A stretch of DNA of 64,000 nt from Cladocopium goreaui (taxonomy: Eukaryota > Sar > Dinophyceae > Suessiales > Symbiodiniaceae). Made by a program: the position numbers and the translations under genes. Below, one piece after another: positions 1-64,000 of this stretch (position 1 is the first letter of the stretch; each line of letters starts with the position of its first letter). The notes beneath the pieces were generated by a model that saw only the letters and a program-made list of their open reading frames with translations, was not told the DNA's origin and ran no database searches. The stretch lies in assembly GCA_947184155.2 (NCBI GenBank), contig CAMXCT020000313.1, positions 655,472 through 719,471 of the forward strand, given 5' to 3'.

Positions 1-767
1 GAATACTTAAAAGTAGTAGTACTGGCCAGTACTGGCTCACAGAAAAAGCCATGGTTCATCAATCTATAAATATAACGATCAACGCCGTTCTTCAAAGTGG
101 TCATTCAACGATCACCATTCGGAGGACTGTTGTACATCTGCCGTTCAGCACAGTTGAGCAAGAAACTCAAAGCTACCTCGTCAGTTAATTCACAATGTCA
201 TATTAATAATAATATAGTACAATAAGTTATATAATAATGATAATAGTAATAATTAATAATAACTATACATTCAATTGACGAAGATGTGGAGAAACCATGA
301 ACGTCGCTCTCCAATTTTCCCATGGCCGCGCGACTCGATGTCCATTGTTTTCTACCACTAGGGTCATGGAAGAATTACATGACTCATGTTTCGCAAAATC
401 AAACATTCAAGATGACCATAATCATATTGTTTAATATCAACTCATATGTTCAATGCTAACATCATAAGCCATCAATCTCTGGTCCCTTGTCTGGTGGTTT
501 CAACATATGTTTCAACATCTTTCGACGAAAAAGAAAAAAGCGCATCGAAAAAGATATATAAAAAGCATCGCCAAGTTTATCCAAGTTTCCAAAGATGCAA
601 ATGCTAATGACCTCATTGCATGAAGTGAGTCGCTTCGTTTCAATCCTCGAGTTGTCCGACGAAAAAACCGTCGGAAGACTGCCGAGGTGACCCAGAATTT
701 TTGAAGAGCAGCGATTTCTACAATCCTGGAGTAGATACGGAATCTTCAAAAAAATCTGTTTGTATAT
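1..767. other. AT-rich non-coding stretch
   Basis: No convincing exon or repeat is visible. A short palindrome around TACTGGCCAGTA lies near base 20, and the rest is AT-rich unique sequence. The minus-strand frame between about 560 and 720 is open but has no recognisable motif. Confidence 0.4.
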
Positions 768-857
768 CCCATAGGATCCATGTATGGTATATATGCTAAC
801 ATTTGGGGTATATTGATGGTAAATGTTACCATATATGGCATACATGGATCCTATGGG
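768..857. mobile_element. Family C palindromic element, copy 1
   Basis: A 90-bp near-perfect palindrome beginning CCCATAGGATCCATGTATG and ending with its complement. A second copy at 1793-1882 differs by only a few bases. No coding capacity is visible. It looks like a foldback or MITE-like element. Confidence 0.7.
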
Positions 858-1792
858 TATAGTAAATTGAGAAAAGACCTATAGTAAATTGAGATTCTGG
901 GAAAAAAAAAGAGTCATAGACTATTTCAAGATTTAATAAAAAACGATTTAACCAAAAAGTGATGCCAAGAACAGAAAATGTGGAAGTAACGAACCTCTAC
1001 CTTGGTCAATCCAGAGAAGAGGCGGGAATGGCTTGAAATTTATGATACCAAAAAAACGAACATGCAAATGTACTTTTTTTTATGTATGAAAACCTATTAT
1101 CAATACTATGAACTATGAACTACCGGGGAGATGTCCAGCTATACCATGCTATGCCCGCTACATCCCGCATACCCTAAATATCATCTAAGCCTGGTACCTG
1201 GCTGAACATCCAAATAGCTGGTAATCATCCCATCTCCGATTGCTACCCATCCGACTGTATCTGTCCGTATCTGTACTGATCAACCAAATTCAACCAGTAT
1301 TGCGCTCAATTGGACATTCTAAAATTGCTGATGGCTACTACAAGTTCTACTATACAATATAGTAGTATACAATGATCCATTTATAGTGAACATTAGTGAA
1401 CTATTTCAATTAAAATTGCTGACCGGAATAGTAAAATAAATGGATCCAATTTTTTCGGCAAATCATGAAATCTCTGGCACATCACAACGCAACGCAGCTG
1501 GATGCTGCCGAAAGACTTGTACGGAGTATAATACCTCGATGTGTGGAATCCCAATGGTGATGTTGGGTCACTGAAGTAAGTGACATTTTTGGAGTTACGA
1601 ATGGAAGGGGTGCCCTCTGTCTCTATGTCTTCAGATCAGATTTTCAGATGAGTTTAGTCTGGTTCAACAGGGAAATGTCGGCCAATGGGATGAGAAAAAT
1701 TGCCACTTTCATGGGGAAAATGAGGACAGTGTCCTCGGCGAATAAAAAGAGGGATCCATAGGGATCCTATTCTCAAAGCCATGTAATTATAA

Positions 1793-1882
1793 TCCATAGG
1801 ATCCATGTATGGTATATATGCTAACATTGGGGGTATATTGATGGTAAATGTTACCATATATAGCATACATGGATCCTATGGG
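1793..1882. mobile_element. Family C palindromic element, copy 2
   Basis: Second copy of the foldback element at 768-857, almost identical including the central GGGTATATTGATGGTAA. Such high identity 1 kb away suggests recent duplication or conversion. Confidence 0.7.
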
Positions 1883-1989
1883 TAATCCATGTGTAGATCA
1901 TAGATCCGAAACACTGTTATGATCTTCAATTCATCCACATCAGAAAACGCCGAAAAGGGTATCTCAAAATTGGAGCTATATCCAAACGG

Positions 1990-2075
1990 TGGCACAAAGC
2001 TGGAGTAGCAACCTCTGCCGCCCCAAAAACTCTGCCGAAAAGCACTATGACGTGGTTTTCCAATTGTTTTTTCAA
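1990..2075 (-). CDS. Possible degenerate RCC1-like exon
   Basis: The minus frame reads ENHVIVLFGRVFGAAEVA, which resembles the VVTWG...GGDSS half of the RCC1 repeats found further right. The tryptophan and the GGDSS core are not conserved and splice sites are not clear. It may be a decayed exon or chance. Confidence 0.22.
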
Positions 2076-2473
2076 TGTAGACATGACATGAGATGTTTCA
2101 AGGGCCTCTGTGGTGGGACCCGGTGCAAAATAAATCAACATCTGGTTGAATGCTCGGAAGAGGACAAATGGAACATACCCAGCCCTCCGCCCTTGTGCAA
2201 ACAAAGATGACACCGGAAACGTTTTCCATGATTCCAAGTCCATGCTTTCAGTGCATCAGTAAGTCAAAAACTACGAGTTGATGTCATAGTCACATGAAAA
2301 TGACACAATAAAAAATCCATGGGTTTTATAATATATTTATAAACACATTATACACATAATATTCATCATGACTATGGATTTTTTAAAAACACATAAAATC
2401 GAGCCGTCGCCAGGTACCCCAAATTTCCAGCCAGGTCGCAGCAAACCATACCTGGCAAGAAACGCAGCTTGGT

Positions 2474-2584
2474 TACCCTCTGGTAAACTAACGGAACCAT
2501 GGAAAATCATGGAATATCACCATGTTGAATGGGTAAATCCACTAATTTTCAATAGCAAACTGTGAATGTTTACCAGATGGTAAC
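2474..2584. mobile_element. Family B TIR element (diverged)
   Basis: Left end TACCCTCTGGTAAACTAAC and right end TTTACCAGATGGTA. The interior has the family's ATGGAAAATC and AATGGGTAAATCCACTA blocks. Confidence 0.65.
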
Positions 2585-3057
2585 CAGCAAAAATCATGGT
2601 ACCAACGGTGGGGTGAACCCCAGAGGAATGGAGTTGAATCAGCAATGATCTGCCTGATCTGAGTCTAAAATTGTTGTTTAAAGTGTACCGACAATGTCAT
2701 CCACTGATCAATCATCATTTCCCCACACAAACCTGATATTTGGTGGCGATGTTGGGATATGTTGGGATCCATGGTTCACCTCATGGTTAATAAACCCTGA
2801 TAAACCACTTAAATGTTGGATCCCATAAATATTAAACTCGGTGAAATTTGGGGTACCATGAAACCTTGGGAGAAATCGCCCCTTTTTTTGACACAACTTT
2901 CAACAGTGTTGAAACTTGTTGAAACAACGGGCTTTCCATGGGGCAAACTTTCAGCCAGGGATTTTGGGGTGTAACCAGATGGTCAACCCTGGATTTCCGT
3001 TCAACTCCTAGGGTGTGAAAAAACAAATGGGAAATTGGGGGGACCAATAAAGTATCA

Positions 3058-3184
3058 TACTGTGGATGGAAGAAATCCTGCACCAGTTGGTAACTATTGG
3101 GAACTATAAAACATTGTAAATAATGGGATTACAATGGGATAAACCATCTATTAACTGGTGCAGGATTTCCTCCATCCACAGTAT
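3058..3184. repeat. Inverted repeat with about 30-bp arms
   Basis: TACTGTGGATGGAAGAAATC...CACCAGTT at 3058-3090 is matched in reverse complement by AACTGGTGCAGGATTTCCTC...CACAGTA at 3152-3184, with about 60 bp between. The arms do not match families A or B, so this is probably a single copy of a further TIR family. Confidence 0.65.
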
Positions 3185-3378
3185 TATCACCCCTCATAAT
3201 TACCAAACCATTAAACCATGGTTTATTGATCCGGGGTTGACATTGAAATCGGATCAAACTGGTGGTTGAAATCCCCCTTCCAGGATAGCATCGAAAGATA
3301 TCGAAACAGCTGAAAAGAATGGCACTAAGAGGTGTATCTAAACACTATGCCCATTATAATCCCATGATTTTTCTGCTT

Positions 3379-3466
3379 GGTGGTTTTAACCATGGTTTTA
3401 ACCATCTTGAATAATGATGGAGTCCGTCAATTTGAAGGATGACATCCCATATATCTGAATAGTTCG
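3379..3466. mobile_element. Truncated family A fragment
   Basis: GCTTGGTGGTTTTAACC followed by GATGGAGTCCGTCA and GATGACATCCCATATAT matches the left and middle parts of family A. The right terminal repeat is missing. Confidence 0.4.
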
Positions 3467-3556
3467 GCCATTTGGGGATGATTTCCCTTATAAAAAACAT
3501 GCTTTCCAGGGTTCGGTCGCAGTGAGGTCGTGATCAAATTTACCCAGATGTTAGCC
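3467..3556 (+). repeat. Family D dispersed repeat, copy 1
   Basis: The stretch from GGGATGATTTCCCTTAT through GGGTTCGGTCGCAGTGAGGT to TTTACCCAGATG recurs with divergence at 11239-11341 and 55373-55450. No coding motif or terminal repeats are evident. Confidence 0.5.
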
Positions 3557-3999
3557 AACCACCAGTTTGATAATCCCATGACTTCCCCTTAAGAAAGCCA
3601 TAAGGCCCATAGCCCCGGTGCACTGTTAAACACGGATCCATTACAGGAAAACATGGCCTCCGGTAATTTTTCACAGAGCTATATGAAAAAAAATCACACT
3701 ATTCTGTTTAAAGCTCATTTCATCCCCGGTATATCCCCATGACATCACTTAGAAAATCCCTGATTTTTCCCATGGCCACCATGGATTGGGAGATCTCGGG
3801 AACATTCACAGTTTGCGACATAGCATGGTGATAGAAATGTCCTGGATTTACCCATTTTATCCCATTTTCATAGCATGGTGATTGTCCATAGTTTTTTGAG
3901 TTAACCTTTACCAAAACTGGGTAGATCTAGTACGAATGAACTTTAGCATGTCGTATCGCATCCAAGGCACACAATGATGAAACACAGAAAGGAGATCAC

Positions 4000-4066
4000 C
4001 TGCTGCATCGCAGTTAAGGCCTCAGCAGAAAAATCGCCAAGAGACGAAAAATGGCGCCAGTTTGTG
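4000..4066 (-). CDS. Candidate RCC1-like exon
   Basis: Bounded by a TTAG acceptor and a CAGCAG/GTGATC donor, in phase 1 to phase 0. It reads TNWRHFSSLGDFSAEALTAM then QQ, aligning with the consensus TWG...GGDSSAV..QL...VQQ. The glycines of the WG and GG motifs are substituted, so it may be a decayed repeat. Confidence 0.4.
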
Positions 4067-4484
4067 CTAATCAATGCTAATCATAGTTCCCAGATGTTCC
4101 CAGCATAGGAATTGTACTTGTCAAATCCAACATCCAAATCATCCAACTATGAAATTTTGTCGCTTCCATATCCAACATCTCCTATTCATCAATGGAACAA
4201 TCACTGAAAAACCCATGGGACGGACGTGCTCTAAGCCATGTCTTTCCCAACGAACCACAGCCACATGTTTAAAAAGTCCGCGGAAAGGCGATCCAAAATA
4301 TTCACTTGAGGATATATATATATATGTGAATATCATATGAGGATATTAAATGATATTATATAATATTATATATATATCATATATTATCAGGGGGTTCAAT
4401 GTTATATATAATTATCCTCATATGATATTCACATTTATGGTTGGTTGGTTTACATTTTTAATCATTTTTATACCCATGATTTTT

Positions 4485-4604
4485 CTGGTTGGTGGTTTCA
4501 ACCCTACCCCTCTGAAAAATGATGGACTTCGTCAGTTGGGATGATGATTATTCCCAACTGAATGGAAAGTCATAAAATTCATGTTCCAAACCACCAATCA
4601 GCCA
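4485..4604. mobile_element. Family A TIR element
   Basis: Starts CTGGTTGGTGGTTTCAACC and ends CCAAACCACCAATCAGCCAG. Contains the conserved CCCCTCTGAAAAATGATGGA and GTCAGTTGGGATGAT blocks. The right end is slightly extended compared with other copies. Confidence 0.75.
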
Positions 4605-5697
4605 GTCATTTTTAAAAATTAGCTATATATGATCAATAATAGTAACCCAACATTATTAACCATTATTAACCACTATTAACTATAGAACTCATACGTGCCG
4701 TGGTCTTTTCAAAATGGTGCACTCGGATGTATTTCTACCAATGGAATCCAATGGATCGAGGAACCATCCCCAGGTTTTGAAAAATCGAAACGGTTGATCC
4801 ACCCGGTAAATTGACAGAGATATGGGGTAAAAAAACACATGGATAAACAGTTTGTTTCCGAAGGACATGATCATTTTTTCTGGATTTGTTATGATTTGTC
4901 CGTATTTCTGCAAGATGTTGCTGGAAAGTATGTCAAATTTTTGTCAATTGTTTTCAGGATGTTTCAGAGACGTCAATGCCTTTATATAGTTTCCTGCAAG
5001 GCGTCGCCTGTCCCCTGATGAAAAAATCTTGATCCCCTAGGTCCATCATAGATGCGCTTCCAGCTCTCCATGGCTAAATTTCCATATGTTTCCCAAACTT
5101 TTGATGTGTTTACCATATGTTTCCCATACTTCTCCATCCTTTCCCATATGTTTCCTATATTTGTCCACGTATTTCCATACTTTTTCGTATTTTTTCCCAT
5201 ATCTAAATCCGGCCAAGCAGCAAAGCCTACGGGGCAACCGTGCAGATCGTTTTCCAAAGTCTTGCCATTGGGCAACACATAGCCCTGCGGTTAGGTGGAG
5301 CTTCAAACGATCGCCGAAAAAAAGGGGATTTCCCAGGGCTGAAATGAGCTGACACCGGCGGGTACTGTATCTATCTACTGTATCTGTGACTACCATCCGA
5401 AAAAATCATCTATGATTGTTGGTCATAGCATATTCATGTTTGATTATAGCAACCCCGAAACAGAGAACAGAAAGTGGGAAACCCGGAAATATGCAAACAG
5501 TAGTGGAAACACTCTTTTCGGCATCTTTTTGGGACTTTAAAAAAAAAAGTGAATACCGTCGAGTATCTTTACCTATCGTCATCATGTGAATATTACATTA
5601 TATATATATTATAATTATATAATTATATACATATATAATCATATATATATACGAACATATACGAAATCAATATGCAAAGAATAAAACATCATACAGT

Positions 5698-5785
5698 GGC
5701 GATAATCTGTACAAGCAGGATCCTGACATCGTGACGGGGTCCAGAAAGAGACATAGGTCCATAGCTTTTGCCCGAACATGCAGTA
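5698..5785 (-). CDS. Possible degenerate RCC1-like exon
   Basis: The minus frame reads GKSYGPMSLSGPRHDVRILL then VQIIAT, resembling WGxSYGGxSS...HDVRxVQQIIAT. Key residues are substituted and boundaries are unclear. The plus strand is open here too. Confidence 0.22.
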
Positions 5786-6100
5786 CCCCTAAAACCCATG
5801 TTTGATCATCGTTTTCCAAGAACCAAGGGAACAACCTGGAACAACTGCAGCCCAGATATCCGCGGCAAACGACCAATTGAAACACAATAAATTGGCCAAA
5901 TTCGCAGAGGAACCCCAAAAATCCAGCTGTGTCTCAGTTGTTCAGAAAATCTTCTGAAACATCAATGCCGAGATTTGAGAAAGATGACCCTGAAAACGGG
6001 TGAGAAAGGCATGGCGGCTTCTCTGTTTCAATTTGAATGGACCTGGATTAAAACCTCATTTTCCTCATGTAAAAAAAACATGCCAAAGTATTGTGCGTAT

Positions 6101-6335
6101 CCATATATATATATATTATAATATATATATATACATATGAACCTTGATATATATATATATATATTAGTATATATATAAGTATATATATATTAGTATATAT
6201 ATATATTAGTATATATATATATATTAGTATATATATATATATATTAGTATATATATATTAGTATATATATATATTAGTATATATATATATTAGTATATAT
6301 ATATTAGTATATATATATTAGTATATATATATATG
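6101..6335. repeat. TATATATTAG microsatellite
   Basis: Irregular array of (TA)n interrupted by TTAG about every 14-20 bp. Simple sequence with no coding content. Confidence 0.9.
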
Positions 6336-8097
6336 TATCATAAGTATTCACTAATCTGAAATAAGGAAAAATAAAGCTATATCAAAGATATTTTAGGATA
6401 CTTACCTCTACTAACCATCATTTCAGTGAGCTCGCAGATAGATATGGATAGATATACTGAAAGATAGTATAATTTTGAAGGATAGTTACTTGCTGCAAGA
6501 AAACAACCCGTGAATTCCTTGACCTGCAATCATCATTGACCAAAGGTGGCCGCAAAAAATGTTTGGAAATCCGGGCGAATCTGACCAACGAGTATTGATG
6601 GGTTTATAGGACAATCCCCCAATTTCTAATGGTAGTCTTCACCCATCACAGGCAACTTGGAACGCCCCCACATGAAAACAATGGCCTTCTCTAGAGTCAC
6701 GTGCGTACGGAACACCCAGCCCATGAAGATGTTCATGAAGGACCTGAGTTTTGCGCCGGAAAAAACCTGAAAAACCGTAAAGTACCTGCAATAAACTCGT
6801 GGGAAAAGGCCGTAAAGTACCTGAAAATGCTTGGGAAAAGCTCTAAAGTACCTGAATATTCTTGGACGTTGATTCATCCATTGATTCATCATTTAATTGT
6901 CAAAGAAACAATGGCTATGACTGGGGGTGCCCCACGAATGGCAGGACTTGTTTCCTCTTGGTGGGAGGTTAGCACCAATTAAACTTGTTCTTCACGCCAT
7001 GGTGAAGTAAAAATCAGTCGTAAGTCGCGAGGAATATGTTTTGGTTTCTGGATGTTTCTGGGATGTTTTTGTAGGCATTCCGGCATGATGGCAATCCCAG
7101 CCCAAATACGTCTCCAGTCTGGGTATGTCATTCCAACTTTGCACCATGGCACATATACACAACAAACAGTTATATAGAATATAAACCACTATTTTTGGGT
7201 GAATTCCTCACAGTTTAAAATCTGAAAGCGGTTACCCGGCTCAGTTCCAAATGGAATAACCATTAAAAAAAATACATAACATACAACCAACAGTGAAGTT
7301 GTATAGTATATCTACTCATCCTGGAGTAGAATGTGAATTTCGCAATGTCCTCACTAAAACAGGAATATAACTAATATAAAATTGACAGTCTCATATTCTA
7401 TCTACTTCAGGATAATGATGATAAGGTTATCAGCTACTCGCGATTCCCCAAACGTTGCTTTGATGATCACCATCCGCAACGTAGGCCTTTGTGAAATCCG
7501 CAAAGGTTTCCCCCTTCCCGTGGTCATCAATCTGGTGAATTTTCCAGCCATATTTGATGACACCGCAACGCGGGTATTAGCTAATAGCCCATTATTCGAA
7601 GATTATATTCCGTTGTCATATTCCATTATGATATTCCGTTTATATATTCCATTATCATATGCAACTACTATATTCCATTCTCATATTCCATTGTTATATT
7701 CAATATTCCATTAATACATATATATATATTTCCGAAGTTATGTTCCATTGTCATATTCCATTATATTCTGTTATATATTCCAATATATTCGATATATCAA
7801 TGGATAATGGGAAGGATTATCCCATATATCATGGAAAAATAAAAGCCATGTTCCAAACCACCAACCAGTATATATATATATATACAGTCCAAATTATAAT
7901 GACATACTGATTGAATCTTCAGCCACAGGCAGCCACCACGACATTGTGATGGCACCACCAAGCTGAAGCCATCAACCCCGTTGTTTCGTGGAGTTCAACG
8001 TGTTTTTTTTTAACATCGGAAATCGTGGTTGAGTTCAGGTTGTTTCCCATGAAATAACTCGAGCAACAGAAATAGATATCATCACTATCATTAAATA
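6336..8097. other. Unique AT-rich stretch without a recognised gene
   Basis: Several open frames of 60-110 codons exist on both strands, but none has a motif, coding-like composition or clean splice sites. The stretch at 7600-7790 is a degenerate TTCCATTATCATATTC repeat. A family A right end (TTCCAAACCACCAACCAG) closes at 7868. Confidence 0.4.
7800..7868. mobile_element. Family A right-half fragment
   Basis: GGAAGGATTATCCCATATAT through TTCCAAACCACCAACCAG matches the right half of family A. No CTGGTTGGTGG left end is present. Confidence 0.55.
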
Positions 8098-8192
8098 CTG
8101 GTTGGTGGTTTCAACCCCTCTGAAAAATATGAAAGTCAGTTGGGATGATTATTCCCAATATATGCAGAAAAATGTTTGAAACCACCAACCAG
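8098..8192. mobile_element. Family A TIR element with 4-bp TSD
   Basis: Begins CTGGTTGGTGGTTTCAACCC and ends GAAACCACCAACCAG. It is flanked on both sides by AATA, a direct target-site duplication. At 95 bp it is the shortest intact copy in the window. Confidence 0.85.
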
Positions 8193-8289
8193 AATATCAT
8201 TAAATATCACTTACAGTAAATTCTTGCTAATAATCACATGGAAATTTCCCCAGTAGTATCCCCCCTGAAAAAAGATGCCATAATCGGCC

Positions 8290-8380
8290 CACGCCACTGG
8301 GCCCCGAAGTAGAGGACCAGCTTTCCCACCGTGGAGATCGACTCCATGTGATCCAACTGCGCGGCTGCGCGGTCACCGTT
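8290..8380 (-). CDS. Candidate RCC1-like exon
   Basis: The GC-rich minus strand reads NGDRAAAQLDHMESISTVGK then LVLYFGAQWRG, similar to [34 protein letters not shown] but with most signature residues altered. A thioredoxin-like reading (LYFGAQW) was considered, but the CxxC motif is absent. Coding by composition; identity uncertain. Confidence 0.33.
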
Positions 8381-8399
8381 CTTCGGGAACGAATACTAT

Positions 8400-10368
8400 G
8401 GGAATCTGATGGGATGTCGATGTAGGTAGATGTAGAATGTTGTGGATGTAGAATGCTATGAAAGATTATGAAAGTGTGAACAGTTCCCGGATCTTCATGT
8501 TGGGATATAAGATGATTGAACGCGGATGTTCATGTTGGGATATAAAATAATATAAGCCAAAATGAACGATGATGGTGATGTGTGGTGAAGTATGTCAACC
8601 ACAAAAAGTTCATCTATGACGATGGCAGGGATCCAGAACCAACGCGGCTGGTTTGAGATTTTCACCCATTTATAGATGACTTCCCCTGTCATAAACCTTC
8701 CATCAGGATCTAGGGAAAGCTGATGAAACTCATAATCTTTTGATGTCTACTTCTCAACTCTTTTATAAATGATGGAAAAAACCATAAAAAAAACCAATCA
8801 TCTTCACTAGCATGTGGTTGGGAATCTCAATTCATAGCACTGGCTCCATCGCTCCCCGGAACTCTGGCAGGGGGGCAATCTGGAACACACATCCATTTTT
8901 TCCATCCTTCTCCGTTCAGACATGTGAGTAATGTTCCACTTTTCCTTGTTCCACTTTACCCTCTGGTAATTCAACAGCTATGAAAAATCCACAAAAATCC
9001 GCCATTTTCATAGGTCAATCATCCTTGGACCATTTTCCTCGGGTTTTGGAAACAACGAAACAACTCGCCCTGCTGGGCTCCTGCAAGAAGACTTCGAGTA
9101 GAAATGTTTCGTAAAATAAGTTGCTTATGAAATTTTATGAATAGGTCCTAGGGGTATACCCTGGTATACCATTGAAGTTGAGGAAATTTGGTATATCCTG
9201 ACGAGTTTCGAAAGTCACAAAGTCACCCGCTCCTCCAAGTGTTGTTCCAAGCTTCTCACATCCCATTGATGGCTTGTTACATTCCATTTTGTTTCTCCAG
9301 TCATATCCCTGACCAAAAGCACGATCCTATGATATCCGATTGAAATTCTGGTGGAAAAATCTTCACTGTTTTTATTGCCTCACAGCGCAGCATTTCCATT
9401 CTGAGTTATAGTTATAGCATTTTCATGACTATAAATCCACTATAAATCCACTATAAATCACCATTTTCAATGGGTAAATAACCAAGCCAATCTTTTCTTA
9501 TTGACCTAGTTTTTTGTCGCCATTTTTCCATTCCAACTTCCAACTTCCAACATTCGCTGGTGCCTTTGCGCATCTGTGAAGGTTCATCATAAAGATACCT
9601 GGCCACCGTGGTTTGAACTGCTGGAAACCACAACGGAAACCACAACGGTTTAAGTTTCCACGGTGTATGTTTTTTTGGGGGGAGTTCAGGTTTCTTCTTG
9701 AGATGGATACTACCGATCAAACAAAGAAATATATATATAACTGTGTATATAATATATTTATATATATATATAAACATATAAATATGTATAACTGTATAAC
9801 TCGTCATTCGCCAACAACCACGCTAATGTCAATGTAATACCCTCAAAGACCAAGACCATATGAGTCATATTGGAGAATCAAAAAACATGTTGGAAAATCC
9901 CACAAATCAATCCAAATAATGAGTGGTTCATTCACTGCGAGGATTCCCCAAAATATTGGGTAGTACAACACTGTATGACCCCATACTTGGGCATGCATCC
10001 CGGGAATTGTAAGTGGTTAGCAACCCATCGACATCAATTTGACTGGGTTTCATTTCCCACTGTGTGTTGTGTATTTCCTATGTTTATTGCATACATCAAC
10101 AATTCTTGGGATGCACATCTAAGATAGGAATACGAGCCAATCAACGTTCGCATACCCTCTGGTAATGACCAACATGCTGCGAACTGGAAAATCTCACCAT
10201 ATCTCACCATTACATTCTCATACGGATTTATCATCGAACTAGCGATCTGGGCCATCTAAACCGTAGTTCTGTGGTCCAAAGCATCAAACGTTTTTCTTGA
10301 CTCAATCACAAAACTGCAGTGTGCACTCTTATACACTAGTCTACTATTGAAAATCATTCGCAGAGGAA
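8400..10368. other. Non-coding stretch
   Basis: No clear exon. A TA-rich run lies at 9728-9790. An isolated ACCCTCTGGTAATGACC at about 10151 is a solo family B end. Confidence 0.4.
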
Positions 10369-10486
10369 TTACCCTCTGGTAAACGTTTACATAACTATGG
10401 AAAATCCACCCATGCTATTCACGGGAAAATCCACGAACTAAATCACCATTTTCAATAGCTATGTTGACTGACATAACCAGAGGAAT
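10369..10486. mobile_element. Family B TIR element
   Basis: TACCCTCTGGTAAACGTTTA at the left, AATAGCTATGTTGACTGACA then TAACCAGAGGAATTA at the right, with ACTATGGAAAATCC inside. Confidence 0.65.
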
Positions 10487-10489
10487 TAT

Positions 10490-10605
10490 ACCATATTAAA
10501 TCCCATTAAACCACCATAAAATCCCATTAAACCACCATGAAATAGTGGTTTTTCCCATTAAAAATGGTGATTTTCCATAGTTATGTTAGTCATTACCAGA
10601 GGAAT
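10490..10605. mobile_element. Family B-related fragment
   Basis: Directly follows the copy at 10369-10486 and ends with the same right half (GATTTTCCATAGTTATGTTA then CATTACCAGAGGAATTA). The left end is replaced by AAATCCCATTAAACCACCAT repeats. Confidence 0.5.
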
Positions 10606-11238
10606 TATACCATTGATGGTACTATTACCATAGCTATTGGCTGGAAAATCCCCCGGTGACATTTTTCAGCGAAAAAAAATAAAAACCTCGCGCCGGCTAG
10701 GCCGGCGAAAAGCCAGGTTACAAGGCCAAGTAAGGGATTTACACATTACATATTATAATATTATATATATATATAAGATACACGTAATATATATATATGT
10801 ATTTATATACATATATGTATAGTGCATATATATATAATACGTCCAAAAGTGATAAATTGGATCTCTATCTTTTGGGGGGGTTGGGATGCGAAAGATCGCT
10901 GGACGGTGAGAGAATCGGATCAGACTACGCGGGGTTGGATGGCTTTATGCCAACTTGCAACTAGGGATTTGCTAATACTTATGCTAATACTAGAATACCT
11001 CTAGTCCTGTTTGTCCATATGCATAATTTATATTAATTTATCATCTAATTGTGTTATTTCATTAATTTAATTGAAAAACCTCTTGGCAATTTGGCCACAG
11101 AGCTTTGGTATTCAACTACCGCAAATAGTTGCGTCGATGAGATTCGTCCCCAGTAATAGTATTTCATATATACCAATTTTTCCAATTCATTTAAAAAAAC
11201 ACTCATACATGATTATAGTTCACTAACGTGAAACTTGC

Positions 11239-11341
11239 GGCCATTTTGGGATGATTCCCCTTATTAGCCATGAATCCAGTGAGGGAAAATAGTGAGGTCG
11301 TTATAATGGCGATGTTTTGCCCACTTCGCAAAGTGTTAGCC
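11239..11341 (+). repeat. Family D dispersed repeat, copy 2
   Basis: GGGATGATTCCCCTTATTAG...AGTGAGGTCG...GTTAGCC matches the repeat at 3467-3556. Confidence 0.5.
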
Positions 11342-11509
11342 GAGCCCTCCTCACTAGAGGTAGATGGCTTCAGATGGGGAAATGACGTGTATCTTAACTT
11401 GGGGGAACATGGTATAATAGTAGAATGTGAAAAATTATCCCGGCAAGAGACCCCAAACAGTGTGGGGGAATAAAAGGATAAGGCATTATAATGCGGATGA
11501 TGATGTTAA

Positions 11510-11540
11510 TTAATCTTGATGATGCTGTTGATGATGATTG

Positions 11541-11581
<41 letters not shown>

Positions 11582-11775
11582 GTGATGGTGATGGTGATGG
11601 TGATGAGGATGAGGATGATAATGATGATGGGGATGATGAGGATGATGATGATGATGATGATGATGGTGATCATGATGATGATGATGATGATGAGGATGAG
11701 AGGAAGATGATGATAAGAGGAAGGTGATGATGTTGATGTTGAGGAGGAGGAAGATGATGATGTTGAGGAGGATGA
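11510..11775. repeat. GAT trinucleotide microsatellite
   Basis: Long (GAT)n with GGT and GAG interruptions, open in several frames as poly-Asp, poly-Met or poly-His/Ile. The flanking frames show no gene, so this is treated as simple repeat. Confidence 0.92.
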
Positions 11776-12569
11776 TGTTGAGGAGGAAGACCGATCCCAA
11801 GACCGGGAAGCACACTTTGTGCGAGCCTGTGCAATCGAAGTGCACACGGGCATTTCACAAGAGCCATTTTGTATGGAAATTTAGAGGGAAAATTCCAGAC
11901 GCCCCGGAGACCACCTCGATTAAACACCGGGCCTTAACACCTACCGTAAGAACCCCTGAGTGTGACCACACTGCTTGGGGAACCATGATCATGATGGGAA
12001 ACCGCGGGATAGCCATCATTCACAGGTGATGCAGAAATGTTGATAACCATAATCATAATCATAATATATCATAATCATTTTAATGGACATCCATGAACTA
12101 TCAATTTTTGGATTATGTTTTCTAAACCACGTCTACTTCATCCAAAAAAGATGCCATCACAGGTGATGCAGAAACTCCACATCAGGTGAGAGGCCCCCCG
12201 ATTCACAACGAGACGAGACTTGGACAATCACCTGGAAAGAAAAACAATCATGCAACATGTATGATGTGTATGTATAGTATATATATATAGTATATATATA
12301 GTATATATTCATACCTATTCATGTTTATATTCAATAATAATACAATATATTCATATATTGTGTGTGTGTGAGTTCAATCCGTCCAAAAATAAATCGTTGG
12401 GATTTCTTCCAAGTAGCGATGGAAAAGCTTTTCTTATATCTTCTTGTTCAAAATCAAAACCAGTCACCGGTCCCATTACTTTGGCTCGCAGGAAGAAACG
12501 TCTGGGACGTGTCAGAAGGCACAGCTGCCCTTGGTGAACATCCTGTTAGGACATGTGACCAACAATAGA

Positions 12570-12698
12570 GCCTCTGGTAGTTAACTTATTAATGTAGCTA
12601 AGGAAAATCACTATTTAAACAGGTAAATAATATTAAATCATCATAAATCATCTATGAATGGGCCATTGTTCCATAGCTATGTTAAATAACCACATGGT
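12570..12698. mobile_element. Family B TIR element (diverged)
   Basis: Left GCCTCTGGTAGTTAACTTA, right CCATAGCTATGTTAAATAAC then CACATGGTA. The internal blocks are partly scrambled. Confidence 0.5.
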
Positions 12699-12784
12699 AT
12701 GACATGGGTTTCTCTTCCAAAATGAAGGGATTGGCGCCACCGTTTTTATCGCTATCTTGTTTCACAATTTCCCCAACATCAAAA

Positions 12785-12850
12785 GATTCAGCCCCAATAC
12801 ATGGCCATCGGATGTCAGCGAAAGCCGTAGAAAGCCCAACGTAAACTTCA
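12785..12850 (-). pseudogene. Possible frameshifted RCC1-like exon
   Basis: One minus frame reads LSTAFADI and the next reads LTSDGHVLG over adjacent bases. Together they resemble AT-AFAAIL-SDGHVVTWG, as if one base had been gained or lost. This suggests a decaying repeat exon. Short length makes chance possible. Confidence 0.28.
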
Positions 12851-13056
12851 CCACCAAACAATCGTCCAAAAAAAAGGCGCCCCCGCCTATCAACAGGCCA
12901 AGGATGGGAATGATGAACGGTTTCGCCCTGCAACGCAACGTGTCCAATGTGTATGTAGTTCCACGTAGACATAGATAGACAAATGGAATCAAATGGATAG
13001 ATGGATAGTCATGGACAGTCTAAAAATCAACAGAAAGGGCCTAAGTGAGACAGGAC

Positions 13057-13108
13057 CCAAGACGATGTTTCATCATCGAAGCCGTCCTTTCCCAGCCGAA
13101 GCTTCACC
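13057..13108 (-). CDS. Candidate RCC1-like exon
   Basis: CATAG acceptor and TCTTGG/GTCCTG donor enclose 52 nt (phase 1 to 0) reading VKLRLGKDGFDDETSSW, comparable with VVTWG-DGFGG-SSWV in the well-supported exon at 36566-36646. The tryptophan and second glycine are lost. Confidence 0.38.
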
Positions 13109-13788
13109 CTATGGGAATGCAACTTAGTCATGGAAAATCCAACAATACATAATATACATCTATAGATATCAGACATCTCTGGATTCTGTTGATTTTGTTT
13201 TCTAGATTAAAGTTCCCCATCACAAGCTTAGACTACCCCGCAAGGTACTCAAACTTTAGGTTTCTACTATAGATGTCTAATCTTAGATATCCTGCAAAAG
13301 ACATCAAAAAACAAGTTATAATTTTGAGACCGTTTGAAAAAAGGGAAGTTCCATCGTTTTCCCATCAACACTGTAGAATATAAGCCAGACGAAGTTACCG
13401 AACCAAGGTTAACCCAGATTTGATGGTTTGTTTGAAAATTCAAGGGGCTGAGAGCAAAACTTGATGGCTTAAATATCTGAAGCATCATTTTCCCCATTTT
13501 CCAACGGCCGATCATTTCGGAGTAAATCCATCCCCCATGTTCAGGTACCAAACCCAGATATCATATTGGGTGATTTTTTGTCCATAAAATTTCCCCACCA
13601 AATGGATCAAATGGATCAAAATTCTTGGTCAGAAGCTTCATATAAATTCAATGTGTTCTTCATTAAATCCCCTATTCAAAGACATATCCCACTACCATAT
13701 ATCATTAGACAAAACCCTATCTTCATAAAGCCTAATCCCCTACATATATATAATATAAGTATAGCTGCATCTACTTTAAAAATGAACA

Positions 13789-13899
13789 TACCCTCTGGCA
13801 ATTTAACATTAAGCTATGGAAAATGGACCATAGAAATAGACTATTTACTGTAGCTATTAATAGCATGGTGATTTTCCATAATTGTTTGTTAGTTTATAG
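13789..13899. mobile_element. Family B TIR element (diverged)
   Basis: Left ACCCTCTGGCAATTTAACAT, internal AAGCTATGGAAAATGG and GCATGGTGATTTTCCATAAT. The right TIR is degenerate (TTAGTTTATAGGT). Confidence 0.55.
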
Positions 13900-14866
13900 G
13901 TTTGTCTGAAAATAGGGCATCCGCTAGTCAACTGGTGATCATGTTCCCTATCAAGATATATTTACAGTGGGCGTTAATACCGCATGTTTAGACCTACGCA
14001 TATATCATATTGATGGTTATATCATGTTATATCCAATTCTATCCTCAACGCAAAAATATATCCCCATTGATAGGTAATTATCCCTAATAGTTGGGTGGTT
14101 GTGATTTTTTCCAGCAACTATACTCATATCAGCTGAACTATCCATGAAACACTATCCCACCAAATAGTATCCCACTATAAAATATAACTGACCATGGGAT
14201 ACTATATTTCTATATCAACTATAAATCCATAGTTGCTACATGTTATAACACTATATTTCAAGATTTTGTAGCTATAGCTGTGACATCATGAAATTTTCAT
14301 GTATCATTTCATGTATCATAATGTATCCCATTTCTTTATGAGTATCCCATGGCTTCTGGGAAATTCCACAAAAAAAAACTAGCCAGGCTGCGTGTCTGAT
14401 TCCAGGACATCAAGCATGTGCCTCGGAGGCGAAAACCAGTCAGTCATGGTCGAAATCTGAAAAAATCGCTGATCTAAAAGTCATGATATTGATATATGTT
14501 GATCCACAGCTATAGCATGTTTTATATGCTGTAGCTATGAATCATAGCTATATAAATATATATAATTTTTTATTGATCATCATAATAATGGATTAGTAAC
14601 TAACTAACGAATGTATTCCCATTAATAATAATGGATCATATATATTCCCATACTAACTAATAGTAACTAATGGGAATCTCTGACATTGGAGCCATTGGAA
14701 CTTCCGCTCTGCCGCTGGATAGCTGTTTCGGCCAAGGATTTAATTGCGATGGAGGTCACCGGAGATCGTTGGTTTTCTCATCCCGTGACGTTACGTCCTA
14801 AGAAAACATCCCCAAAAATACTGGAAAATACTGGAAATACTGGAAAATACTGGAAAGTACTGCTTT

Positions 14867-14940
14867 CATGTGCTTTCCCTGGGGCTGCTGACTGCCCGGT
14901 GGCATCTGTAGCCTGGGTAGTCCCAAAGGGATTTCACCAC
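14867..14940 (-). CDS. Candidate RCC1-like exon
   Basis: The minus frame reads VVKSLWDYPGYRCHRAVSSP, close to VVTWGDPGYGGHSAVSS in spacing, with W, D, P, G, Y and the AVSS block kept. No acceptor was pinned down. It may be a repeat exon of the same gene or a decayed copy. Confidence 0.38.
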
Positions 14941-15243
14941 CAGCAAAAAGGGGGAAGATCCGGGGTAAACAAAAAACGATGGAAAGATCCATGCTATTCC
15001 TGAGAAATTTCAGTATTTCTATGGTGATTTTCCATAGTTATGTTAAATTACCAATTGTTTGTGTGTCTGTGCGTAGCTGTGCGTGTGTGTGTGCACGCGC
15101 GCATGCCCATATGAGTACGGCTCACAATGTCAGATCCCGGCGACCACCGGACACAACCCACGTGAGTTTTGGTGCTGGCATCCAGTGCTGGCCCATTACC
15201 CAACAGTCAACTAAGATAGAGATACAACATGATACAACCATAT

Positions 15244-15350
15244 CTGGTTGGTGGTCTCAACCCCTCTGAAAAATATTAGTCAGTTGAGTCAGTTGGGGTC
15301 ATTATTCCCAATATATGGAAAAATAAAACATGTTCCAAACCACCAACCAG
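15244..15350. mobile_element. Family A TIR element with 4-bp TSD
   Basis: CTGGTTGGTGGTCTCAACCC at the left and CCAAACCACCAACCAG at the right, flanked on both sides by ATAT. Internal GTCAGTTGGGGTCATTATTC is present. Confidence 0.85.
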
Positions 15351-15397
15351 ATATCTATCCATATCTATCTTCAGTTTACCATAGCTTACCCCAGCCA

Positions 15398-15490
15398 GTT
15401 TGTGCCGGTGACTGACTGCACGGCAACCAGCCGGAGCTCCTCACTTCCACTTGATCTGCTTGCTCCACTTGATCCAGTGGTTCTGTCTGA
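15398..15490 (-). CDS. Possible degenerate RCC1-like exon
   Basis: The minus frame contains SSGSEELRLVAVQSVTG, reminiscent of SSxVQxQLRxVQSVxA. The surrounding residues are Ser/Gly-rich and splice sites are ambiguous. Confidence 0.22.
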
Positions 15491-15769
15491 TGGATCTGTT
15501 GCCATTGCTAAATGGTTGAGAATCTGTTGTTCATTGAAAATGCTCTCCTGAAACCAGCCGAAACAGCACATCAAAGAAGTCAGATGACACTTCTGAGAAG
15601 AGTCAGGGATGGTTCACCAAAAGGTAGGCTTACCATGAGTTTGTTCGAAAAACGGGCACCTTATGAAAAATCCCCGATTTCACACAGCCACACATCATTT
15701 TACGATCCGGGGGAAAGGGGATTGCAAGATCAATTGCTCCAGGCGGAGCAAGGCTTGTGTGAAAATTTG

Positions 15770-15877
15770 GTATACCATCTTGTTGTTTAACATAGCCATG
15801 GAAAATCACCATTTGTAATAGGTAAACCATCTATAAATGGGCCATTCTCCATGGCTATGTTAAATAACCAGAGGGTA
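15770..15877. mobile_element. Family B TIR element
   Basis: Right end CCATGGCTATGTTAAATAAC then CAGAGGGTA; left end TACCATCTTGTTGTTTAACA. Internal AAATCACCATTTGTAATAGG and CATCTATAAATGGGCCATT. Confidence 0.65.
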
Positions 15878-16289
15878 TCCAAAAAAACAAAAATGAGGCG
15901 TAGAAATTCTTTCCTTTATCAACTGCCATGAAACGCATTGCAATATCAAGATGCCCTTCAATATGTCAAGATGTTGTGGCTTTTACGTCAAGTTGCCAGG
16001 AGATAGGAAGGGTTCAAGTTGTGGGGAGCCCACAACAGGAGCTGCCTGTCGTTAAAAGAACTGGTTCCATGGGTTTATTTTCACTGACATGGGAGTTCTT
16101 GAAATGATCACTGGCATAATTTTCATGGAAATATCAAACGGCCTTTGTGGAGTGGGGATGTCAATTGGTGTCTAATGATCACTGGGACCCAATCAATCAA
16201 CAAATATGACAATCATTGACAATCATTGGGATGATCTCTAATGGAAGATTTACCGGAAACATCCGGAAACCAGGCTTTTTCCAATCAAG

Positions 16290-16393
16290 TACCCTCTGGT
16301 AATTTAACATAGCTATGGAAAATCACCATTTTGAATGGGAAAATCCACTATAAATGGCCATTTTCAATAGCTATGTTAGTTTACCAGAGAGTA
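16290..16393. mobile_element. Family B TIR element
   Basis: TACCCTCTGGTAATTTAACA ... GCTATGTTAGTTTACCAGAG then AGTA. The internal core ATGGAAAATCACCATTTTGA is well preserved. Confidence 0.8.
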
Positions 16394-16414
16394 TCAAGGG
16401 GGTTCCTATTGATT

Positions 16415-16482
16415 TTCCAATCGAATTGAGAGTCACCCCTAGGGGACCGCAGTCCTTCGCCACTTTTTCCACTTGATCTAGC
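16415..16482 (-). CDS. Possible RCC1-like exon
   Basis: After a GGCTAG acceptor the minus strand reads QVEKVAKDCGPLGVTLN, resembling DVQQIxAxxxAFAAL. Borders are tentative and the match is weak. Confidence 0.25.
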
Positions 16483-16536
16483 CATTATCATTATCATCTG
16501 GATTTGACATGATTTGACTCAAAATCTCAAACTTTG

Positions 16537-16757
16537 CTGGTTGGTGGTTTCAACCCCTCTGAAAAATATGGAAGTCAGTTGGGATGAAATTCCCAATATA
16601 TTATGGGAAAATATACTCCAAATATTCCAAACCACATAAACCACCAACCGGAAACATATGTCCAATTATGTTCCATTATACCTTTCAATTATGATGGTTG
16701 TGGAATACCACCAACCAGACAGAATCTCAAACTTTGGGTTTCCAAACCACCAACCAG
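16537..16757. mobile_element. Nested or partly duplicated family A elements
   Basis: A family A left end at 16537 is followed by two ACCACCAACC right ends (16651 and 16757) and a partial internal one. The sequence ATCTCAAACTTTG occurs just before the left end and again before the last right end. This looks like repeated insertion or tandem duplication at one site. Confidence 0.6.
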
Positions 16758-16831
16758 TATAAATAAATATATATATATAATATATATATTGTATATATAT
16801 ATATTATATTAGCTATATAAATTATATTAAC

Positions 16832-16937
16832 CTGCTCGGTGGCTTTAACCACTCTGAGAAATATTAGTCAATGGGAAGGATGACATCCCATATATGAAAT
16901 GGAAAATAAAAGTCATGTGACCCAAACCACCAACCAG
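16832..16937. mobile_element. Family A TIR element (diverged left end)
   Basis: Starts CTGCTCGGTGGCTTTAACC and ends CCCAAACCACCAACCAG. Contains GGAAGGATGACATCCCATAT, the variant core also seen at 7800, 43927 and 51181. Confidence 0.7.
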
Positions 16938-17039
16938 ATAACTAATATGTAACTAATACTGTAACTAATGATTGGCTTTCCATTTTTGCTCCACAAATCT
17001 TCTTCCATTCTCCGCCGTTCTGTCGGGTCACGTGAACTC

Positions 17040-17170
17040 CGTCTGAACGCCATGGTGTATCGGATGCATCGTCACGTCCACCTTTTTTCGCGGCATCGTC
17101 ACGTTTCGCCGGATGAAATCAGGGAAGCCCGGGAAGCCCTGGTCTGGTACAAAAAAACGATGAAAAACCC
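17040..17170 (-). CDS. Possible exon, strand uncertain
   Basis: Both strands are open and coding-like. The minus frame reads PDQGFPGFPDFIRRNV, distantly like an RCC1 GFGGDSSxV block. The plus frame reads VSPDEIREAREALVWYKK, which also looks like protein. I cannot decide between them. Confidence 0.25.
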
Positions 17171-17210
17171 ATGAAAAAACGGGGAAAACATCGTTGAAAA
17201 CAGCCTGTGC

Positions 17211-17314
17211 TACCCTCTGGTAAACTAACATAGCTATTGAAAATGGCCATTTATAGTGGATTTTCCCATTAAAAATGGTGATTTGCCATAGCTATGTTAA
17301 ATTACCAGAGGGTA
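17211..17314. mobile_element. Family B TIR element
   Basis: TACCCTCTGGTAAACTAACA to GCTATGTTAAATTACCAGAG then GGTA. A near-consensus copy with a fully palindromic outer part. Confidence 0.85.
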
Positions 17315-17487
17315 ATATGTAGAATTCTCTATAAAGATATTAATTTGCTTCGGCAGTCTTGGTATTTTGTTGGGGAAATCTGAAACACTGTTCCATGGCT
17401 AAATCGATGGATCAATATGCACCCGAAAAACAGGTAGTGAAAGAAGCTCAAACAAGGTCATGATAGTTTTATGATACTAGTGATGTT

Positions 17488-17732
17488 GATCACGATGAGG
17501 ATGATGAGGATGATGAGGATGATGAGGATGATGAGGATGATGAGGATGATGAGGATGATGAGGATGATGAGGATGATGAGGATGAGTATGATGAGGATGA
17601 TGAGGATGATGAGGATGATGAGGATGAGTATGATGAGGATGATGAGGATCAGTATGATGAGGATGATGAGGATGAGTATGATGAGGATGATGAGGATCAG
17701 TATGATGAGGATGATGAGGATGATGAGGAGAA
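17488..17732. repeat. GATGATGAG microsatellite
   Basis: About 245 bp of GATGAGGATGATGAG repeats with occasional GTAT and CAGTAT variants. All open frames across it are artefacts of the repeat. Confidence 0.92.
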
Positions 17733-18264
17733 AGATTATTACCAATTATTACCATTTTTGTCATATATGTTTGTTATGTTGTCATTGTTATGCCAGGACT
17801 GCTAGTCATGGTCTGGTGTCGTGGTTGGAGGGAAACGTCACGAAATGCCATGGACGTTGGCATGTTGCAACACGTCACCTTTCAAACTGCACTCTGGAAG
17901 ATCAATGCAAAATGATCAAAAATCAGGAAATTATCCTATGAAAGCAGTAGTCATGGGGGTCATCATTGAATTTCATGAGATATACATATAAACCAGCAAC
18001 ATTGTATCTGGGTGATACCTAGTTCTTCTTCTGCAGCTTAGATTCACGGGCGATGTGAAGTTATCTCTGTCTGATACGCAAAAAAAATCTGGAGGTGTCT
18101 GTAGAATCTCCAAAAAAATAGAGAAAAGATGCGTGATTTATGATGAATTTATCATGATTTATCAGTGTTTGAGTGGGATTCTTACATTTCTATCTTTCTG
18201 GGGGTTGCTACACATGAAAGATCTCTGCACCAGGTCCAAAAATCTGCAGTTACGGATGTAAGAT

Positions 18265-18371
18265 CTGGCTGGTGGTTGAGCCACCCATCTGAAAAATATG
18301 AGCTCGTCAAATGGGATGATGACATTCCCAACTGAATGGAAAGTCATAAAAAAAGTTCCAAACCACCAGCC
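18265..18371. mobile_element. Family A TIR element
   Basis: CTGGCTGGTGGTTGAGCCAC at the left and TTCCAAACCACCAGCC at the right. Contains ATGAGCTCGTCAAATGGGAT and CATTCCCAACTGAATGGAAA. Confidence 0.7.
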
Positions 18372-18514
18372 ATTTGTTTGTTTTTTTTTCCATAGGTATC
18401 ATGCGGAAAAAACACCAACCCCACCTCCTAACCATCTCAGTGACCTGTCTCAAGGTCCACTAGATGTCACTGCAACAAAGCAATGACTAACCGAAACTTT
18501 GGTAGCGGATCCCA

Positions 18515-18635
18515 CTAGCCTCTGGTAATGACTAACACTTTGCGACATAGAAAATGACCATAGAAATAGTGGATTTTCCCAGCTAGATAGCATGGTGGAT
18601 CTTTCCAGTTCGCTATGTTAAATTACCAGAGGGTA
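18515..18635. mobile_element. Family B TIR element
   Basis: TAGCCTCTGGTAATGACTAA ... CGCTATGTTAAATTACCAGA then GGGTA. The interior carries TTTGCGACATAGAAAATGAC and a TCTTTCCAGTTCG block shared with the copy at 26598. Confidence 0.75.
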
Positions 18636-19173
18636 TCCCACTTAGCGGTGAATAAATCCCCTGAGGTTACTGTACTAAGCAGTTGGGTGAAGCATCAAGT
18701 CACCAAGTGTCGGTGGGTCCTAACCGAGTGGCTGTAATGGCTGGCGACTTCTGGCCGGCGACGCAAGACGCGGGGGTCGGGTGAACCGGCACGTGACAAT
18801 TAAACAGCCGCAGAAATGGAACATGAATGGGGCGTTCATGGGAATTTCATTATGATTTCATGGTGACTTAATGGTGATGAAGCGGGGGTTCATGGCGATT
18901 TATAGGGATTTCATGGGGGACTAATGGGAAATCAAAATGATTTTATCGCAATTCATGGGGATTTGACATGATGTATATAACTATTATAACTCATACAAAA
19001 ACCAACAACACTGGGAACATGTTGTAAAACACCTTTGGTACTTCAACAGTTTGCCATGAAAAATCACCCATTAGTTCATGGCGTTCATGGCATCAAACTC
19101 GGCCATGGCTTCCATGGCCCAATGGCTGTGTGAAATTCAGCCCATGAATCCAGTGAAATAGTGGCTTTAGTGG

Positions 19174-19292
19174 CTACCCTCTGGTAAACATTCACAGTTT
19201 GCTATTGAAAATGGTCCAGTCGAAATAGTTGATTGTTCCATTAAAAATTGTGATTTTCCAGTTCGTTTTTTGTATGTTTACCAGGCCGGGTA
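19174..19292. mobile_element. Family B TIR element with variant GGCCGGGTA end
   Basis: Left end TACCCTCTGGTAAACATTCA; right end TATGTTTACCAGGCCGGGTA instead of the usual CAGAGGGTA. The variant end is mirrored by the left end of the next copy at 19441. Confidence 0.7.
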
Positions 19293-19315
19293 TATCATGG
19301 GATACGTTATCATGG

Positions 19316-19390
19316 CTGGTTGGTGGTTGGGAGAAACCTACCCCTCTGATGGGAATTCATGGGAAATCCATGGGAATTTTTCCATCGAAA
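19316..19390. mobile_element. Family A left-end fragment between two B elements
   Basis: CTGGTTGGTGGTTGGGAGAA then CCTACCCCTCTGATGGG matches the start of family A, but no right TIR follows before the next B element. Confidence 0.5.
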
Positions 19391-19440
19391 CGTAACGGTT
19401 TAACGCTTCTACCAGTCGTGAATTTCGCGAGTTTTTGGAA

Positions 19441-19549
19441 CTACCCGGCCTGGTAAACATACAAAAAACTATGGAAAATCACCATTTTTAATGGGAAAAT
19501 CCACTATAAATGGTCATTTTCAATAGCTACGTTAAATTACCAGAGGGTA
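19441..19549. mobile_element. Family B TIR element with variant TACCCGGCC end
   Basis: Starts TACCCGGCCTGGTAAACATA and ends TTAAATTACCAGAGGGTA. Its left variant is the exact complement of the variant end at 19292, so the two copies face each other. Confidence 0.75.
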
Positions 19550-19679
19550 ATGCTATTCCAAATCTACCAAGTTTAGTATCGGTTAACAGGGATTATTATC
19601 TCAAGTCGAAGAAATGCTCAGTCAATGATCATGCTTCTTCAACCAGTCATGCAGGCCAGTCCTAACCACTTACTCAAAA

Positions 19680-19757
19680 AACCAGGGATGCGCATCCTTC
19701 TCTTCAGGGCATTCTTTCTTTCAAAATTGTTAGCCTCCAGACCCCAGCCCAACATAG
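19680..19757 (-). CDS. Candidate RCC1-like exon
   Basis: The minus frame reads LGWGLEANNFERKNALKRRM, keeping the WG and the ...N.AL..R spacing of the VVTWGxxxxGGDSSxV block. Acceptor and donor are not certain. Confidence 0.33.
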
Positions 19758-19790
19758 GTAAAATAGATATAGAAAATTCATGAACAATTT

Positions 19791-19904
19791 CTGGTTGGTG
19801 GTTGGTATACCTACCCCTCTGAAAATATGAGTTCGTCAAATGGGATGATGACATTCCCAACTGAATGGAAAGTCATAAAACATGTTCCAGTCACCACCAA
19901 CCAG
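19791..19904. mobile_element. Family A TIR element with 4-bp TSD
   Basis: CTGGTTGGTGGTTGGTATAC at the left and GTCACCACCAACCAG at the right, flanked by ATTT on both sides. The interior is nearly identical to the copy at 18265. Confidence 0.85.
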
Positions 19905-20047
19905 ATTTCTACACAGATAGTTTCCTTTTGCAAGCCATGGATTTTCTATCATAAAGCAAAGGACCGATCTGGCACCCTGCAATTCATGTCTTGCGAGAAA
20001 TGCAGCCATCTCATTCTTCAGCTTGTAGAATATGGATTGGAAAAGGA

Positions 20048-20145
20048 TACCCTCTGGTAAACATACAAAAAACTATGGAAAATCACCATGCTATCAATGG
20101 GTAAATCCACTATTTCTATGTGCCATTTTCAATAGCCATGGCTGG
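20048..20145. mobile_element. Family B element, right end truncated
   Basis: TACCCTCTGGTAAACATACA then AAAACTATGGAAAATCACCA is intact. After CATTTTCAATAGCCATGG the ACCAGAGGGTA end is missing. Confidence 0.65.
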
Positions 20146-20275
20146 CTGGATTCCCCCCCAAAAAATGAGAAAATCATCGGAAAATACAGGAAACATATGG
20201 GAAAAACATGGAAAAACTAGCCATGGAGGTTTAGTTCACTGGGAAAACCCATCAAACTGATGATACCAAGGTCCC

Positions 20276-20371
20276 TCTGACGAAGTCTTGAGTTCGACGT
20301 CTTTCGGAACGCACAGCGCTGGCGAAGTTTCGGAAACGCGGCAAGGACCAGGCAGGTCACCGTGCGCTACC
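20276..20371 (-). CDS. Candidate RCC1-like exon
   Basis: TTTTAG acceptor, phase 1. Reads VAHGDLPGPCRVSETSPALC then VPKDVELKTSSEG. The order V-x-x-GD, then Cys/Gly, T-S, then DVE matches a full VVTWGD...GG-SS...DVEQIQAxSEG unit. The region is GC-rich compared with its flanks. The WG tryptophan is replaced by His. Confidence 0.45.
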
Positions 20372-20899
20372 CTAAAATGAAAGGCAACTCTGCTGGCTTG
20401 TTTTCTACATGATTTGGCTTTTATGCTTTATCCTAAAGATGTCGCACGCAACTTCCTATCGTCAAAGCAGGTTCCATTGGGTCCATATTTTGGTCAGAGG
20501 CTGCCCGAACTAGTCCTGCAATGAAACATGGGCCCCTTCCACCGAACATTTTGTAACTAATTAACTAACTGTGTGGATAAAGTATGACAAACATTGACAA
20601 AGCTGGAACTTCATTGGGGTCACCGAGAAATCTTGGAACTCTCAGGGGCCCCTTTTTCGCCATTGCAGTGTGAAATCACTCCAGTCCTAAGTCCTACTAA
20701 GCGGCAGTCCAGTCCACCCAGAGTTCCTGGGGTTCCCGAGATTCCTGGGCTTCGTCAGCAGCATTCCCAGGGCTGAACGAAGGAGTGGACGTCGTGCAAA
20801 TTAAAATCCACCCAGTCACCTAAGAGGTGATAAATGGCGGTGAGGTTGGCTTTCAAAAGGAGCCACAGGAGACAAGGTACCATCCGGTATACATACATA

Positions 20900-21075
20900 T
20901 GTTATATAGATATACAGAGATATAGATGTATAGATATATCCACATAATAGACAAACGGACAAACAGCCAGACAGGACAGATAGACAAATAGATAGATACG
21001 AAGATACAGAGATAGAGAGATACGAAGATACAGAGATAGAGAGATACGGAGATACAGATAGATGATTCATAGATG
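20900..21075. repeat. GATA/GATACAGA-type simple repeat
   Basis: Degenerate GATACAGAGATAGAGAGATA repeats, with no coding content. Confidence 0.85.
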
Positions 21076-21146
21076 ATTGATAGATGTAGATCTGAAAGTC
21101 CGTGGCTTTCCACAAAAAACAATCTTCTGCTGGGGGTAACACCGTT

Positions 21147-21190
21147 CCAACCCAGGCATTGCCGCGTCCCGCGTCCCAAGAGATGCCCCG
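21147..21190 (-). CDS. Possible RCC1-like exon
   Basis: The minus frame reads GISWDAGRGNAW followed by a GTTGG donor. It resembles VISWGDAGRGGNSSW with the GG core shortened. No good acceptor lies nearby. Confidence 0.28.
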
Positions 21191-21221
21191 AATGGTGATT
21201 TTGCAATGGATAGACTCTTAT

Positions 21222-21290
21222 TATACAGCTATATAGAGCTATATAGAGCTATATAGAGCTATATAGAGCTATATAGACCTATAGAGCTAT
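21222..21290. repeat. 10-bp tandem repeat AGCTATATAG
   Basis: About six copies of AGCTATATAG with minor changes. Confidence 0.85.
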
Positions 21291-22083
21291 TGTAGATATA
21301 ATATGATATAATATCAAGATCCAATCCAAAAAAAAACTCATACGGTATCTAATGGTATCTATATAAAGGTATTTTGCTGGATTTTGCTGCTATCCAGAAT
21401 TTTTGGGGGATTGTGAACATATGTTTAAAATTTAGCGACATGTCCAACCATCCTGAAATGTTTGAATCCTCTCGTGCGAAACTCAGTGACGGTCATGCAA
21501 ATGTCTTGGGTCCATTCATGATGGGTCCCGAAAAAAGTACCGTATGTCACGCTATAGTCATAGGGGAGGGACTACTTCTGGCGCCTTTGCCAAGCCTTCA
21601 CAGATCTATGGGTCAATGAGCATCACAGATCTGGGCCTCCTGTAATACAGTCAGATGCGGAGTTTGCCCACCATTTCTTTCGATCGTTTCCAAGGGGAAA
21701 TCTGTGGAATCTTCATTCCGTCATGAATCTGGATGCCTGGGATGGCTCATAATATATCATGATGCATCCCCACACTTCGTCTAGATATCAATGATACAAA
21801 CCCCATGGGTCTCCATATTTTGGCGAGATAAAGCCGCTGGAAGCCCCCAAAAATCCATCCAAATCCCCTCTAACATCTCAATCCCATTCAACCCCCAAAA
21901 AATTCATCCAGAAAATCCACCCACCTCAAACCCCCCAAAAAAAAAACAAAAAACATGGAAGTCAGTCCAAATCCACAGAAATCATCATCAGAAATCATCA
22001 GGAAATCCTGCTATAAATCCCAATATAACTCCCATAGAACTCATCCAGAAATCATCCAGAAATCCCCCAGAAATCCCCCAGAA

Positions 22084-22241
22084 ACCCTCTGGTTATGACA
22101 TTCACAGTTCGCCATGGTTTTTTCGCCATGGCCCTAATCGAAATAGATGGTTTACCTGGGTTCAGCTAGCTATAAAATGGCTGGATTTTCCATGGCAAAC
22201 TGTGAATGTCATGTCATAACCGGTAGTCATAACCAGAGGCT
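22084..22241. mobile_element. Family B long variant
   Basis: CCCTCTGGTTATGACATTCA ... GTGAATGTCATGTCATAACC then GGTAGTCATAACCAGAGG. Its TIRs extend into ATTCACAGTTCGCCATGG/CCATGGCAAACTGTGAAT. It shares this version with the copy at 24510. Confidence 0.7.
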
Positions 22242-22343
22242 ACATCATATTAGATCCCATTAAACCACCATTTTAGATCCCATGAAATCCCATTAAAGTT
22301 CCAATAACCAGAGGCGAAATCCCATGGCGACTTCTCAGGTAAC

Positions 22344-22418
22344 CAAGCTGCTGTGGCCCCCGGAGTTGGGATGGCCCCAGGTGACCACTCGACCCGAGGC
22401 CACGATCGCCGCAAAGGC
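22344..22418 (-). CDS. RCC1 repeat exon (AFAAI to GGHSSL)
   Basis: 75 nt, phase 0 to 0, between a GGCTAG acceptor and a GT donor. Reads [15 protein letters not shown], then [10 protein letters not shown], an almost canonical repeat in one exon. It follows in frame from the exon at 22623-22652. The next downstream exon is uncertain. Confidence 0.85.
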
Positions 22419-25400
22419 CTAGCCGCAGATCTTCCAGTTTTCCATGAGGTTTTCTTGGTGGAGTTTTGGTGGAGTTTTTGGTGAAATTTATGGTGATTTC
22501 ATGATGTTTTATGAAGATTTCATTGTGATTTCATGGGATTCAATGGTAGGTGGTGTTTTATGGTGATCTGAACGTAGTCACTGCTCAAATGTCCAAAATT
22601 TCTCGGCAGTGCCGCGCAGCGCCTGTCTGGAACCTCGAATCTGCTGCACTTCCTTTGGCGCTTTGGCGAGAGGAAAGGTTGGCAGCGACGTTGGGATCAC
22701 ATGAGATGTGTAGACATAAAAACAAATAGGGATCATAGAATAATATCATAGATTATAATAGGGATTTATAATCAGGTATACAAATTGTGGGAATTATATG
22801 ATTATAGATGATTATATATGGAGTATAATAGGGATTTATAATCAACAAAATCACAGAAAAAGGAATATCACTGATATCACTGTGAAAAAAATCCGCTGGC
22901 TTCATTCTATTCCAACGTTTCACGTCGTTTCCCTAGTGGTGAAAGTGATCCTTGTTCGAACAGTCACTACAACCCCATGCAACTATCAACCGACAACAGG
23001 TTTTGGGCTCGGAATCACTTGAGCTCACTAACTTCACCCCTAAATGTGCTGGCTATTCATGGTGGCCGATTGGGAAGTACATACATATATATATATGTAT
23101 ACATATATATATATATACATATATATATACATATATATATATGTACATAATATTACATATATAATATAGATAGATATATATCTCTGTGTGTGTTGTACAA
23201 TCCCGTACATGTATATGTATATACATAATTCACCAATATCAATGTATCCTCATGATCGAGTTATCTCATATATGCGTATGTAGAAGTAAATATATATTCT
23301 AAACCGATACGTTTATTGAGTAATTATGTACCATGTTGAGATCTGATGTTGTTTAATCATGTTCGCATAATGTCCTCCTCCTCCTCTTCTTCTTCTTCAT
23401 CATCATGACCAGAATCACCACCGTTCATCTATCGTCAACGTCTTCATGAATCATCGGTTATCCATCATCAATCATCTATCATCTATCATCAATCATCTAT
23501 CATCAACATAACAATATTATCAATAAACAATAATAATAATGACACTCATCAATGATCAACCAATTACCAATCAATTCAACTCGCATTGCATTAAATCTCA
23601 TCCAATCTCAGAAAAAAAAAAAAAAGAAAAAACTAATTATGAAAAGCTCATCAAAACAGTACATCATGATCAAATCTCACATCTAGCTATTGAAAACATT
23701 ACTATTTATAGTGCGTTGATTTACCTATTGAAAATGCGCTATTTTCCATAGTTTGTTGTAAATGTTTACCAAAGGGTAAATCCTATGAAATCCCATTAGA
23801 TCCCATTAAACCACCATAAAATCTCGTAAAATCATTAAACCTCCATATTGTTTCTCATTGGTGACCTGACTTTTTCATCAGAAAATGTCATCGCCGGTGA
23901 CCGCTTTCGGTGGGGACCTCGAGCTCGTGTTGCACGGCTGAACTGTCTCCGCCGCAAAAAGGCTCCCCCCAGGTCACAGCCTGCAGAGCGCTCAGCGCCA
24001 GCGGCCGCCGACGGACAAGCGAACGACCGCGGTTCGTAATGTGGATCGAAACATGTCTTATGGGGAAAATATATGGGGAACATGATGATTTACTGAATGA
24101 ATATGAATTATTATGAATTACCCTCTGGTAAACGTTTACATAACTATGGAAAATCATATTTTTATAGCTGGGTAAATCAACTATTTCTATGGGCCATGTT
24201 CAATAGCTATGTTAAAATACCAGAGGGTAGCCCTATTACTTTACTCATCTTGAATCCCATGATTGGTGATATCCCATAATCTTAAGCCATAAAAATCCAG
24301 GGTTAATGGATATTCCCCACAAAAAAGGCCATGATCTCCCCCACTAATTAGCATTGGCATGGCACGTAGTAGATCATCGATTCACCTTAAAAACACCACG
24401 AGACCTGCGTGCCGTTTTCAGCAAGAAAATCCATGGGAGAAGCTTTGCGATCCCAGAGCACATGGAAGATTTAATAGTGATTTAACAGTCACCAAAAGAG
24501 GTAAAAGGTAAATCATCTGGTTATGACATTCACACTTTGCCATGGGAAAATCCAGCCATTTTATAGCTAGCTAAACCCAGGTAAACCATCTATTTAATCT
24601 ATTTCGATTAGGGCCATGGAAAATCACCATGGCGAACTGTGAATGTCATAAAACCAGATGGTAAATCCTATTAAGTCCCATTAGATCCCATTAAACCACC
24701 ATAAAATCACCATTTTTAATAGGTAAACCATCTATAAATGGGTCATCTATACCAGGGTAAACCATGGTGTTCATCCTACCTATTCACCATCCACAGATCA
24801 ATTGCCGGAGTCCAAAAGGTCCACCGGCCCGATTTCAGGGCACCCAGAAAGCTGCCACTCGTGACCGCAACTGCGCCACAATATGGATGTGGGTCAAAAT
24901 GGAAGACCGTTAAGGGAACCACAGATGTGAATGTCTAGTTTAGTATTAACCATCCATAATTTTGGGGTACCTAATTTTGACCCATACCCATATTTTTAGC
25001 CAGCCCTACGAAAAAATGATACATGACTTTGTCTATCAATTATGGGTTACCAATGATTACAAAAAAGTACTTTTTAGAGAAGCAACAAAAATCTGCAGAT
25101 TCCTCCCAAGCCAAAAGCTCGAAGCCCACGTGATGCCATTCGTGTTGTGCTACTGAAAGCCCGAAGATGAACGAGGCAGAAATCGCCAAGTAAGTTGCTC
25201 AAATCATCTTTAAAACCATATTATATAAATCATCTTAAACCATCAAAAAGTAAGTTTAAATCCTGAAATTGTGTAAGTGATTTATTGATCAAAACATCAT
25301 CCTGAATCAGTGAATCAGATTCATGATCAACCATTAAATAGGGGATAACAGTACATTGTTCATTTCAAGACCATTACCCTCTGGTAAATTAACATAGACC

Positions 25401-28400
25401 CTGGCAGATAGGGGTTGGAAGACTAGTTTCCATTGAAACTAGGCTATTTTCAGGGTCTATGTTTATTTACCAGAGGGTAAATGATCTGAAAAATCCCCAC
25501 ATTTCTCTGCTTGAACTCCCCACATAACAAAGTGCCCGATTTCAGTGCCCATGGCCCCCACCTGTCCATTCTTCAAGATGGCAGCAAAGGCAAAGGCCGT
25601 GGCTGCAACCTGTTGTACGTCCTCGACATTGAAATGCTGCGACAAGACCATCAACAGATGGGGATTTAAAGAGATTTAATGGGATTTAATTTAATGGGAT
25701 TTAATGGGATTTAACGGGATTTAATGGGATTCAACGGGATTTAATGGGATTTATATAATGGGATTTGATGGGATATAATCAGGGAATCAAACATTTCTCA
25801 AACATGGCTGTCTGGGAAATTACACCTACCTCATACCTCACATCATCTGGATCACCCAAAAAGAAGTTCTTGGGATAGCACTAAAACAATTCCTTTGCTG
25901 GGTCCTATTTTGATGGGAATTTCATGGGAAAATCATCTACGAATGGGAATATGGGATCAGAATGCTGAAAAAAATCGGAATTGATAGGATATATAATTGC
26001 ATAAAATTACCCAACAATACAGTATAAATCTGGTCGGTCGGTGGTTGAGTGTGTCAGTGATCCACCCGCTGATGGCTTTCTCACTTGGAGAGATTCGACA
26101 AGAGCCATTACCTATTAGATGCGAAACAATATGGTAGTAAATCATTGATGTAATGCTCAGTTTGTACTCAATCGGGTGTGTCTGAGAATGGGCTGCACCT
26201 CCCAAATGGTCATTTTTAATGGGGAAAATGATGATATCCATTGGAATTGGAGTTTCTGCAGCTTCCCCATGGACAAACCTGGGAACTGCTACCCAATCCA
26301 TGAAGGTACACATCACCAGACCCAGAAGGGACCGCAGCCACTTTGCACTTTCATGCGATATCTCCAGTTTGTTGCGTATCTGTGTTTTGGTTGCCTTTTG
26401 TCTGAGTTCTATTGCAGTATATTGCAGTTTTTTTTGTTTGCGCCCTTTTTTTTGTTGGTGAAACCCAACATTCGTCAACTCTCCAAGTGTGCACATCAAG
26501 CCACATCTTCCATCATGATTCCGAGAACTAAGTCATAAAAAAGTCCATCGTTTTCTACCAGGTTACCAGTACCCGAGCATGGGTGAAACTTATCCTGTAC
26601 CCTCTGGTAATGACTAACATAGCTATTGAAAATGGCCCACTCGAAATAGTGAGTTTTCCCATTAAAAGTGGTGGATCTTTCCAGTTCGCTATGGATTGCT
26701 ATAGCAAAAATGTCCAGCCAGCCAATATCACATCCCTACCACCATGTCCATGGACATCACCCGAATCACCATTTCTGAAAATTTGTCTGAAAATAGGCGT
26801 TTCCCGATTCCATCCATTGGGTTTGTCTAACCATTTCTTCCCAATCAAATGGCACATTGTTGGGCAATGTTGGGCAAATATCAAGTTTCAGACCCCCAGA
26901 ATCATGGGTCTTATCCCATATTTTTGTCCATTGGATCCTATAATTGCATCCCTGCAAATCCTCTCAACAATAAATCCCCAACCAAACGCTCTAAAAAATC
27001 CCATCCGGAAAAAAAACACATCTTCGCACGTCGTTTTCAACGTGTCGTTGGAATTTCCGACCATTTTTCCACCATTTTCCCAGGAAATCACCCAGAAATC
27101 ACCATTTTCCGTCCCACCTTCAGCAAGCGGTCCACGCGCGCGGAGTCGCCACCGCAACAAGGGTCACCCCAGGTGACCACGCCTCCCAATGCGCAAGGCA
27201 TGGAGAGATGGTTATCGTATTTATTTACCATAATACCATATGGTTATATAATAAGGTTATATATAATTACATATATATATGGTTTATTTATATATATACC
27301 ATCTGGTTATTTAACATAGCCATTCCAAATCACCATTATATTTATATGTTTTATATACCATATACGGTTTACTTTCTAGGGGAATAGTGACTTTTTTAGT
27401 GGATCATTTAATAGTTATAACTTATAACCAGATGGTATATTTACCATATTACCATAGTTAATCACCATCATTAACCAAATGGGATTCATTGAGATTTCCA
27501 GATCAATCGCGTTCGAAAGATTCATCCTCCTTGAATCCCGTGGATGGCAGTGACAGATGGTTTACTTTCTAGGGAATAGTGGATGTTAACGGATCATTTA
27601 ATAATAAATAACCAGATGGTAATGATGGTATATATATACCATATATTAGCTCACCATTAATCACCATTAATCACCATTAATCACCACCATTAACGATTGT
27701 TAGTTGGTACTGGTTGGTGGTTGAGCCACCCATCAACACCATCAGAATCACCATGAAAATCATGGTCATCCCACCATGAACGGTGGGAAATTCTCCCAAG
27801 GATTGGGGCAGCCACGGAAAAAAAGGTGGGAAATTCTCCACGGGGATTGGAGAAAAACCAACACGAATCTGGTGAAAATTTCACGGGGAGAATACACTTG
27901 AATACACCATACCTGGAGATATGACCTGGTTGGTGGTTGGTATACCTACCCCTCTGAAAAATGATGGAGTTCGTCAGATTGGATCATCATCCGAACTATT
28001 GGGGAAAATAAAAAATGTTCCAAACCACCAGCCAGTGAAAAAATTGAGGACGTATTGGGGATCTATTGAAAGCAAAACTCAGCCCCTTGCAGTGGATTTA
28101 ATTCTCGTTGATGGGACTATCCATAATAATATGTTTAGATATATTCAGCAAAAACAGAGCACTCTCAATCAAAACATTTGAACGCAGAGTTGCTCCTTTC
28201 AAATCCCGAATATATATATAATGTGTATATATAATTATATATACTCTTCTAATATCCCTACTATATCCCGAAGAAATCCCCATAAAAATATGCTTGATAA
28301 ATCCCCGTCCCGTCCGGTGGCCTCCGGAATGCAGCACGGCGCAGAAGGCCCGCTCATTGGAGTGGAGCTGATAGACGTCCTGCATTCGCCAGGCTGAGAT

Positions 28401-29464
28401 GATTTTAGGGATGTTGATGATCTTACTGAACGCAGGGATGTGCTAAACGCAGGGAATGGATGGGACTGGGGGTTGCTAGGATGATTATTGATAGTGATGA
28501 CTGGGATCATTCCCGAAAATTCCCTGCGTAAAACGCACCAGTAAGTGATGTCTGGATAGAAAATATGGGTTTATGATGGACAAAAATTAGGAAGAGTTAT
28601 AATGATACTATGTGTAGATAGAAAGTATAGGCCAATTCCCAAGTTTTCATGATGGAATACTAATGAGAATATGGAATGGATAGAAATAGAAGATGCATGA
28701 TGTTTACAACCACTATTTCTAGTCATCCCAGGAAAATTAATAAGAAATCTTCAGAACATACAAAGCGATTTTTTCATATCATCCCACGGGATTTTCCCTA
28801 TGGCTCGCCCCTCCTGCTGTCAAGAACATCTTTCCTGGCGCCTATACTGAAATAAGGCGCCAGGATGACTTCCCGAATCCTATCATTTGAATTCATCCAG
28901 ATATGTATATAATTTTATATAATTATTCGAATATATTTGATCCAGAATATCTCCGACATATAACTAGATCTGGGTGATTCTCATAATTATCTATATATTT
29001 GATATTAGTGGGTTACAATAATGGGGGTTCTTCAAATGGTGGATCCCCAAGTCACCATGGGTTTCAATACTAAAATGCTCATCCATGACTTGGATGATTT
29101 GGGATTTGGGGTACCTGTACCCGCATGACATCTTTGTTGATTTATGGATGCTTCTTGGAGGATTCATGCATGATTTATGGCGGATAATATATGATAAGAT
29201 TACCATTCTGAATACTGTAATCATGATAAATCATGATAAATCATGATAAGTCTCATCTTAGGTCAGTTACAGTAATAGCTAGGTCGCTTGGGCCATGGCT
29301 TTTCTAGCGACTATCCCAAGGAGATCCTGCAAATGCATCTCGACTTCTGTGCTGTCACCTCCGGCCTCGGCTACACCGCATTTGCATCATCGGATTATAT
29401 TATTATTGTTGTTATTATCATTATTGGTGTTAGTAAAATTATTATTATTACTATTATTATTATA

Positions 29465-29500
<36 letters not shown>

Positions 29501-32500
29501 GTACATATATACGTATCAACCTATTTTTTCCTAGATTTATCACAGTGTCATAATTTATCAAACTAAATAAAATTCTAGATTCTAGCTCACATGAGTTCCG
29601 AACGCTGCGAAGTTAGATGTAAAAATGGATTGCCAAACGGATGTAGAAAAACACCCGATGAAAACATCCATGAAAACTATGGGGTAGCACTGTAGATCCC
29701 AGATGTCTATTGACTTAGTGACATAGTGGATATGATGATTATTTTGTGGGAGGTTAACATCCATGAAAAATATCTGGTTCCCATGAAAACTGTAGCATTA
29801 ACTGTAGATATATCCATAGTTTTCATGGATGTTCTCATGGGGTAAATATCCACCAACTTATGCCAATCAAAGATGGCTCAAAATCCGCTGGGAAATCCCT
29901 AGTTAATGGGAGATGTTCCAGCACAAAATTATCAGGCCGCACATGTTTCAAGGATGTGAAAAAGATGATGTTTCCCTATATTTCACTTCCAGGTGTCAAT
30001 CTCTTGTTTTTTGAAGGGTTGCGAAAACAGAGACATGTGGATTCACAGATCCAACAGTGAGGCGCTTTGCCTAACCAGCAACGGCCACAACGACTGAAGG
30101 GCAAACCGAGCAGCCATCTACTGGGGGGTCACCAAGCTGGGGTGGGTAAGTCCCACATATGATATCCACGTCCACAGTTTACATTGCTCATTGTCCTCAT
30201 TGAATCAGCTCTTCTGGTGCTTAAATCAGGTTTATAGCTATGGAATTCCCATGCTTTCTGGCGGATGCTGCGATTTTTTTTAAAAAAATGTCCCTGAAAA
30301 CTCGGATGAAGAGATCAGCAAGTTGGATTCCCATGGATTTTTCCCATGGATTTCCCCCATTTGTTTCTCATTTTTCCATGTTTTTTTCCATGTTTTTTCC
30401 ATCATCACCCCCATTTTTCCCATGGATTTTAAGGTCGAACCCCCGGCCCCAGCGGCCCCGTTTCCCACGGTCATCGCCAGGTCTCTGTTTCATCTCCCCA
30501 GGTCACCACGGTCCGATCCTGACGCTTATGAGACATGGACTTTATTATATATATATTGTATATATATATTGTATCATTATGTCTATATTATCATAGTTAT
30601 CATATAGTATATGATATTTTTGAGATTTATATCATATATTTATAGTTATATTTGTATTTATAAATCGATTATATTCTATTTTATTGTAGTATATATATAT
30701 TATGTAATTATGTATATATGTATATATAATATGCATTCTGAGCATTCTTATGAAAAAAAAAGTGCTTAAAAAAAAAAAGAAAAAAGAAAAACATGAACAT
30801 GCAGATGTGACTCGCATACGTATTTCTCCCGGAAAATGGACATGTTTCTCCCTTCATTTCCGGGGTGGAGCTCCATTTGGGTCGCGAAACAGTTCGATTC
30901 GGATTCGCTCTGTGAAGAATCTGGGGATGGGAACCTGGTACCCCTTTTTTTTAACATCATTTGATAGCGATTTTCTTTGATGTTCATCCCCCGAAATTGC
31001 CATGGTATAGATTACTTGGTATTGATCCATGGCCATATCAAGCCCAACAAAAACTCATAAAAACCGTATGTTTCATCATCTCTCTGGGGCGGGGGGTTAG
31101 TTGCTTTGGGATTTGTTTAGGATTTATTTGAGATTGTATTAGAGAAAAAACTTGAAGTTGGTTTAGACTTTCTCCGGGGTTGTCTTAGGGTTTATTTAAG
31201 GTGTTTCTAATATTATATATATTATATATAGTGTTTGGTGCAATTTAGGGTTGTTTTAGGGTTTACTTAGGGTTGTTTCACCATTTCTTTAGGGTTAGTT
31301 ATGGTTGATTCACAGTTTGTTTATGATTTATTTAGGGCTGGACTATTTTCGGGTTCATTTCAAGTTTTACGGTTAGTCAGTCTTAGTTCACGGCTCAAAA
31401 CGTCGCAAATTACCGAGAATATCTTTATGACATGGTTCAAAAGGTGATTTGGCACCCCCTTAGGTAAGCGAAAAAATGCAATTAAACGAAGGGAATATCA
31501 GTATTTTGTATGCTGTCAGTTTACGAAAAACACGGGCGGAAACAAAATCTCAGATTGCAGTCCTGCATGGAATTCCGTGGATTTCGGGCATACGTCAGCC
31601 CCCCAGCGAAAATCATGTCAAGACGTACATTAGATATCTCATCAATGGTTTCTTGTGGTTTTCCCGGGAAAATCTGACCTATCATCTTGTGGTACATCTT
31701 AAAACATGTGGAGATTCGGAAAATGCCCATGATAAGTCATGATATTGCCATTGTATTTTCATGACATTCCCATATTAAGCACTTAACTCATTGATATTCC
31801 CATTTAGATCCCAGTCAAAAAATCCCAAATTTAGATATTCCCATGACTAAACTCATCTACAGTAAACTCCGAAAAAAATCCGGAAATTCCCATGAAATCG
31901 CCATGAAATCGCCATGTCAAAACCACAAAAAAACTCACCGACGCCGCCTGCCGCAGCGCGGCGAAGGCGCTGCCGGCGCCGCAGAGCTGGGTGACGCACG
32001 AGAGCTGCGAGGGGTCCATGCCGCGGAGGTCGCCGCCAAAGTCGCGGTCCCTAGGGCTGCTATGGCTGCTATGGGTTGCTGGGCTGATGGGGTCGTTGTT
32101 TTGGATCTGCTGGGGATTTTTTTGGGATTTTTTTGGGGATTTTTTGGGTGAATTATGGTGAATTATGGTGAATTATGGTGAATTATGGTGAATTATGGTG
32201 AATTATGGTGAATTATGGTGAATTATGGTGAATTGCGTTACTAAATTCGATCTTTTTTGTGTGTATGGGACGTGGAATTGGCAACTAGCACGGGGGTGGC
32301 AAACCCATGATATACCCGTCTAAGACTGTTCATCGTCTTTAAGTGGGTATTTCAATAGGTTTATAACGATTGTTCATAGGTGTCAGTGTCTTTGAATTGG
32401 TATTTCAATAGGTTTATCACGATTTCTAATGTGTCAGGGTATCATGTGGTTTTACAAATACAAATATAAATATAAAATACTATAAACACACATATGGATA

Positions 32501-35500
32501 TGAATATAATATAGTATAGTATAATATAATAAATATGTATATATATGCATCAATATGATATGTATATATATATGATTCATACATGCACTATTTGAAATAC
32601 ATACTATACATACAGAGAATGTATACAATATATATACATGTATGTCTTTAGACACTTTTAACAGGTGGTAAGCGTCGAAGTACTAATGGGTACATGTTAG
32701 AATGTTGAAATGGGTAATATGGATACTTCACAAGACTGCAAAAAAATGATTTATTTTTCGGCAATGAAGGTACACATCAATCACATTGGATATAGAGATT
32801 TACCAGATTGGCAAGAATATCAGATGTGTATCATATGACAATCGGTGAGATTTATCCGGATATGGTGGGGCAAATTCCTGATACCACTGGTCAGGTGATG
32901 CTAAAAACTGTGCAATTGATCCGGATCCCATACCAGTTGCTGACCCATCGGGGAAGTGCCGGAAATAGACTTGGGTTATCCCCCGCTTCTCCTCCGCTGC
33001 ATCGCGAAAAAAACACTGATCCTGGCGCTGACACTTAGTCACTCTGGGAATCAACATCTTCTCTTTTCGTAATCTTAAAGACATCTTCAATGAGTCTTAA
33101 GGTTGTTGATCCCCTTTTGGAAGATCTCATGCCAACGAAAATCCACCGAGACTTGATCTGCTTGGATGTGGATCCCACGTAGGATATTCCATTAGCCGGC
33201 CTCCCTCAGGAAATTTGACATAGCTATTTTTTTTAATGTCCCCTTTAGTTCGCTAATTTACCTATTGTCTTGCTGGCAATGTTCTATAGTGTACTGATAT
33301 ATATATATATATAACCTACCAAATAGTTATTCGCATGTAACTGAGGTTAACAGTACATGTCTGATAAATATCCCACAAATGTGTCTCCTAATAGTACTCA
33401 TTAATCAACTTCAATAACCCAACACTTACGAAGTACTTCATATTGACCCATCAGCTTTACCATATCATATAAGTAATCAATAGTAATCATTAACATTCAG
33501 TGGTTAAACCATATATACATAACATATATATATATAACACCACGTTAAACCATGGTAAACCATGTAGAATATATATATATATATATTCAATATATATAAT
33601 ATATAGTATGCATAATGTATACATATATATATTCTATCTATCTATATATACATATATATATATTATATTCTATATATACATATTCTATATGTGATACAAT
33701 ATATATATTCTATATATAATATAATATATATATTATTATATATATAATATAATATATATAATAAAAAAATATACAATATAATATAATGAATAATATATAT
33801 ATATGATAATATAATGAATAATATATATATAATAATATAATTAATAATATATATATAATAATGATATATATAGAATATAATATAATATATAATATAATAT
33901 ATATAATATAATATACTATAATATAATATAATATAATAATATAATTAATAGTATAATATAATATAACTAAATATATAATATAATATAACTAATAATATAA
34001 TATAATATAATATAACTAATAATATAATATAATATAATATAATATAATATAATATAATATAATTAATAATAAAATTTAATATAATATAATATAATAATAT
34101 AATATAATAATATAATATAATTAATAATATAATATAATATAACTAATAATATAATATAATATAATATAACTAATAATATAATATAATATAATTAATAATA
34201 TAATATAATATAATTAATAATATAATATAATATAACTAATAATATAATATAATATAACTAATAATATAATATAATATAATATGATATAATATAATATAAT
34301 TAATATAATATAATATAATATAATTAATAATATAATATAATATAATATAATATAATATAATTAATAATATATATATACGTATATATAACTCGTATCATCA
34401 ACCCTACAGTCACAGCTCCAATCTTTTTGCCACGTTCGCCGCTTCGCCAGGGAACCCCCAGGCGATGACGTGACCATCCGCAGTCAGAGCTGCAAAGGCT
34501 CGGGAAGTCGCAGCCAGCTGAGTGATGTCTCTGAGCTGCTCCTGTCAGTTGATTTCTGGATTGGAGGATTACTGGATGGTTCTTGGGAGGATTGGAGGAT
34601 GAATGGAGATTAATGGACATTAAATGAAATTGAAGCCTAGTTGGAATATCTATATGCATAGAAGGTCCTGCTGCTGCAGTTGGGATAATGTCTAACCTCA
34701 TCCGTTACTGTTCCATAGCTACTGTTGCTTGTATCTGCTACATTGACTTCCTACCCCCACACTGTTTGGGTCTCTTGCCAGTGTAATATGCTTTAATTAA
34801 CTAACCTGTTTGTGGAAATGGATACCCTCTGGTGAACTAACATAGCAATGGAAAATCACCATTCTTAATGGGAAAATCCACTATTTCTATAGCCATTTTC
34901 CATAGCTTTTTGTATGTTCACCAGAGGGTATGTAATATGATGTAACTACTAGCAACTAACCGAACATCTTTGGAGGAACTCGCTAGGAGGACTCCAATAT
35001 AGAAAGGGCCGAGGCTGCCTTTTTCCAAGGCTTGCAGGCTAGGGGCTGGGCTCTCAGAGGCTTGAGTGATCCCCACTGCCAACCAACTGATATTCTATCT
35101 GATATATATATATATATATATTATATGTATATATATATTATATATATATTATATATATATTATATATATTATATATATATTATATATATACATATATTTA
35201 TGTTCTGTGATTATATGTGACATTCTATCTGACAAACACTCTGGCATTCTGTTTGGCATTCTTTCTGGCATATATTCTGACATTGCATCTGGCATTCTAT
35301 CTGGCATTCTGTCTGACATTTTCTCTGGTATGTGTTCGGGTCCAGGCGTGCTCCACTGCATCCAAAAATCGATAAAAATCACTTGGAGGTGTGTCGATGC
35401 CCTGCTATATTGGGGATATGGGATATGGTGGGAGCATCATGGGGATATACTCCATATCTGGTTCGTGGTTGAGCCACCCCTCTGAAAAATATGAGTTCGT

Positions 35501-38133
35501 CAGTTGGGATGATGAAATTCCCAATAATAATGGAAAAATAATCCAAATGTTCCAAACCACCAACCACATATATACAGTAAGCTTTGTTAAAAAATGTCGC
35601 TTCGCCCAGAAATTTGAGCCGTACAAGTAGTGGGGGAAATATGTTTCATTTCCTGCTAAAGATTGCATTCTCAGATCTGATCTGCTATGTGCGACATCAT
35701 ATCGTAATAATGAGGTCTGGACCCGTTCTTACAGCAATCCCCAGGGCAGACCGAAGATTCGTCCATTGGTCAACAAATCTTCCAGCAATCAACTCAACCA
35801 TTCTCAGTGCTGAAACCACCAACATGTACTGGGTGGAATTCACGGTCAAAACTGAGAAAATTGTTCGATGTTTCTTGGGTTCAAAATTTGGGAGATGACC
35901 ATTACCAGTTGAACAAAACATGTTCCCTATTTTTATGGCATGTGGATTCCCTTTTTTTGGACACACAATGAATATGTCCTCAAAAATCGTTGAGGACATA
36001 TCTTCATTCTGGTTGGGTTTATCCCCCATGGTTTACCAAATGTTAATTATGACCATGGTTTGTGAAATGTTGCGGGAAATGCTGGGTCTGTATTCTGATA
36101 TTCTACTCAAATCTTGATGCACGTTGATAGAATGACAGGGAATGGATCATGGGATCACATCATTGGTATTCATTGGTCCCATCCTCCAATCATACTAAAC
36201 ACCCCTAATTCATGGATATGACCGTCTTTTATCATTATATATTGTCCTATGTATCCCTCCTTAATCACCATTGATCATGCATTCATAGATAATTTCCATG
36301 CGATGCAAGTGAAACTAATCACCACGAATCACAATTGATCCCAGTAATCACTGTTAATCACCATAAACAACCATTAAAACACCATGAAGCACCATTAAGA
36401 CACCACTAAATACCATGAAGCACCACTAAACACCATTAAAATCCCATTAAATCCCATTAAATCCCATTAAATCCCATTAAAATCTCATATTAAACAAGAT
36501 TAAAACACAATTTTTAGCACCATTAAGACACCACTAAACCACCATTAAAAACGCCATGAAAACACCGGTTGTGTCCCAACGATCTCCTTGACCCATGAGC
36601 TGTCACCACCCGAGGCTGCATTGCCCCAGGTCACCACCGTGCGATCCTGCGCGAAACGAAGGTCTCATGGGGGGGTTAAGTGATACCCTCTGGTTTTAAT
36701 GGGATAAATGGTGGTTTAATGGGATTTAACCAACAAAAATGGTGGTTTTAATGGGATATACCCTCTGGTAAACTAACAGTTTGCTATTGAAAATGGCCCA
36801 TAGAAATAGTGGATTTTCCCATTAATAGCATGGTGATTTTCCATAGCTATGTTAAATTACCAGAGGGTAAGTTATAACCATTTTGAGAAGCAACAATTAC
36901 TGGTTTTACTGGTTGGTATACCTACCCCTCTGAAAAATGATGGAGTGAAAGTCAGTTGGGATGATGGAATTCCCAATGTTAAATGGAAAAATAATCCAAA
37001 TGTTCCAAACCACCAACCAGATTACATGGTTACATGGCTACGTATTTTGAACATATGCGAATTTTTATCTCAAGAATGGTTTTCATTGTGGTGCCCCAGT
37101 TCGGAATCGCTAAGTTGGGAATCGCATGACTCCAATGACTGGTGGGTGGTAGACATATCGAACTAGTTCATGGCACTTAAGTTCTAACCAAAAATCACCA
37201 CCCTGTGTGTGTGCCATGGTCAAAAGATCGGATTAAGACATGTATAATATAGATATACTACATGATATACAATGATACGTATATGTATATGGGGGTTGTC
37301 CTAAATTACTGTTCCCACAAAGGCCTCTTGGGCCGAGCTTGCGCCAACCTTGCGCGTTTCTTGCGCGACCACACTCCCGGATCACTTTCATCATTTCAGT
37401 TGTTTTTCATCATTATTCTCGTACTTGTTTTCGAATGTTAAATATTTAGTATTCACTTAGTATTTCGTACTGGGAAGTAGTTTGTGCAAGCTTTGTAGTA
37501 CACAGTAGTACTGGGAAGTAGTTTGTGCAAGCTTTGTAGTACAAAGTAGTACTGGGAAGTAGTTTGTGCAAGCTTTGTAGTGCAAAGTAGTACTGGGAAG
37601 TAGTTTGTGCAAGCTTTGTAGTACACAATAGTACTGGGAAGTAGTTTGTGCAAGCCATGCAGTACAAAGTAGTACTGGGAAGTAGTTTGTGCAAGCTTTG
37701 TAGTGCAAAGTAGTACTGGGAAGTAGTTTGTGCAAGCTTTGTAGTACACAGTAGTACTGGGAAGTGGTTTGTGCAAGCTTTGTAGTACAAAGTAGTACTG
37801 GGAAGTGCTTTGTGCAAGCTTTGTAGTACACAGGAGTACTGGGAAGTGCTTTGTGCAAGCTTTGTAGTACACAGTAGTACTGGGAAGTGCTTTGTGCAAG
37901 CTTTGTAGTACACAGTAGTACTGGGAAGTGGTTTGTGCAAGCTTTGTAGTACACAGTAATACTGGGAAGTAGTACTGGGAAGTAGCTCTGCACGTGTTGA
38001 ACTTCTGTGGTTTCAGAGCGGTTTCAGAGTGGTTTCAGACCCCTTCGGGGGGTCTAGCTGACCTTGATGAAAAGAACAATTTACAGACAGAAAAGACTTG
38101 AACACAACATACAAGGAAATACATGTAAAGAGC

Positions 38134-38164
<31 letters not shown>

Positions 38165-41100
38165 GATAAAGCAGCCAACGCGGTCCGGAAGACATGCAGC
38201 AGCAGCCCGGAGATGGTGAGCAGGAAGGTGTTTCAGAGTGGTTTCAGACCTCTTTTGGGCTTGTTTTTTGGGTACCCCCAGCTTTGGGAGATGAAAAAGG
38301 AAAGAGAAAAGGTAGAGAAAGAGAGAGAGAGAGAGAGAGACAGAGAGAGGAAGAGGGAAAGAGAGAGAGAGATAGAGAGAGAGAGAGAGGAAGATGGAAG
38401 ATGGAGACAAACAGAAGGCGAGAGAGAGAGAGAGACAGAGAGAGGAAGAGGGAGAGGAAAGAGAGAGAGCGTTGTAAATGGTGAGCAGCGGGGTGTTTCA
38501 GAGTGGTTTCAGACCTCTTTTTGTCCGTAGGCTACCTCAGCTTTGGAGAAAAAACAGGAAAGAACGGGAAAAGAAAGAAGAGAAGGGAGAAAGAGACAGA
38601 GAGAAAGAAAAAGTCTTGAGACGGTGAGCAGGAAGATGTGTCGAACTGGTTTCAGACCTCTTTTGGGGCCGGTTATGGGGCTACCTAGTTCTTAAGACAT
38701 CCAAAAGAAGGGACTCAAAACAGATTGTACTTGAAACACATGCGGTCCGGAAAGAGGTGCAACGGTCCGGAAAAGCAAGCACCCAAAACGTAATCTAATC
38801 GTAGCGATTGCGGTCCGGAAAGGCATGCAGCGGTCCGGAAAAGCGAGCACCCAAAACGCACTCTAATTGTAGACATTGCGGTCCGGAAAGACATGCAGCG
38901 GTCCGGAAAAGCAAGCACCCAAAACGTATTCTAATTGTAGCCATTGCGGCCCGGAAAGACATGCAGCGGTCCGGAAAAGCAAGCACCCAAAACGTACTCT
39001 AATTATAGATATCGCGGTCCGGAAAGACCTGCAGCGGTCCGGAAAAGCAAGCACCCAAAACGTACTCTAATTGTAGCCATTGTGGTCCGGAAAGACCTGC
39101 AGCGGTCCGGAAAAGCAAGCACCCAAAACGTACTCTTATTGTAGACATTACGGTCCGGAAAGACGCGCAGCGGTCCGGAAAAGCAAGCACCTAAAACGTA
39201 CTCTAATTGTAGATATCGCGGTCCGGAAAGACATGCAGCAGTCCGGAAAAGCAAGCACCCAAAACGTACTCTAATTGTAGCCATTGTGGTCCGGAAAGAC
39301 CTGCAGCGGTCCTGAAAAGCAAGCACCCAAAAAGTATTCTAATTGTAGACATTAGGACTGCTGCAGGTCTTTCCGGACCACAATGGCTACAATTAGAGTA
39401 CGTTTTGGGTGCTTGCTTTGTCTCCCCTCTCTTTCTCCCTTCTCTTCTTTCTTTTCCCGTTCTTTCCTGTTTTTTCTCCAAAGCTGAGGTAGCCTAAGGA
39501 CAAAAAGAGGTCTGAAACCACTCTGAAACACCCGCTGCTCACCATTTACAATGCTCTCTCTCTCCTCTCCCTCTTCCTCTCTTTGTCTCTCTGTCTCTCT
39601 GTCTCTCTGTCTCTCTGTCTCTCTGTCTCTCTGTCTCTCTGTCTCTCTGTCTCTCTGTCTCTCTGTCTCTCTCTCTCTCTCTCGCCTTCTGTTTGTCTCC
39701 ATCTCTGTCTCGTGCTATCCTCTTTTCCCGACCGCTGCATGTCTTTCGGACCGTAGTGTACCGTAGTGTCTACAATAAGAGTACGTTTTGGGTGCTTGCT
39801 TTTCCGGACCGCTGCACGTCTTTCCGGACCGCGATATCTACAATTAGAGTACGTTTTGGGTGCTTGCTTTTCCGGACCGCTGCAGGTCTTTCCGGACCGC
39901 GATATCTACAATTAGAGTACTTTTTGGGTGCTTGCTTTTCCGGACCGCTGCAGGTCTTTCCGGACCACAATGGCTACAATTAGAGTACGTTTTGGGTGCT
40001 TGCTTTTCCGGACCGCTGCATGTCTTTCCGGACCACAATGGCTACAATTAGAGTACTTTTTGGGTGCTTCCTTTTCCGGACCGCTGCATGTCTTTCCGGA
40101 CCACAATGGCTACAATTAGAGTACGTTTTGGGTGCTTGCTTTTCCGGACCGCTGCATGTCTTTCCGGACCGCACTGATTAAAATTAGAGCACGTTTTGGG
40201 TGCTTGCTGTTCCGGACTGCTGCATGTCTTTCCGGACCGTAATGTCTACAATTAGAGTACGTTTTGGGTGCTTGCTTTTCCGGACCGCTGCATGTCTTTC
40301 CGGGCCGCAATGTCTACAATTAGAGTACGTTTTGAGTGCTTGCTTTTCCGGACCGCTGCTCATCTTTCCGGACCGCAATGTCTACAATTAGAGTGCGTTT
40401 TGGGTGCTCGCTTTTCCGGGCCGCTGCATGCCTTTCCGGACCGCAATCGCTACGATTAGAGTACGTTTTGGGTGCTTGCTTTTCCGGACCGTTGCACGTC
40501 TTTCCGGACCGCATGTGTTTCAAGTACAATCTGTTTTGAGCCCCCTCTTTTGGATGTCTTAAGAACTAGGTAGCCCCATAACCGGCCCCAAAAGAGGTCT
40601 GAAACCAGTTCGACACATCTTCCTGCTCACCGTCTCAAGACTTCTTCTTTCTCTCTGTCTCTTTCTCCCTTCTCTTCTTTCTTTTCCCGTTTTTTCCTGT
40701 TTTCTCTCCAAAGCTGAGGTAGCCTACGGACAAAAAGAGGTCTGAAACCACTCTGAAACACCCCGCTGCTCACCATTTACAACGCTCTCTCTCTCCTCTC
40801 CCTCTTCCTCTCTCTGTCTCTCTCTCTCTCTCGCCTTCTGTTTGTCTCCATCTTCCATCTTCCTCTCTCTCTCTCTATCTCTCTCTCTCTCATTCCCTCT
40901 TCCTCTCTCTGTCTCTCTCTCTCTCTCTTTCTCTACCTTTTCTCTTTCTTTTTTCATCTCCCAAAGCTGGGGGTACCCAAAAAACAAGCCCAAAAGAGGT
41001 CTGAAACCACTCTGAAACACCTTCCTGCTCACCATCTCCGGACTGCTGCTGCATGTCTTCCGGACCGCGTTGGCTGCTTTATCTCTCTCTATCTATCTAT

Positions 41101-41265
41101 CTATCTATCTATTTATCTATCTATCTATCTGCTCCTTTTTCTTTGGATGGCCTATTTACCACCCTGGTTATCTATGTTTATCAACTCGAGATATTAATAT
41201 TTAAGATCTAAATCAGATACGGTAGTAGTAGTACTAGTGGTAGTAGTAGTAGTAGTAGTCGTCGT

Positions 41266-41297
<32 letters not shown>

Positions 41298-44200
41298 TCG
41301 TAGTCGTAGTAGTAGTCGTAGTAGTAGTAGTAGTAGTAGTAGGAATAGTAGTAGTAATAGTAGGAGTAGTAGTAGTAGTAGTTGTTGTTGTTGTTGTAGT
41401 TGTAGTAGTTGTTGTAGTTGTAGTAGTAGTAGTAATAGTAGTGGTAATGTAGTAGTAGTAGTAGCAGCAGTAGTAGTAGTAGTGGTAGTAGTGGTAGTAG
41501 TGGTAGTAGTAGTAGTAGTAGTCAAATGTTAACTAAACATAGTACTTGTAATAATGATAACAATAGTACTTGCGCGTACCTTGGGCCGCCCTTGCGCGAA
41601 ACTTGCGCGATGCAGGTTTTAGACCATGGGAAAAATGCGAGAATAGGTTCTTTACTAAAAACCTTTCTGGGGTTTTTGGACGGCTCCCATATATGTATGT
41701 ATGTGTGTACATACATATGTGTACATAGTCGTCCATCCCAAAAATTGGAATCCTTGCAAAGTGGATAAATATGGATGTAAAATCCATCTCTTGATCATGG
41801 CACATATAAAAGAAGACATTACAACAGGGCTCAGAAGCACAGTTGCTTGAACTTTGCTGCCAGTTGTACTTCTATATCAATACCAATAAATTGAACAATG
41901 GTATAGGCATTATAGTCTATAGTATTGTTGTTGAATAAAATTGATAAGATTGTTGGTGGATGTTGCTTATGTTGCGTCATCGCACCCATTCATATCCCTG
42001 GTGCTTCCCCCAAGCGACTCGTCGCATCCCATGGGATGGAACTGTACCGAGTCCTGTGAACGCCGATCCCAAGCTTTACCAAAGGGATTATTAAATCATA
42101 GATAGTACCCCACTATCAGGCACCATTGTTCTTGGCCAAATTCCCATGTTTCTTTGTAAAGTCCTCATTGTAAAATCCTTAATTGGTTGGTGGTTGAGCC
42201 ACCCCTCTGAAAAATATGAGTCAGTTGGGATTATGAAATTCCCGAATGGAAAGTCAAAAAAAAAATGTTCCAAATGTTCCAAACCACCAACCAGGAAAAG
42301 ATCATTGATTCACATGATTAACGACTGAAAATGACCTGTCATCCACATGTATTTCTCTCGACGGATCGCCCCCAAGGAGGACAATGTTTTTCATCCAGAC
42401 TGAAGATTGGAGGAAAACTTGATGATTAGTATGGAAAAAGAATGGGATAGATGGGAGAACCATACTCATCTTGATGATTAATCACTCTTTTTGAATTTGT
42501 TTGATGTTTTTCAAAAGATCCACCACCGAAGCCTAGTTTAGTGCTGGATCAGTCCATAGACCCCACGCGCTTTAAAAAAAGTCGTCCTCTTTCAGAGCAG
42601 CAAAGGCATAGTCTGAAGCACAAAGCTCCCTGACTGCGCCAAAGGAGTAGCTGGGCCCCAAAATCGCAGTGAAACGCACTATTTAACATGGCTTAAAATG
42701 GTTTGCTGGAAAATCCACCATTTGTAGATGATTTACCCATTGCCACTTAAACCTTCATTATTTTCGCTTATATAGGGGGAACTTAACTAGTTTAACTGCC
42801 ACGTTTGATTGCGAGGGTAGTCTTGGTGCTAGGGACGTGTTTTTAAGTTCTGGTAGTGATGCATGTCAAATCATCTTCCATCAGCCAACTTCCATATTCC
42901 ATCCGAGCGAACACTTGTCATGGAATGTGTTTGTCTGAGGAATAGAAAGTCCCAAAATCCGCTGGGTTGAAACCCCCTGTTCCTCATTTTAGTCAGCCAC
43001 TTCCTTGCGAAACTATCCCCCTTTTTCAGACCCCAAAAATTCCCCAGTTCACACTTTGGACCCGACCCTCTGCGAAGCCCAATGCTTCAGTTGAAAAGGG
43101 GCCAGTAGTCAGCATTGACACGAGAAACCTTGTTGAAAGCAGTCTTATACTCAGTCCGTAAAGCTCGTAAGGCTGGCACAAAGATTTCTCAACCAAATAT
43201 GTTCTTCAAGAAATCCAGGATGCTTCGGGAACGCAGCATGTTTTCACCAGGTGTAGATAGAATAATTAGTCTCACAGCCCCAGAAAAAAGATCTTCAACA
43301 GTATGACTTCTGCTGTTGAAACTCATCCTTGATCACCGACTTGGTCTCCACATGTCTCACCACTAAAAGATCCATGTTTCATACAGCATGTATCCAAGAA
43401 AAAAATGTAGACAGTCGATACAAACAACAAGAAAGCGAATCCAGAAACAGCCTTGCAGATCCAAAAAACATATTTAAATTTTAAACCAAGAAAAAACATG
43501 TTGGCCTCCAAAAAAATGGATGGTTTACCCTCCGGTAATAAACATGGCTACTTAAAATTCAAAAAACCACCATAGAATAACAGGTATGCAAATCATCAAA
43601 TTAAATGGGTCATGACTTCCATGGCTAAGTATTAAATTACGCGGTATCACGCATGATATCACCACTATTCCATAAAAATATCCCAATCATATCCAGTTAT
43701 ATCCCCAAAAAAATAAAGCTATACTACCAGACAATAGCAGTAATTTAAAGGTATATGATCTAGATATGGCTATGGATCAATACCTATTAATAGCATTTTT
43801 AGTGGGATGAACATCCATAAATCCCAGCTATTCTTAGGGGTTCACTACAGGGGATTCCATGGGTTTTGACACACTGCCATATCAGTAATATCCTGATGTT
43901 CTTCTATTCTCCCAGTGATATCCCATCTGGTTGGTGGTTTTGGTATACCCAGCCCTCCGAAAAATGATGGAGTGAAAGTCAATGGGTTTCGGATGACATC
44001 CCATATATGACATGGAAAATAATCCAGTCATGTTTGAAACCACCAACCAGCCATTAGTACCATAGCCAATCTTGATATCCCATTCATATCTCACATCCCA
44101 TATCAAATCCACCAGGGTGGTGATACCAACGTCGCCCCAGCTGCTTCACGTTCTTGAGCTCGGAGGGCTGCAATGCGTCGTTGCTGAATGGGGATGCAGC

Positions 44201-47200
44201 CCTGGATAAATTACTATTAATTGGCATATTCTATGGATATACCTATATGGATCATAGAGAATATTACGGCATACCATGGGATATTTCTTTGCATATGGGA
44301 TAACATGGGACTTGAGGAATAGCCACGAAGAGCCAATGGGATAACATGATGATACACACAGCGATTTCTCGGTGAAACGAGACCATTGTTGTTTCAATAC
44401 ATTTTGTCATGGTCTAGTAAAAGGATGATTTGGGGGTACCTCGATATGTGAAACCACAAACAAGATTTTAAAAAAAGTTAGCAACCACCAAAGCCTATCG
44501 TAGCGAGCTAGAAGTAGTTGGACATGAAACGATGTGGGTAGACCTTCTGTCTTTGACCGTTGAGCAGAAATGTGAATAAATGTGAATTACACTACGTAAC
44601 ATGTGTTCTTCTCCATGACTTAGTTTAAGCATGTATAACCGAGTTTAACATCACTAAGTGGGCTTAAAATTGTCACACATGAGAATTAAGAGAACTGTCT
44701 GGTAATTGAACAAGATTGAACAATGTTAAAAGTCACTTGAAGTTCATTGATTTCTTGGAGATAAAAACATATGAAAGCCCAAACAGAATCAACAAATGTT
44801 GAAACCAACCTGAAAAAAGTTGGCTTACATGACTCTAACTCTAAGATGTTTTAGAGATCCCTTACGATACCCGATGAGCCAATGTCGTCCTCACAGATGG
44901 CAAGGTTCGGAAACATCAAGCCCTGGATGTCGGAAATACTGTGAATTCACATGGAATTGCCCTTTCAATCAATGATTTCCTGGGAGGTTCCATGGCATAA
45001 TTTCCGTACCTCTGTGTAAAAAAGGAAATTCCACGATGCCCACGCTGCCCACGATGCCCCGCCTGAGATATGCAGTTGCCGCCATGTGAACGACCCCAGC
45101 CTAGGCAGGTCGCTTTCGGTTTTTCATTGGGGTTCCCCAGCCTGATGCTTCCGATCCGAAGAAAAATTAACACAAAAGACAGCCCGTCCCCCCATGCCAT
45201 GGAAGACACTTTCCACGGTACCATCGTTGTGCAAGGCGGCAAAGCTGCCCCTCAGTACGCTTGAAGATGTTAAAGAGGATAATATATGTTGATATCTCCA
45301 CCAGATATGAGACTAAATGATGATATATAGTGTATACTGTATCTATATCATTAAGTATGACATATATATATATATATAAATGACTATATCCTTTATCATT
45401 GATATATCCACATCTATATCGTGTATATGTTTGATATATGTTTAATATATGATGATACATTCTCACTGGTGATATCTCCATGCAAGGACTGTAGTTACAA
45501 TTTAACCTCAAACTATCTTAAACTTAAATTACCAAAAGTTCAGGAATTACATTCACCGAATTCCTCACATGTGGAAAATTCAGCCGAAGAGAATTTTCAT
45601 TTTCACCAGGTGGCCCTGGTAAGAACATCAACAAATGGCTGGGATTCCTAACATGGGATGCTCCAAGGACCAGATCGTGTCGAGAATAGAAACATGTTGA
45701 GCCACAATCTTCTGCTTTTATTGCTACCCCCTCCCGGGAGGTTTTGACGGATCTGAGGGGCTAAAAATCTTATGCCAAGGGGCACTGTGCCTGGGCGCAC
45801 GCAACGAGTTGCGCCAGGAGTGATGGGGTGGCTATATACATGGCATGTACATTATATAGATATGTATTTGTATATATATATACATATATATATATATGTA
45901 TATATATACATATATATATATACATATATATATATACATATATACATATATATATATATATACATATATATACATATATATATATATACATATATATATA
46001 CATATCACAAACTATATCTAATATAGTATTATTCCTGATATGTATATTTGCAAATATCAAAAAATGGACCTGTTGAAACTGCAAAACTCTCAGTGGTTCT
46101 CTTTCTAATTTGCTGGTAACAAATGATAGTCCCGCCTCCTGCGACGGCCCTGGGTCTGAACATGGGGCACCCGCATTTTTTTTCAACGGTGGATCCATGG
46201 AATTTACCTAAATTGAAATGGCCATACAATGAGGTGAATAGTGTTTCATATTTAAGATCATAATTGCATAATCACCATCAGAATCACCATATAATCACCA
46301 TATCATCACCATCAGAATCACCATCAGAATCACCATATAATAATCACCATATAATCACCATCAGAATCACCATATAAGAATCACCATATAATCACCATAT
46401 AATCACCATATAATCACCATATAATCACCATATAATCACCATATAATCACCATATAATCACCATATAATCACCATATAAGAATCACCATATCATCACCAT
46501 CAGAATCACCATCTGTACTCCATTTTCAACACACACACTCAGATATCATATTGGTTGTATATCCTAATATCCCATGAAAAATCCCCGTGACATTCCCCAT
46601 ACTTTGTCGGAAATAATCATAAAATATCTCACCAAAAAGCATGATTTTCTCGAGTTGCAGCTTAAGTTACCATACTTGGATGGTTAAAATCGTGAAACAT
46701 CAGGACTTACTGCTTCTCCATGGGGAATTTGATCCAATCCCTAAGAATTTCAACCAACCATCCCATTCCCCGGTTTTTTTTCTTTCCGTTAAGTCACCAT
46801 GCCATATATGCCATACTCCCCAGATCATTTTCAAATATGATATTAGTATATATATTAGTCATGTCAAAATATGAAATATGATCATTTCTGTTTCATACAC
46901 CATATAATCACCATTAGAATCACCATATCATCACCATCAGAATCACCATCCCATCCCCAACTCAGATCAGCTCACCTTGGATTTGCTTCACGTTCTCAAG
47001 CCAACGGCCAGATTGGGCTTTTCCACCCATGCTGGAGTCACCCCAAGAAATCACCTGGATTTTCAGCATCAAAATCTGGGATTTCACCACGGATTTTTCA
47101 CCTATTTGCTGATGAGTCATGACTGACTGTAGGAGAGTGACATATCTTGGGATCTTAAGAGTGGGAAATTTTGTAGGATATCATGGGATCTTTTTCTGAC

Positions 47201-50200
47201 ATATATATATAATTATACATATTCAAATTCTATGGGGAAAAAATGATGCTATGTGATTAATGTCAAAACATCTACGGAAATCATGTTGATAGTATATGAC
47301 ACTAACAACAAATTGCAATCCTGGTTGTTCCATATTTTGACACTACGCGGCATCCAACCAGGTCCCAACCAGCAAATTCCTTTCCGGCGACTCGCCAAAC
47401 ATGGTTAAGAACGTCATTTTCCATATAGAAAAATGACACGGTTTGGCAAAAAAAACATTCTCAGAACAGATCCAAATAATGCTACATGGCGGAATATGTT
47501 TTCATGCAATTATCAAGTCATATCTGTCGTATGGTCAAGTTACCTGCGACGGCTATGGGCTATGGTCATCGATCCCATAATGAAAAGTGTGGATTTAACC
47601 TATGAAAAACCATGAAAAACCTATGAAAAATTCATGACAGCTACGGTGGTACCCCCATGAAAATAGATGGTTTATTTCATGCAAAATCCCATTTATAAAT
47701 GGATGACTGGGGGTACCCCCAGTCGACTTGGGAAACCTCCATATGTCTGTGTCTGCCATCTGGATTCATGTACAAGGAGGCTCTTAAAGTCGACTTTAAA
47801 AGGGGGGACCCCAATTTTCATCCCAAAAAAAACCCTCCAAGTGATGGGAAATCTAGCTACACCCCTAGAGAATGTGGATCAAATCATAAAGGGGCTTATA
47901 AGGAGCCCTTAATAGACGGCTGTCACAAGTCAGCTGTCATTGGTTTCATAGACCCCCCATCATTGGTCCATTGATTTGATTTGGAACCTGCTATGTCAAG
48001 CTGGTAGGTTGATTTGGAACCTGCTACCCTCTGGTAAACTTACATAACTATGGAAAATCATCATTTTTAATGGGAAAACTCACTATTTCTATGGCCATTT
48101 TCAATAGCTATGTTAAATTACCAGAGGGTAATAGAACCCTATCTTTGCAGGAACCGATGAAGTGAACCCAGTTCAGAACCAGCTAGGAACAAATTTGCAA
48201 CCAGTGAAACACGGATATTTTTTCCCCAGAGATATCCCCATATCATGTTGCGCCTTGCCATCCGCACGGATGGCGGCAAAGGCTCCCCCGGATGCTTGGA
48301 TTTGCTCCACGTCCCTGGATTTCATCGATCGATGGAACATTTTCATGGGCAATGTTCGACCTTTTTGGGTGGCTGTATAACTGGTTGGTGGTTTTCGCCA
48401 CTCCTCTGAAAAAAAAAAAAAATCGTCAGTTGGGATGATGAAATTCCCAATATTAATGGAAAAATCATCCAGCCATGTTCCAGTCCCCACCAACCAGATA
48501 AGGATTTGTGAGGGATTTGCGGGTGATTTTCTAGGATTTATAGATATTCATAGGTGAATCTCTAGGATATACAGGGGAGTTTCTTGGGATTTCTCAGGGA
48601 TTGTAAAGGATTATGTCTGATCATCAGAATTATAGGGAATTATATATTGGGTTTCTAATGGGAATCTGTTAGGGATTTAAAAGGGATAATATACGTTCAT
48701 GGGATTTGCAAGGGATTATGCGAGGAATGATGTTGGGAATTCATACACATTCATCATCCTGATTATTATGATGATGATGATCCTCATCATCATCATCCTC
48801 ATCATCCTCATCATCCTCATTATCCTCATCATCCTCATCATCCTCATCATCCTCATCAACCTCATCATCCTCATCATCCTCATCATCCTCATCATCCTCA
48901 TCAACTTCATCATCTTCATCATCGTCAACATCATAATCATCATAATCATCACCATACATGTGCATTCAATAACAATAACTGCAAATAATATATGTTGTGT
49001 TATAGTATATAGCCATATCATTGTGATTGGTCAAATGCTCTAGCTGTCAGAAGTGGCATGGATAAGAGGTTTCAGCAACAAAAAACTCATAGCCTCCAGT
49101 AAATTGACATATGGAGAATCCACCATGAATTTTTTGTAGATCATTCTCCGGGTTTCCCCATGGATTTCCATAAATTGTGTTGTGTAAAAACTGCTTCGGG
49201 TAGCTGGATCTTGCAGTATGTTCAACACCATTTAAGCTGCTTGTTTTTTTAATAGTTTTTTGATCAACATGGATCCAACGGTGACATATTTTAGGGATTT
49301 TAAACCACCAATCAGTTTTAGTGCAATCAAGTTATCTCATACCTTTTTTTCCCCACCTGCCAGGTGAGGGTTGTTAGATTTTATGTCAGTTGCCTCCTCC
49401 TCCTCCTGCTCCTCCTCCTCCTCCGCCTCCTCCTGCCTCGTCCTCCTCTCCTCCTCCTCCTCGTCCTCCTTGTCATCCTTGTCGTCCTTGTCGTCCTCGT
49501 CGTCCTCGTCGTCCTCGTCGTCCTCGTCGTCCTGGCTCAACTGCGACCCGCGATCCACAGTGTTCTCTGCCGGACCTCAACCACGACCACCCACGCCCAG
49601 TGTTCCCTGCCGGACCTCAACCACGACCATCCACGCCCAGTGTTCCCTGCCGGACCTCAACCGCGAGTATCCCCGCCCAGTGTTCCCTGCCGGACCTCAA
49701 CCACGACCATCCACGCCCAGTGTTCCCTGCCGGACCTCAACCGCGAGTATCCACGCCAAAAGATATGCCACATAGAGTGCCAGAAGATATGCCAGATAGA
49801 ACGTTAGAAGATATGCCAGATAGAATGCCAGAAGGTATGCCAGATAGAATGCCAGATAGAATGTCAGCTAGAATGCCAGAAGATATGCCAGATAAAGTGC
49901 CAGAATGTTTGCCAGATAGAATGCCAGCAGATTTGCCAGATAATATGCCAGAAGATATGCTAGATAGAATGCCAGATGGAATGCCAGAAGATTTGCCAGA
50001 TAATATGCCAGAAGATATGCCAGATAGAATGCCAGATGGAATGCCAGAAGATATGCCAGAACATATGCCAGAAGATATGCCAGAAGATATGCCAGAACAT
50101 CTGCCAGAAGATATGCCAGAACATCTGCCAGAAGATATGCCAGAACATCTGCCAGAAGATATGCCAGGTAGAATGCCAGAAGATATGCCAGATAGAATGC

Positions 50201-53200
50201 CAGATCGAATGCCAGAAAATATGTCAGATAGAATGCCAGAAGATTTGCCAGTAACAAAATGTATAAATGTCATGGTGGGGATCACACGAAGTAAAGTATT
50301 TTTTTGCTGCTTGTTCACCCATCGCCCAATCTCAATCTCCAAAAAAACATAAATATTACATATATATACATATATATATACATATATATATACATATATC
50401 CTATATTACTATAGTATATGGCCAATCTCCTATTTCATCCACGTTTTGAAAGTTCATCAAATCCCGTTTTGAAAGTTCTGTCTCCCGAAAGGTGCCCAAC
50501 TTGGCGCAATTTGCTAAGGAAAGTCACCATTTTAATAGTATGTAGATGTATATATATATACAGTATATACAATATATATATATACGTATGTATATATATG
50601 GGCCATGTCTTCAGCTATGTTCAATTACTGGAAGGTAATTCCCATGAATATCCCTATATCGTTGGTAAAATCCCAACAAAAATCACCATCAAATGTCCAT
50701 GTCCAAAATTCATCACCGCATCCCATTCATCCAAGTGAATCACCATTGATCCCATTAATCACTCGAAAAAACACCATTAAAACATATGGATGTGGGTCAA
50801 AACCCTGTACCCCTGGTGAACCCCAAAATAGCTGGTAAATGGATGTTCATCCCACTAAAAATGGTATTAATAGGTATTGATCCATACCCATATTACCCTC
50901 TGGTAAACTTACAAAAAACGAACTATGGAAAATCACCATGTTTAATGGGAAAATCAACTATTTCTATGGCCATTTTCTATGTCGCAAACTGTTAATTTTA
51001 CCAGAGGGTAAAACACCAGGTGAACCCATGAATCACCGGCTGCTGCCTGAGCTCTTGCTGAACCATCGAGGAGTCTCCTCCCATGCGGTTGGAGCCCCAA
51101 CCTGACAGTGGAAAGGATCGGGATCTGCCGGAGATGTTTTCATCAGGGATTTCTCACGGGATAATGGGAAAAACCCATTACTGGTTGGTGGTTGACCTAC
51201 CCATCTTGAAAAATATGAAAGTCAATGGGAAGGATGACATCCCATATATTATGGAAAAAAAAAAATGTTCCAAACCACCAACCAGAAGGAGATAGAGGGT
51301 TTTTTAATCTAACTACCCTTCGATGATTTCTTACGTAGCTATTGAAAATCACCATTTTTTTAGAAAAGCATCGAACCAATGGGCGATTTCCATAGCATTT
51401 TCCATAGCAGTAACCATCAGAATGGGAAGTCCTGGAAATGGAGGTTTTTTCATGGGAAGTTTCCATGGGAATCCCATGGGAATTCTGGATGTTTCACTCT
51501 GGTCATCCCATGAAACATGGGAATCCAGTTTCATGCCATGGGCAAAAAAAAAACATATAAATATCTACGTACATTCCCGTGGATTGATATGGATTGATGA
51601 CCATCCCCGTTTATATGGAAAAACAAGGCCCATGTTTAACGTCCCGTTTAAGCACATGTGGATATGACCAAAAAAAAGGATATGTGGCTTTGACAAAAGG
51701 GGATATTCTATGGATATTCTTGGGGATTGATGACCAGAACATCCCCAGCTGATATGGATCTACCCTCTGGTAACCTGGTAAACTAACAGCTTGCTATTGA
51801 AAATGGCCATAGAAATAGTGGATTTACACAATAAAAATTGTGATTTTCCACAGTTACGTTAGTTTACCAGAGGGTAGTGACTCATATGACTAATATGGAG
51901 TTCATCGGTATTGAGGAAATTAGTAGGATATACGGCGAAGACAATGATCTAGAGGGATTTAGGCAACAAATATCGAGTGTCTGAACATGGCGAATTAAAA
52001 CCATATGTATGTATATATAATTATATATATATAATTATAGCAACGATGAGAATATTCATGGTGACACTTTATGGGATGTAAATATGTTTTAAAAAAAAAT
52101 GATGATAAGTGACCAGCAAAATCGGATTTCTTCGAACAACCGTATGATGATCACCCAAATTAAGGGATGTTTTTGTAGGCATGATCAACAAACAATGGAT
52201 ATGATATGTCTTAGGTATAGGCTGCAATACGTTTTCTTTAGTGTTATTTATCACTTATGTTAGGGGTTATTTATCACTTACTTAGCCGGGAGTTATTTAT
52301 CACATAATTTGGAGTTATTTATCACTTAATTTGGACATATCATATGTCCATTTAGGGGTTTATATAACTTGAACCAAGAAAATGGGACATTTGACGAAAC
52401 AAACTTTCGGTGAGCCAGCCAAGATAAAATGGGGTATGGTAAGCTTCAAAAGTGAAGACGGCTGACCCAAGGAGGACGGCTAAAACGGACCGCATGTTTG
52501 GTCGTGGCTAAGCTTGGCAGGCTTAGCTGCCCGCTATAACAAACACATGCTTGGCCGAAAACAGTATGAAATTTCCGCAGAAACTGGTGTAGCAGTGTAG
52601 CCGAATCCATTTTTCACTGCACCAGTCACCTAAAACGATCGCGAAGTCGTCCCTTGTTTCACCCATGTTTTACTGTTCCTCTTCGAATCTCGTTGCTTAC
52701 CCAAAACCTTCTATCAACAGTTCAACCATGTTCAACCATGTTAAACCACACTTAGAAACATCATATGACACTTATATAGTCTAGTTAACCCAAGTCTGTG
52801 AAAAATTCCCTTCTTTTTCTTGCCCCTTTATAAGTTGCCGTTTCTTTACCCACATCTTTCACCCACCGCCGAGCTACTCACTACCGAGCCATCGCCCTTC
52901 ATCAGTGCGAAGGCATAACTCTGCCGTGTCGACGCCAACTTGGCGTGTCGCACGGTGGCCTCGATGAGGCAAAAAATCGACGAAGAAACCGCTGGATGAA
53001 AAAAAAACAGTGGGGATTAGATGTTCTCTGGATATATATACGTGCATATAAATATATATTATAACATAAATATATTATATAACATAAATATATATTATAA
53101 CATAAATATATTATAATTATATATATATATTATAACATAAATGTATAACATAAATATATAATGTACATATTAAAGACATATCTATATAATTCTATATATT

Positions 53201-54048
53201 ATAATACACAAAGATGATGATATTGTGGATCTATGTTCATCTAACATACAGAAATGGCAGCTTTGCGGCTACATCTCCTGTTACCCTAGGACAGTTACCC
53301 CTAGGACTCCAAGGGAACCGTGGGGTTTTTGTTTAAGGACAAAAAGCCATCGGTTAGATTTCGGTCCAACATCCAATTCCCATCCGACATGTGGGCACAG
53401 TGCCCATCTTTGGCAGCACCTGTCTGTCAACTTGCTTTTACCCAAGAGTTTTGCTCTGAAACCGGGCCATTGCTCGGTCGGGATTCCATGTCGACTTCGG
53501 GGCTTGCCACCGCACTTTCAAAGTGTACCACATTTCCTGGCCTCCTACAGGACCCCAGTGATGAAATTCATGTCAATTGATGTCTAAGCCCATCCAACGC
53601 AGTATAGATATAGTGCGTACCCGGCCTGGTAAACGTTTACAAAAAACCATGGAAAATCACCAGCATTTTCTATGGGTGATCCATGGGAAAATCCATGCCT
53701 CGCCACAGAAATTTCGCGTTAGCGATTGCCACAGGTCAAAGAGTAAGGGTATGCACCATCCCCATCCAAATGTAATTAGATACAGTATATATATATATTA
53801 TATAATTATTTATTTATATATTAAATATTATCACTATTATTATTAGTAGTAGTATTATTATTGTTATTAGTGTTATATTGCATGATATTCCTATAGAATG
53901 CTGGTTTTTCCTCATCATCCAGTGGTCATTCCTCAATTGGTCAACATCTTTTTCTACCAACTTCCCTTGAGTTCTCGCGGTTCAGCAAGCAGCGTGTAGC
54001 AAGTCATCATCCTTGAGGCCCACTTCTTTCAATGTGTTGCGGCCTGTC
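22344..54048 (-). CDS. RCC1/HERC-type repeat protein gene (multi-exon span)
   Basis: This entry spans the best-supported part of the gene; each exon is listed separately. RCC1 repeats form seven-bladed propellers and act in chromatin, Ran-GEF or HERC-type ubiquitin-ligase proteins. The molecular role of the dinoflagellate versions is unknown to me. The exons at 54048-41997, 36646-34430, 32050-25085 and 23980-22344 join in consistent phase into repeats of DVQQI-AT-AFAAIL-DG-VVTWGD-GGDSS-V--QL. Exon borders recur at the same repeat positions: after the DG before VVTWG, and before DVQQI. Introns run from 0.2 to 5.3 kb and hold family A or B elements. Donors are GT, GC and apparently GA; acceptors are AG. 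Start and stop codons are not identified, and the repeat run probably extends left of 22 kb in degenerate form. Confidence 0.8.
22623..22652 (-). CDS. RCC1 repeat micro-exon ([10 protein letters not shown])
   Basis: A 30-nt exon coding [10 protein letters not shown], phase 0 to 0, with a CAAAG acceptor and a GC donor. It bridges the exon ending AVQHELE (23918) and the one starting AFAAI (22418) exactly as the repeat consensus predicts. Confidence 0.75.
23074..23165. repeat. TATATACA microsatellite
   Basis: (TA)n/(TATACA)n run of about 90 bp. Confidence 0.9.
23680..23778. mobile_element. Family B TIR element (diverged left end)
   Basis: Right end TGTTTACCAAAGGGTA, internal TAGCTATTGAAAACATTACT and TTTTCCATAGTTTG. 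The left TACCCTCTGG is eroded. It lies in the intron between the exons at 23918 and 22652. Confidence 0.5.
23918..23980 (-). CDS. RCC1 repeat exon ([14 protein letters not shown])
   Basis: 63 nt, phase 0 to 0, with a CTGCAG acceptor and GAG/GTCCCC donor. Reads [20 protein letters not shown] plus E. All signature residues (WG, GGDSS) are intact. GC content is much higher than in flanking introns. Confidence 0.88.
24119..24229. mobile_element. Family B TIR element
   Basis: TACCCTCTGGTAAACGTTTA ... AATAGCTATGTTAAAATACC then AGAGGGTA. Sits in an intron of the RCC1 gene, about 140 bp upstream of the exon at 23918-23980. Confidence 0.85.
24388..24406 (-). CDS. Possible 19-nt micro-exon
   Basis: Between an ACGCAG acceptor and a TTTAAG/GTGAAT donor. 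In phase it would add SRGVFK and connect the exon at 24825-24870 to the one at 23918-23980. The alternative reading [12 protein letters not shown], contiguous with upstream bases, also looks like a repeat fragment. Confidence 0.28.
24510..24664. mobile_element. Family B long variant
   Basis: ATCTGGTTATGACATTCACA ... AACTGTGAATGTCATAAAAC then CAGATGGTA. Same long-arm version as 22084-22241 but with GATGG in place of GAGGG. Confidence 0.7.
24825..24870 (-). CDS. RCC1-like exon ([11 protein letters not shown])
   Basis: 46 nt between a GCGCAG acceptor and a GCCG/GTGGAC donor. Reads [15 protein letters not shown], corresponding to VQQIxATxxAFAALLKSGR with substitutions. Phase with its neighbours works only if the possible micro-exon at 24388 is used. 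Confidence 0.5.
25085..25149 (-). CDS. RCC1-like exon ([11 protein letters not shown])
   Basis: Follows a CAGTAG acceptor in phase 0, matching the phase-0 end of the exon at 25562-25621. Reads [19 protein letters not shown], equivalent to VVTWGSSxxGGxxLQ with WG changed to WA. Its donor is not certain, so the lower boundary is approximate. Confidence 0.5.
25375..25479. mobile_element. Family B TIRs around an unrelated hairpin core
   Basis: Ends TACCCTCTGGTAAATTAACA and TTTATTTACCAGAGGGTA are typical. The core ACATAGACCCTGGCAGATAG ... CTATTTTCAGGGTCTATGTT is a different, longer stem not seen in other copies. It lies in the intron between the exons at 25562 and 25149. Confidence 0.8.
25562..25621 (-). 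CDS. RCC1 repeat exon ([17 protein letters not shown])
   Basis: 60 nt, phase 0 to 0, with a GTCGAG acceptor and GGACAG/GTGGGG donor. Reads [20 protein letters not shown]. It joins perfectly after the exon at 27118-27182 ending RVDRLLK. Confidence 0.88.
25660..25774. repeat. GGGATTTAAT tandem repeat
   Basis: About ten copies of GGGATTTAAT with small changes, immediately beside the exon at 25562-25621. Confidence 0.85.
26598..26694. mobile_element. Family B element, right end truncated
   Basis: TACCCTCTGGTAATGACTAA then CATAGCTATTGAAAATGGCC. After TCTTTCCAGTTCGCTATGG the ACCAGAGGGTA end is lost. Same subtype as 18515. Confidence 0.65.
27118..27182 (-). CDS. RCC1 repeat exon ([16 protein letters not shown])
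   Basis: 65 nt. Starts with two bases that complete the Gly codon opened by the exon at 28322-28379, then [16 protein letters not shown] and DRLLK; ends in phase 0 at AAG/GTGGGA. Canonical repeat residues, GC-rich. Confidence 0.9.
27297..27439. mobile_element. Family B-related element (diverged)
   Basis: ACCATCTGGTTATTTAACAT ... TTATAACCAGATGGTA. The interior is AT-rich and diverged. A shorter related piece with ATAACCAGATGGTA ends at about 27623. Confidence 0.5.
27926..28035. mobile_element. Family A TIR element
   Basis: CTGGTTGGTGGTTGGTATAC ... TTCCAAACCACCAGCCAG, with CCCCTCTGAAAAATGATGGA inside. It lies in the intron between the exons at 28322 and 27182. Confidence 0.8.
28322..28379 (-). 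CDS. RCC1 repeat exon ([19 protein letters not shown])
   Basis: 58 nt from an ATGCAG acceptor to a GGAG/GC donor. Reads [19 protein letters not shown] plus one base. Joining over the GC-AG intron to 27182 gives ...[11 protein letters not shown], exactly the repeat consensus. Confidence 0.88.
28834..28864. repeat. Perfect 10-bp stem hairpin
   Basis: CCTGGCGCCT and AGGCGCCAGG separated by 11 nt in an intron. GC-rich stem in an AT-rich context. No adjacent gene end suggests a terminator. Confidence 0.6.
29327..29365 (-). CDS. RCC1 repeat exon ([13 protein letters not shown])
   Basis: 39 nt, phase 0 to 0, reading [13 protein letters not shown] after a CCGAG acceptor and ending at CAG/GATCTC (GA donor). 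It supplies the GGDSS part between DRTVVTWGD (30492) and DVYQLHS (28379). Confidence 0.75.
30492..30518 (-). CDS. RCC1 repeat micro-exon (DRTVVTWGD)
   Basis: 27 nt after a CGTCAG acceptor, reading DRTVVTWGD and ending at GAT/GAAACA (GA donor). If read through, a stop appears six codons later, so the GA donor or another mechanism is needed to continue the frame. It joins in phase from the exon at 31939-32050. Confidence 0.72.
31120..31380 (+). repeat. Degenerate TTTAGGGTT-like repeats
   Basis: Several TTAGGGTTT/TTTAGGGTTGTT motifs spaced by 8-15 bp, interrupted by a TATATA run. Resembles an interstitial, decayed TTTAGGG telomere-type array, though it is imperfect. Confidence 0.45.
31939..32050 (-). 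CDS. RCC1 repeat exon (FGGDL to [10 protein letters not shown])
   Basis: 112 nt with a CCCTAG acceptor and GCGTCG/GTGAGT donor, phase 1 to 0. Reads [20 protein letters not shown], then [17 protein letters not shown]. Extremely GC-rich (CGCGGC runs) within AT-rich flanks. The longest clearly bounded exon. Confidence 0.9.
32149..32234. repeat. TGAATTATGG 10-bp tandem repeat
   Basis: Eight to nine near-perfect copies of TGAATTATGG, starting about 100 bp upstream of the exon at 31939-32050. Confidence 0.9.
32890..33021 (-). CDS. Probable RCC1-like exon ([14 protein letters not shown])
   Basis: GCGCCAG acceptor followed by [14 protein letters not shown], parallel to [14 protein letters not shown]. 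The frame stays open through [12 protein letters not shown], which resembles LADGSVVTWG. Its donor and its join to the next exon are unresolved. Confidence 0.5.
33498..34375. repeat. Large (ATAAT)n AT satellite
   Basis: Nearly 900 bp made only of A and T in its main part, mainly TATAATATAATTAATAATA. Lies in an intron between the exons at 34430-34541 and 33021. Confidence 0.95.
34430..34541 (-). CDS. RCC1 repeat exon ([19 protein letters not shown])
   Basis: Begins after TTGACAG in phase 0, reads EQLR then [19 protein letters not shown], then [15 protein letters not shown]. It joins in phase from the exon at 36566-36646. Unlike other repeats, the DG-VIAWG junction is not split by an intron. 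The lower boundary is approximate. Confidence 0.88.
34823..34930. mobile_element. Family B TIR element
   Basis: TACCCTCTGGTGAACTAACA ... TTTTGTATGTTCACCAGAGG then GTA. Intronic copy, upstream of the exon at 34541. Confidence 0.85.
35103..35205. repeat. (TATATA)n microsatellite
   Basis: About 100 bp of TATATATTATA repeats. Confidence 0.9.
35220..35340 (-). repeat. 12-bp ATGCCAGATAGA minisatellite, array 2
   Basis: Repeats of TCTATCTGGCATTCTGTCTG type. In reverse complement they match the ATGCCAGATAGA/ATGCCAGAAGAT array at 49757-50253. The minus frame reads as MPDR/MPER tetrapeptides. Confidence 0.8.
35458..35567. mobile_element. Family A TIR element
   Basis: CTGGTTCGTGGTTGAGCCAC ... TTCCAAACCACCAACCAC. 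Flanked by ATAT on both sides if the terminal C is taken as a mutated G. Confidence 0.8.
36355..36560. repeat. CACCATTAAA-type tandem repeat
   Basis: Degenerate array of CACCATTAAA, CACCATGAAG and ATCCCATTAA units running up to the exon at 36566. Confidence 0.75.
36566..36646 (-). CDS. RCC1 repeat exon ([16 protein letters not shown])
   Basis: 81 nt, phase 0 to 0, with a CGCGCAG acceptor and CCG/GTGTTT donor. Reads [20 protein letters not shown], then EIVGTQP. All RCC1 signature positions are intact. Confidence 0.92.
36759..36869. mobile_element. Family B TIR element
   Basis: TACCCTCTGGTAAACTAACA ... GCTATGTTAAATTACCAGAG then GGTA. A partial ACCCTCTGG end also occurs at 36684. Confidence 0.85.
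36909..37020. mobile_element. Family A TIR element
   Basis: CTGGTTGGTATACCTACCCC ... TTCCAAACCACCAACCAG. The left end lacks the GTGGTT step (internal deletion). Only 39 bp from the family B copy ending at 36869. Confidence 0.8.
37457..37990. repeat. 41-bp tandem satellite
   Basis: About 12-13 copies of a 41-bp unit containing GTACTGGGAAGTAGTTTGTG and CAAGCTTTGTAGTACA. Because 41 is not a multiple of three, each minus frame stays open, giving long but meaningless reading frames. Confidence 0.95.
38742..39353. repeat. 68-bp TCCGGA satellite, left arm (about 9 units)
   Basis: Units contain GCGGTCCGGAAAGACATGCA, GCGGTCCGGAAAAGCAAGCA and CCCAAAACGTACTCTAATTG. Each unit carries two TCCGGA palindromes. 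Two subtypes, ending in TAGCCATT or TAGATATC, are intermixed. Confidence 0.95.
39551..39690. repeat. CT microsatellite (CTGTCTCT)n
   Basis: Nearly pure (CTCTGTCT)n tract between the two satellite arms. Confidence 0.95.
39745..40512. repeat. 68-bp TCCGGA satellite, right arm (about 11 units)
   Basis: Reverse-complement orientation of the left-arm array, ending in the same GCATGTGTTTCAAGTACAAT flank. Carries about two more units than the left arm. Confidence 0.95.
41220..41522. repeat. GTA trinucleotide microsatellite
   Basis: (GTA)n with GTC, GTT and GCA interruptions over 300 bp. The poly-Val frame is an artefact. Confidence 0.95.
41997..42053 (-). CDS. Probable RCC1-like exon ([12 protein letters not shown])
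   Basis: 57 nt, phase 0 to 0, from a TTCACAG acceptor to an AGG/GATATG (GA) donor. Reads [19 protein letters not shown], equivalent to DGSVVTWGxxDxxGGSSR with WG altered. It joins in phase from the exon at 42587. Another frame with [10 protein letters not shown] is also possible. Confidence 0.48.
42183..42294. mobile_element. Family A TIR element
   Basis: TTGGTTGGTGGTTGAGCCAC ... TTCCAAACCACCAACCAG, with a duplicated ATGTTCCAA near the right end. Confidence 0.8.
42587..42650 (-). CDS. RCC1 repeat exon ([13 protein letters not shown])
   Basis: After a GGCCCAG acceptor reads YSFGAVREL then [12 protein letters not shown], ending at GAG/GACGAC (GA donor). AFAAL and the preceding V-EL-AS spacing are typical. 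The exon also contains a second, weaker repeat half (YSFGAV), unusual for this gene. Confidence 0.72.
42950..43310 (-). pseudogene. Protein-like remnant with two in-frame stops
   Basis: The minus frame begins with [20 protein letters not shown], continues [15 protein letters not shown], a stop, then [20 protein letters not shown], another stop. Length and composition look like protein, and there are no RCC1 motifs. Plus-strand frames are also open, so the strand is not certain. Possibly a degenerate retrocopy or transposon gene inside the intron. Not recognised. Confidence 0.3.
43526..43647. mobile_element. Degenerate family B element
   Basis: TACCCTCCGGTAATAAACAT ... GGCTAAGTATTAAATTACGC then GGTA. 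The core is strongly diverged. Confidence 0.4.
43927..44050. mobile_element. Family A TIR element with 4-bp TSD
   Basis: CTGGTTGGTGGTTTTGGTAT ... TTTGAAACCACCAACCAG, flanked by CCAT on both sides. Variant core with GGATGACATCCCATATATGA. Confidence 0.85.
44127..44167 (-). CDS. RCC1 repeat exon ([11 protein letters not shown])
   Basis: Begins after ATTGCAG in phase 0 and reads [11 protein letters not shown], the QLKNVQQI segment of the repeat. It follows in phase from [12 protein letters not shown] at 45063. Either the GC donor after CTGGG or the GT donor near 44126 may be used; the first gives the right phase for 42650. Confidence 0.75.
45063..45100 (-). CDS. RCC1 repeat micro-exon (WGRSHGGNC)
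   Basis: 38 nt from a TGCCTAG acceptor to a CAG/GC donor. The first two bases complete a Ser codon, then [14 protein letters not shown] and GG are conserved. Confidence 0.78.
45210..45259 (-). CDS. RCC1 repeat exon ([12 protein letters not shown])
   Basis: 50 nt. One base completes the codon from 46972, then [16 protein letters not shown] plus one base, ending at A/GTGTCT. Joined to 45100 it reads [15 protein letters not shown], a canonical repeat. Confidence 0.8.
45850..46010. repeat. (TATATACA)n microsatellite
   Basis: About 160 bp of TATACATA repeats. Confidence 0.92.
46258..46513. repeat. ATAATCACCAT 11-bp tandem repeat
   Basis: About 20 units of ATAATCACCAT with CAGAATCACCAT variants. 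A smaller piece recurs at 46900-46950 next to the exon at 46972. Confidence 0.92.
46972..47054 (-). CDS. RCC1 repeat exon ([11 protein letters not shown] to NVKQIQ)
   Basis: Starts in phase 0 after AATCCAG, reads [19 protein letters not shown] then ENVKQIQ. Two donors are possible: GT after CAAG (46976) or GC after GGTGA (46972). The GC choice gives the phase needed for 45259. WG and GG are intact. Confidence 0.88.
47348..47404 (-). other. Weak RCC1-like stretch, probably intronic
   Basis: The minus frame [19 protein letters not shown] resembles a repeat only loosely. The flanking exons at 48254 and 47054 already join perfectly without it. Confidence 0.2.
48025..48130. mobile_element. Family B TIR element
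   Basis: TACCCTCTGGTAAACTTACA ... GCTATGTTAAATTACCAGAG then GGTA. A near-consensus copy inside the GC-AG intron between 48254 and 47054. Confidence 0.88.
48254..48314 (-). CDS. RCC1 repeat exon ([18 protein letters not shown])
   Basis: 61 nt from an AATCCAG acceptor to an AAG/GC donor, phase 1 to 0. Reads [20 protein letters not shown]. It joins in phase to both neighbours (51047 upstream, 47054 downstream). Confidence 0.92.
48381..48497. mobile_element. Family A TIR element with 4-bp TSD
   Basis: CTGGTTGGTGGTTTTCGCCA ... CCAGTCCCCACCAACCAG, flanked by ATAA on both sides. Inserted about 70 bp upstream of the exon at 48314. An A14 run lies inside. Confidence 0.88.
48762..48952. repeat. TCATCATCC microsatellite
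   Basis: About 190 bp of TCATCCTCATCATCC, the complement of the GATGATGAG array at 17488. Confidence 0.93.
49390..49540. repeat. TCC/GTCGTCCTC microsatellite
   Basis: Pyrimidine-biased triplets giving Pro, Ser or Arg homopolymer frames. Confidence 0.92.
49553..49756. repeat. 40-bp tandem repeat
   Basis: Five units of CAGTGTTCCCTGCCGGACCT followed by CAACCACGACCATCCACGCC, with a CGAGTATCC variant. GC-rich satellite. Confidence 0.93.
49757..50253 (+). repeat. 12-bp ATGCCAGAAGAT minisatellite, array 1
   Basis: About 40 units of ATGCCAGA plus AGAT, TAGA or ACAT. Because 12 is a multiple of three, all frames are open. The plus frame reads MPEDMPDR tetrapeptides and forms, with the two preceding repeats, a 320-codon frame (49390-50352) that I regard as spurious. 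It lies within the intron between 51047 and 48314. Confidence 0.93.
50894..51010. mobile_element. Family B TIR element
   Basis: TACCCTCTGGTAAACTTACA ... ACTGTTAATTTTACCAGAGG then GTA. Ends 36 bp from the exon at 51047, just inside the intron. Confidence 0.85.
51047..51101 (-). CDS. RCC1 repeat exon ([17 protein letters not shown])
   Basis: 55 nt from a CTGTCAG acceptor to a CTCAG/GC donor. Reads [17 protein letters not shown], with split codons at both ends. Joining gives SVVSWG at the front and QELRDVEQIQ at the back, matching the repeat consensus at both seams. Confidence 0.9.
51181..51285. mobile_element. Family A TIR element
   Basis: CTGGTTGGTGGTTGACCTAC ... TTCCAAACCACCAACCAG. Variant core with GGAAGGATGACATCCCATAT. 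Its left end lies 80 bp from the exon at 51101. Confidence 0.82.
51761..51876. mobile_element. Family B TIR element
   Basis: TACCCTCTGGTAACCTGGTA ... GTTACGTTAGTTTACCAGAG then GGTA. Left TIR carries a short internal duplication (CTGGTAACCTGGTAA). Confidence 0.82.
52878..52959 (-). CDS. RCC1 exon following the N-terminal module
   Basis: 82 nt from an ATCGAG acceptor to a GTGA/GTAGCT donor. Reads [20 protein letters not shown], then KGDGSVV plus one base. The VRxAKLASTR...AFALxxGDGSVV pattern is what normally links the ubiquitin-like leader to the first RCC1 repeat in such proteins. Confidence 0.9.
53033..53210. repeat. TATAACATAAATA AT-rich repeat
   Basis: Degenerate repeats of TATTATAACATAAATA. 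Confidence 0.85.
53225..53590 (+). other. Unassigned GC-moderate block
   Basis: Less AT-rich than its surroundings and open on both strands (plus-strand reading [20 protein letters not shown], minus-strand reading [20 protein letters not shown]). No motif recognised; could be an old transposon or retrocopy fragment. Confidence 0.3.
53619..53665. mobile_element. Family B left-end fragment with TACCCGGCC variant
   Basis: TACCCGGCCTGGTAAACGTT then TACAAAAAACCATGGAAAAT. Same variant end as at 19441; the rest of the element is missing. Confidence 0.55.
53994..54048 (-). CDS. N-terminal ubiquitin-like module, last exon
   Basis: 55 nt from an ACTCAG acceptor to a CAC/GC donor. Reads [18 protein letters not shown]. 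This corresponds to the LDGxxTVKEAGLQDGDLLT end of the ubiquitin-like leader found in dinoflagellate RCC1-repeat proteins. It joins in phase to [10 protein letters not shown] at 52959. Confidence 0.8.
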
Positions 54049-54286
54049 CTGAGTTGAATTTTTTGGGATGGACAACTGGCAACTGGACAAAAAGAACTAG
54101 CGATTTATACCGTTTATAGCAATAAAACATGGTAAAATATATGGCAATTTAGATGGTCTAGATATGTTTAGACTTCCCTATTTTTTTTTGGAGGTTTTTT
54201 CATGGAAAAAATCTAGAAAGATGGGGGATTGATGGTGATTTTTATAGGATGTTTTTGATGTATTGTGATAAAACTATATCCATGAA

Positions 54287-54335
54287 TATGATGGCCATGA
54301 TGGCCATGATGGCCATGATGGCCATGATGGCAGAT
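54287..54335. repeat. 9-bp TGGCCATGA tandem repeat
   Basis: About five copies of a self-complementary TGGCCATGA unit. Confidence 0.9.
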
Positions 54336-54894
54336 AACCCCCCGGTGTCAAAAAAACCATGGCTTTTGCTGAAAGCCCCGGCTGGTATTTCTGGGTCATC
54401 TTGATGGGTACTCTCATGCCGAATGCGATGCCAGAAGGGCGAAATCCTTCTTTTAAAAAAAGCATGGATATACATCACCATTTCAAGTATCTTTAGGTGT
54501 TTTAAGTGTTTTTTTCGAGGTTTTAGGTGTTTGAAACCTCCCAAAAATTTACTTTCAAGACAAATATGACAAATCAAGGGATGAAGCAACTTTTCTTTCA
54601 AGCCCGAAAGCATCATCATTTCAAGCCCAACATCCCACATACCTTCATTTCGCAAGCCATAGCCCATGGCTAGTTCGATAACTTGGCTTAGTGAGATTCC
54701 CAAGTCCAACCAAATCCTATGTAAATCCCTCTAAACCCTATAAAACCCACATAAATCCCTATATAATCATCTATTTTAACCATTTAACATCACATATGAA
54801 TCCCATCTAAAACCCTATAAATCCCTCTAAATTCTATGTAAATCCCTCTAAATCCTAGATAAATCCCATTGAACTCCACCATTTTAAGGAGCTA

Positions 54895-55000
54895 AAAACG
54901 ACTCGTTGCGCCGCGACGGTTAAACGACGGCGAGTTGCAAGAGGCAGCCTTCGGAATTCACCAAGCCAGAGATGCCAACCAGCAACGACAGCTGTGCCTT
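54895..55000 (-). CDS. Possible N-terminal-region exon
   Basis: A GC-rich block in which the minus strand reads LGEFRRLPLATRRRLTVAAQ in one frame and AQLSLLVGISGLVNSEG in another. Both could fit the leader domain upstream of 54048. Frame not resolved. Confidence 0.35.
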
Positions 55001-55372
55001 CGGAGACGGAATTTCAGGATCAACTGGGCATATTTCCTGGGATAGTTAGTACCATATTTGACGTTAGTACCATATATATATATCAACTGGAGACAATAAT
55101 TTACGTTAGTACCATATTTTTGACCATATTTTCTGGGGATATTCTCTGAAATTTAGGCCTGAAAAATAGGCCAAAAATACATGGTACCTCCAATCAATCG
55201 GTTCCTGAAAATGGCCATTGATGTGATGCATTATGATAACTATGTGAGTGATCTAGCAGATAGCGTTATTGGATTCAGAGTTATGGGTTTATTTTGTTGG
55301 ATTGATATGGATTTGAATTGTGACTTTAATCAAGATTTCTGTGGAATTATAATATTTCACTAACCTGAAAAT

Positions 55373-55450
55373 CATGTTATTTTGGGATTCCCTTATTGAC
55401 TATGATTCCAGGGTTCGGTCCAAGTGAGGTCGTGATCAAATTTACCCAGA
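55373..55450 (+). repeat. Family D dispersed repeat, copy 3
   Basis: GGGATTCCCTTATTGACTAT ... GGGTTCGGTCCAAGTGAGGT then CGTGATCAAATTTACCCAG, the closest match to the copy at 3467. Confidence 0.5.
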
Positions 55451-55511
55451 TTAATGGATTAACATGGATTAACCACCATCTTGGTTGGATTATTGATGGT
55501 ATTTGATGGTT

Positions 55512-55588
55512 AAAGCCGTCCAAATCCCAATGGTTTGCCAACTCTTCCTGGCTTCCCCCAGCAGATCTAATGCATCCCAAGCAGTATC
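55512..55588 (-). CDS. Possible RCC1-like exon
   Basis: The minus frame reads YCLGCIRSAGGSQEELANHW, resembling WGxxxSGGSSQVQEQLANV. It lies upstream of the leader exon at 54048 and would therefore belong to the preceding tandem gene. Confidence 0.38.
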
Positions 55589-56556
55589 CATTCGTTTCGT
55601 AGCCATAACCGGGGGTTTAATCCGTTTAATCCCCCATTTTCAGACACAGCAATTTGAAAAGCCATGGGCTATGGTCAATTTACATGGAATCAATGGGTTA
55701 TGGTCATCCATCTCGTGTTGGGAATCGTTTCAAGGGTCTTTTTTGCTTGAAAAAGAACTGTTCAACTGTTCAGAAGGGTGGATGACTGACCAGCTCCTTC
55801 AGAAAACATGCCCCATGTTTTGACCATGCTACACTGCAGACGTACCCCGTACCGAGTCCGGGACTTACTAGAATGGGTGGGTATCCCACTTAAACCTGGC
55901 TTAGAAAACTCCTGAGCGACACCGCCAGGTTTGAAAAGAAACCAATACCTGCTTGTTTGGACATCGAAAATACATGTAAATACCCGCCAACCATGGTTGG
56001 TTGCTGGTTCTGCCCACTATGATTGGGTAGAGTAATTCTATTCGCCGTAGTGGCCCTGGCTGTTTGGCTGGGATACCACCCAAACTGAGCAACTGCCCGG
56101 AACCATTGCAATGTTGTCACCTTTTATGCCGTTTTTCCCTCTGATGTTTTTTTCACGCAGGTCCAACATCAACACATCTCAAAGGTATGGCGGACAGATC
56201 AGAACTCAAAAAATACCTCAACTTTTGAAAATGTCAAGGGAAACACAAACCTTTTTTTTGGCCTGGTCTGATTTTCCCAATGCTCACATCATGGGCACTT
56301 AAGGAACAAACGGAGGTCATCTCCAATGTCGTTTCACATGCTTCGATTTCAAAGAAAAAAAATCCAGTCCAACTGGACCGTGAAGCATGATCTCCCTATA
56401 TGCCCTTTGCATGGCAATAGAAAATCCCATCGAAAATCATCCATTTACCCATCGAAATTGATATAAAATCCTCCGTTATCCAGTTATCCAATAGAAAATC
56501 CTCCTATAGATAATTGTCCCATCGAAATCGCCGTTTCCTTCGAGGATTTTCCGACC

Positions 56557-56599
56557 AGCCATGTTTGATGACACCGGCGTGTATCCAAAATCGCTCTTG
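56557..56599 (-). CDS. Possible RCC1-like exon
   Basis: Between a GCCAAG acceptor and a GCTG/GTCGG donor the minus strand reads SDFGYTPVSSNMA, similar to SDFGYGGDSSNV. Short and unproven. Confidence 0.27.
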
Positions 56600-56879
56600 G
56601 CAAACATGGTAAATCCATTCCTTCTAGAAAAAAAAAGTTCCTGGTTGCGGGGGTAATCTGATCATATCTGATCATTTTTTCTGCCAGGACTCTCACCTTG
56701 CTACCAATAAATGGTTTACCCCAATCAACATCTAAACCCCGTAGGTCATGTTTTTTACATCCTCAGTTTCGACGGAAAATCCGAAAATCTGATTGTGGTT
56801 GGTCCAGAAATCAATGAAACCGTATGTGGTTAGCCATTTGAAGCCGGAACATCACTTTCCAACCAATATAAGTATATCA

Positions 56880-56948
56880 TAAATATGTGTATATATATAT
56901 ATACATATATATATATATACATATATATATTTGTATATATATATAGTA
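56880..56948. repeat. (TATATA)n microsatellite
   Basis: Short TA-rich run. Confidence 0.85.
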
Positions 56949-57439
56949 GCAAATTCAATGGGAACAAAAACATGTTCCAAACATCGCCGGATTTTCAGAG
57001 ATTTTCCGAATGTCGGCGGCCTGAAGTCTCAGATGATTCACGGTCCAATCGAGGTTGGCCAAAATAGTGGTGCCCTGCCAGGGCGAAAAAACGACATGAC
57101 TCGATACTTAAGAAATCATCCCAACAGTCACCATTTCAATTCAGAAATTTAAATTGGAAATCAAACAGTTGGCATTTCAATTCAGAACCTTAACTTGAAC
57201 GAACCTACAGTAGTATATTTTTACTTTTCAGATTTTCATATTAATTTGGTTTACTATTTGGCACAACTAACATAATATAATGTAGTTTTTACATAAGCAG
57301 CCTTTAGGGCTTTCATTTTTAAGCCAAAAAGCACATTGATGCTTTCATTTTTTGAAGCTGTCACAAGTATAGCACACTGATGCTTCAGGTTTTGGTGTTC
57401 CATTAGTGCATCAGACATGTGTCCTTTGCATTTCTAGTT

Positions 57440-57519
57440 GGGAAGCCAGCCAGCCCATGGCAGCGCAAGCTTTCCCACATGGTCCCGTCCAGTGCAGATA
57501 GAGGCATCACAATCCGCAC
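57440..57519 (-). CDS. Second N-terminal module, exon 3
   Basis: Acceptor GTTGACAG, phase 0. Reads VRIVMPLSALDGTMWESLRC then HGLAGFP, resembling RLxxPSGxLDGTMxVxExGL of the ubiquitin-like leader. Follows in phase from 57672. Its donor is not clear, so the lower boundary is approximate. Confidence 0.5.
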
Positions 57520-57671
57520 CTGTCAACATTAGTCATTAGATTTTATCAATGCGCAGCAGCTTCTTCACATATATGGCGTCTATGTCCATGACCCCTTGGC
57601 AGAGCTTGCCATCCTGAAGTAAGACCAGAAGCATGTTGATCAAAACAGCCATGCAGCAATCAGCACCATGC

Positions 57672-57755
57672 CTCAAAGCGCGCCAGAGATGCTATCCCTC
57701 GCCAACTTCGCGATTCGATCTCGCGGCTGGCGAGGGACTGCAGCTCTGCGATTGC
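57672..57755 (-). CDS. Second N-terminal module, exon 2
   Basis: 84 nt, phase 0 to 0, with a GAGAG acceptor and GAG/GC donor. Reads AIAELQSLASREIESRSWRG then IASLARFE. It fits the helix (V-ELQ-LA) of a ubiquitin-like fold. Confidence 0.52.
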
Positions 57756-59562
57756 CTCTCAAATAGACACAGTTGCTCACGCGTAGTCATGAATGATGAT
57801 GATCACTGTCCCCCTCACTGCTGGTCGGCTGTGGCAGCGACCGGTTCATTGACCAGGTAGGCAAGCCAGAGCAGCAATGCAGGCTGCATAGCGTGAAAAA
57901 GAAATAGAGACGCACATGTTTTTTTTAGCTTCCATTGCTGCCGCGGCACCAAACAGATCCAAGTTTAGTCATTAAAGAGCCTAGGTTACTCCAAAAACGG
58001 GTTAGTTAGTCCAAAACGCTCAGGAAATTCCAAAAAGTTCACAAAAAATCAAATCAAAAAAAAACAAAAAGTTCCAAACAATATCCCATCCAAAAATTCC
58101 AAAAAGGTCCAAAAATGTCTCAAAAGTTCCAAAAAAAAACTTAAAAAATACTAAAAGTTCAAGAAAAATAAACAAACACAATAATATATATTTTAAAAAA
58201 ACTATATTGAATTATCTGGAATCATTTGGAACTGCAATGATCTATATGGAATGTCCCTCTAAGGAGTGTCCCTCTCCATACAAAAGCTTTAGGGACATTG
58301 AGACCCAAGAAATAATCTTGGACGCACATCGACGGTTGAAGTGGTAAACCTGAGCCAGTGATCATCTTGTATGTACTTGTATAGACTAGAGGACATTGTT
58401 CTATATTTTGATTCAGAATATTCCAGAGCAATATGGTCGCAGTGTTTTGGGGTCCTTGAAATATCTCCTGACATGTTGCTGGAATCACAGAGTCATCCAG
58501 TCAGGGGATACATCCCACTGAAAATGCTCATGGGGTCATGATCCATGTCGAACCGAGCCTCAAATTTGGCACTGGCACATATCTACCAATCTTTCTGGAT
58601 AAATTCGTGTACAACAATGCACCAACCTGACATAGCCGCACCATTCCAGTGATGATTCATCCAGGTCCCAAAAAAACATCCAGAATTTCACTGTATCCCA
58701 CTGATTATTGTTCTATTTCATTGTTGTTTTATCCCATGGTTCTCAAATATGTGTTATCTGTTATCTGCTATCTCATTAAACAATATCAAGATATATCTTA
58801 AACTCGTAGACTGTATATCGCCATGATATCAAATATTATCCCATATATAGAATAGTTATTAATTTTATATACACTATATATTAAATTATACGATCTATTT
58901 AGAATATATACATATATATGAATACAACTTGTTACCGAAACAACAATTCTATGAATTCTATCAATGTACAAATTTATCCAAAGTTATAAAAGTGGATTGT
59001 TTATATTTCGGAAAGCATTGACAATCATTTGCAATCATTTACACTATCATATCTATTATTGTCGGTCATCTGTCTACTATAATTCTATAATTCTTAGATC
59101 TGCGTATATGGACTGATGAAATTGATTATGCATTGTCTACCAACTATTGTCTACTATATATATATTGGTATTGTCTACTACTAACTAAGTGGATATATTG
59201 ATTATTGATTATTGATCATTGACTATGGATCTATTATATATATATATGTCTATATTGATTGTTTATATATATATATATATCTATTTATCACTATTGATTA
59301 TTGATTATGGATCTGGATCTATATATATATTACTGATTGGATATGGATCTGGATATATATATATGCAGCTATTATATATTACTAGTACACACCACCTAAA
59401 TGGTCCCAATTATGTGGAAAATCCCTACTAAAAACCATGGTTTCTAAGGGGGTGTTGAATATTAGGGGGAAGGGATTATTACTATTGATTTTTGACATTT
59501 TTTGATTATGGATCTATACATCTGCGACATTTTCCCTCCCATTCCTGCGTCGCTGGCTGTGC
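57756..59562. other. Intron-like stretch
   Basis: Contains an A-rich degenerate CCAAAAAGTTCC repeat at 58000-58200 and AT-rich simple sequence at 59150-59400. No exon is supported. Confidence 0.45.
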
Positions 59563-59607
59563 CTCGCCACTCAGCAAGGCCACCGTGACGGAGATCTCCT
59601 CGCTCTC
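59563..59607 (-). CDS. Second N-terminal module, exon 1
   Basis: 45 nt between a CCCAG acceptor and a GAG/GC donor. Reads ESEEISVTVALLSGE, matching the first beta strand (VxVALLSGxxx) of the leader domain. All three exons of this module are in phase 0. No start Met is visible in the exon, so a further 5' exon is expected. Confidence 0.55.
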
Positions 59608-61231
59608 CTGGGACGGGGGAATTCAACCAACAAAAACATCGATGTTGGATGATGGATGGCCTCTACTAATGGCCATTGATAATGGGCCTACCCCCAAAAA
59701 TCCATGGTGATGTTTTCCATAGTTAAGGAATAGTTTATCAGAGGCTAGCTTGAGATGCGAAATTGATTCAACTGAAATTCAACACAAAAAGGGGAAGAGC
59801 CGCCAGGAAAGATGGTCCAAGAAAAATGGTCCAACTTGAGTCAACCGCCCAAGATTCTCAAGAAATGGGTAGTTTCGACGAACAATGGTCATACAGCCAA
59901 TAAAAAAAATGATGGAACTGTGGATTTCGTGGAACTTGGACTTCCAACTGGCTTAACTTGAGAAATAAATGGGAAGGTTGCCACTCATAAAGATGTCTTT
60001 GAAAGCAACCGAGAAACCAACAATACGGGTCTTCGGCTCTGCTAAACATGGTGCTAGGTCACAATTTCAGCGACAAAGTATCTTTTTCTTTAAAATTTTA
60101 TGTGCAGTCAGCAAAAAAAGGAGAAAGCATGAGAAAGCGACAACACATCAGGATCTTGAGCAAATGGCGGAAATGACATGAAGCAACTGTGATCCCCAGC
60201 AGGATGTGACCTCCAAAAATGGAATTTTGGTGTTTCCCCCCAAAAAACATGGTAATCCACACTGCCAGTCCAATGTTTCTCATACTCATCGACTGAGCGT
60301 GAGAGAGCGTGAGTTTCTGATCGCTGGATGGGATCAAAATGACTCTCTACAGTAGTGGGATATCAAATCTAGTCGGTCCATCAATGACAGATAAAGATCC
60401 AAAATCGTATTCAAGGCTGGTGGAAATATATCAGAATCAAATCTTGGGATACCCTTCTAACAACACTAGCAAAGAGCCAGGGTTCTACCAGCACGCCTCA
60501 AAATCCACTACGACTACGCCATGTGAAAGGTCCAAGGTTGGGTTACTTGGAGCGCCCAGAAAAGAGGGATCTATGTAAACAATGACAATGACTCAAGAAT
60601 AAAATGGGGGATACCCCTAAATCATCGATTTTCATCCATTAAAAAAACAGGATTTTCCACTGACCATCCAGCTATTGGGCTACCCCCATGACTGTGGAAA
60701 CCCCCCAGGGTTTCACTCAGATCTCCCAACTCCTGAAAACTGGGCAGCAACGTCATGCCCATCGTACCGGGACCCCCTGCAAGTCCCTGTTAAAGCGTTA
60801 TAAGATGTGATAAGCATCATGAATTGTCATTTCTTGGTTGGCTCTGTTGGGCACTTAAATTTTATTAAATGCACTTAACATACCATCCACATCACTTAAC
60901 CAACTGTGCGCTTCACACTGTGGGAATTTTCATTGGGAACGATGGAGGTTGGTCTGATCATATAAACGGGCAAACGTTTTTTCGCAAAAAATATGATCTA
61001 GTGAATCTAGTGCTTCGGAAAAATGATGAACATTGATGAACCATCAAGTCATAAAAAGTGAGCTTGGGTAGCCCATTCAAGCCACCTGTCCTTTCACTTG
61101 CATCCACCACATTGTTTCCACAATCGGCTTCCAACGCTAGATGTTTACGCCAACAGAAACAACCTTGATGTCATGGACCATGGATCTGGTAGGTTTTAGC
61201 GACTCACCACTTGAAAAGTTTGCCCCCTTAC
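59608..61231. other. No supported gene
   Basis: A degenerate family B right end (TTATCAGAGGCTA) lies at about 59735. A minus-strand stretch near 60720-60785 (TMGMTLLPSFQELGDLSE) and a plus frame at 60375-60575 look mildly protein-like but have no motif or clean boundaries. Confidence 0.35.
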
Positions 61232-61278
61232 CATCCAATTATGGTCCCGTCATCATGATTCACAACACAGCCACACCC
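61232..61278 (-). CDS. RCC1-like exon of an upstream gene
   Basis: 47 nt from a GGCTCAG acceptor to a GGATG/GTAAGG donor. Reads GCGCVVNHDDGTIIG, comparable with AFAAVxxDDGTVVxWG. It lies 5' of the leader exon at 59607, so would be the 3' part of another tandem copy. Confidence 0.42.
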
Positions 61279-62049
61279 CTGAGCCAAAAAGTTCGAGGAC
61301 CGGGGGGCACAGTGATCAGTCTTCATGAATCCCCAGGGACACTCTGCACTTTCGGACTGCATCCAATAAATTGCAGATCATGCTGGTGTGAAAACCAAGG
61401 TACCTAAGTTGTCTGCCGACGATCCATATTTGAATACAGTTTGTTTACTTCTTCGGCCGAAATTCGGCAAAAATTGGATGGTGGACTACCGAAAATGGCA
61501 AACCCAAGAGAGTGAACCATGGCAACCCAAGATCGAACCACTCTTGTTTGAATTTAATAAGTTTTAATAGCAGTCCCAAAGTGTTCAACCAAAATTGAAA
61601 ATTCAGACAAGGTAATTTCACGGCTTTGCCATTTATTACAACTCAGTTACTGTCTCCACCAACTATGAATTTTGGGTGATTGGGACATCAAGATCATCAA
61701 ATCACGAACGGCATATTTTTTGGGCATATTTTGTCGTCACCCAGCTGCACAAAGGAATCTGCAATTCAAATGTGAAATTACATTTTTTTCTGTTGGATGT
61801 CCACAATGACTTCATACATGTTCAGATTACAATATTTTCCAATTGGAAATGGGAGTTGAATCAACAACATGGCATACGCAAAGACATTTCTTGGAAACCT
61901 GCTTTATATTTCCTTATTTCAGAACACATCACCGGGTGCATATCACCCATATTTCGCTGGTTGGTTTACTATCAATGATGTGGTAAACCGAATGCCATAA
62001 ACCATGCCCCAAATCACCATTCTTACGGGTGGTACGGTATAACATGGTA

Positions 62050-62166
62050 TAACCATCCTGGTAGTTGTTTATGGCAGCCACGGTTTCGCACTGCCGGGCC
62101 AGCGCCGGCACCTCTTCCCCTCGCAAGGCCGCAAGTTGCCTTTCCAACCTATCGACGCTGGCAGAA
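62050..62166 (-). CDS. Protein-like exon, possible coiled coil
   Basis: After TTTCTGCCAG the minus frame reads VDRLERQLAALRGEEVPALA then RQCETVAAINNYQ, with leucines at heptad-like spacing, ending at CAG/GATGG. GC-rich, coding-like, function unknown. Confidence 0.38.
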
Positions 62167-62174
62167 ATTTCCAT

Positions 62175-62540
62175 GTGGCGAACAAACCAACCGCAACGCG
62201 CAATCCCGACATGTCAGGTAATTTGTTGGGTCTCATTGTGCAAGTTGAAACCCTGAAACGCCTCAACATTGCAGGAGCGGATGAAATGCAGAAAGAAATT
62301 GCGACAGATTGCGCTGGCGACACCGCATTCAACTAGGCCAAAAAAAAACCTAATTTGGCCGAAGAAATGATTATTTGACGTGGGAACCATTCGCCGTTGG
62401 ATAGAATATGTAGATGTACCGGAACGCCTGTTTGCTGGGATTAAACCACAAACCATCGCGGGCAATTACAATCTAAACCGTATAGTTTGGGGCGCTGTGA
62501 ACTCTGTAGCTGAAAACAAAAAACAAACGAGCAATCGGTC
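62175..62540 (+). other. Open, protein-like block of uncertain strand
   Basis: Plus frames read LIVQVETLKRLNIAGADEMQ (62230-62335) and RRWIEYVDVPERLFAGIKPQ (62390-62500). Minus frames are open as well. Could hold exons of either strand; no family is recognised. Confidence 0.28.
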
Positions 62541-63249
62541 GCATGAAAACACAGCGGAAATCAACCTTCGCAGCTTAGATCTCCCATGTTTGCATCGCAT
62601 CACCCATGCCATGGGTGTCGGTCTTACAAGGGGGCAATGAAGGAGCACCCAATTTTTCAGTAATGTCCATTGGTGATTCGATCGTTTGGAGGCTCAGCAC
62701 GCAAAGCCACATAAAAAAAAACCTGCACCCATCAATGTAGTAGACAAAATTTTCCTTTGAAGTCGTTACATGGACAAAATCAACATTTTGCGTCAGAGCC
62801 AAACACTTGGGAACAACCGGTCAATCCACGGCTAAAAACCAGACAAATAGTCAATAAACTCTATTGCCCCGCCTGTCCCAAAAAAAGAGACAATGTTTGC
62901 TGACATGTTTGCCTTGTTCCTGATACCCCGGGCTCACTCCCATGTGGATATTTAGACTATCAATGTGCGGAAACATACAAAAAACGATAACTATTTCAAT
63001 TCAAACCTGGGGGTTCCAAGTTTAAGCGCGACGCACTATCGCACAAGATGCACAGTAGTTTTTGATGTGATACTAGAAAAACCCCGTCCAAACTGACGTG
63101 CGGTGACCTTTCTCGCTGCAAAACCTAGAGTGTGGCCAAATCTCTCAAGCTCAAGGCACTCGTACCGAAATTTGTCGCCTCACTTGGGATGCGCAGAAGA
63201 CAACAACCCAGACTGCCAACTGCTCCGCCCAGCCCGTTTTTTGCCATGC

Positions 63250-63278
63250 ATGAAATTCGCCTTCGTTGCGAAATCAAG
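63250..63278 (+). CDS. Unknown small protein, exon 1
   Basis: ATG followed by KFAFVAKS and two bases, ending at AAG/GC. It joins in phase to 63375. The start is chosen because it is the first Met giving a continuous frame; an upstream in-frame extension exists. Confidence 0.32.
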
Positions 63279-63374
63279 GCCGGCGCAGATTCCAATCTGC
63301 GCCATGTTTCAATTCTTGAGTTCAAGGCACCGTCACATTTCTGTTGGGGGAGCTGCAGGACCGAAGCTCAACAG

Positions 63375-63508
63375 GTTTTACTTCAATCCCTCCGTAATAA
63401 TTGCATGCCAACGGAGGACAACCACGCAGAACCGACACGACAAATTCAAGCAGAACCAGTTGCTAACCGTGTTTGCAAAGCTCAACATCGACGATCCGTA
63501 TTTTGCAG
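63375..63508 (+). CDS. Unknown small protein, exon 2
   Basis: 134 nt from a CTCAACAG acceptor to a TTGCAG/GTCTTG donor. Reads FYFNPSVIIACQRRTTTQNR, then KFKQNQLLTVFAKLNIDDPY. Residue composition is convincingly protein-like. No family recognised. Confidence 0.42.
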
Positions 63509-63751
63509 GTCTTGGCCCGAGCTGGATTGTCTTGGGCTAACATGGGCTTCTGCACGCCCAATTTTTTTGCTGCAAGGTCAAGAGCCATGGGGGACCGCAA
63601 GAAAACCAACCAATAGATAAGCAGTGAGTGACCTTGAAACTAGCATGGGGGAGCCTGGAACTTTCATTTGCATGACCCATTTGTAGATGATTATATAATA
63701 TATGTCTCATACTTGTTCGATGAAACGTTAAGACATGTTACGACTTTTCAG

Positions 63752-63834
63752 CCACCAACAGATTGATGTCCGCTGCACAATTGCCGGGTACGCAAGCCAT
63801 CTATACCAAGAAGCGCCAGCTGGGACAACTGAAG
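63752..63834 (+). CDS. Unknown small protein, exon 3
   Basis: 83 nt from a CTTTTCAG acceptor to a GAAG/GC donor. The split Ala codon joins exon 2. Reads TNRLMSAAQLPGTQAIYTKK then RQLGQLK. Confidence 0.42.
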
Positions 63835-63914
63835 GCCCCTTAACTTGTAAACCACAAGGCAAAAATGAAGAATACACTGTTGAATACACTTGTCGATACT
63901 TACCTTGCCACAAG

Positions 63915-63992
63915 TGTTCGGAAGGCACAGAAAGGAAATGCAAACAAAACGGAGCTGGCGAATCTCTCTCTCCAGTTGTCAATTTCCGGTAG
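63915..63992 (+). CDS. Unknown small protein, last exon
   Basis: 78 nt after a CCACAAG acceptor, phase 0. Reads CSEGTERKCKQNGAGESLSP then VVNFR and a TAG stop. With the three upstream exons the total is 108 codons including stop. A different frame (VRKAQKGNANKTEL) is also open, so the model is tentative. Confidence 0.35.
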   Translation, partial: CSEGTERKCKQNGAGESLSPVVNFR

Positions 63993-64000
63993 CCATCCCA

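Follow-up and report, generated by a model that had tools for sequence, protein, structure and literature searches.

A probable RCC1-type repeat gene in about twenty tiny exons, and its intron-free relatives, in the dinoflagellate Cladocopium goreaui

A split repeat gene on the minus strand

The window—the whole stretch of 64,000 nucleotides of Cladocopium goreaui DNA analysed here, whose positions are used throughout—carries on its minus strand, from 54048 to 22335, what can with good confidence be read as most of one dinoflagellate protein-coding gene with tiny exons and RCC1-type repeats. As judged from its sequence, this RCC1-type repeat gene is very probably real, with some twenty tiny exons distributed across 32 kb. 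Its exons and two features of its introns are as follows.

Exon 1, 53994..54048, minus: end of the ubiquitin-like region; donor GC; moderate support
Exon 2, 52878..52959, minus: linker and first half repeat
Exon 3, 51047..51101, minus: spliced profile alignment
Exon 4, 48254..48314, minus: six-frame match and spliced profile alignment
Exon 5, 46969..47054, minus: spliced profile alignment; donor ambiguous among nearby sites
Exon 6, 45210..45250, minus: spliced profile alignment; weaker
Exon 7, 45063..45100, minus: spliced profile alignment; weaker, donor uncertain, its own local match lying outside the exon
Exon 8 (PSELKNV), 44145..44167, minus: 23 nt; in the runs with 9 bits per join and G donors only; weak alone
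Exon 9, 42587..42629, minus: donor GA; in the runs with 9 bits per join and G donors only; weaker
Longest intron, 36647..42586, minus: 5940 nt; holds a 1.2-kb inverted repeat, largely of 68-bp units
Exon 10, 36587..36646, minus: donor GA; six-frame match and spliced profile alignment
Exon 11, 34456..34541, minus: donor GT; six-frame match and spliced alignment; local match of 55.9 bits
Exon 12, 31948..32050, minus: donor GC; spliced profile alignment
Dispersed repeat of about 520 bp, 31091..31609, minus: within the intron 31947-30519
Exon 13, 30486..30518, minus: donor GA; spliced profile alignment
Exon 14, 29327..29365, minus: donor GA; spliced profile alignment
Exon 15, 28322..28379, minus: donor GC; spliced profile alignment
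Exon 16, 27118..27182, minus: donor GT; six-frame match and spliced profile alignment
Exon 17, 25562..25621, minus: donor GT; six-frame match and spliced profile alignment
Exon 18, 23918..23980, minus: donor GT; six-frame match and spliced profile alignment
Exon 19, 22623..22652, minus: donor GC; spliced profile alignment
Exon 20, the last found, 22335..22418, minus: stop TGA at 22337-22335; six-frame, spliced and paralog alignments

The original prediction had joined these exons by hand from 22 exon starts (counting 36646-34541 as two). Eighteen of them are identical in the list above, while 45259 shifts to 45250 and 42650 to 42629, and the exons at 42053 and 25149 are unneeded—their neighbours already join in phase and register. 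Exon sizes, predicted as 27-112 nt, become 23-103 nt with a mean of 58 nt, and the introns, thought to reach 5 kb, range from 109 to 5940 nt; 18 of them average 1640 nt. Exons have a GC content of 61%, introns of 39%. Genes with exons of 23-60 nt and kilobase introns would easily be missed or broken by gene finders.

Translation of the predicted exon sites makes the words VVTWG, GGDSS and AFAAI.ADG recur. When the six frames of the window were searched with a doubled consensus of the 41-residue unit—drawn in part from the same predicted exons—the best 13 of 15 listed matches lie on the minus strand at 22-51 kb, inside the predicted interval (E 1.4e-8 to 2.8). Since this consensus came partly from those exons, the test was rebuilt with repeats from other contigs. 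The second profile comprises 170 unique repeats in 27 ORFs from 30 fetched loci on other contigs and holds no window sequence, its repeats having been required to agree with a consensus, itself in part window-derived, at 22 or more of 41 residues. The dynamic programme aligns a circular profile at a cost of 9 bits per join, with GT, GC or GA donors and AG acceptors. With this splice-aware procedure, the profile of the 41-residue RCC1-like repeat yields 357.7 bits over 19 exons on the minus strand, as opposed to 19.7-25.9 bits for ten first-order Markov shuffles, 23.8 bits for the plus strand and 27.1 bits for the reversed strand. A chance array of repeat-like fragments, for which short exons and permissive donors might speak, has a negligible probability in view of these twelve controls and of the strand shared by the thirteen best of the 15 listed six-frame matches; the prediction had judged this correctly. 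Searching flanks of 50 kb on either side with the first profile made the array no longer than before. A lone 35-nt stretch at 96.0 kb, set in front of the array by the second profile (run over 15-104 kb), was rejected as chance.

As predicted, phase is kept through the joins: the 20-exon model runs over 19 joins to 387 codons with zero stops, which is weaker than it looks as the splice-aware method bars stops within exons, and it closes with the TGA at 22337-22335. The repeat is likewise restored at most seams, as had been claimed, though this is partly built into such joining—hence, the independent supports are the splice signals, the base composition, the controls and the collinear paralogs. 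Ungapped local matches were also sought one exon at a time, with 60 nt added at either end of the model exon; at 13/18 joins they agreed with the expected register to within 4 residues, where about four such joins are expected (9/41 per join). The exons between 45.3 and 42.6 kb, together with the exon at 54048, are the weaker ones, and a further splice between TTG and GTTACC in exon 20 is possible.

The gene follows the dinoflagellate spliceosomal pattern of GT, GC or GA donors and acceptors in which AG is followed by G. In the run confined to G donors, the 18 introns use GC seven, GT six and GA five times; 17/18 acceptors are followed by G, and AG precedes the donor in 12/18. A neutral-donor run, in which all 16 donor dinucleotides cost the same at 12 bits per join, reaches 314.6 bits. 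Thirteen of its 18 donors are still GT, GC or GA, the other five being other dinucleotides, AG stands ahead of the donor in 9/18 and G after the acceptor in 15/18; exon 7 is shortened, and exons 8 and 9 are swapped for other stretches (42532, 37987). For Cladocopium goreaui, Table 1 of PMC9412976 gives donors of 36.6% GT, 43.6% GC and 19.8% GA, and AGG acceptors at 96.1%. In a dinoflagellate host, where by this table a normal gene has about 17 exons and donors of GC or GA are usual, a split gene is less surprising. A gene structure in many pieces is normal for dinoflagellates, and the splicing is ordinary for the group. The genome itself (1.17 Gb on 6202 contigs) bears dinoflagellate markers: 172 exact copies of a 21-nt spliced-leader core (reversed control 0) and 34 DVNP matches, with none in 14 control genomes.

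The introns are rich in repeats. Within the longest one, an inverted repeat at 38136-41112 has arms (38136-39352 and 39902-41112) alike at 95% over 1217 nt; with its 68-bp tandem arrays of 9 and 11 copies it resembles a fold-back element. In the same intron, 37467-37973 consists of twelve 41-bp tandem copies that are open in two minus-strand frames. The dispersed repeat at 31091-31609 has at least 39 copies at 72-80% identity, found with a 9.8-kb DNA query that gave dispersed repeats only (39 of 17337 first-look candidates scored). A 106-bp, MITE-like element with complementary ends (TACCCTCTGGTAA...TTACCAGAGGGTA) lies at 48025-48130 and elsewhere; it is found within the gene as well as beyond it and in either orientation, giving 54 matches over the 164-kb neighbourhood. 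A further intron holds a low-complexity array of 3-, 24-, 40- and 60-bp units at 49393-50251 that is open on both strands, and the ORF of 320 aa at this place is only apparent, its sequence being repeat.

Repeat type, domains and relatives of the predicted protein

The RCC1-repeat identity proposed originally holds in a modified form. The joined partial protein matches Pfam RCC1_2 (PF13540) with 102.9 bits at a cut-off of 22, yet its unit measures 41 aa and is not the classical RCC1 unit (PF00415) of about 50 aa. PF00415 does not match the joined protein at E 0.1, and contig C313 is absent among its 67 genome matches, for which 150 of 263 candidates were scored one exon at a time. PF25390 (WD40_RLD), a model of the whole RCC1-like domain, gives 87.3 bits and stays below its cut-off of 150. 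A HECT domain, as in HERC ubiquitin ligases, was found at E 0.1 neither in the intronless paralog P0001 nor in the partial window protein. A search of a plasmid collection gave no match. Another, distinct RCC1 family is also present in the genome (L001-L008, on contigs C1060 and C5042 of genome G000): its units are 50 aa long, and its members are single ORFs of 415-490 aa, four of which lie in about 45 kb of C5042.

BLIP-II (beta-lactamase inhibitory protein II) is a bacterial inhibitor, and its fold is an RCC1-like propeller. When sequences in the PDB were searched with an intronless paralog at E 0.001, only three BLIP-II sequences matched (43.8-45.3 bits over about 250-280 residues). Two Shewanella loci (L074 and L075) share the AFAALKQDGTVVAWGDPDCGGD motif at 30-33% identity.

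In front of their repeats, the paralogs probably begin with a ubiquitin-like domain. A profile of this N-terminus of about 75 residues—from which the misaligned rows L029 and L046 had been removed—was compared with the PDB; ubiquilin, ubiquitin-like and related chains, together with one chain that is uncharacterized, fill the top 17 of 24 rows (E 0.012-0.35). In addition, several ubiquitin-like Pfam models match some of the ten members compared, the first member staying below cut-off. For the window gene, only the last part of this region was found, in exons 1 and 2, and the paralog domain is itself a weak match to ubiquitin-like folds. Exon 1 is the best of 855 phase-0 donor-ending peptides between 53 and 64 kb against the paralog profile (6.5, the next reaching -0.2), and the alignment of the joined protein to paralogs starts within it. 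Exon 2, which is like the stretch of the paralogs where the N-terminal domain gives way to the repeats, is the top match of the N-terminal profile with 24.5 bits; the next minus-strand match reaches 19.0 and the best plus-strand match 18.3. Other N-terminal exons were sought by scanning with the profile and by permissive splicing, as far as 50 kb outside the window, and none but exon 2 rose above the plus-strand control. The permissive search scored 60.0 bits on the minus against 46.3 on the plus strand, exon 2 being the sole minus-strand piece trusted. The gene product would most likely be a binding or adaptor protein.

Intron-free paralogs and traces of retroposition

Uninterrupted arrays of the same 41-aa unit are widespread in the genome, with at least 268 matches (150 of 3541 first-look candidates scored). 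Among the 107 scored of 1719 candidates, at least 14 contiguous single-ORF paralogs align with nearly the full length of the joined protein, their identity being 45-51%; the best of those scored reaches 347.7 bits, with 51% identity across residues 9-386. In the alignment with four paralogs, 0/19 junctions fall in gaps—which is not wholly independent of the model, as the method rewards register and thereby partly imposes frame and register. Three of the four have the same number of units, and their ends lie no more than a few residues from that of the model; the fourth has one extra unit. The window gene and the ubiquitin-like/RCC1 family of this genome thus have the same repeat, a collinear array and nearly the same end in common. 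Exon 12 matches only itself at the DNA level in the genome search, so that no recent gene duplicate was seen.

A second intron-split member was not found with a pattern of TAG or CAG plus DVQQ, a weak search in which 20 of 100 sites were read (the reversed control had 24 sites). Nineteen of these 20 score at most 17.8 bits, and L064, with 86.5 bits, lies in a family locus. Intron-free arrays now seem far more numerous.

Some of the intron-free copies carry traces of a spliced leader. Passages of PMC6050394 describe leader relics as marks of dinoflagellate retrogenes, those at -50 to -100 being best kept, and the available text of PMC7245778 uses the same mark. We examined 19 different intronless ORFs in which a start was recognised; they come from the best-scoring loci and are not a random sample. 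The leader core TTTGGCTCAAG occurs with at most one mismatch 20-110 nt upstream of the start in 7/19, whereas shuffled cores at the paralogs give a mean of 0.007 and a maximum of 1. L041 has an eighth relic with 2 mismatches at -74, and L022, which is among the seven, also shows a leader with 4 mismatches at -52. Altogether, the relics of these 8/19 paralogs lie at -42 to -79 before the start. In the other 11/19 the tested zone holds none; L034 and L078 have a leader core further upstream. As L033, L043 and L079 look alike, the retroposition events would be fewer than eight. The relics upstream of the paralogs indicate that some members, at least, of the intronless family arose by the copying of mRNA, the parent of which need not be the window gene.

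These relatives also bear on the reading of the window gene as a pseudogene, an old family member whose exons persist by chance and whose protein is no longer made. Several middle exons are degenerate, the C-terminus is slightly short—by a few residues relative to the paralogs—with a divergence of about 50% from them, and the gene is a prediction from genomic DNA. Against this stand the 387 stop-free codons with the caveat given above, splice signals that are intact at most joins, and an exon GC3 of 0.69 (0.43-0.55 in the 19 intronless paralogs) next to introns of 39% GC. A decayed gene is hence an improbable reading, and we keep to that of a protein-coding gene.

Intron positions, a possible history and known systems

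The units of the array are mutually homologous, which makes intron positions comparable inside one gene. The 18 introns between repeat exons fall at 13 different places within the 123-nt unit; 11, 3 and 4 of them are in phases 0, 1 and 2, respectively. These counts depend on the model with its weak exons included. Place 63 is used three times and places 0, 7 and 114 twice each, which amounts to 6 coincident pairs against 1.58 expected (P 0.0096). The coincidences may reflect preferred sites or some copying with the repeats. Taken further, the introns might have been multiplied together with the repeats when an ancestral two-intron exon pair was tandemly duplicated—an origin that the coincident pairs favor, as does the alternation of positions near 63 and near 121-0 toward the 3' end. 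Thirteen places in all three phases argue for separate gains over the copying of one exon pair; moreover, the pieces of about 110 bp shared by introns are internal, their element is present in both orientations beyond the gene as well, and intronless arrays of the 41-aa unit exist. Duplication of a single exon pair fails to account for the gene, and we regard copying as the general origin of these introns as unlikely.

Introner transposons inserting at AGG sites might be the source of the introns. Introners are described as recently active in four of five dinoflagellates in the part of a review consulted (PMC11453091), and the AG before 12/18 donors and the G after 17/18 acceptors fit such sites. 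On the contrary, direct repeats spanning the intron ends average 3.2 nt and are mostly AG/G, and the best-shared intron pieces listed, compared within the gene, reach not both intron ends. As far as the sequence goes, nothing ties the pieces of about 110 bp to splice sites, and an introner origin remains a candidate, if a rather doubtful one.

Separate gain and loss of introns might then be arranged into one history. An intronless repeat array of bacterial type would have entered the lineage; a bacterial descent is suggested by the two Shewanella loci. The window copy would subsequently have gained introns, largely singly, which is how 18 introns could come to occupy 13 places of the repeat. 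Spliced mRNAs of the family may have been copied back into the genome, giving rise to at least some of the intronless paralogs. The pre-mRNA of the window gene would be processed by the usual spliceosome of dinoflagellates and receive the leader by trans-splicing, and its product—a probable ubiquitin-like N-terminus followed by about nine repeats of RCC1_2/BLIP-II type—could fold into a beta-propeller. We tentatively propose, at somewhat less than even confidence, that the locus constitutes a natural experiment in intron gain: an array of bacterial descent invaded unit by unit, with the mRNAs of its family recopied intron-free, making up a cycle of gain and of erasure by retroposition.

Dinoflagellates are already known for intron-rich genes, for odd donors, for an expansion of RCC1 and for the recycling of mRNA, each taken singly; this locus combines them. 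As the intron-free sister genes display the uninterrupted sequence, the locus is a good test case for whether introns were gained at preferred sites or copied with repeats. The contrast between the split gene and its intron-free, partly retroposed relatives is hence its main interest—a record of how introns come and go in a repetitive gene.

Among known systems, BLIP-II is linked to the family by the sequence match of the intronless paralog, and its binding function is not implied for the dinoflagellate proteins. The two Shewanella proteins share the AFAALKQDGTVVAWGDPDCGGD motif and space their WG pairs by 41-47 residues with one longer gap; however, their units are more diverged, and the ubiquitin-like start of the paralog is not evident in them by eye. 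These matches agree with the prokaryote-like RCC1 cluster of Symbiodinium (Breviolum) minutum, for which passages of PMC4083563 report an expanded RCC1 family of 189 genes and, in similar terms of gene structure, 19.6 exons per gene. There, too, many dinoflagellate copies exist, some of them prokaryote-like, in multi-exon genes with GC/GA donors and acceptors in which G follows AG. In its available text, that account is without a 41-aa ubiquitin-like/RCC1 family, intronless copies or an intron register, and its genes may be of another family. Two further papers taken up as RCC1 literature (PMC10522408 and PMC11114475) were set aside, the RCC1 matches shown being the strain name RCC1521.

With the dinoflagellate retrogenes of PMC6050394 and PMC7245778, as described in the available parts of both, the intronless paralogs share leader relics in or near the reported zone of -50 to -100; RCC1 and HERC are absent from the available text of the latter and from the main text of PMC12014239, which also treats dinoflagellate retrogenes. 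The window gene itself is intron-rich and has its 5' end outside the model. With ordinary Cladocopium goreaui genes, as tabulated in PMC9412976 (Table 1), it shares the donor mix, the AGG acceptors and the many exons (17.2 per gene), and it differs in proportion: its exons average 58 nt where 120 bp are published, and its introns 1640 nt where 839 bp are published.
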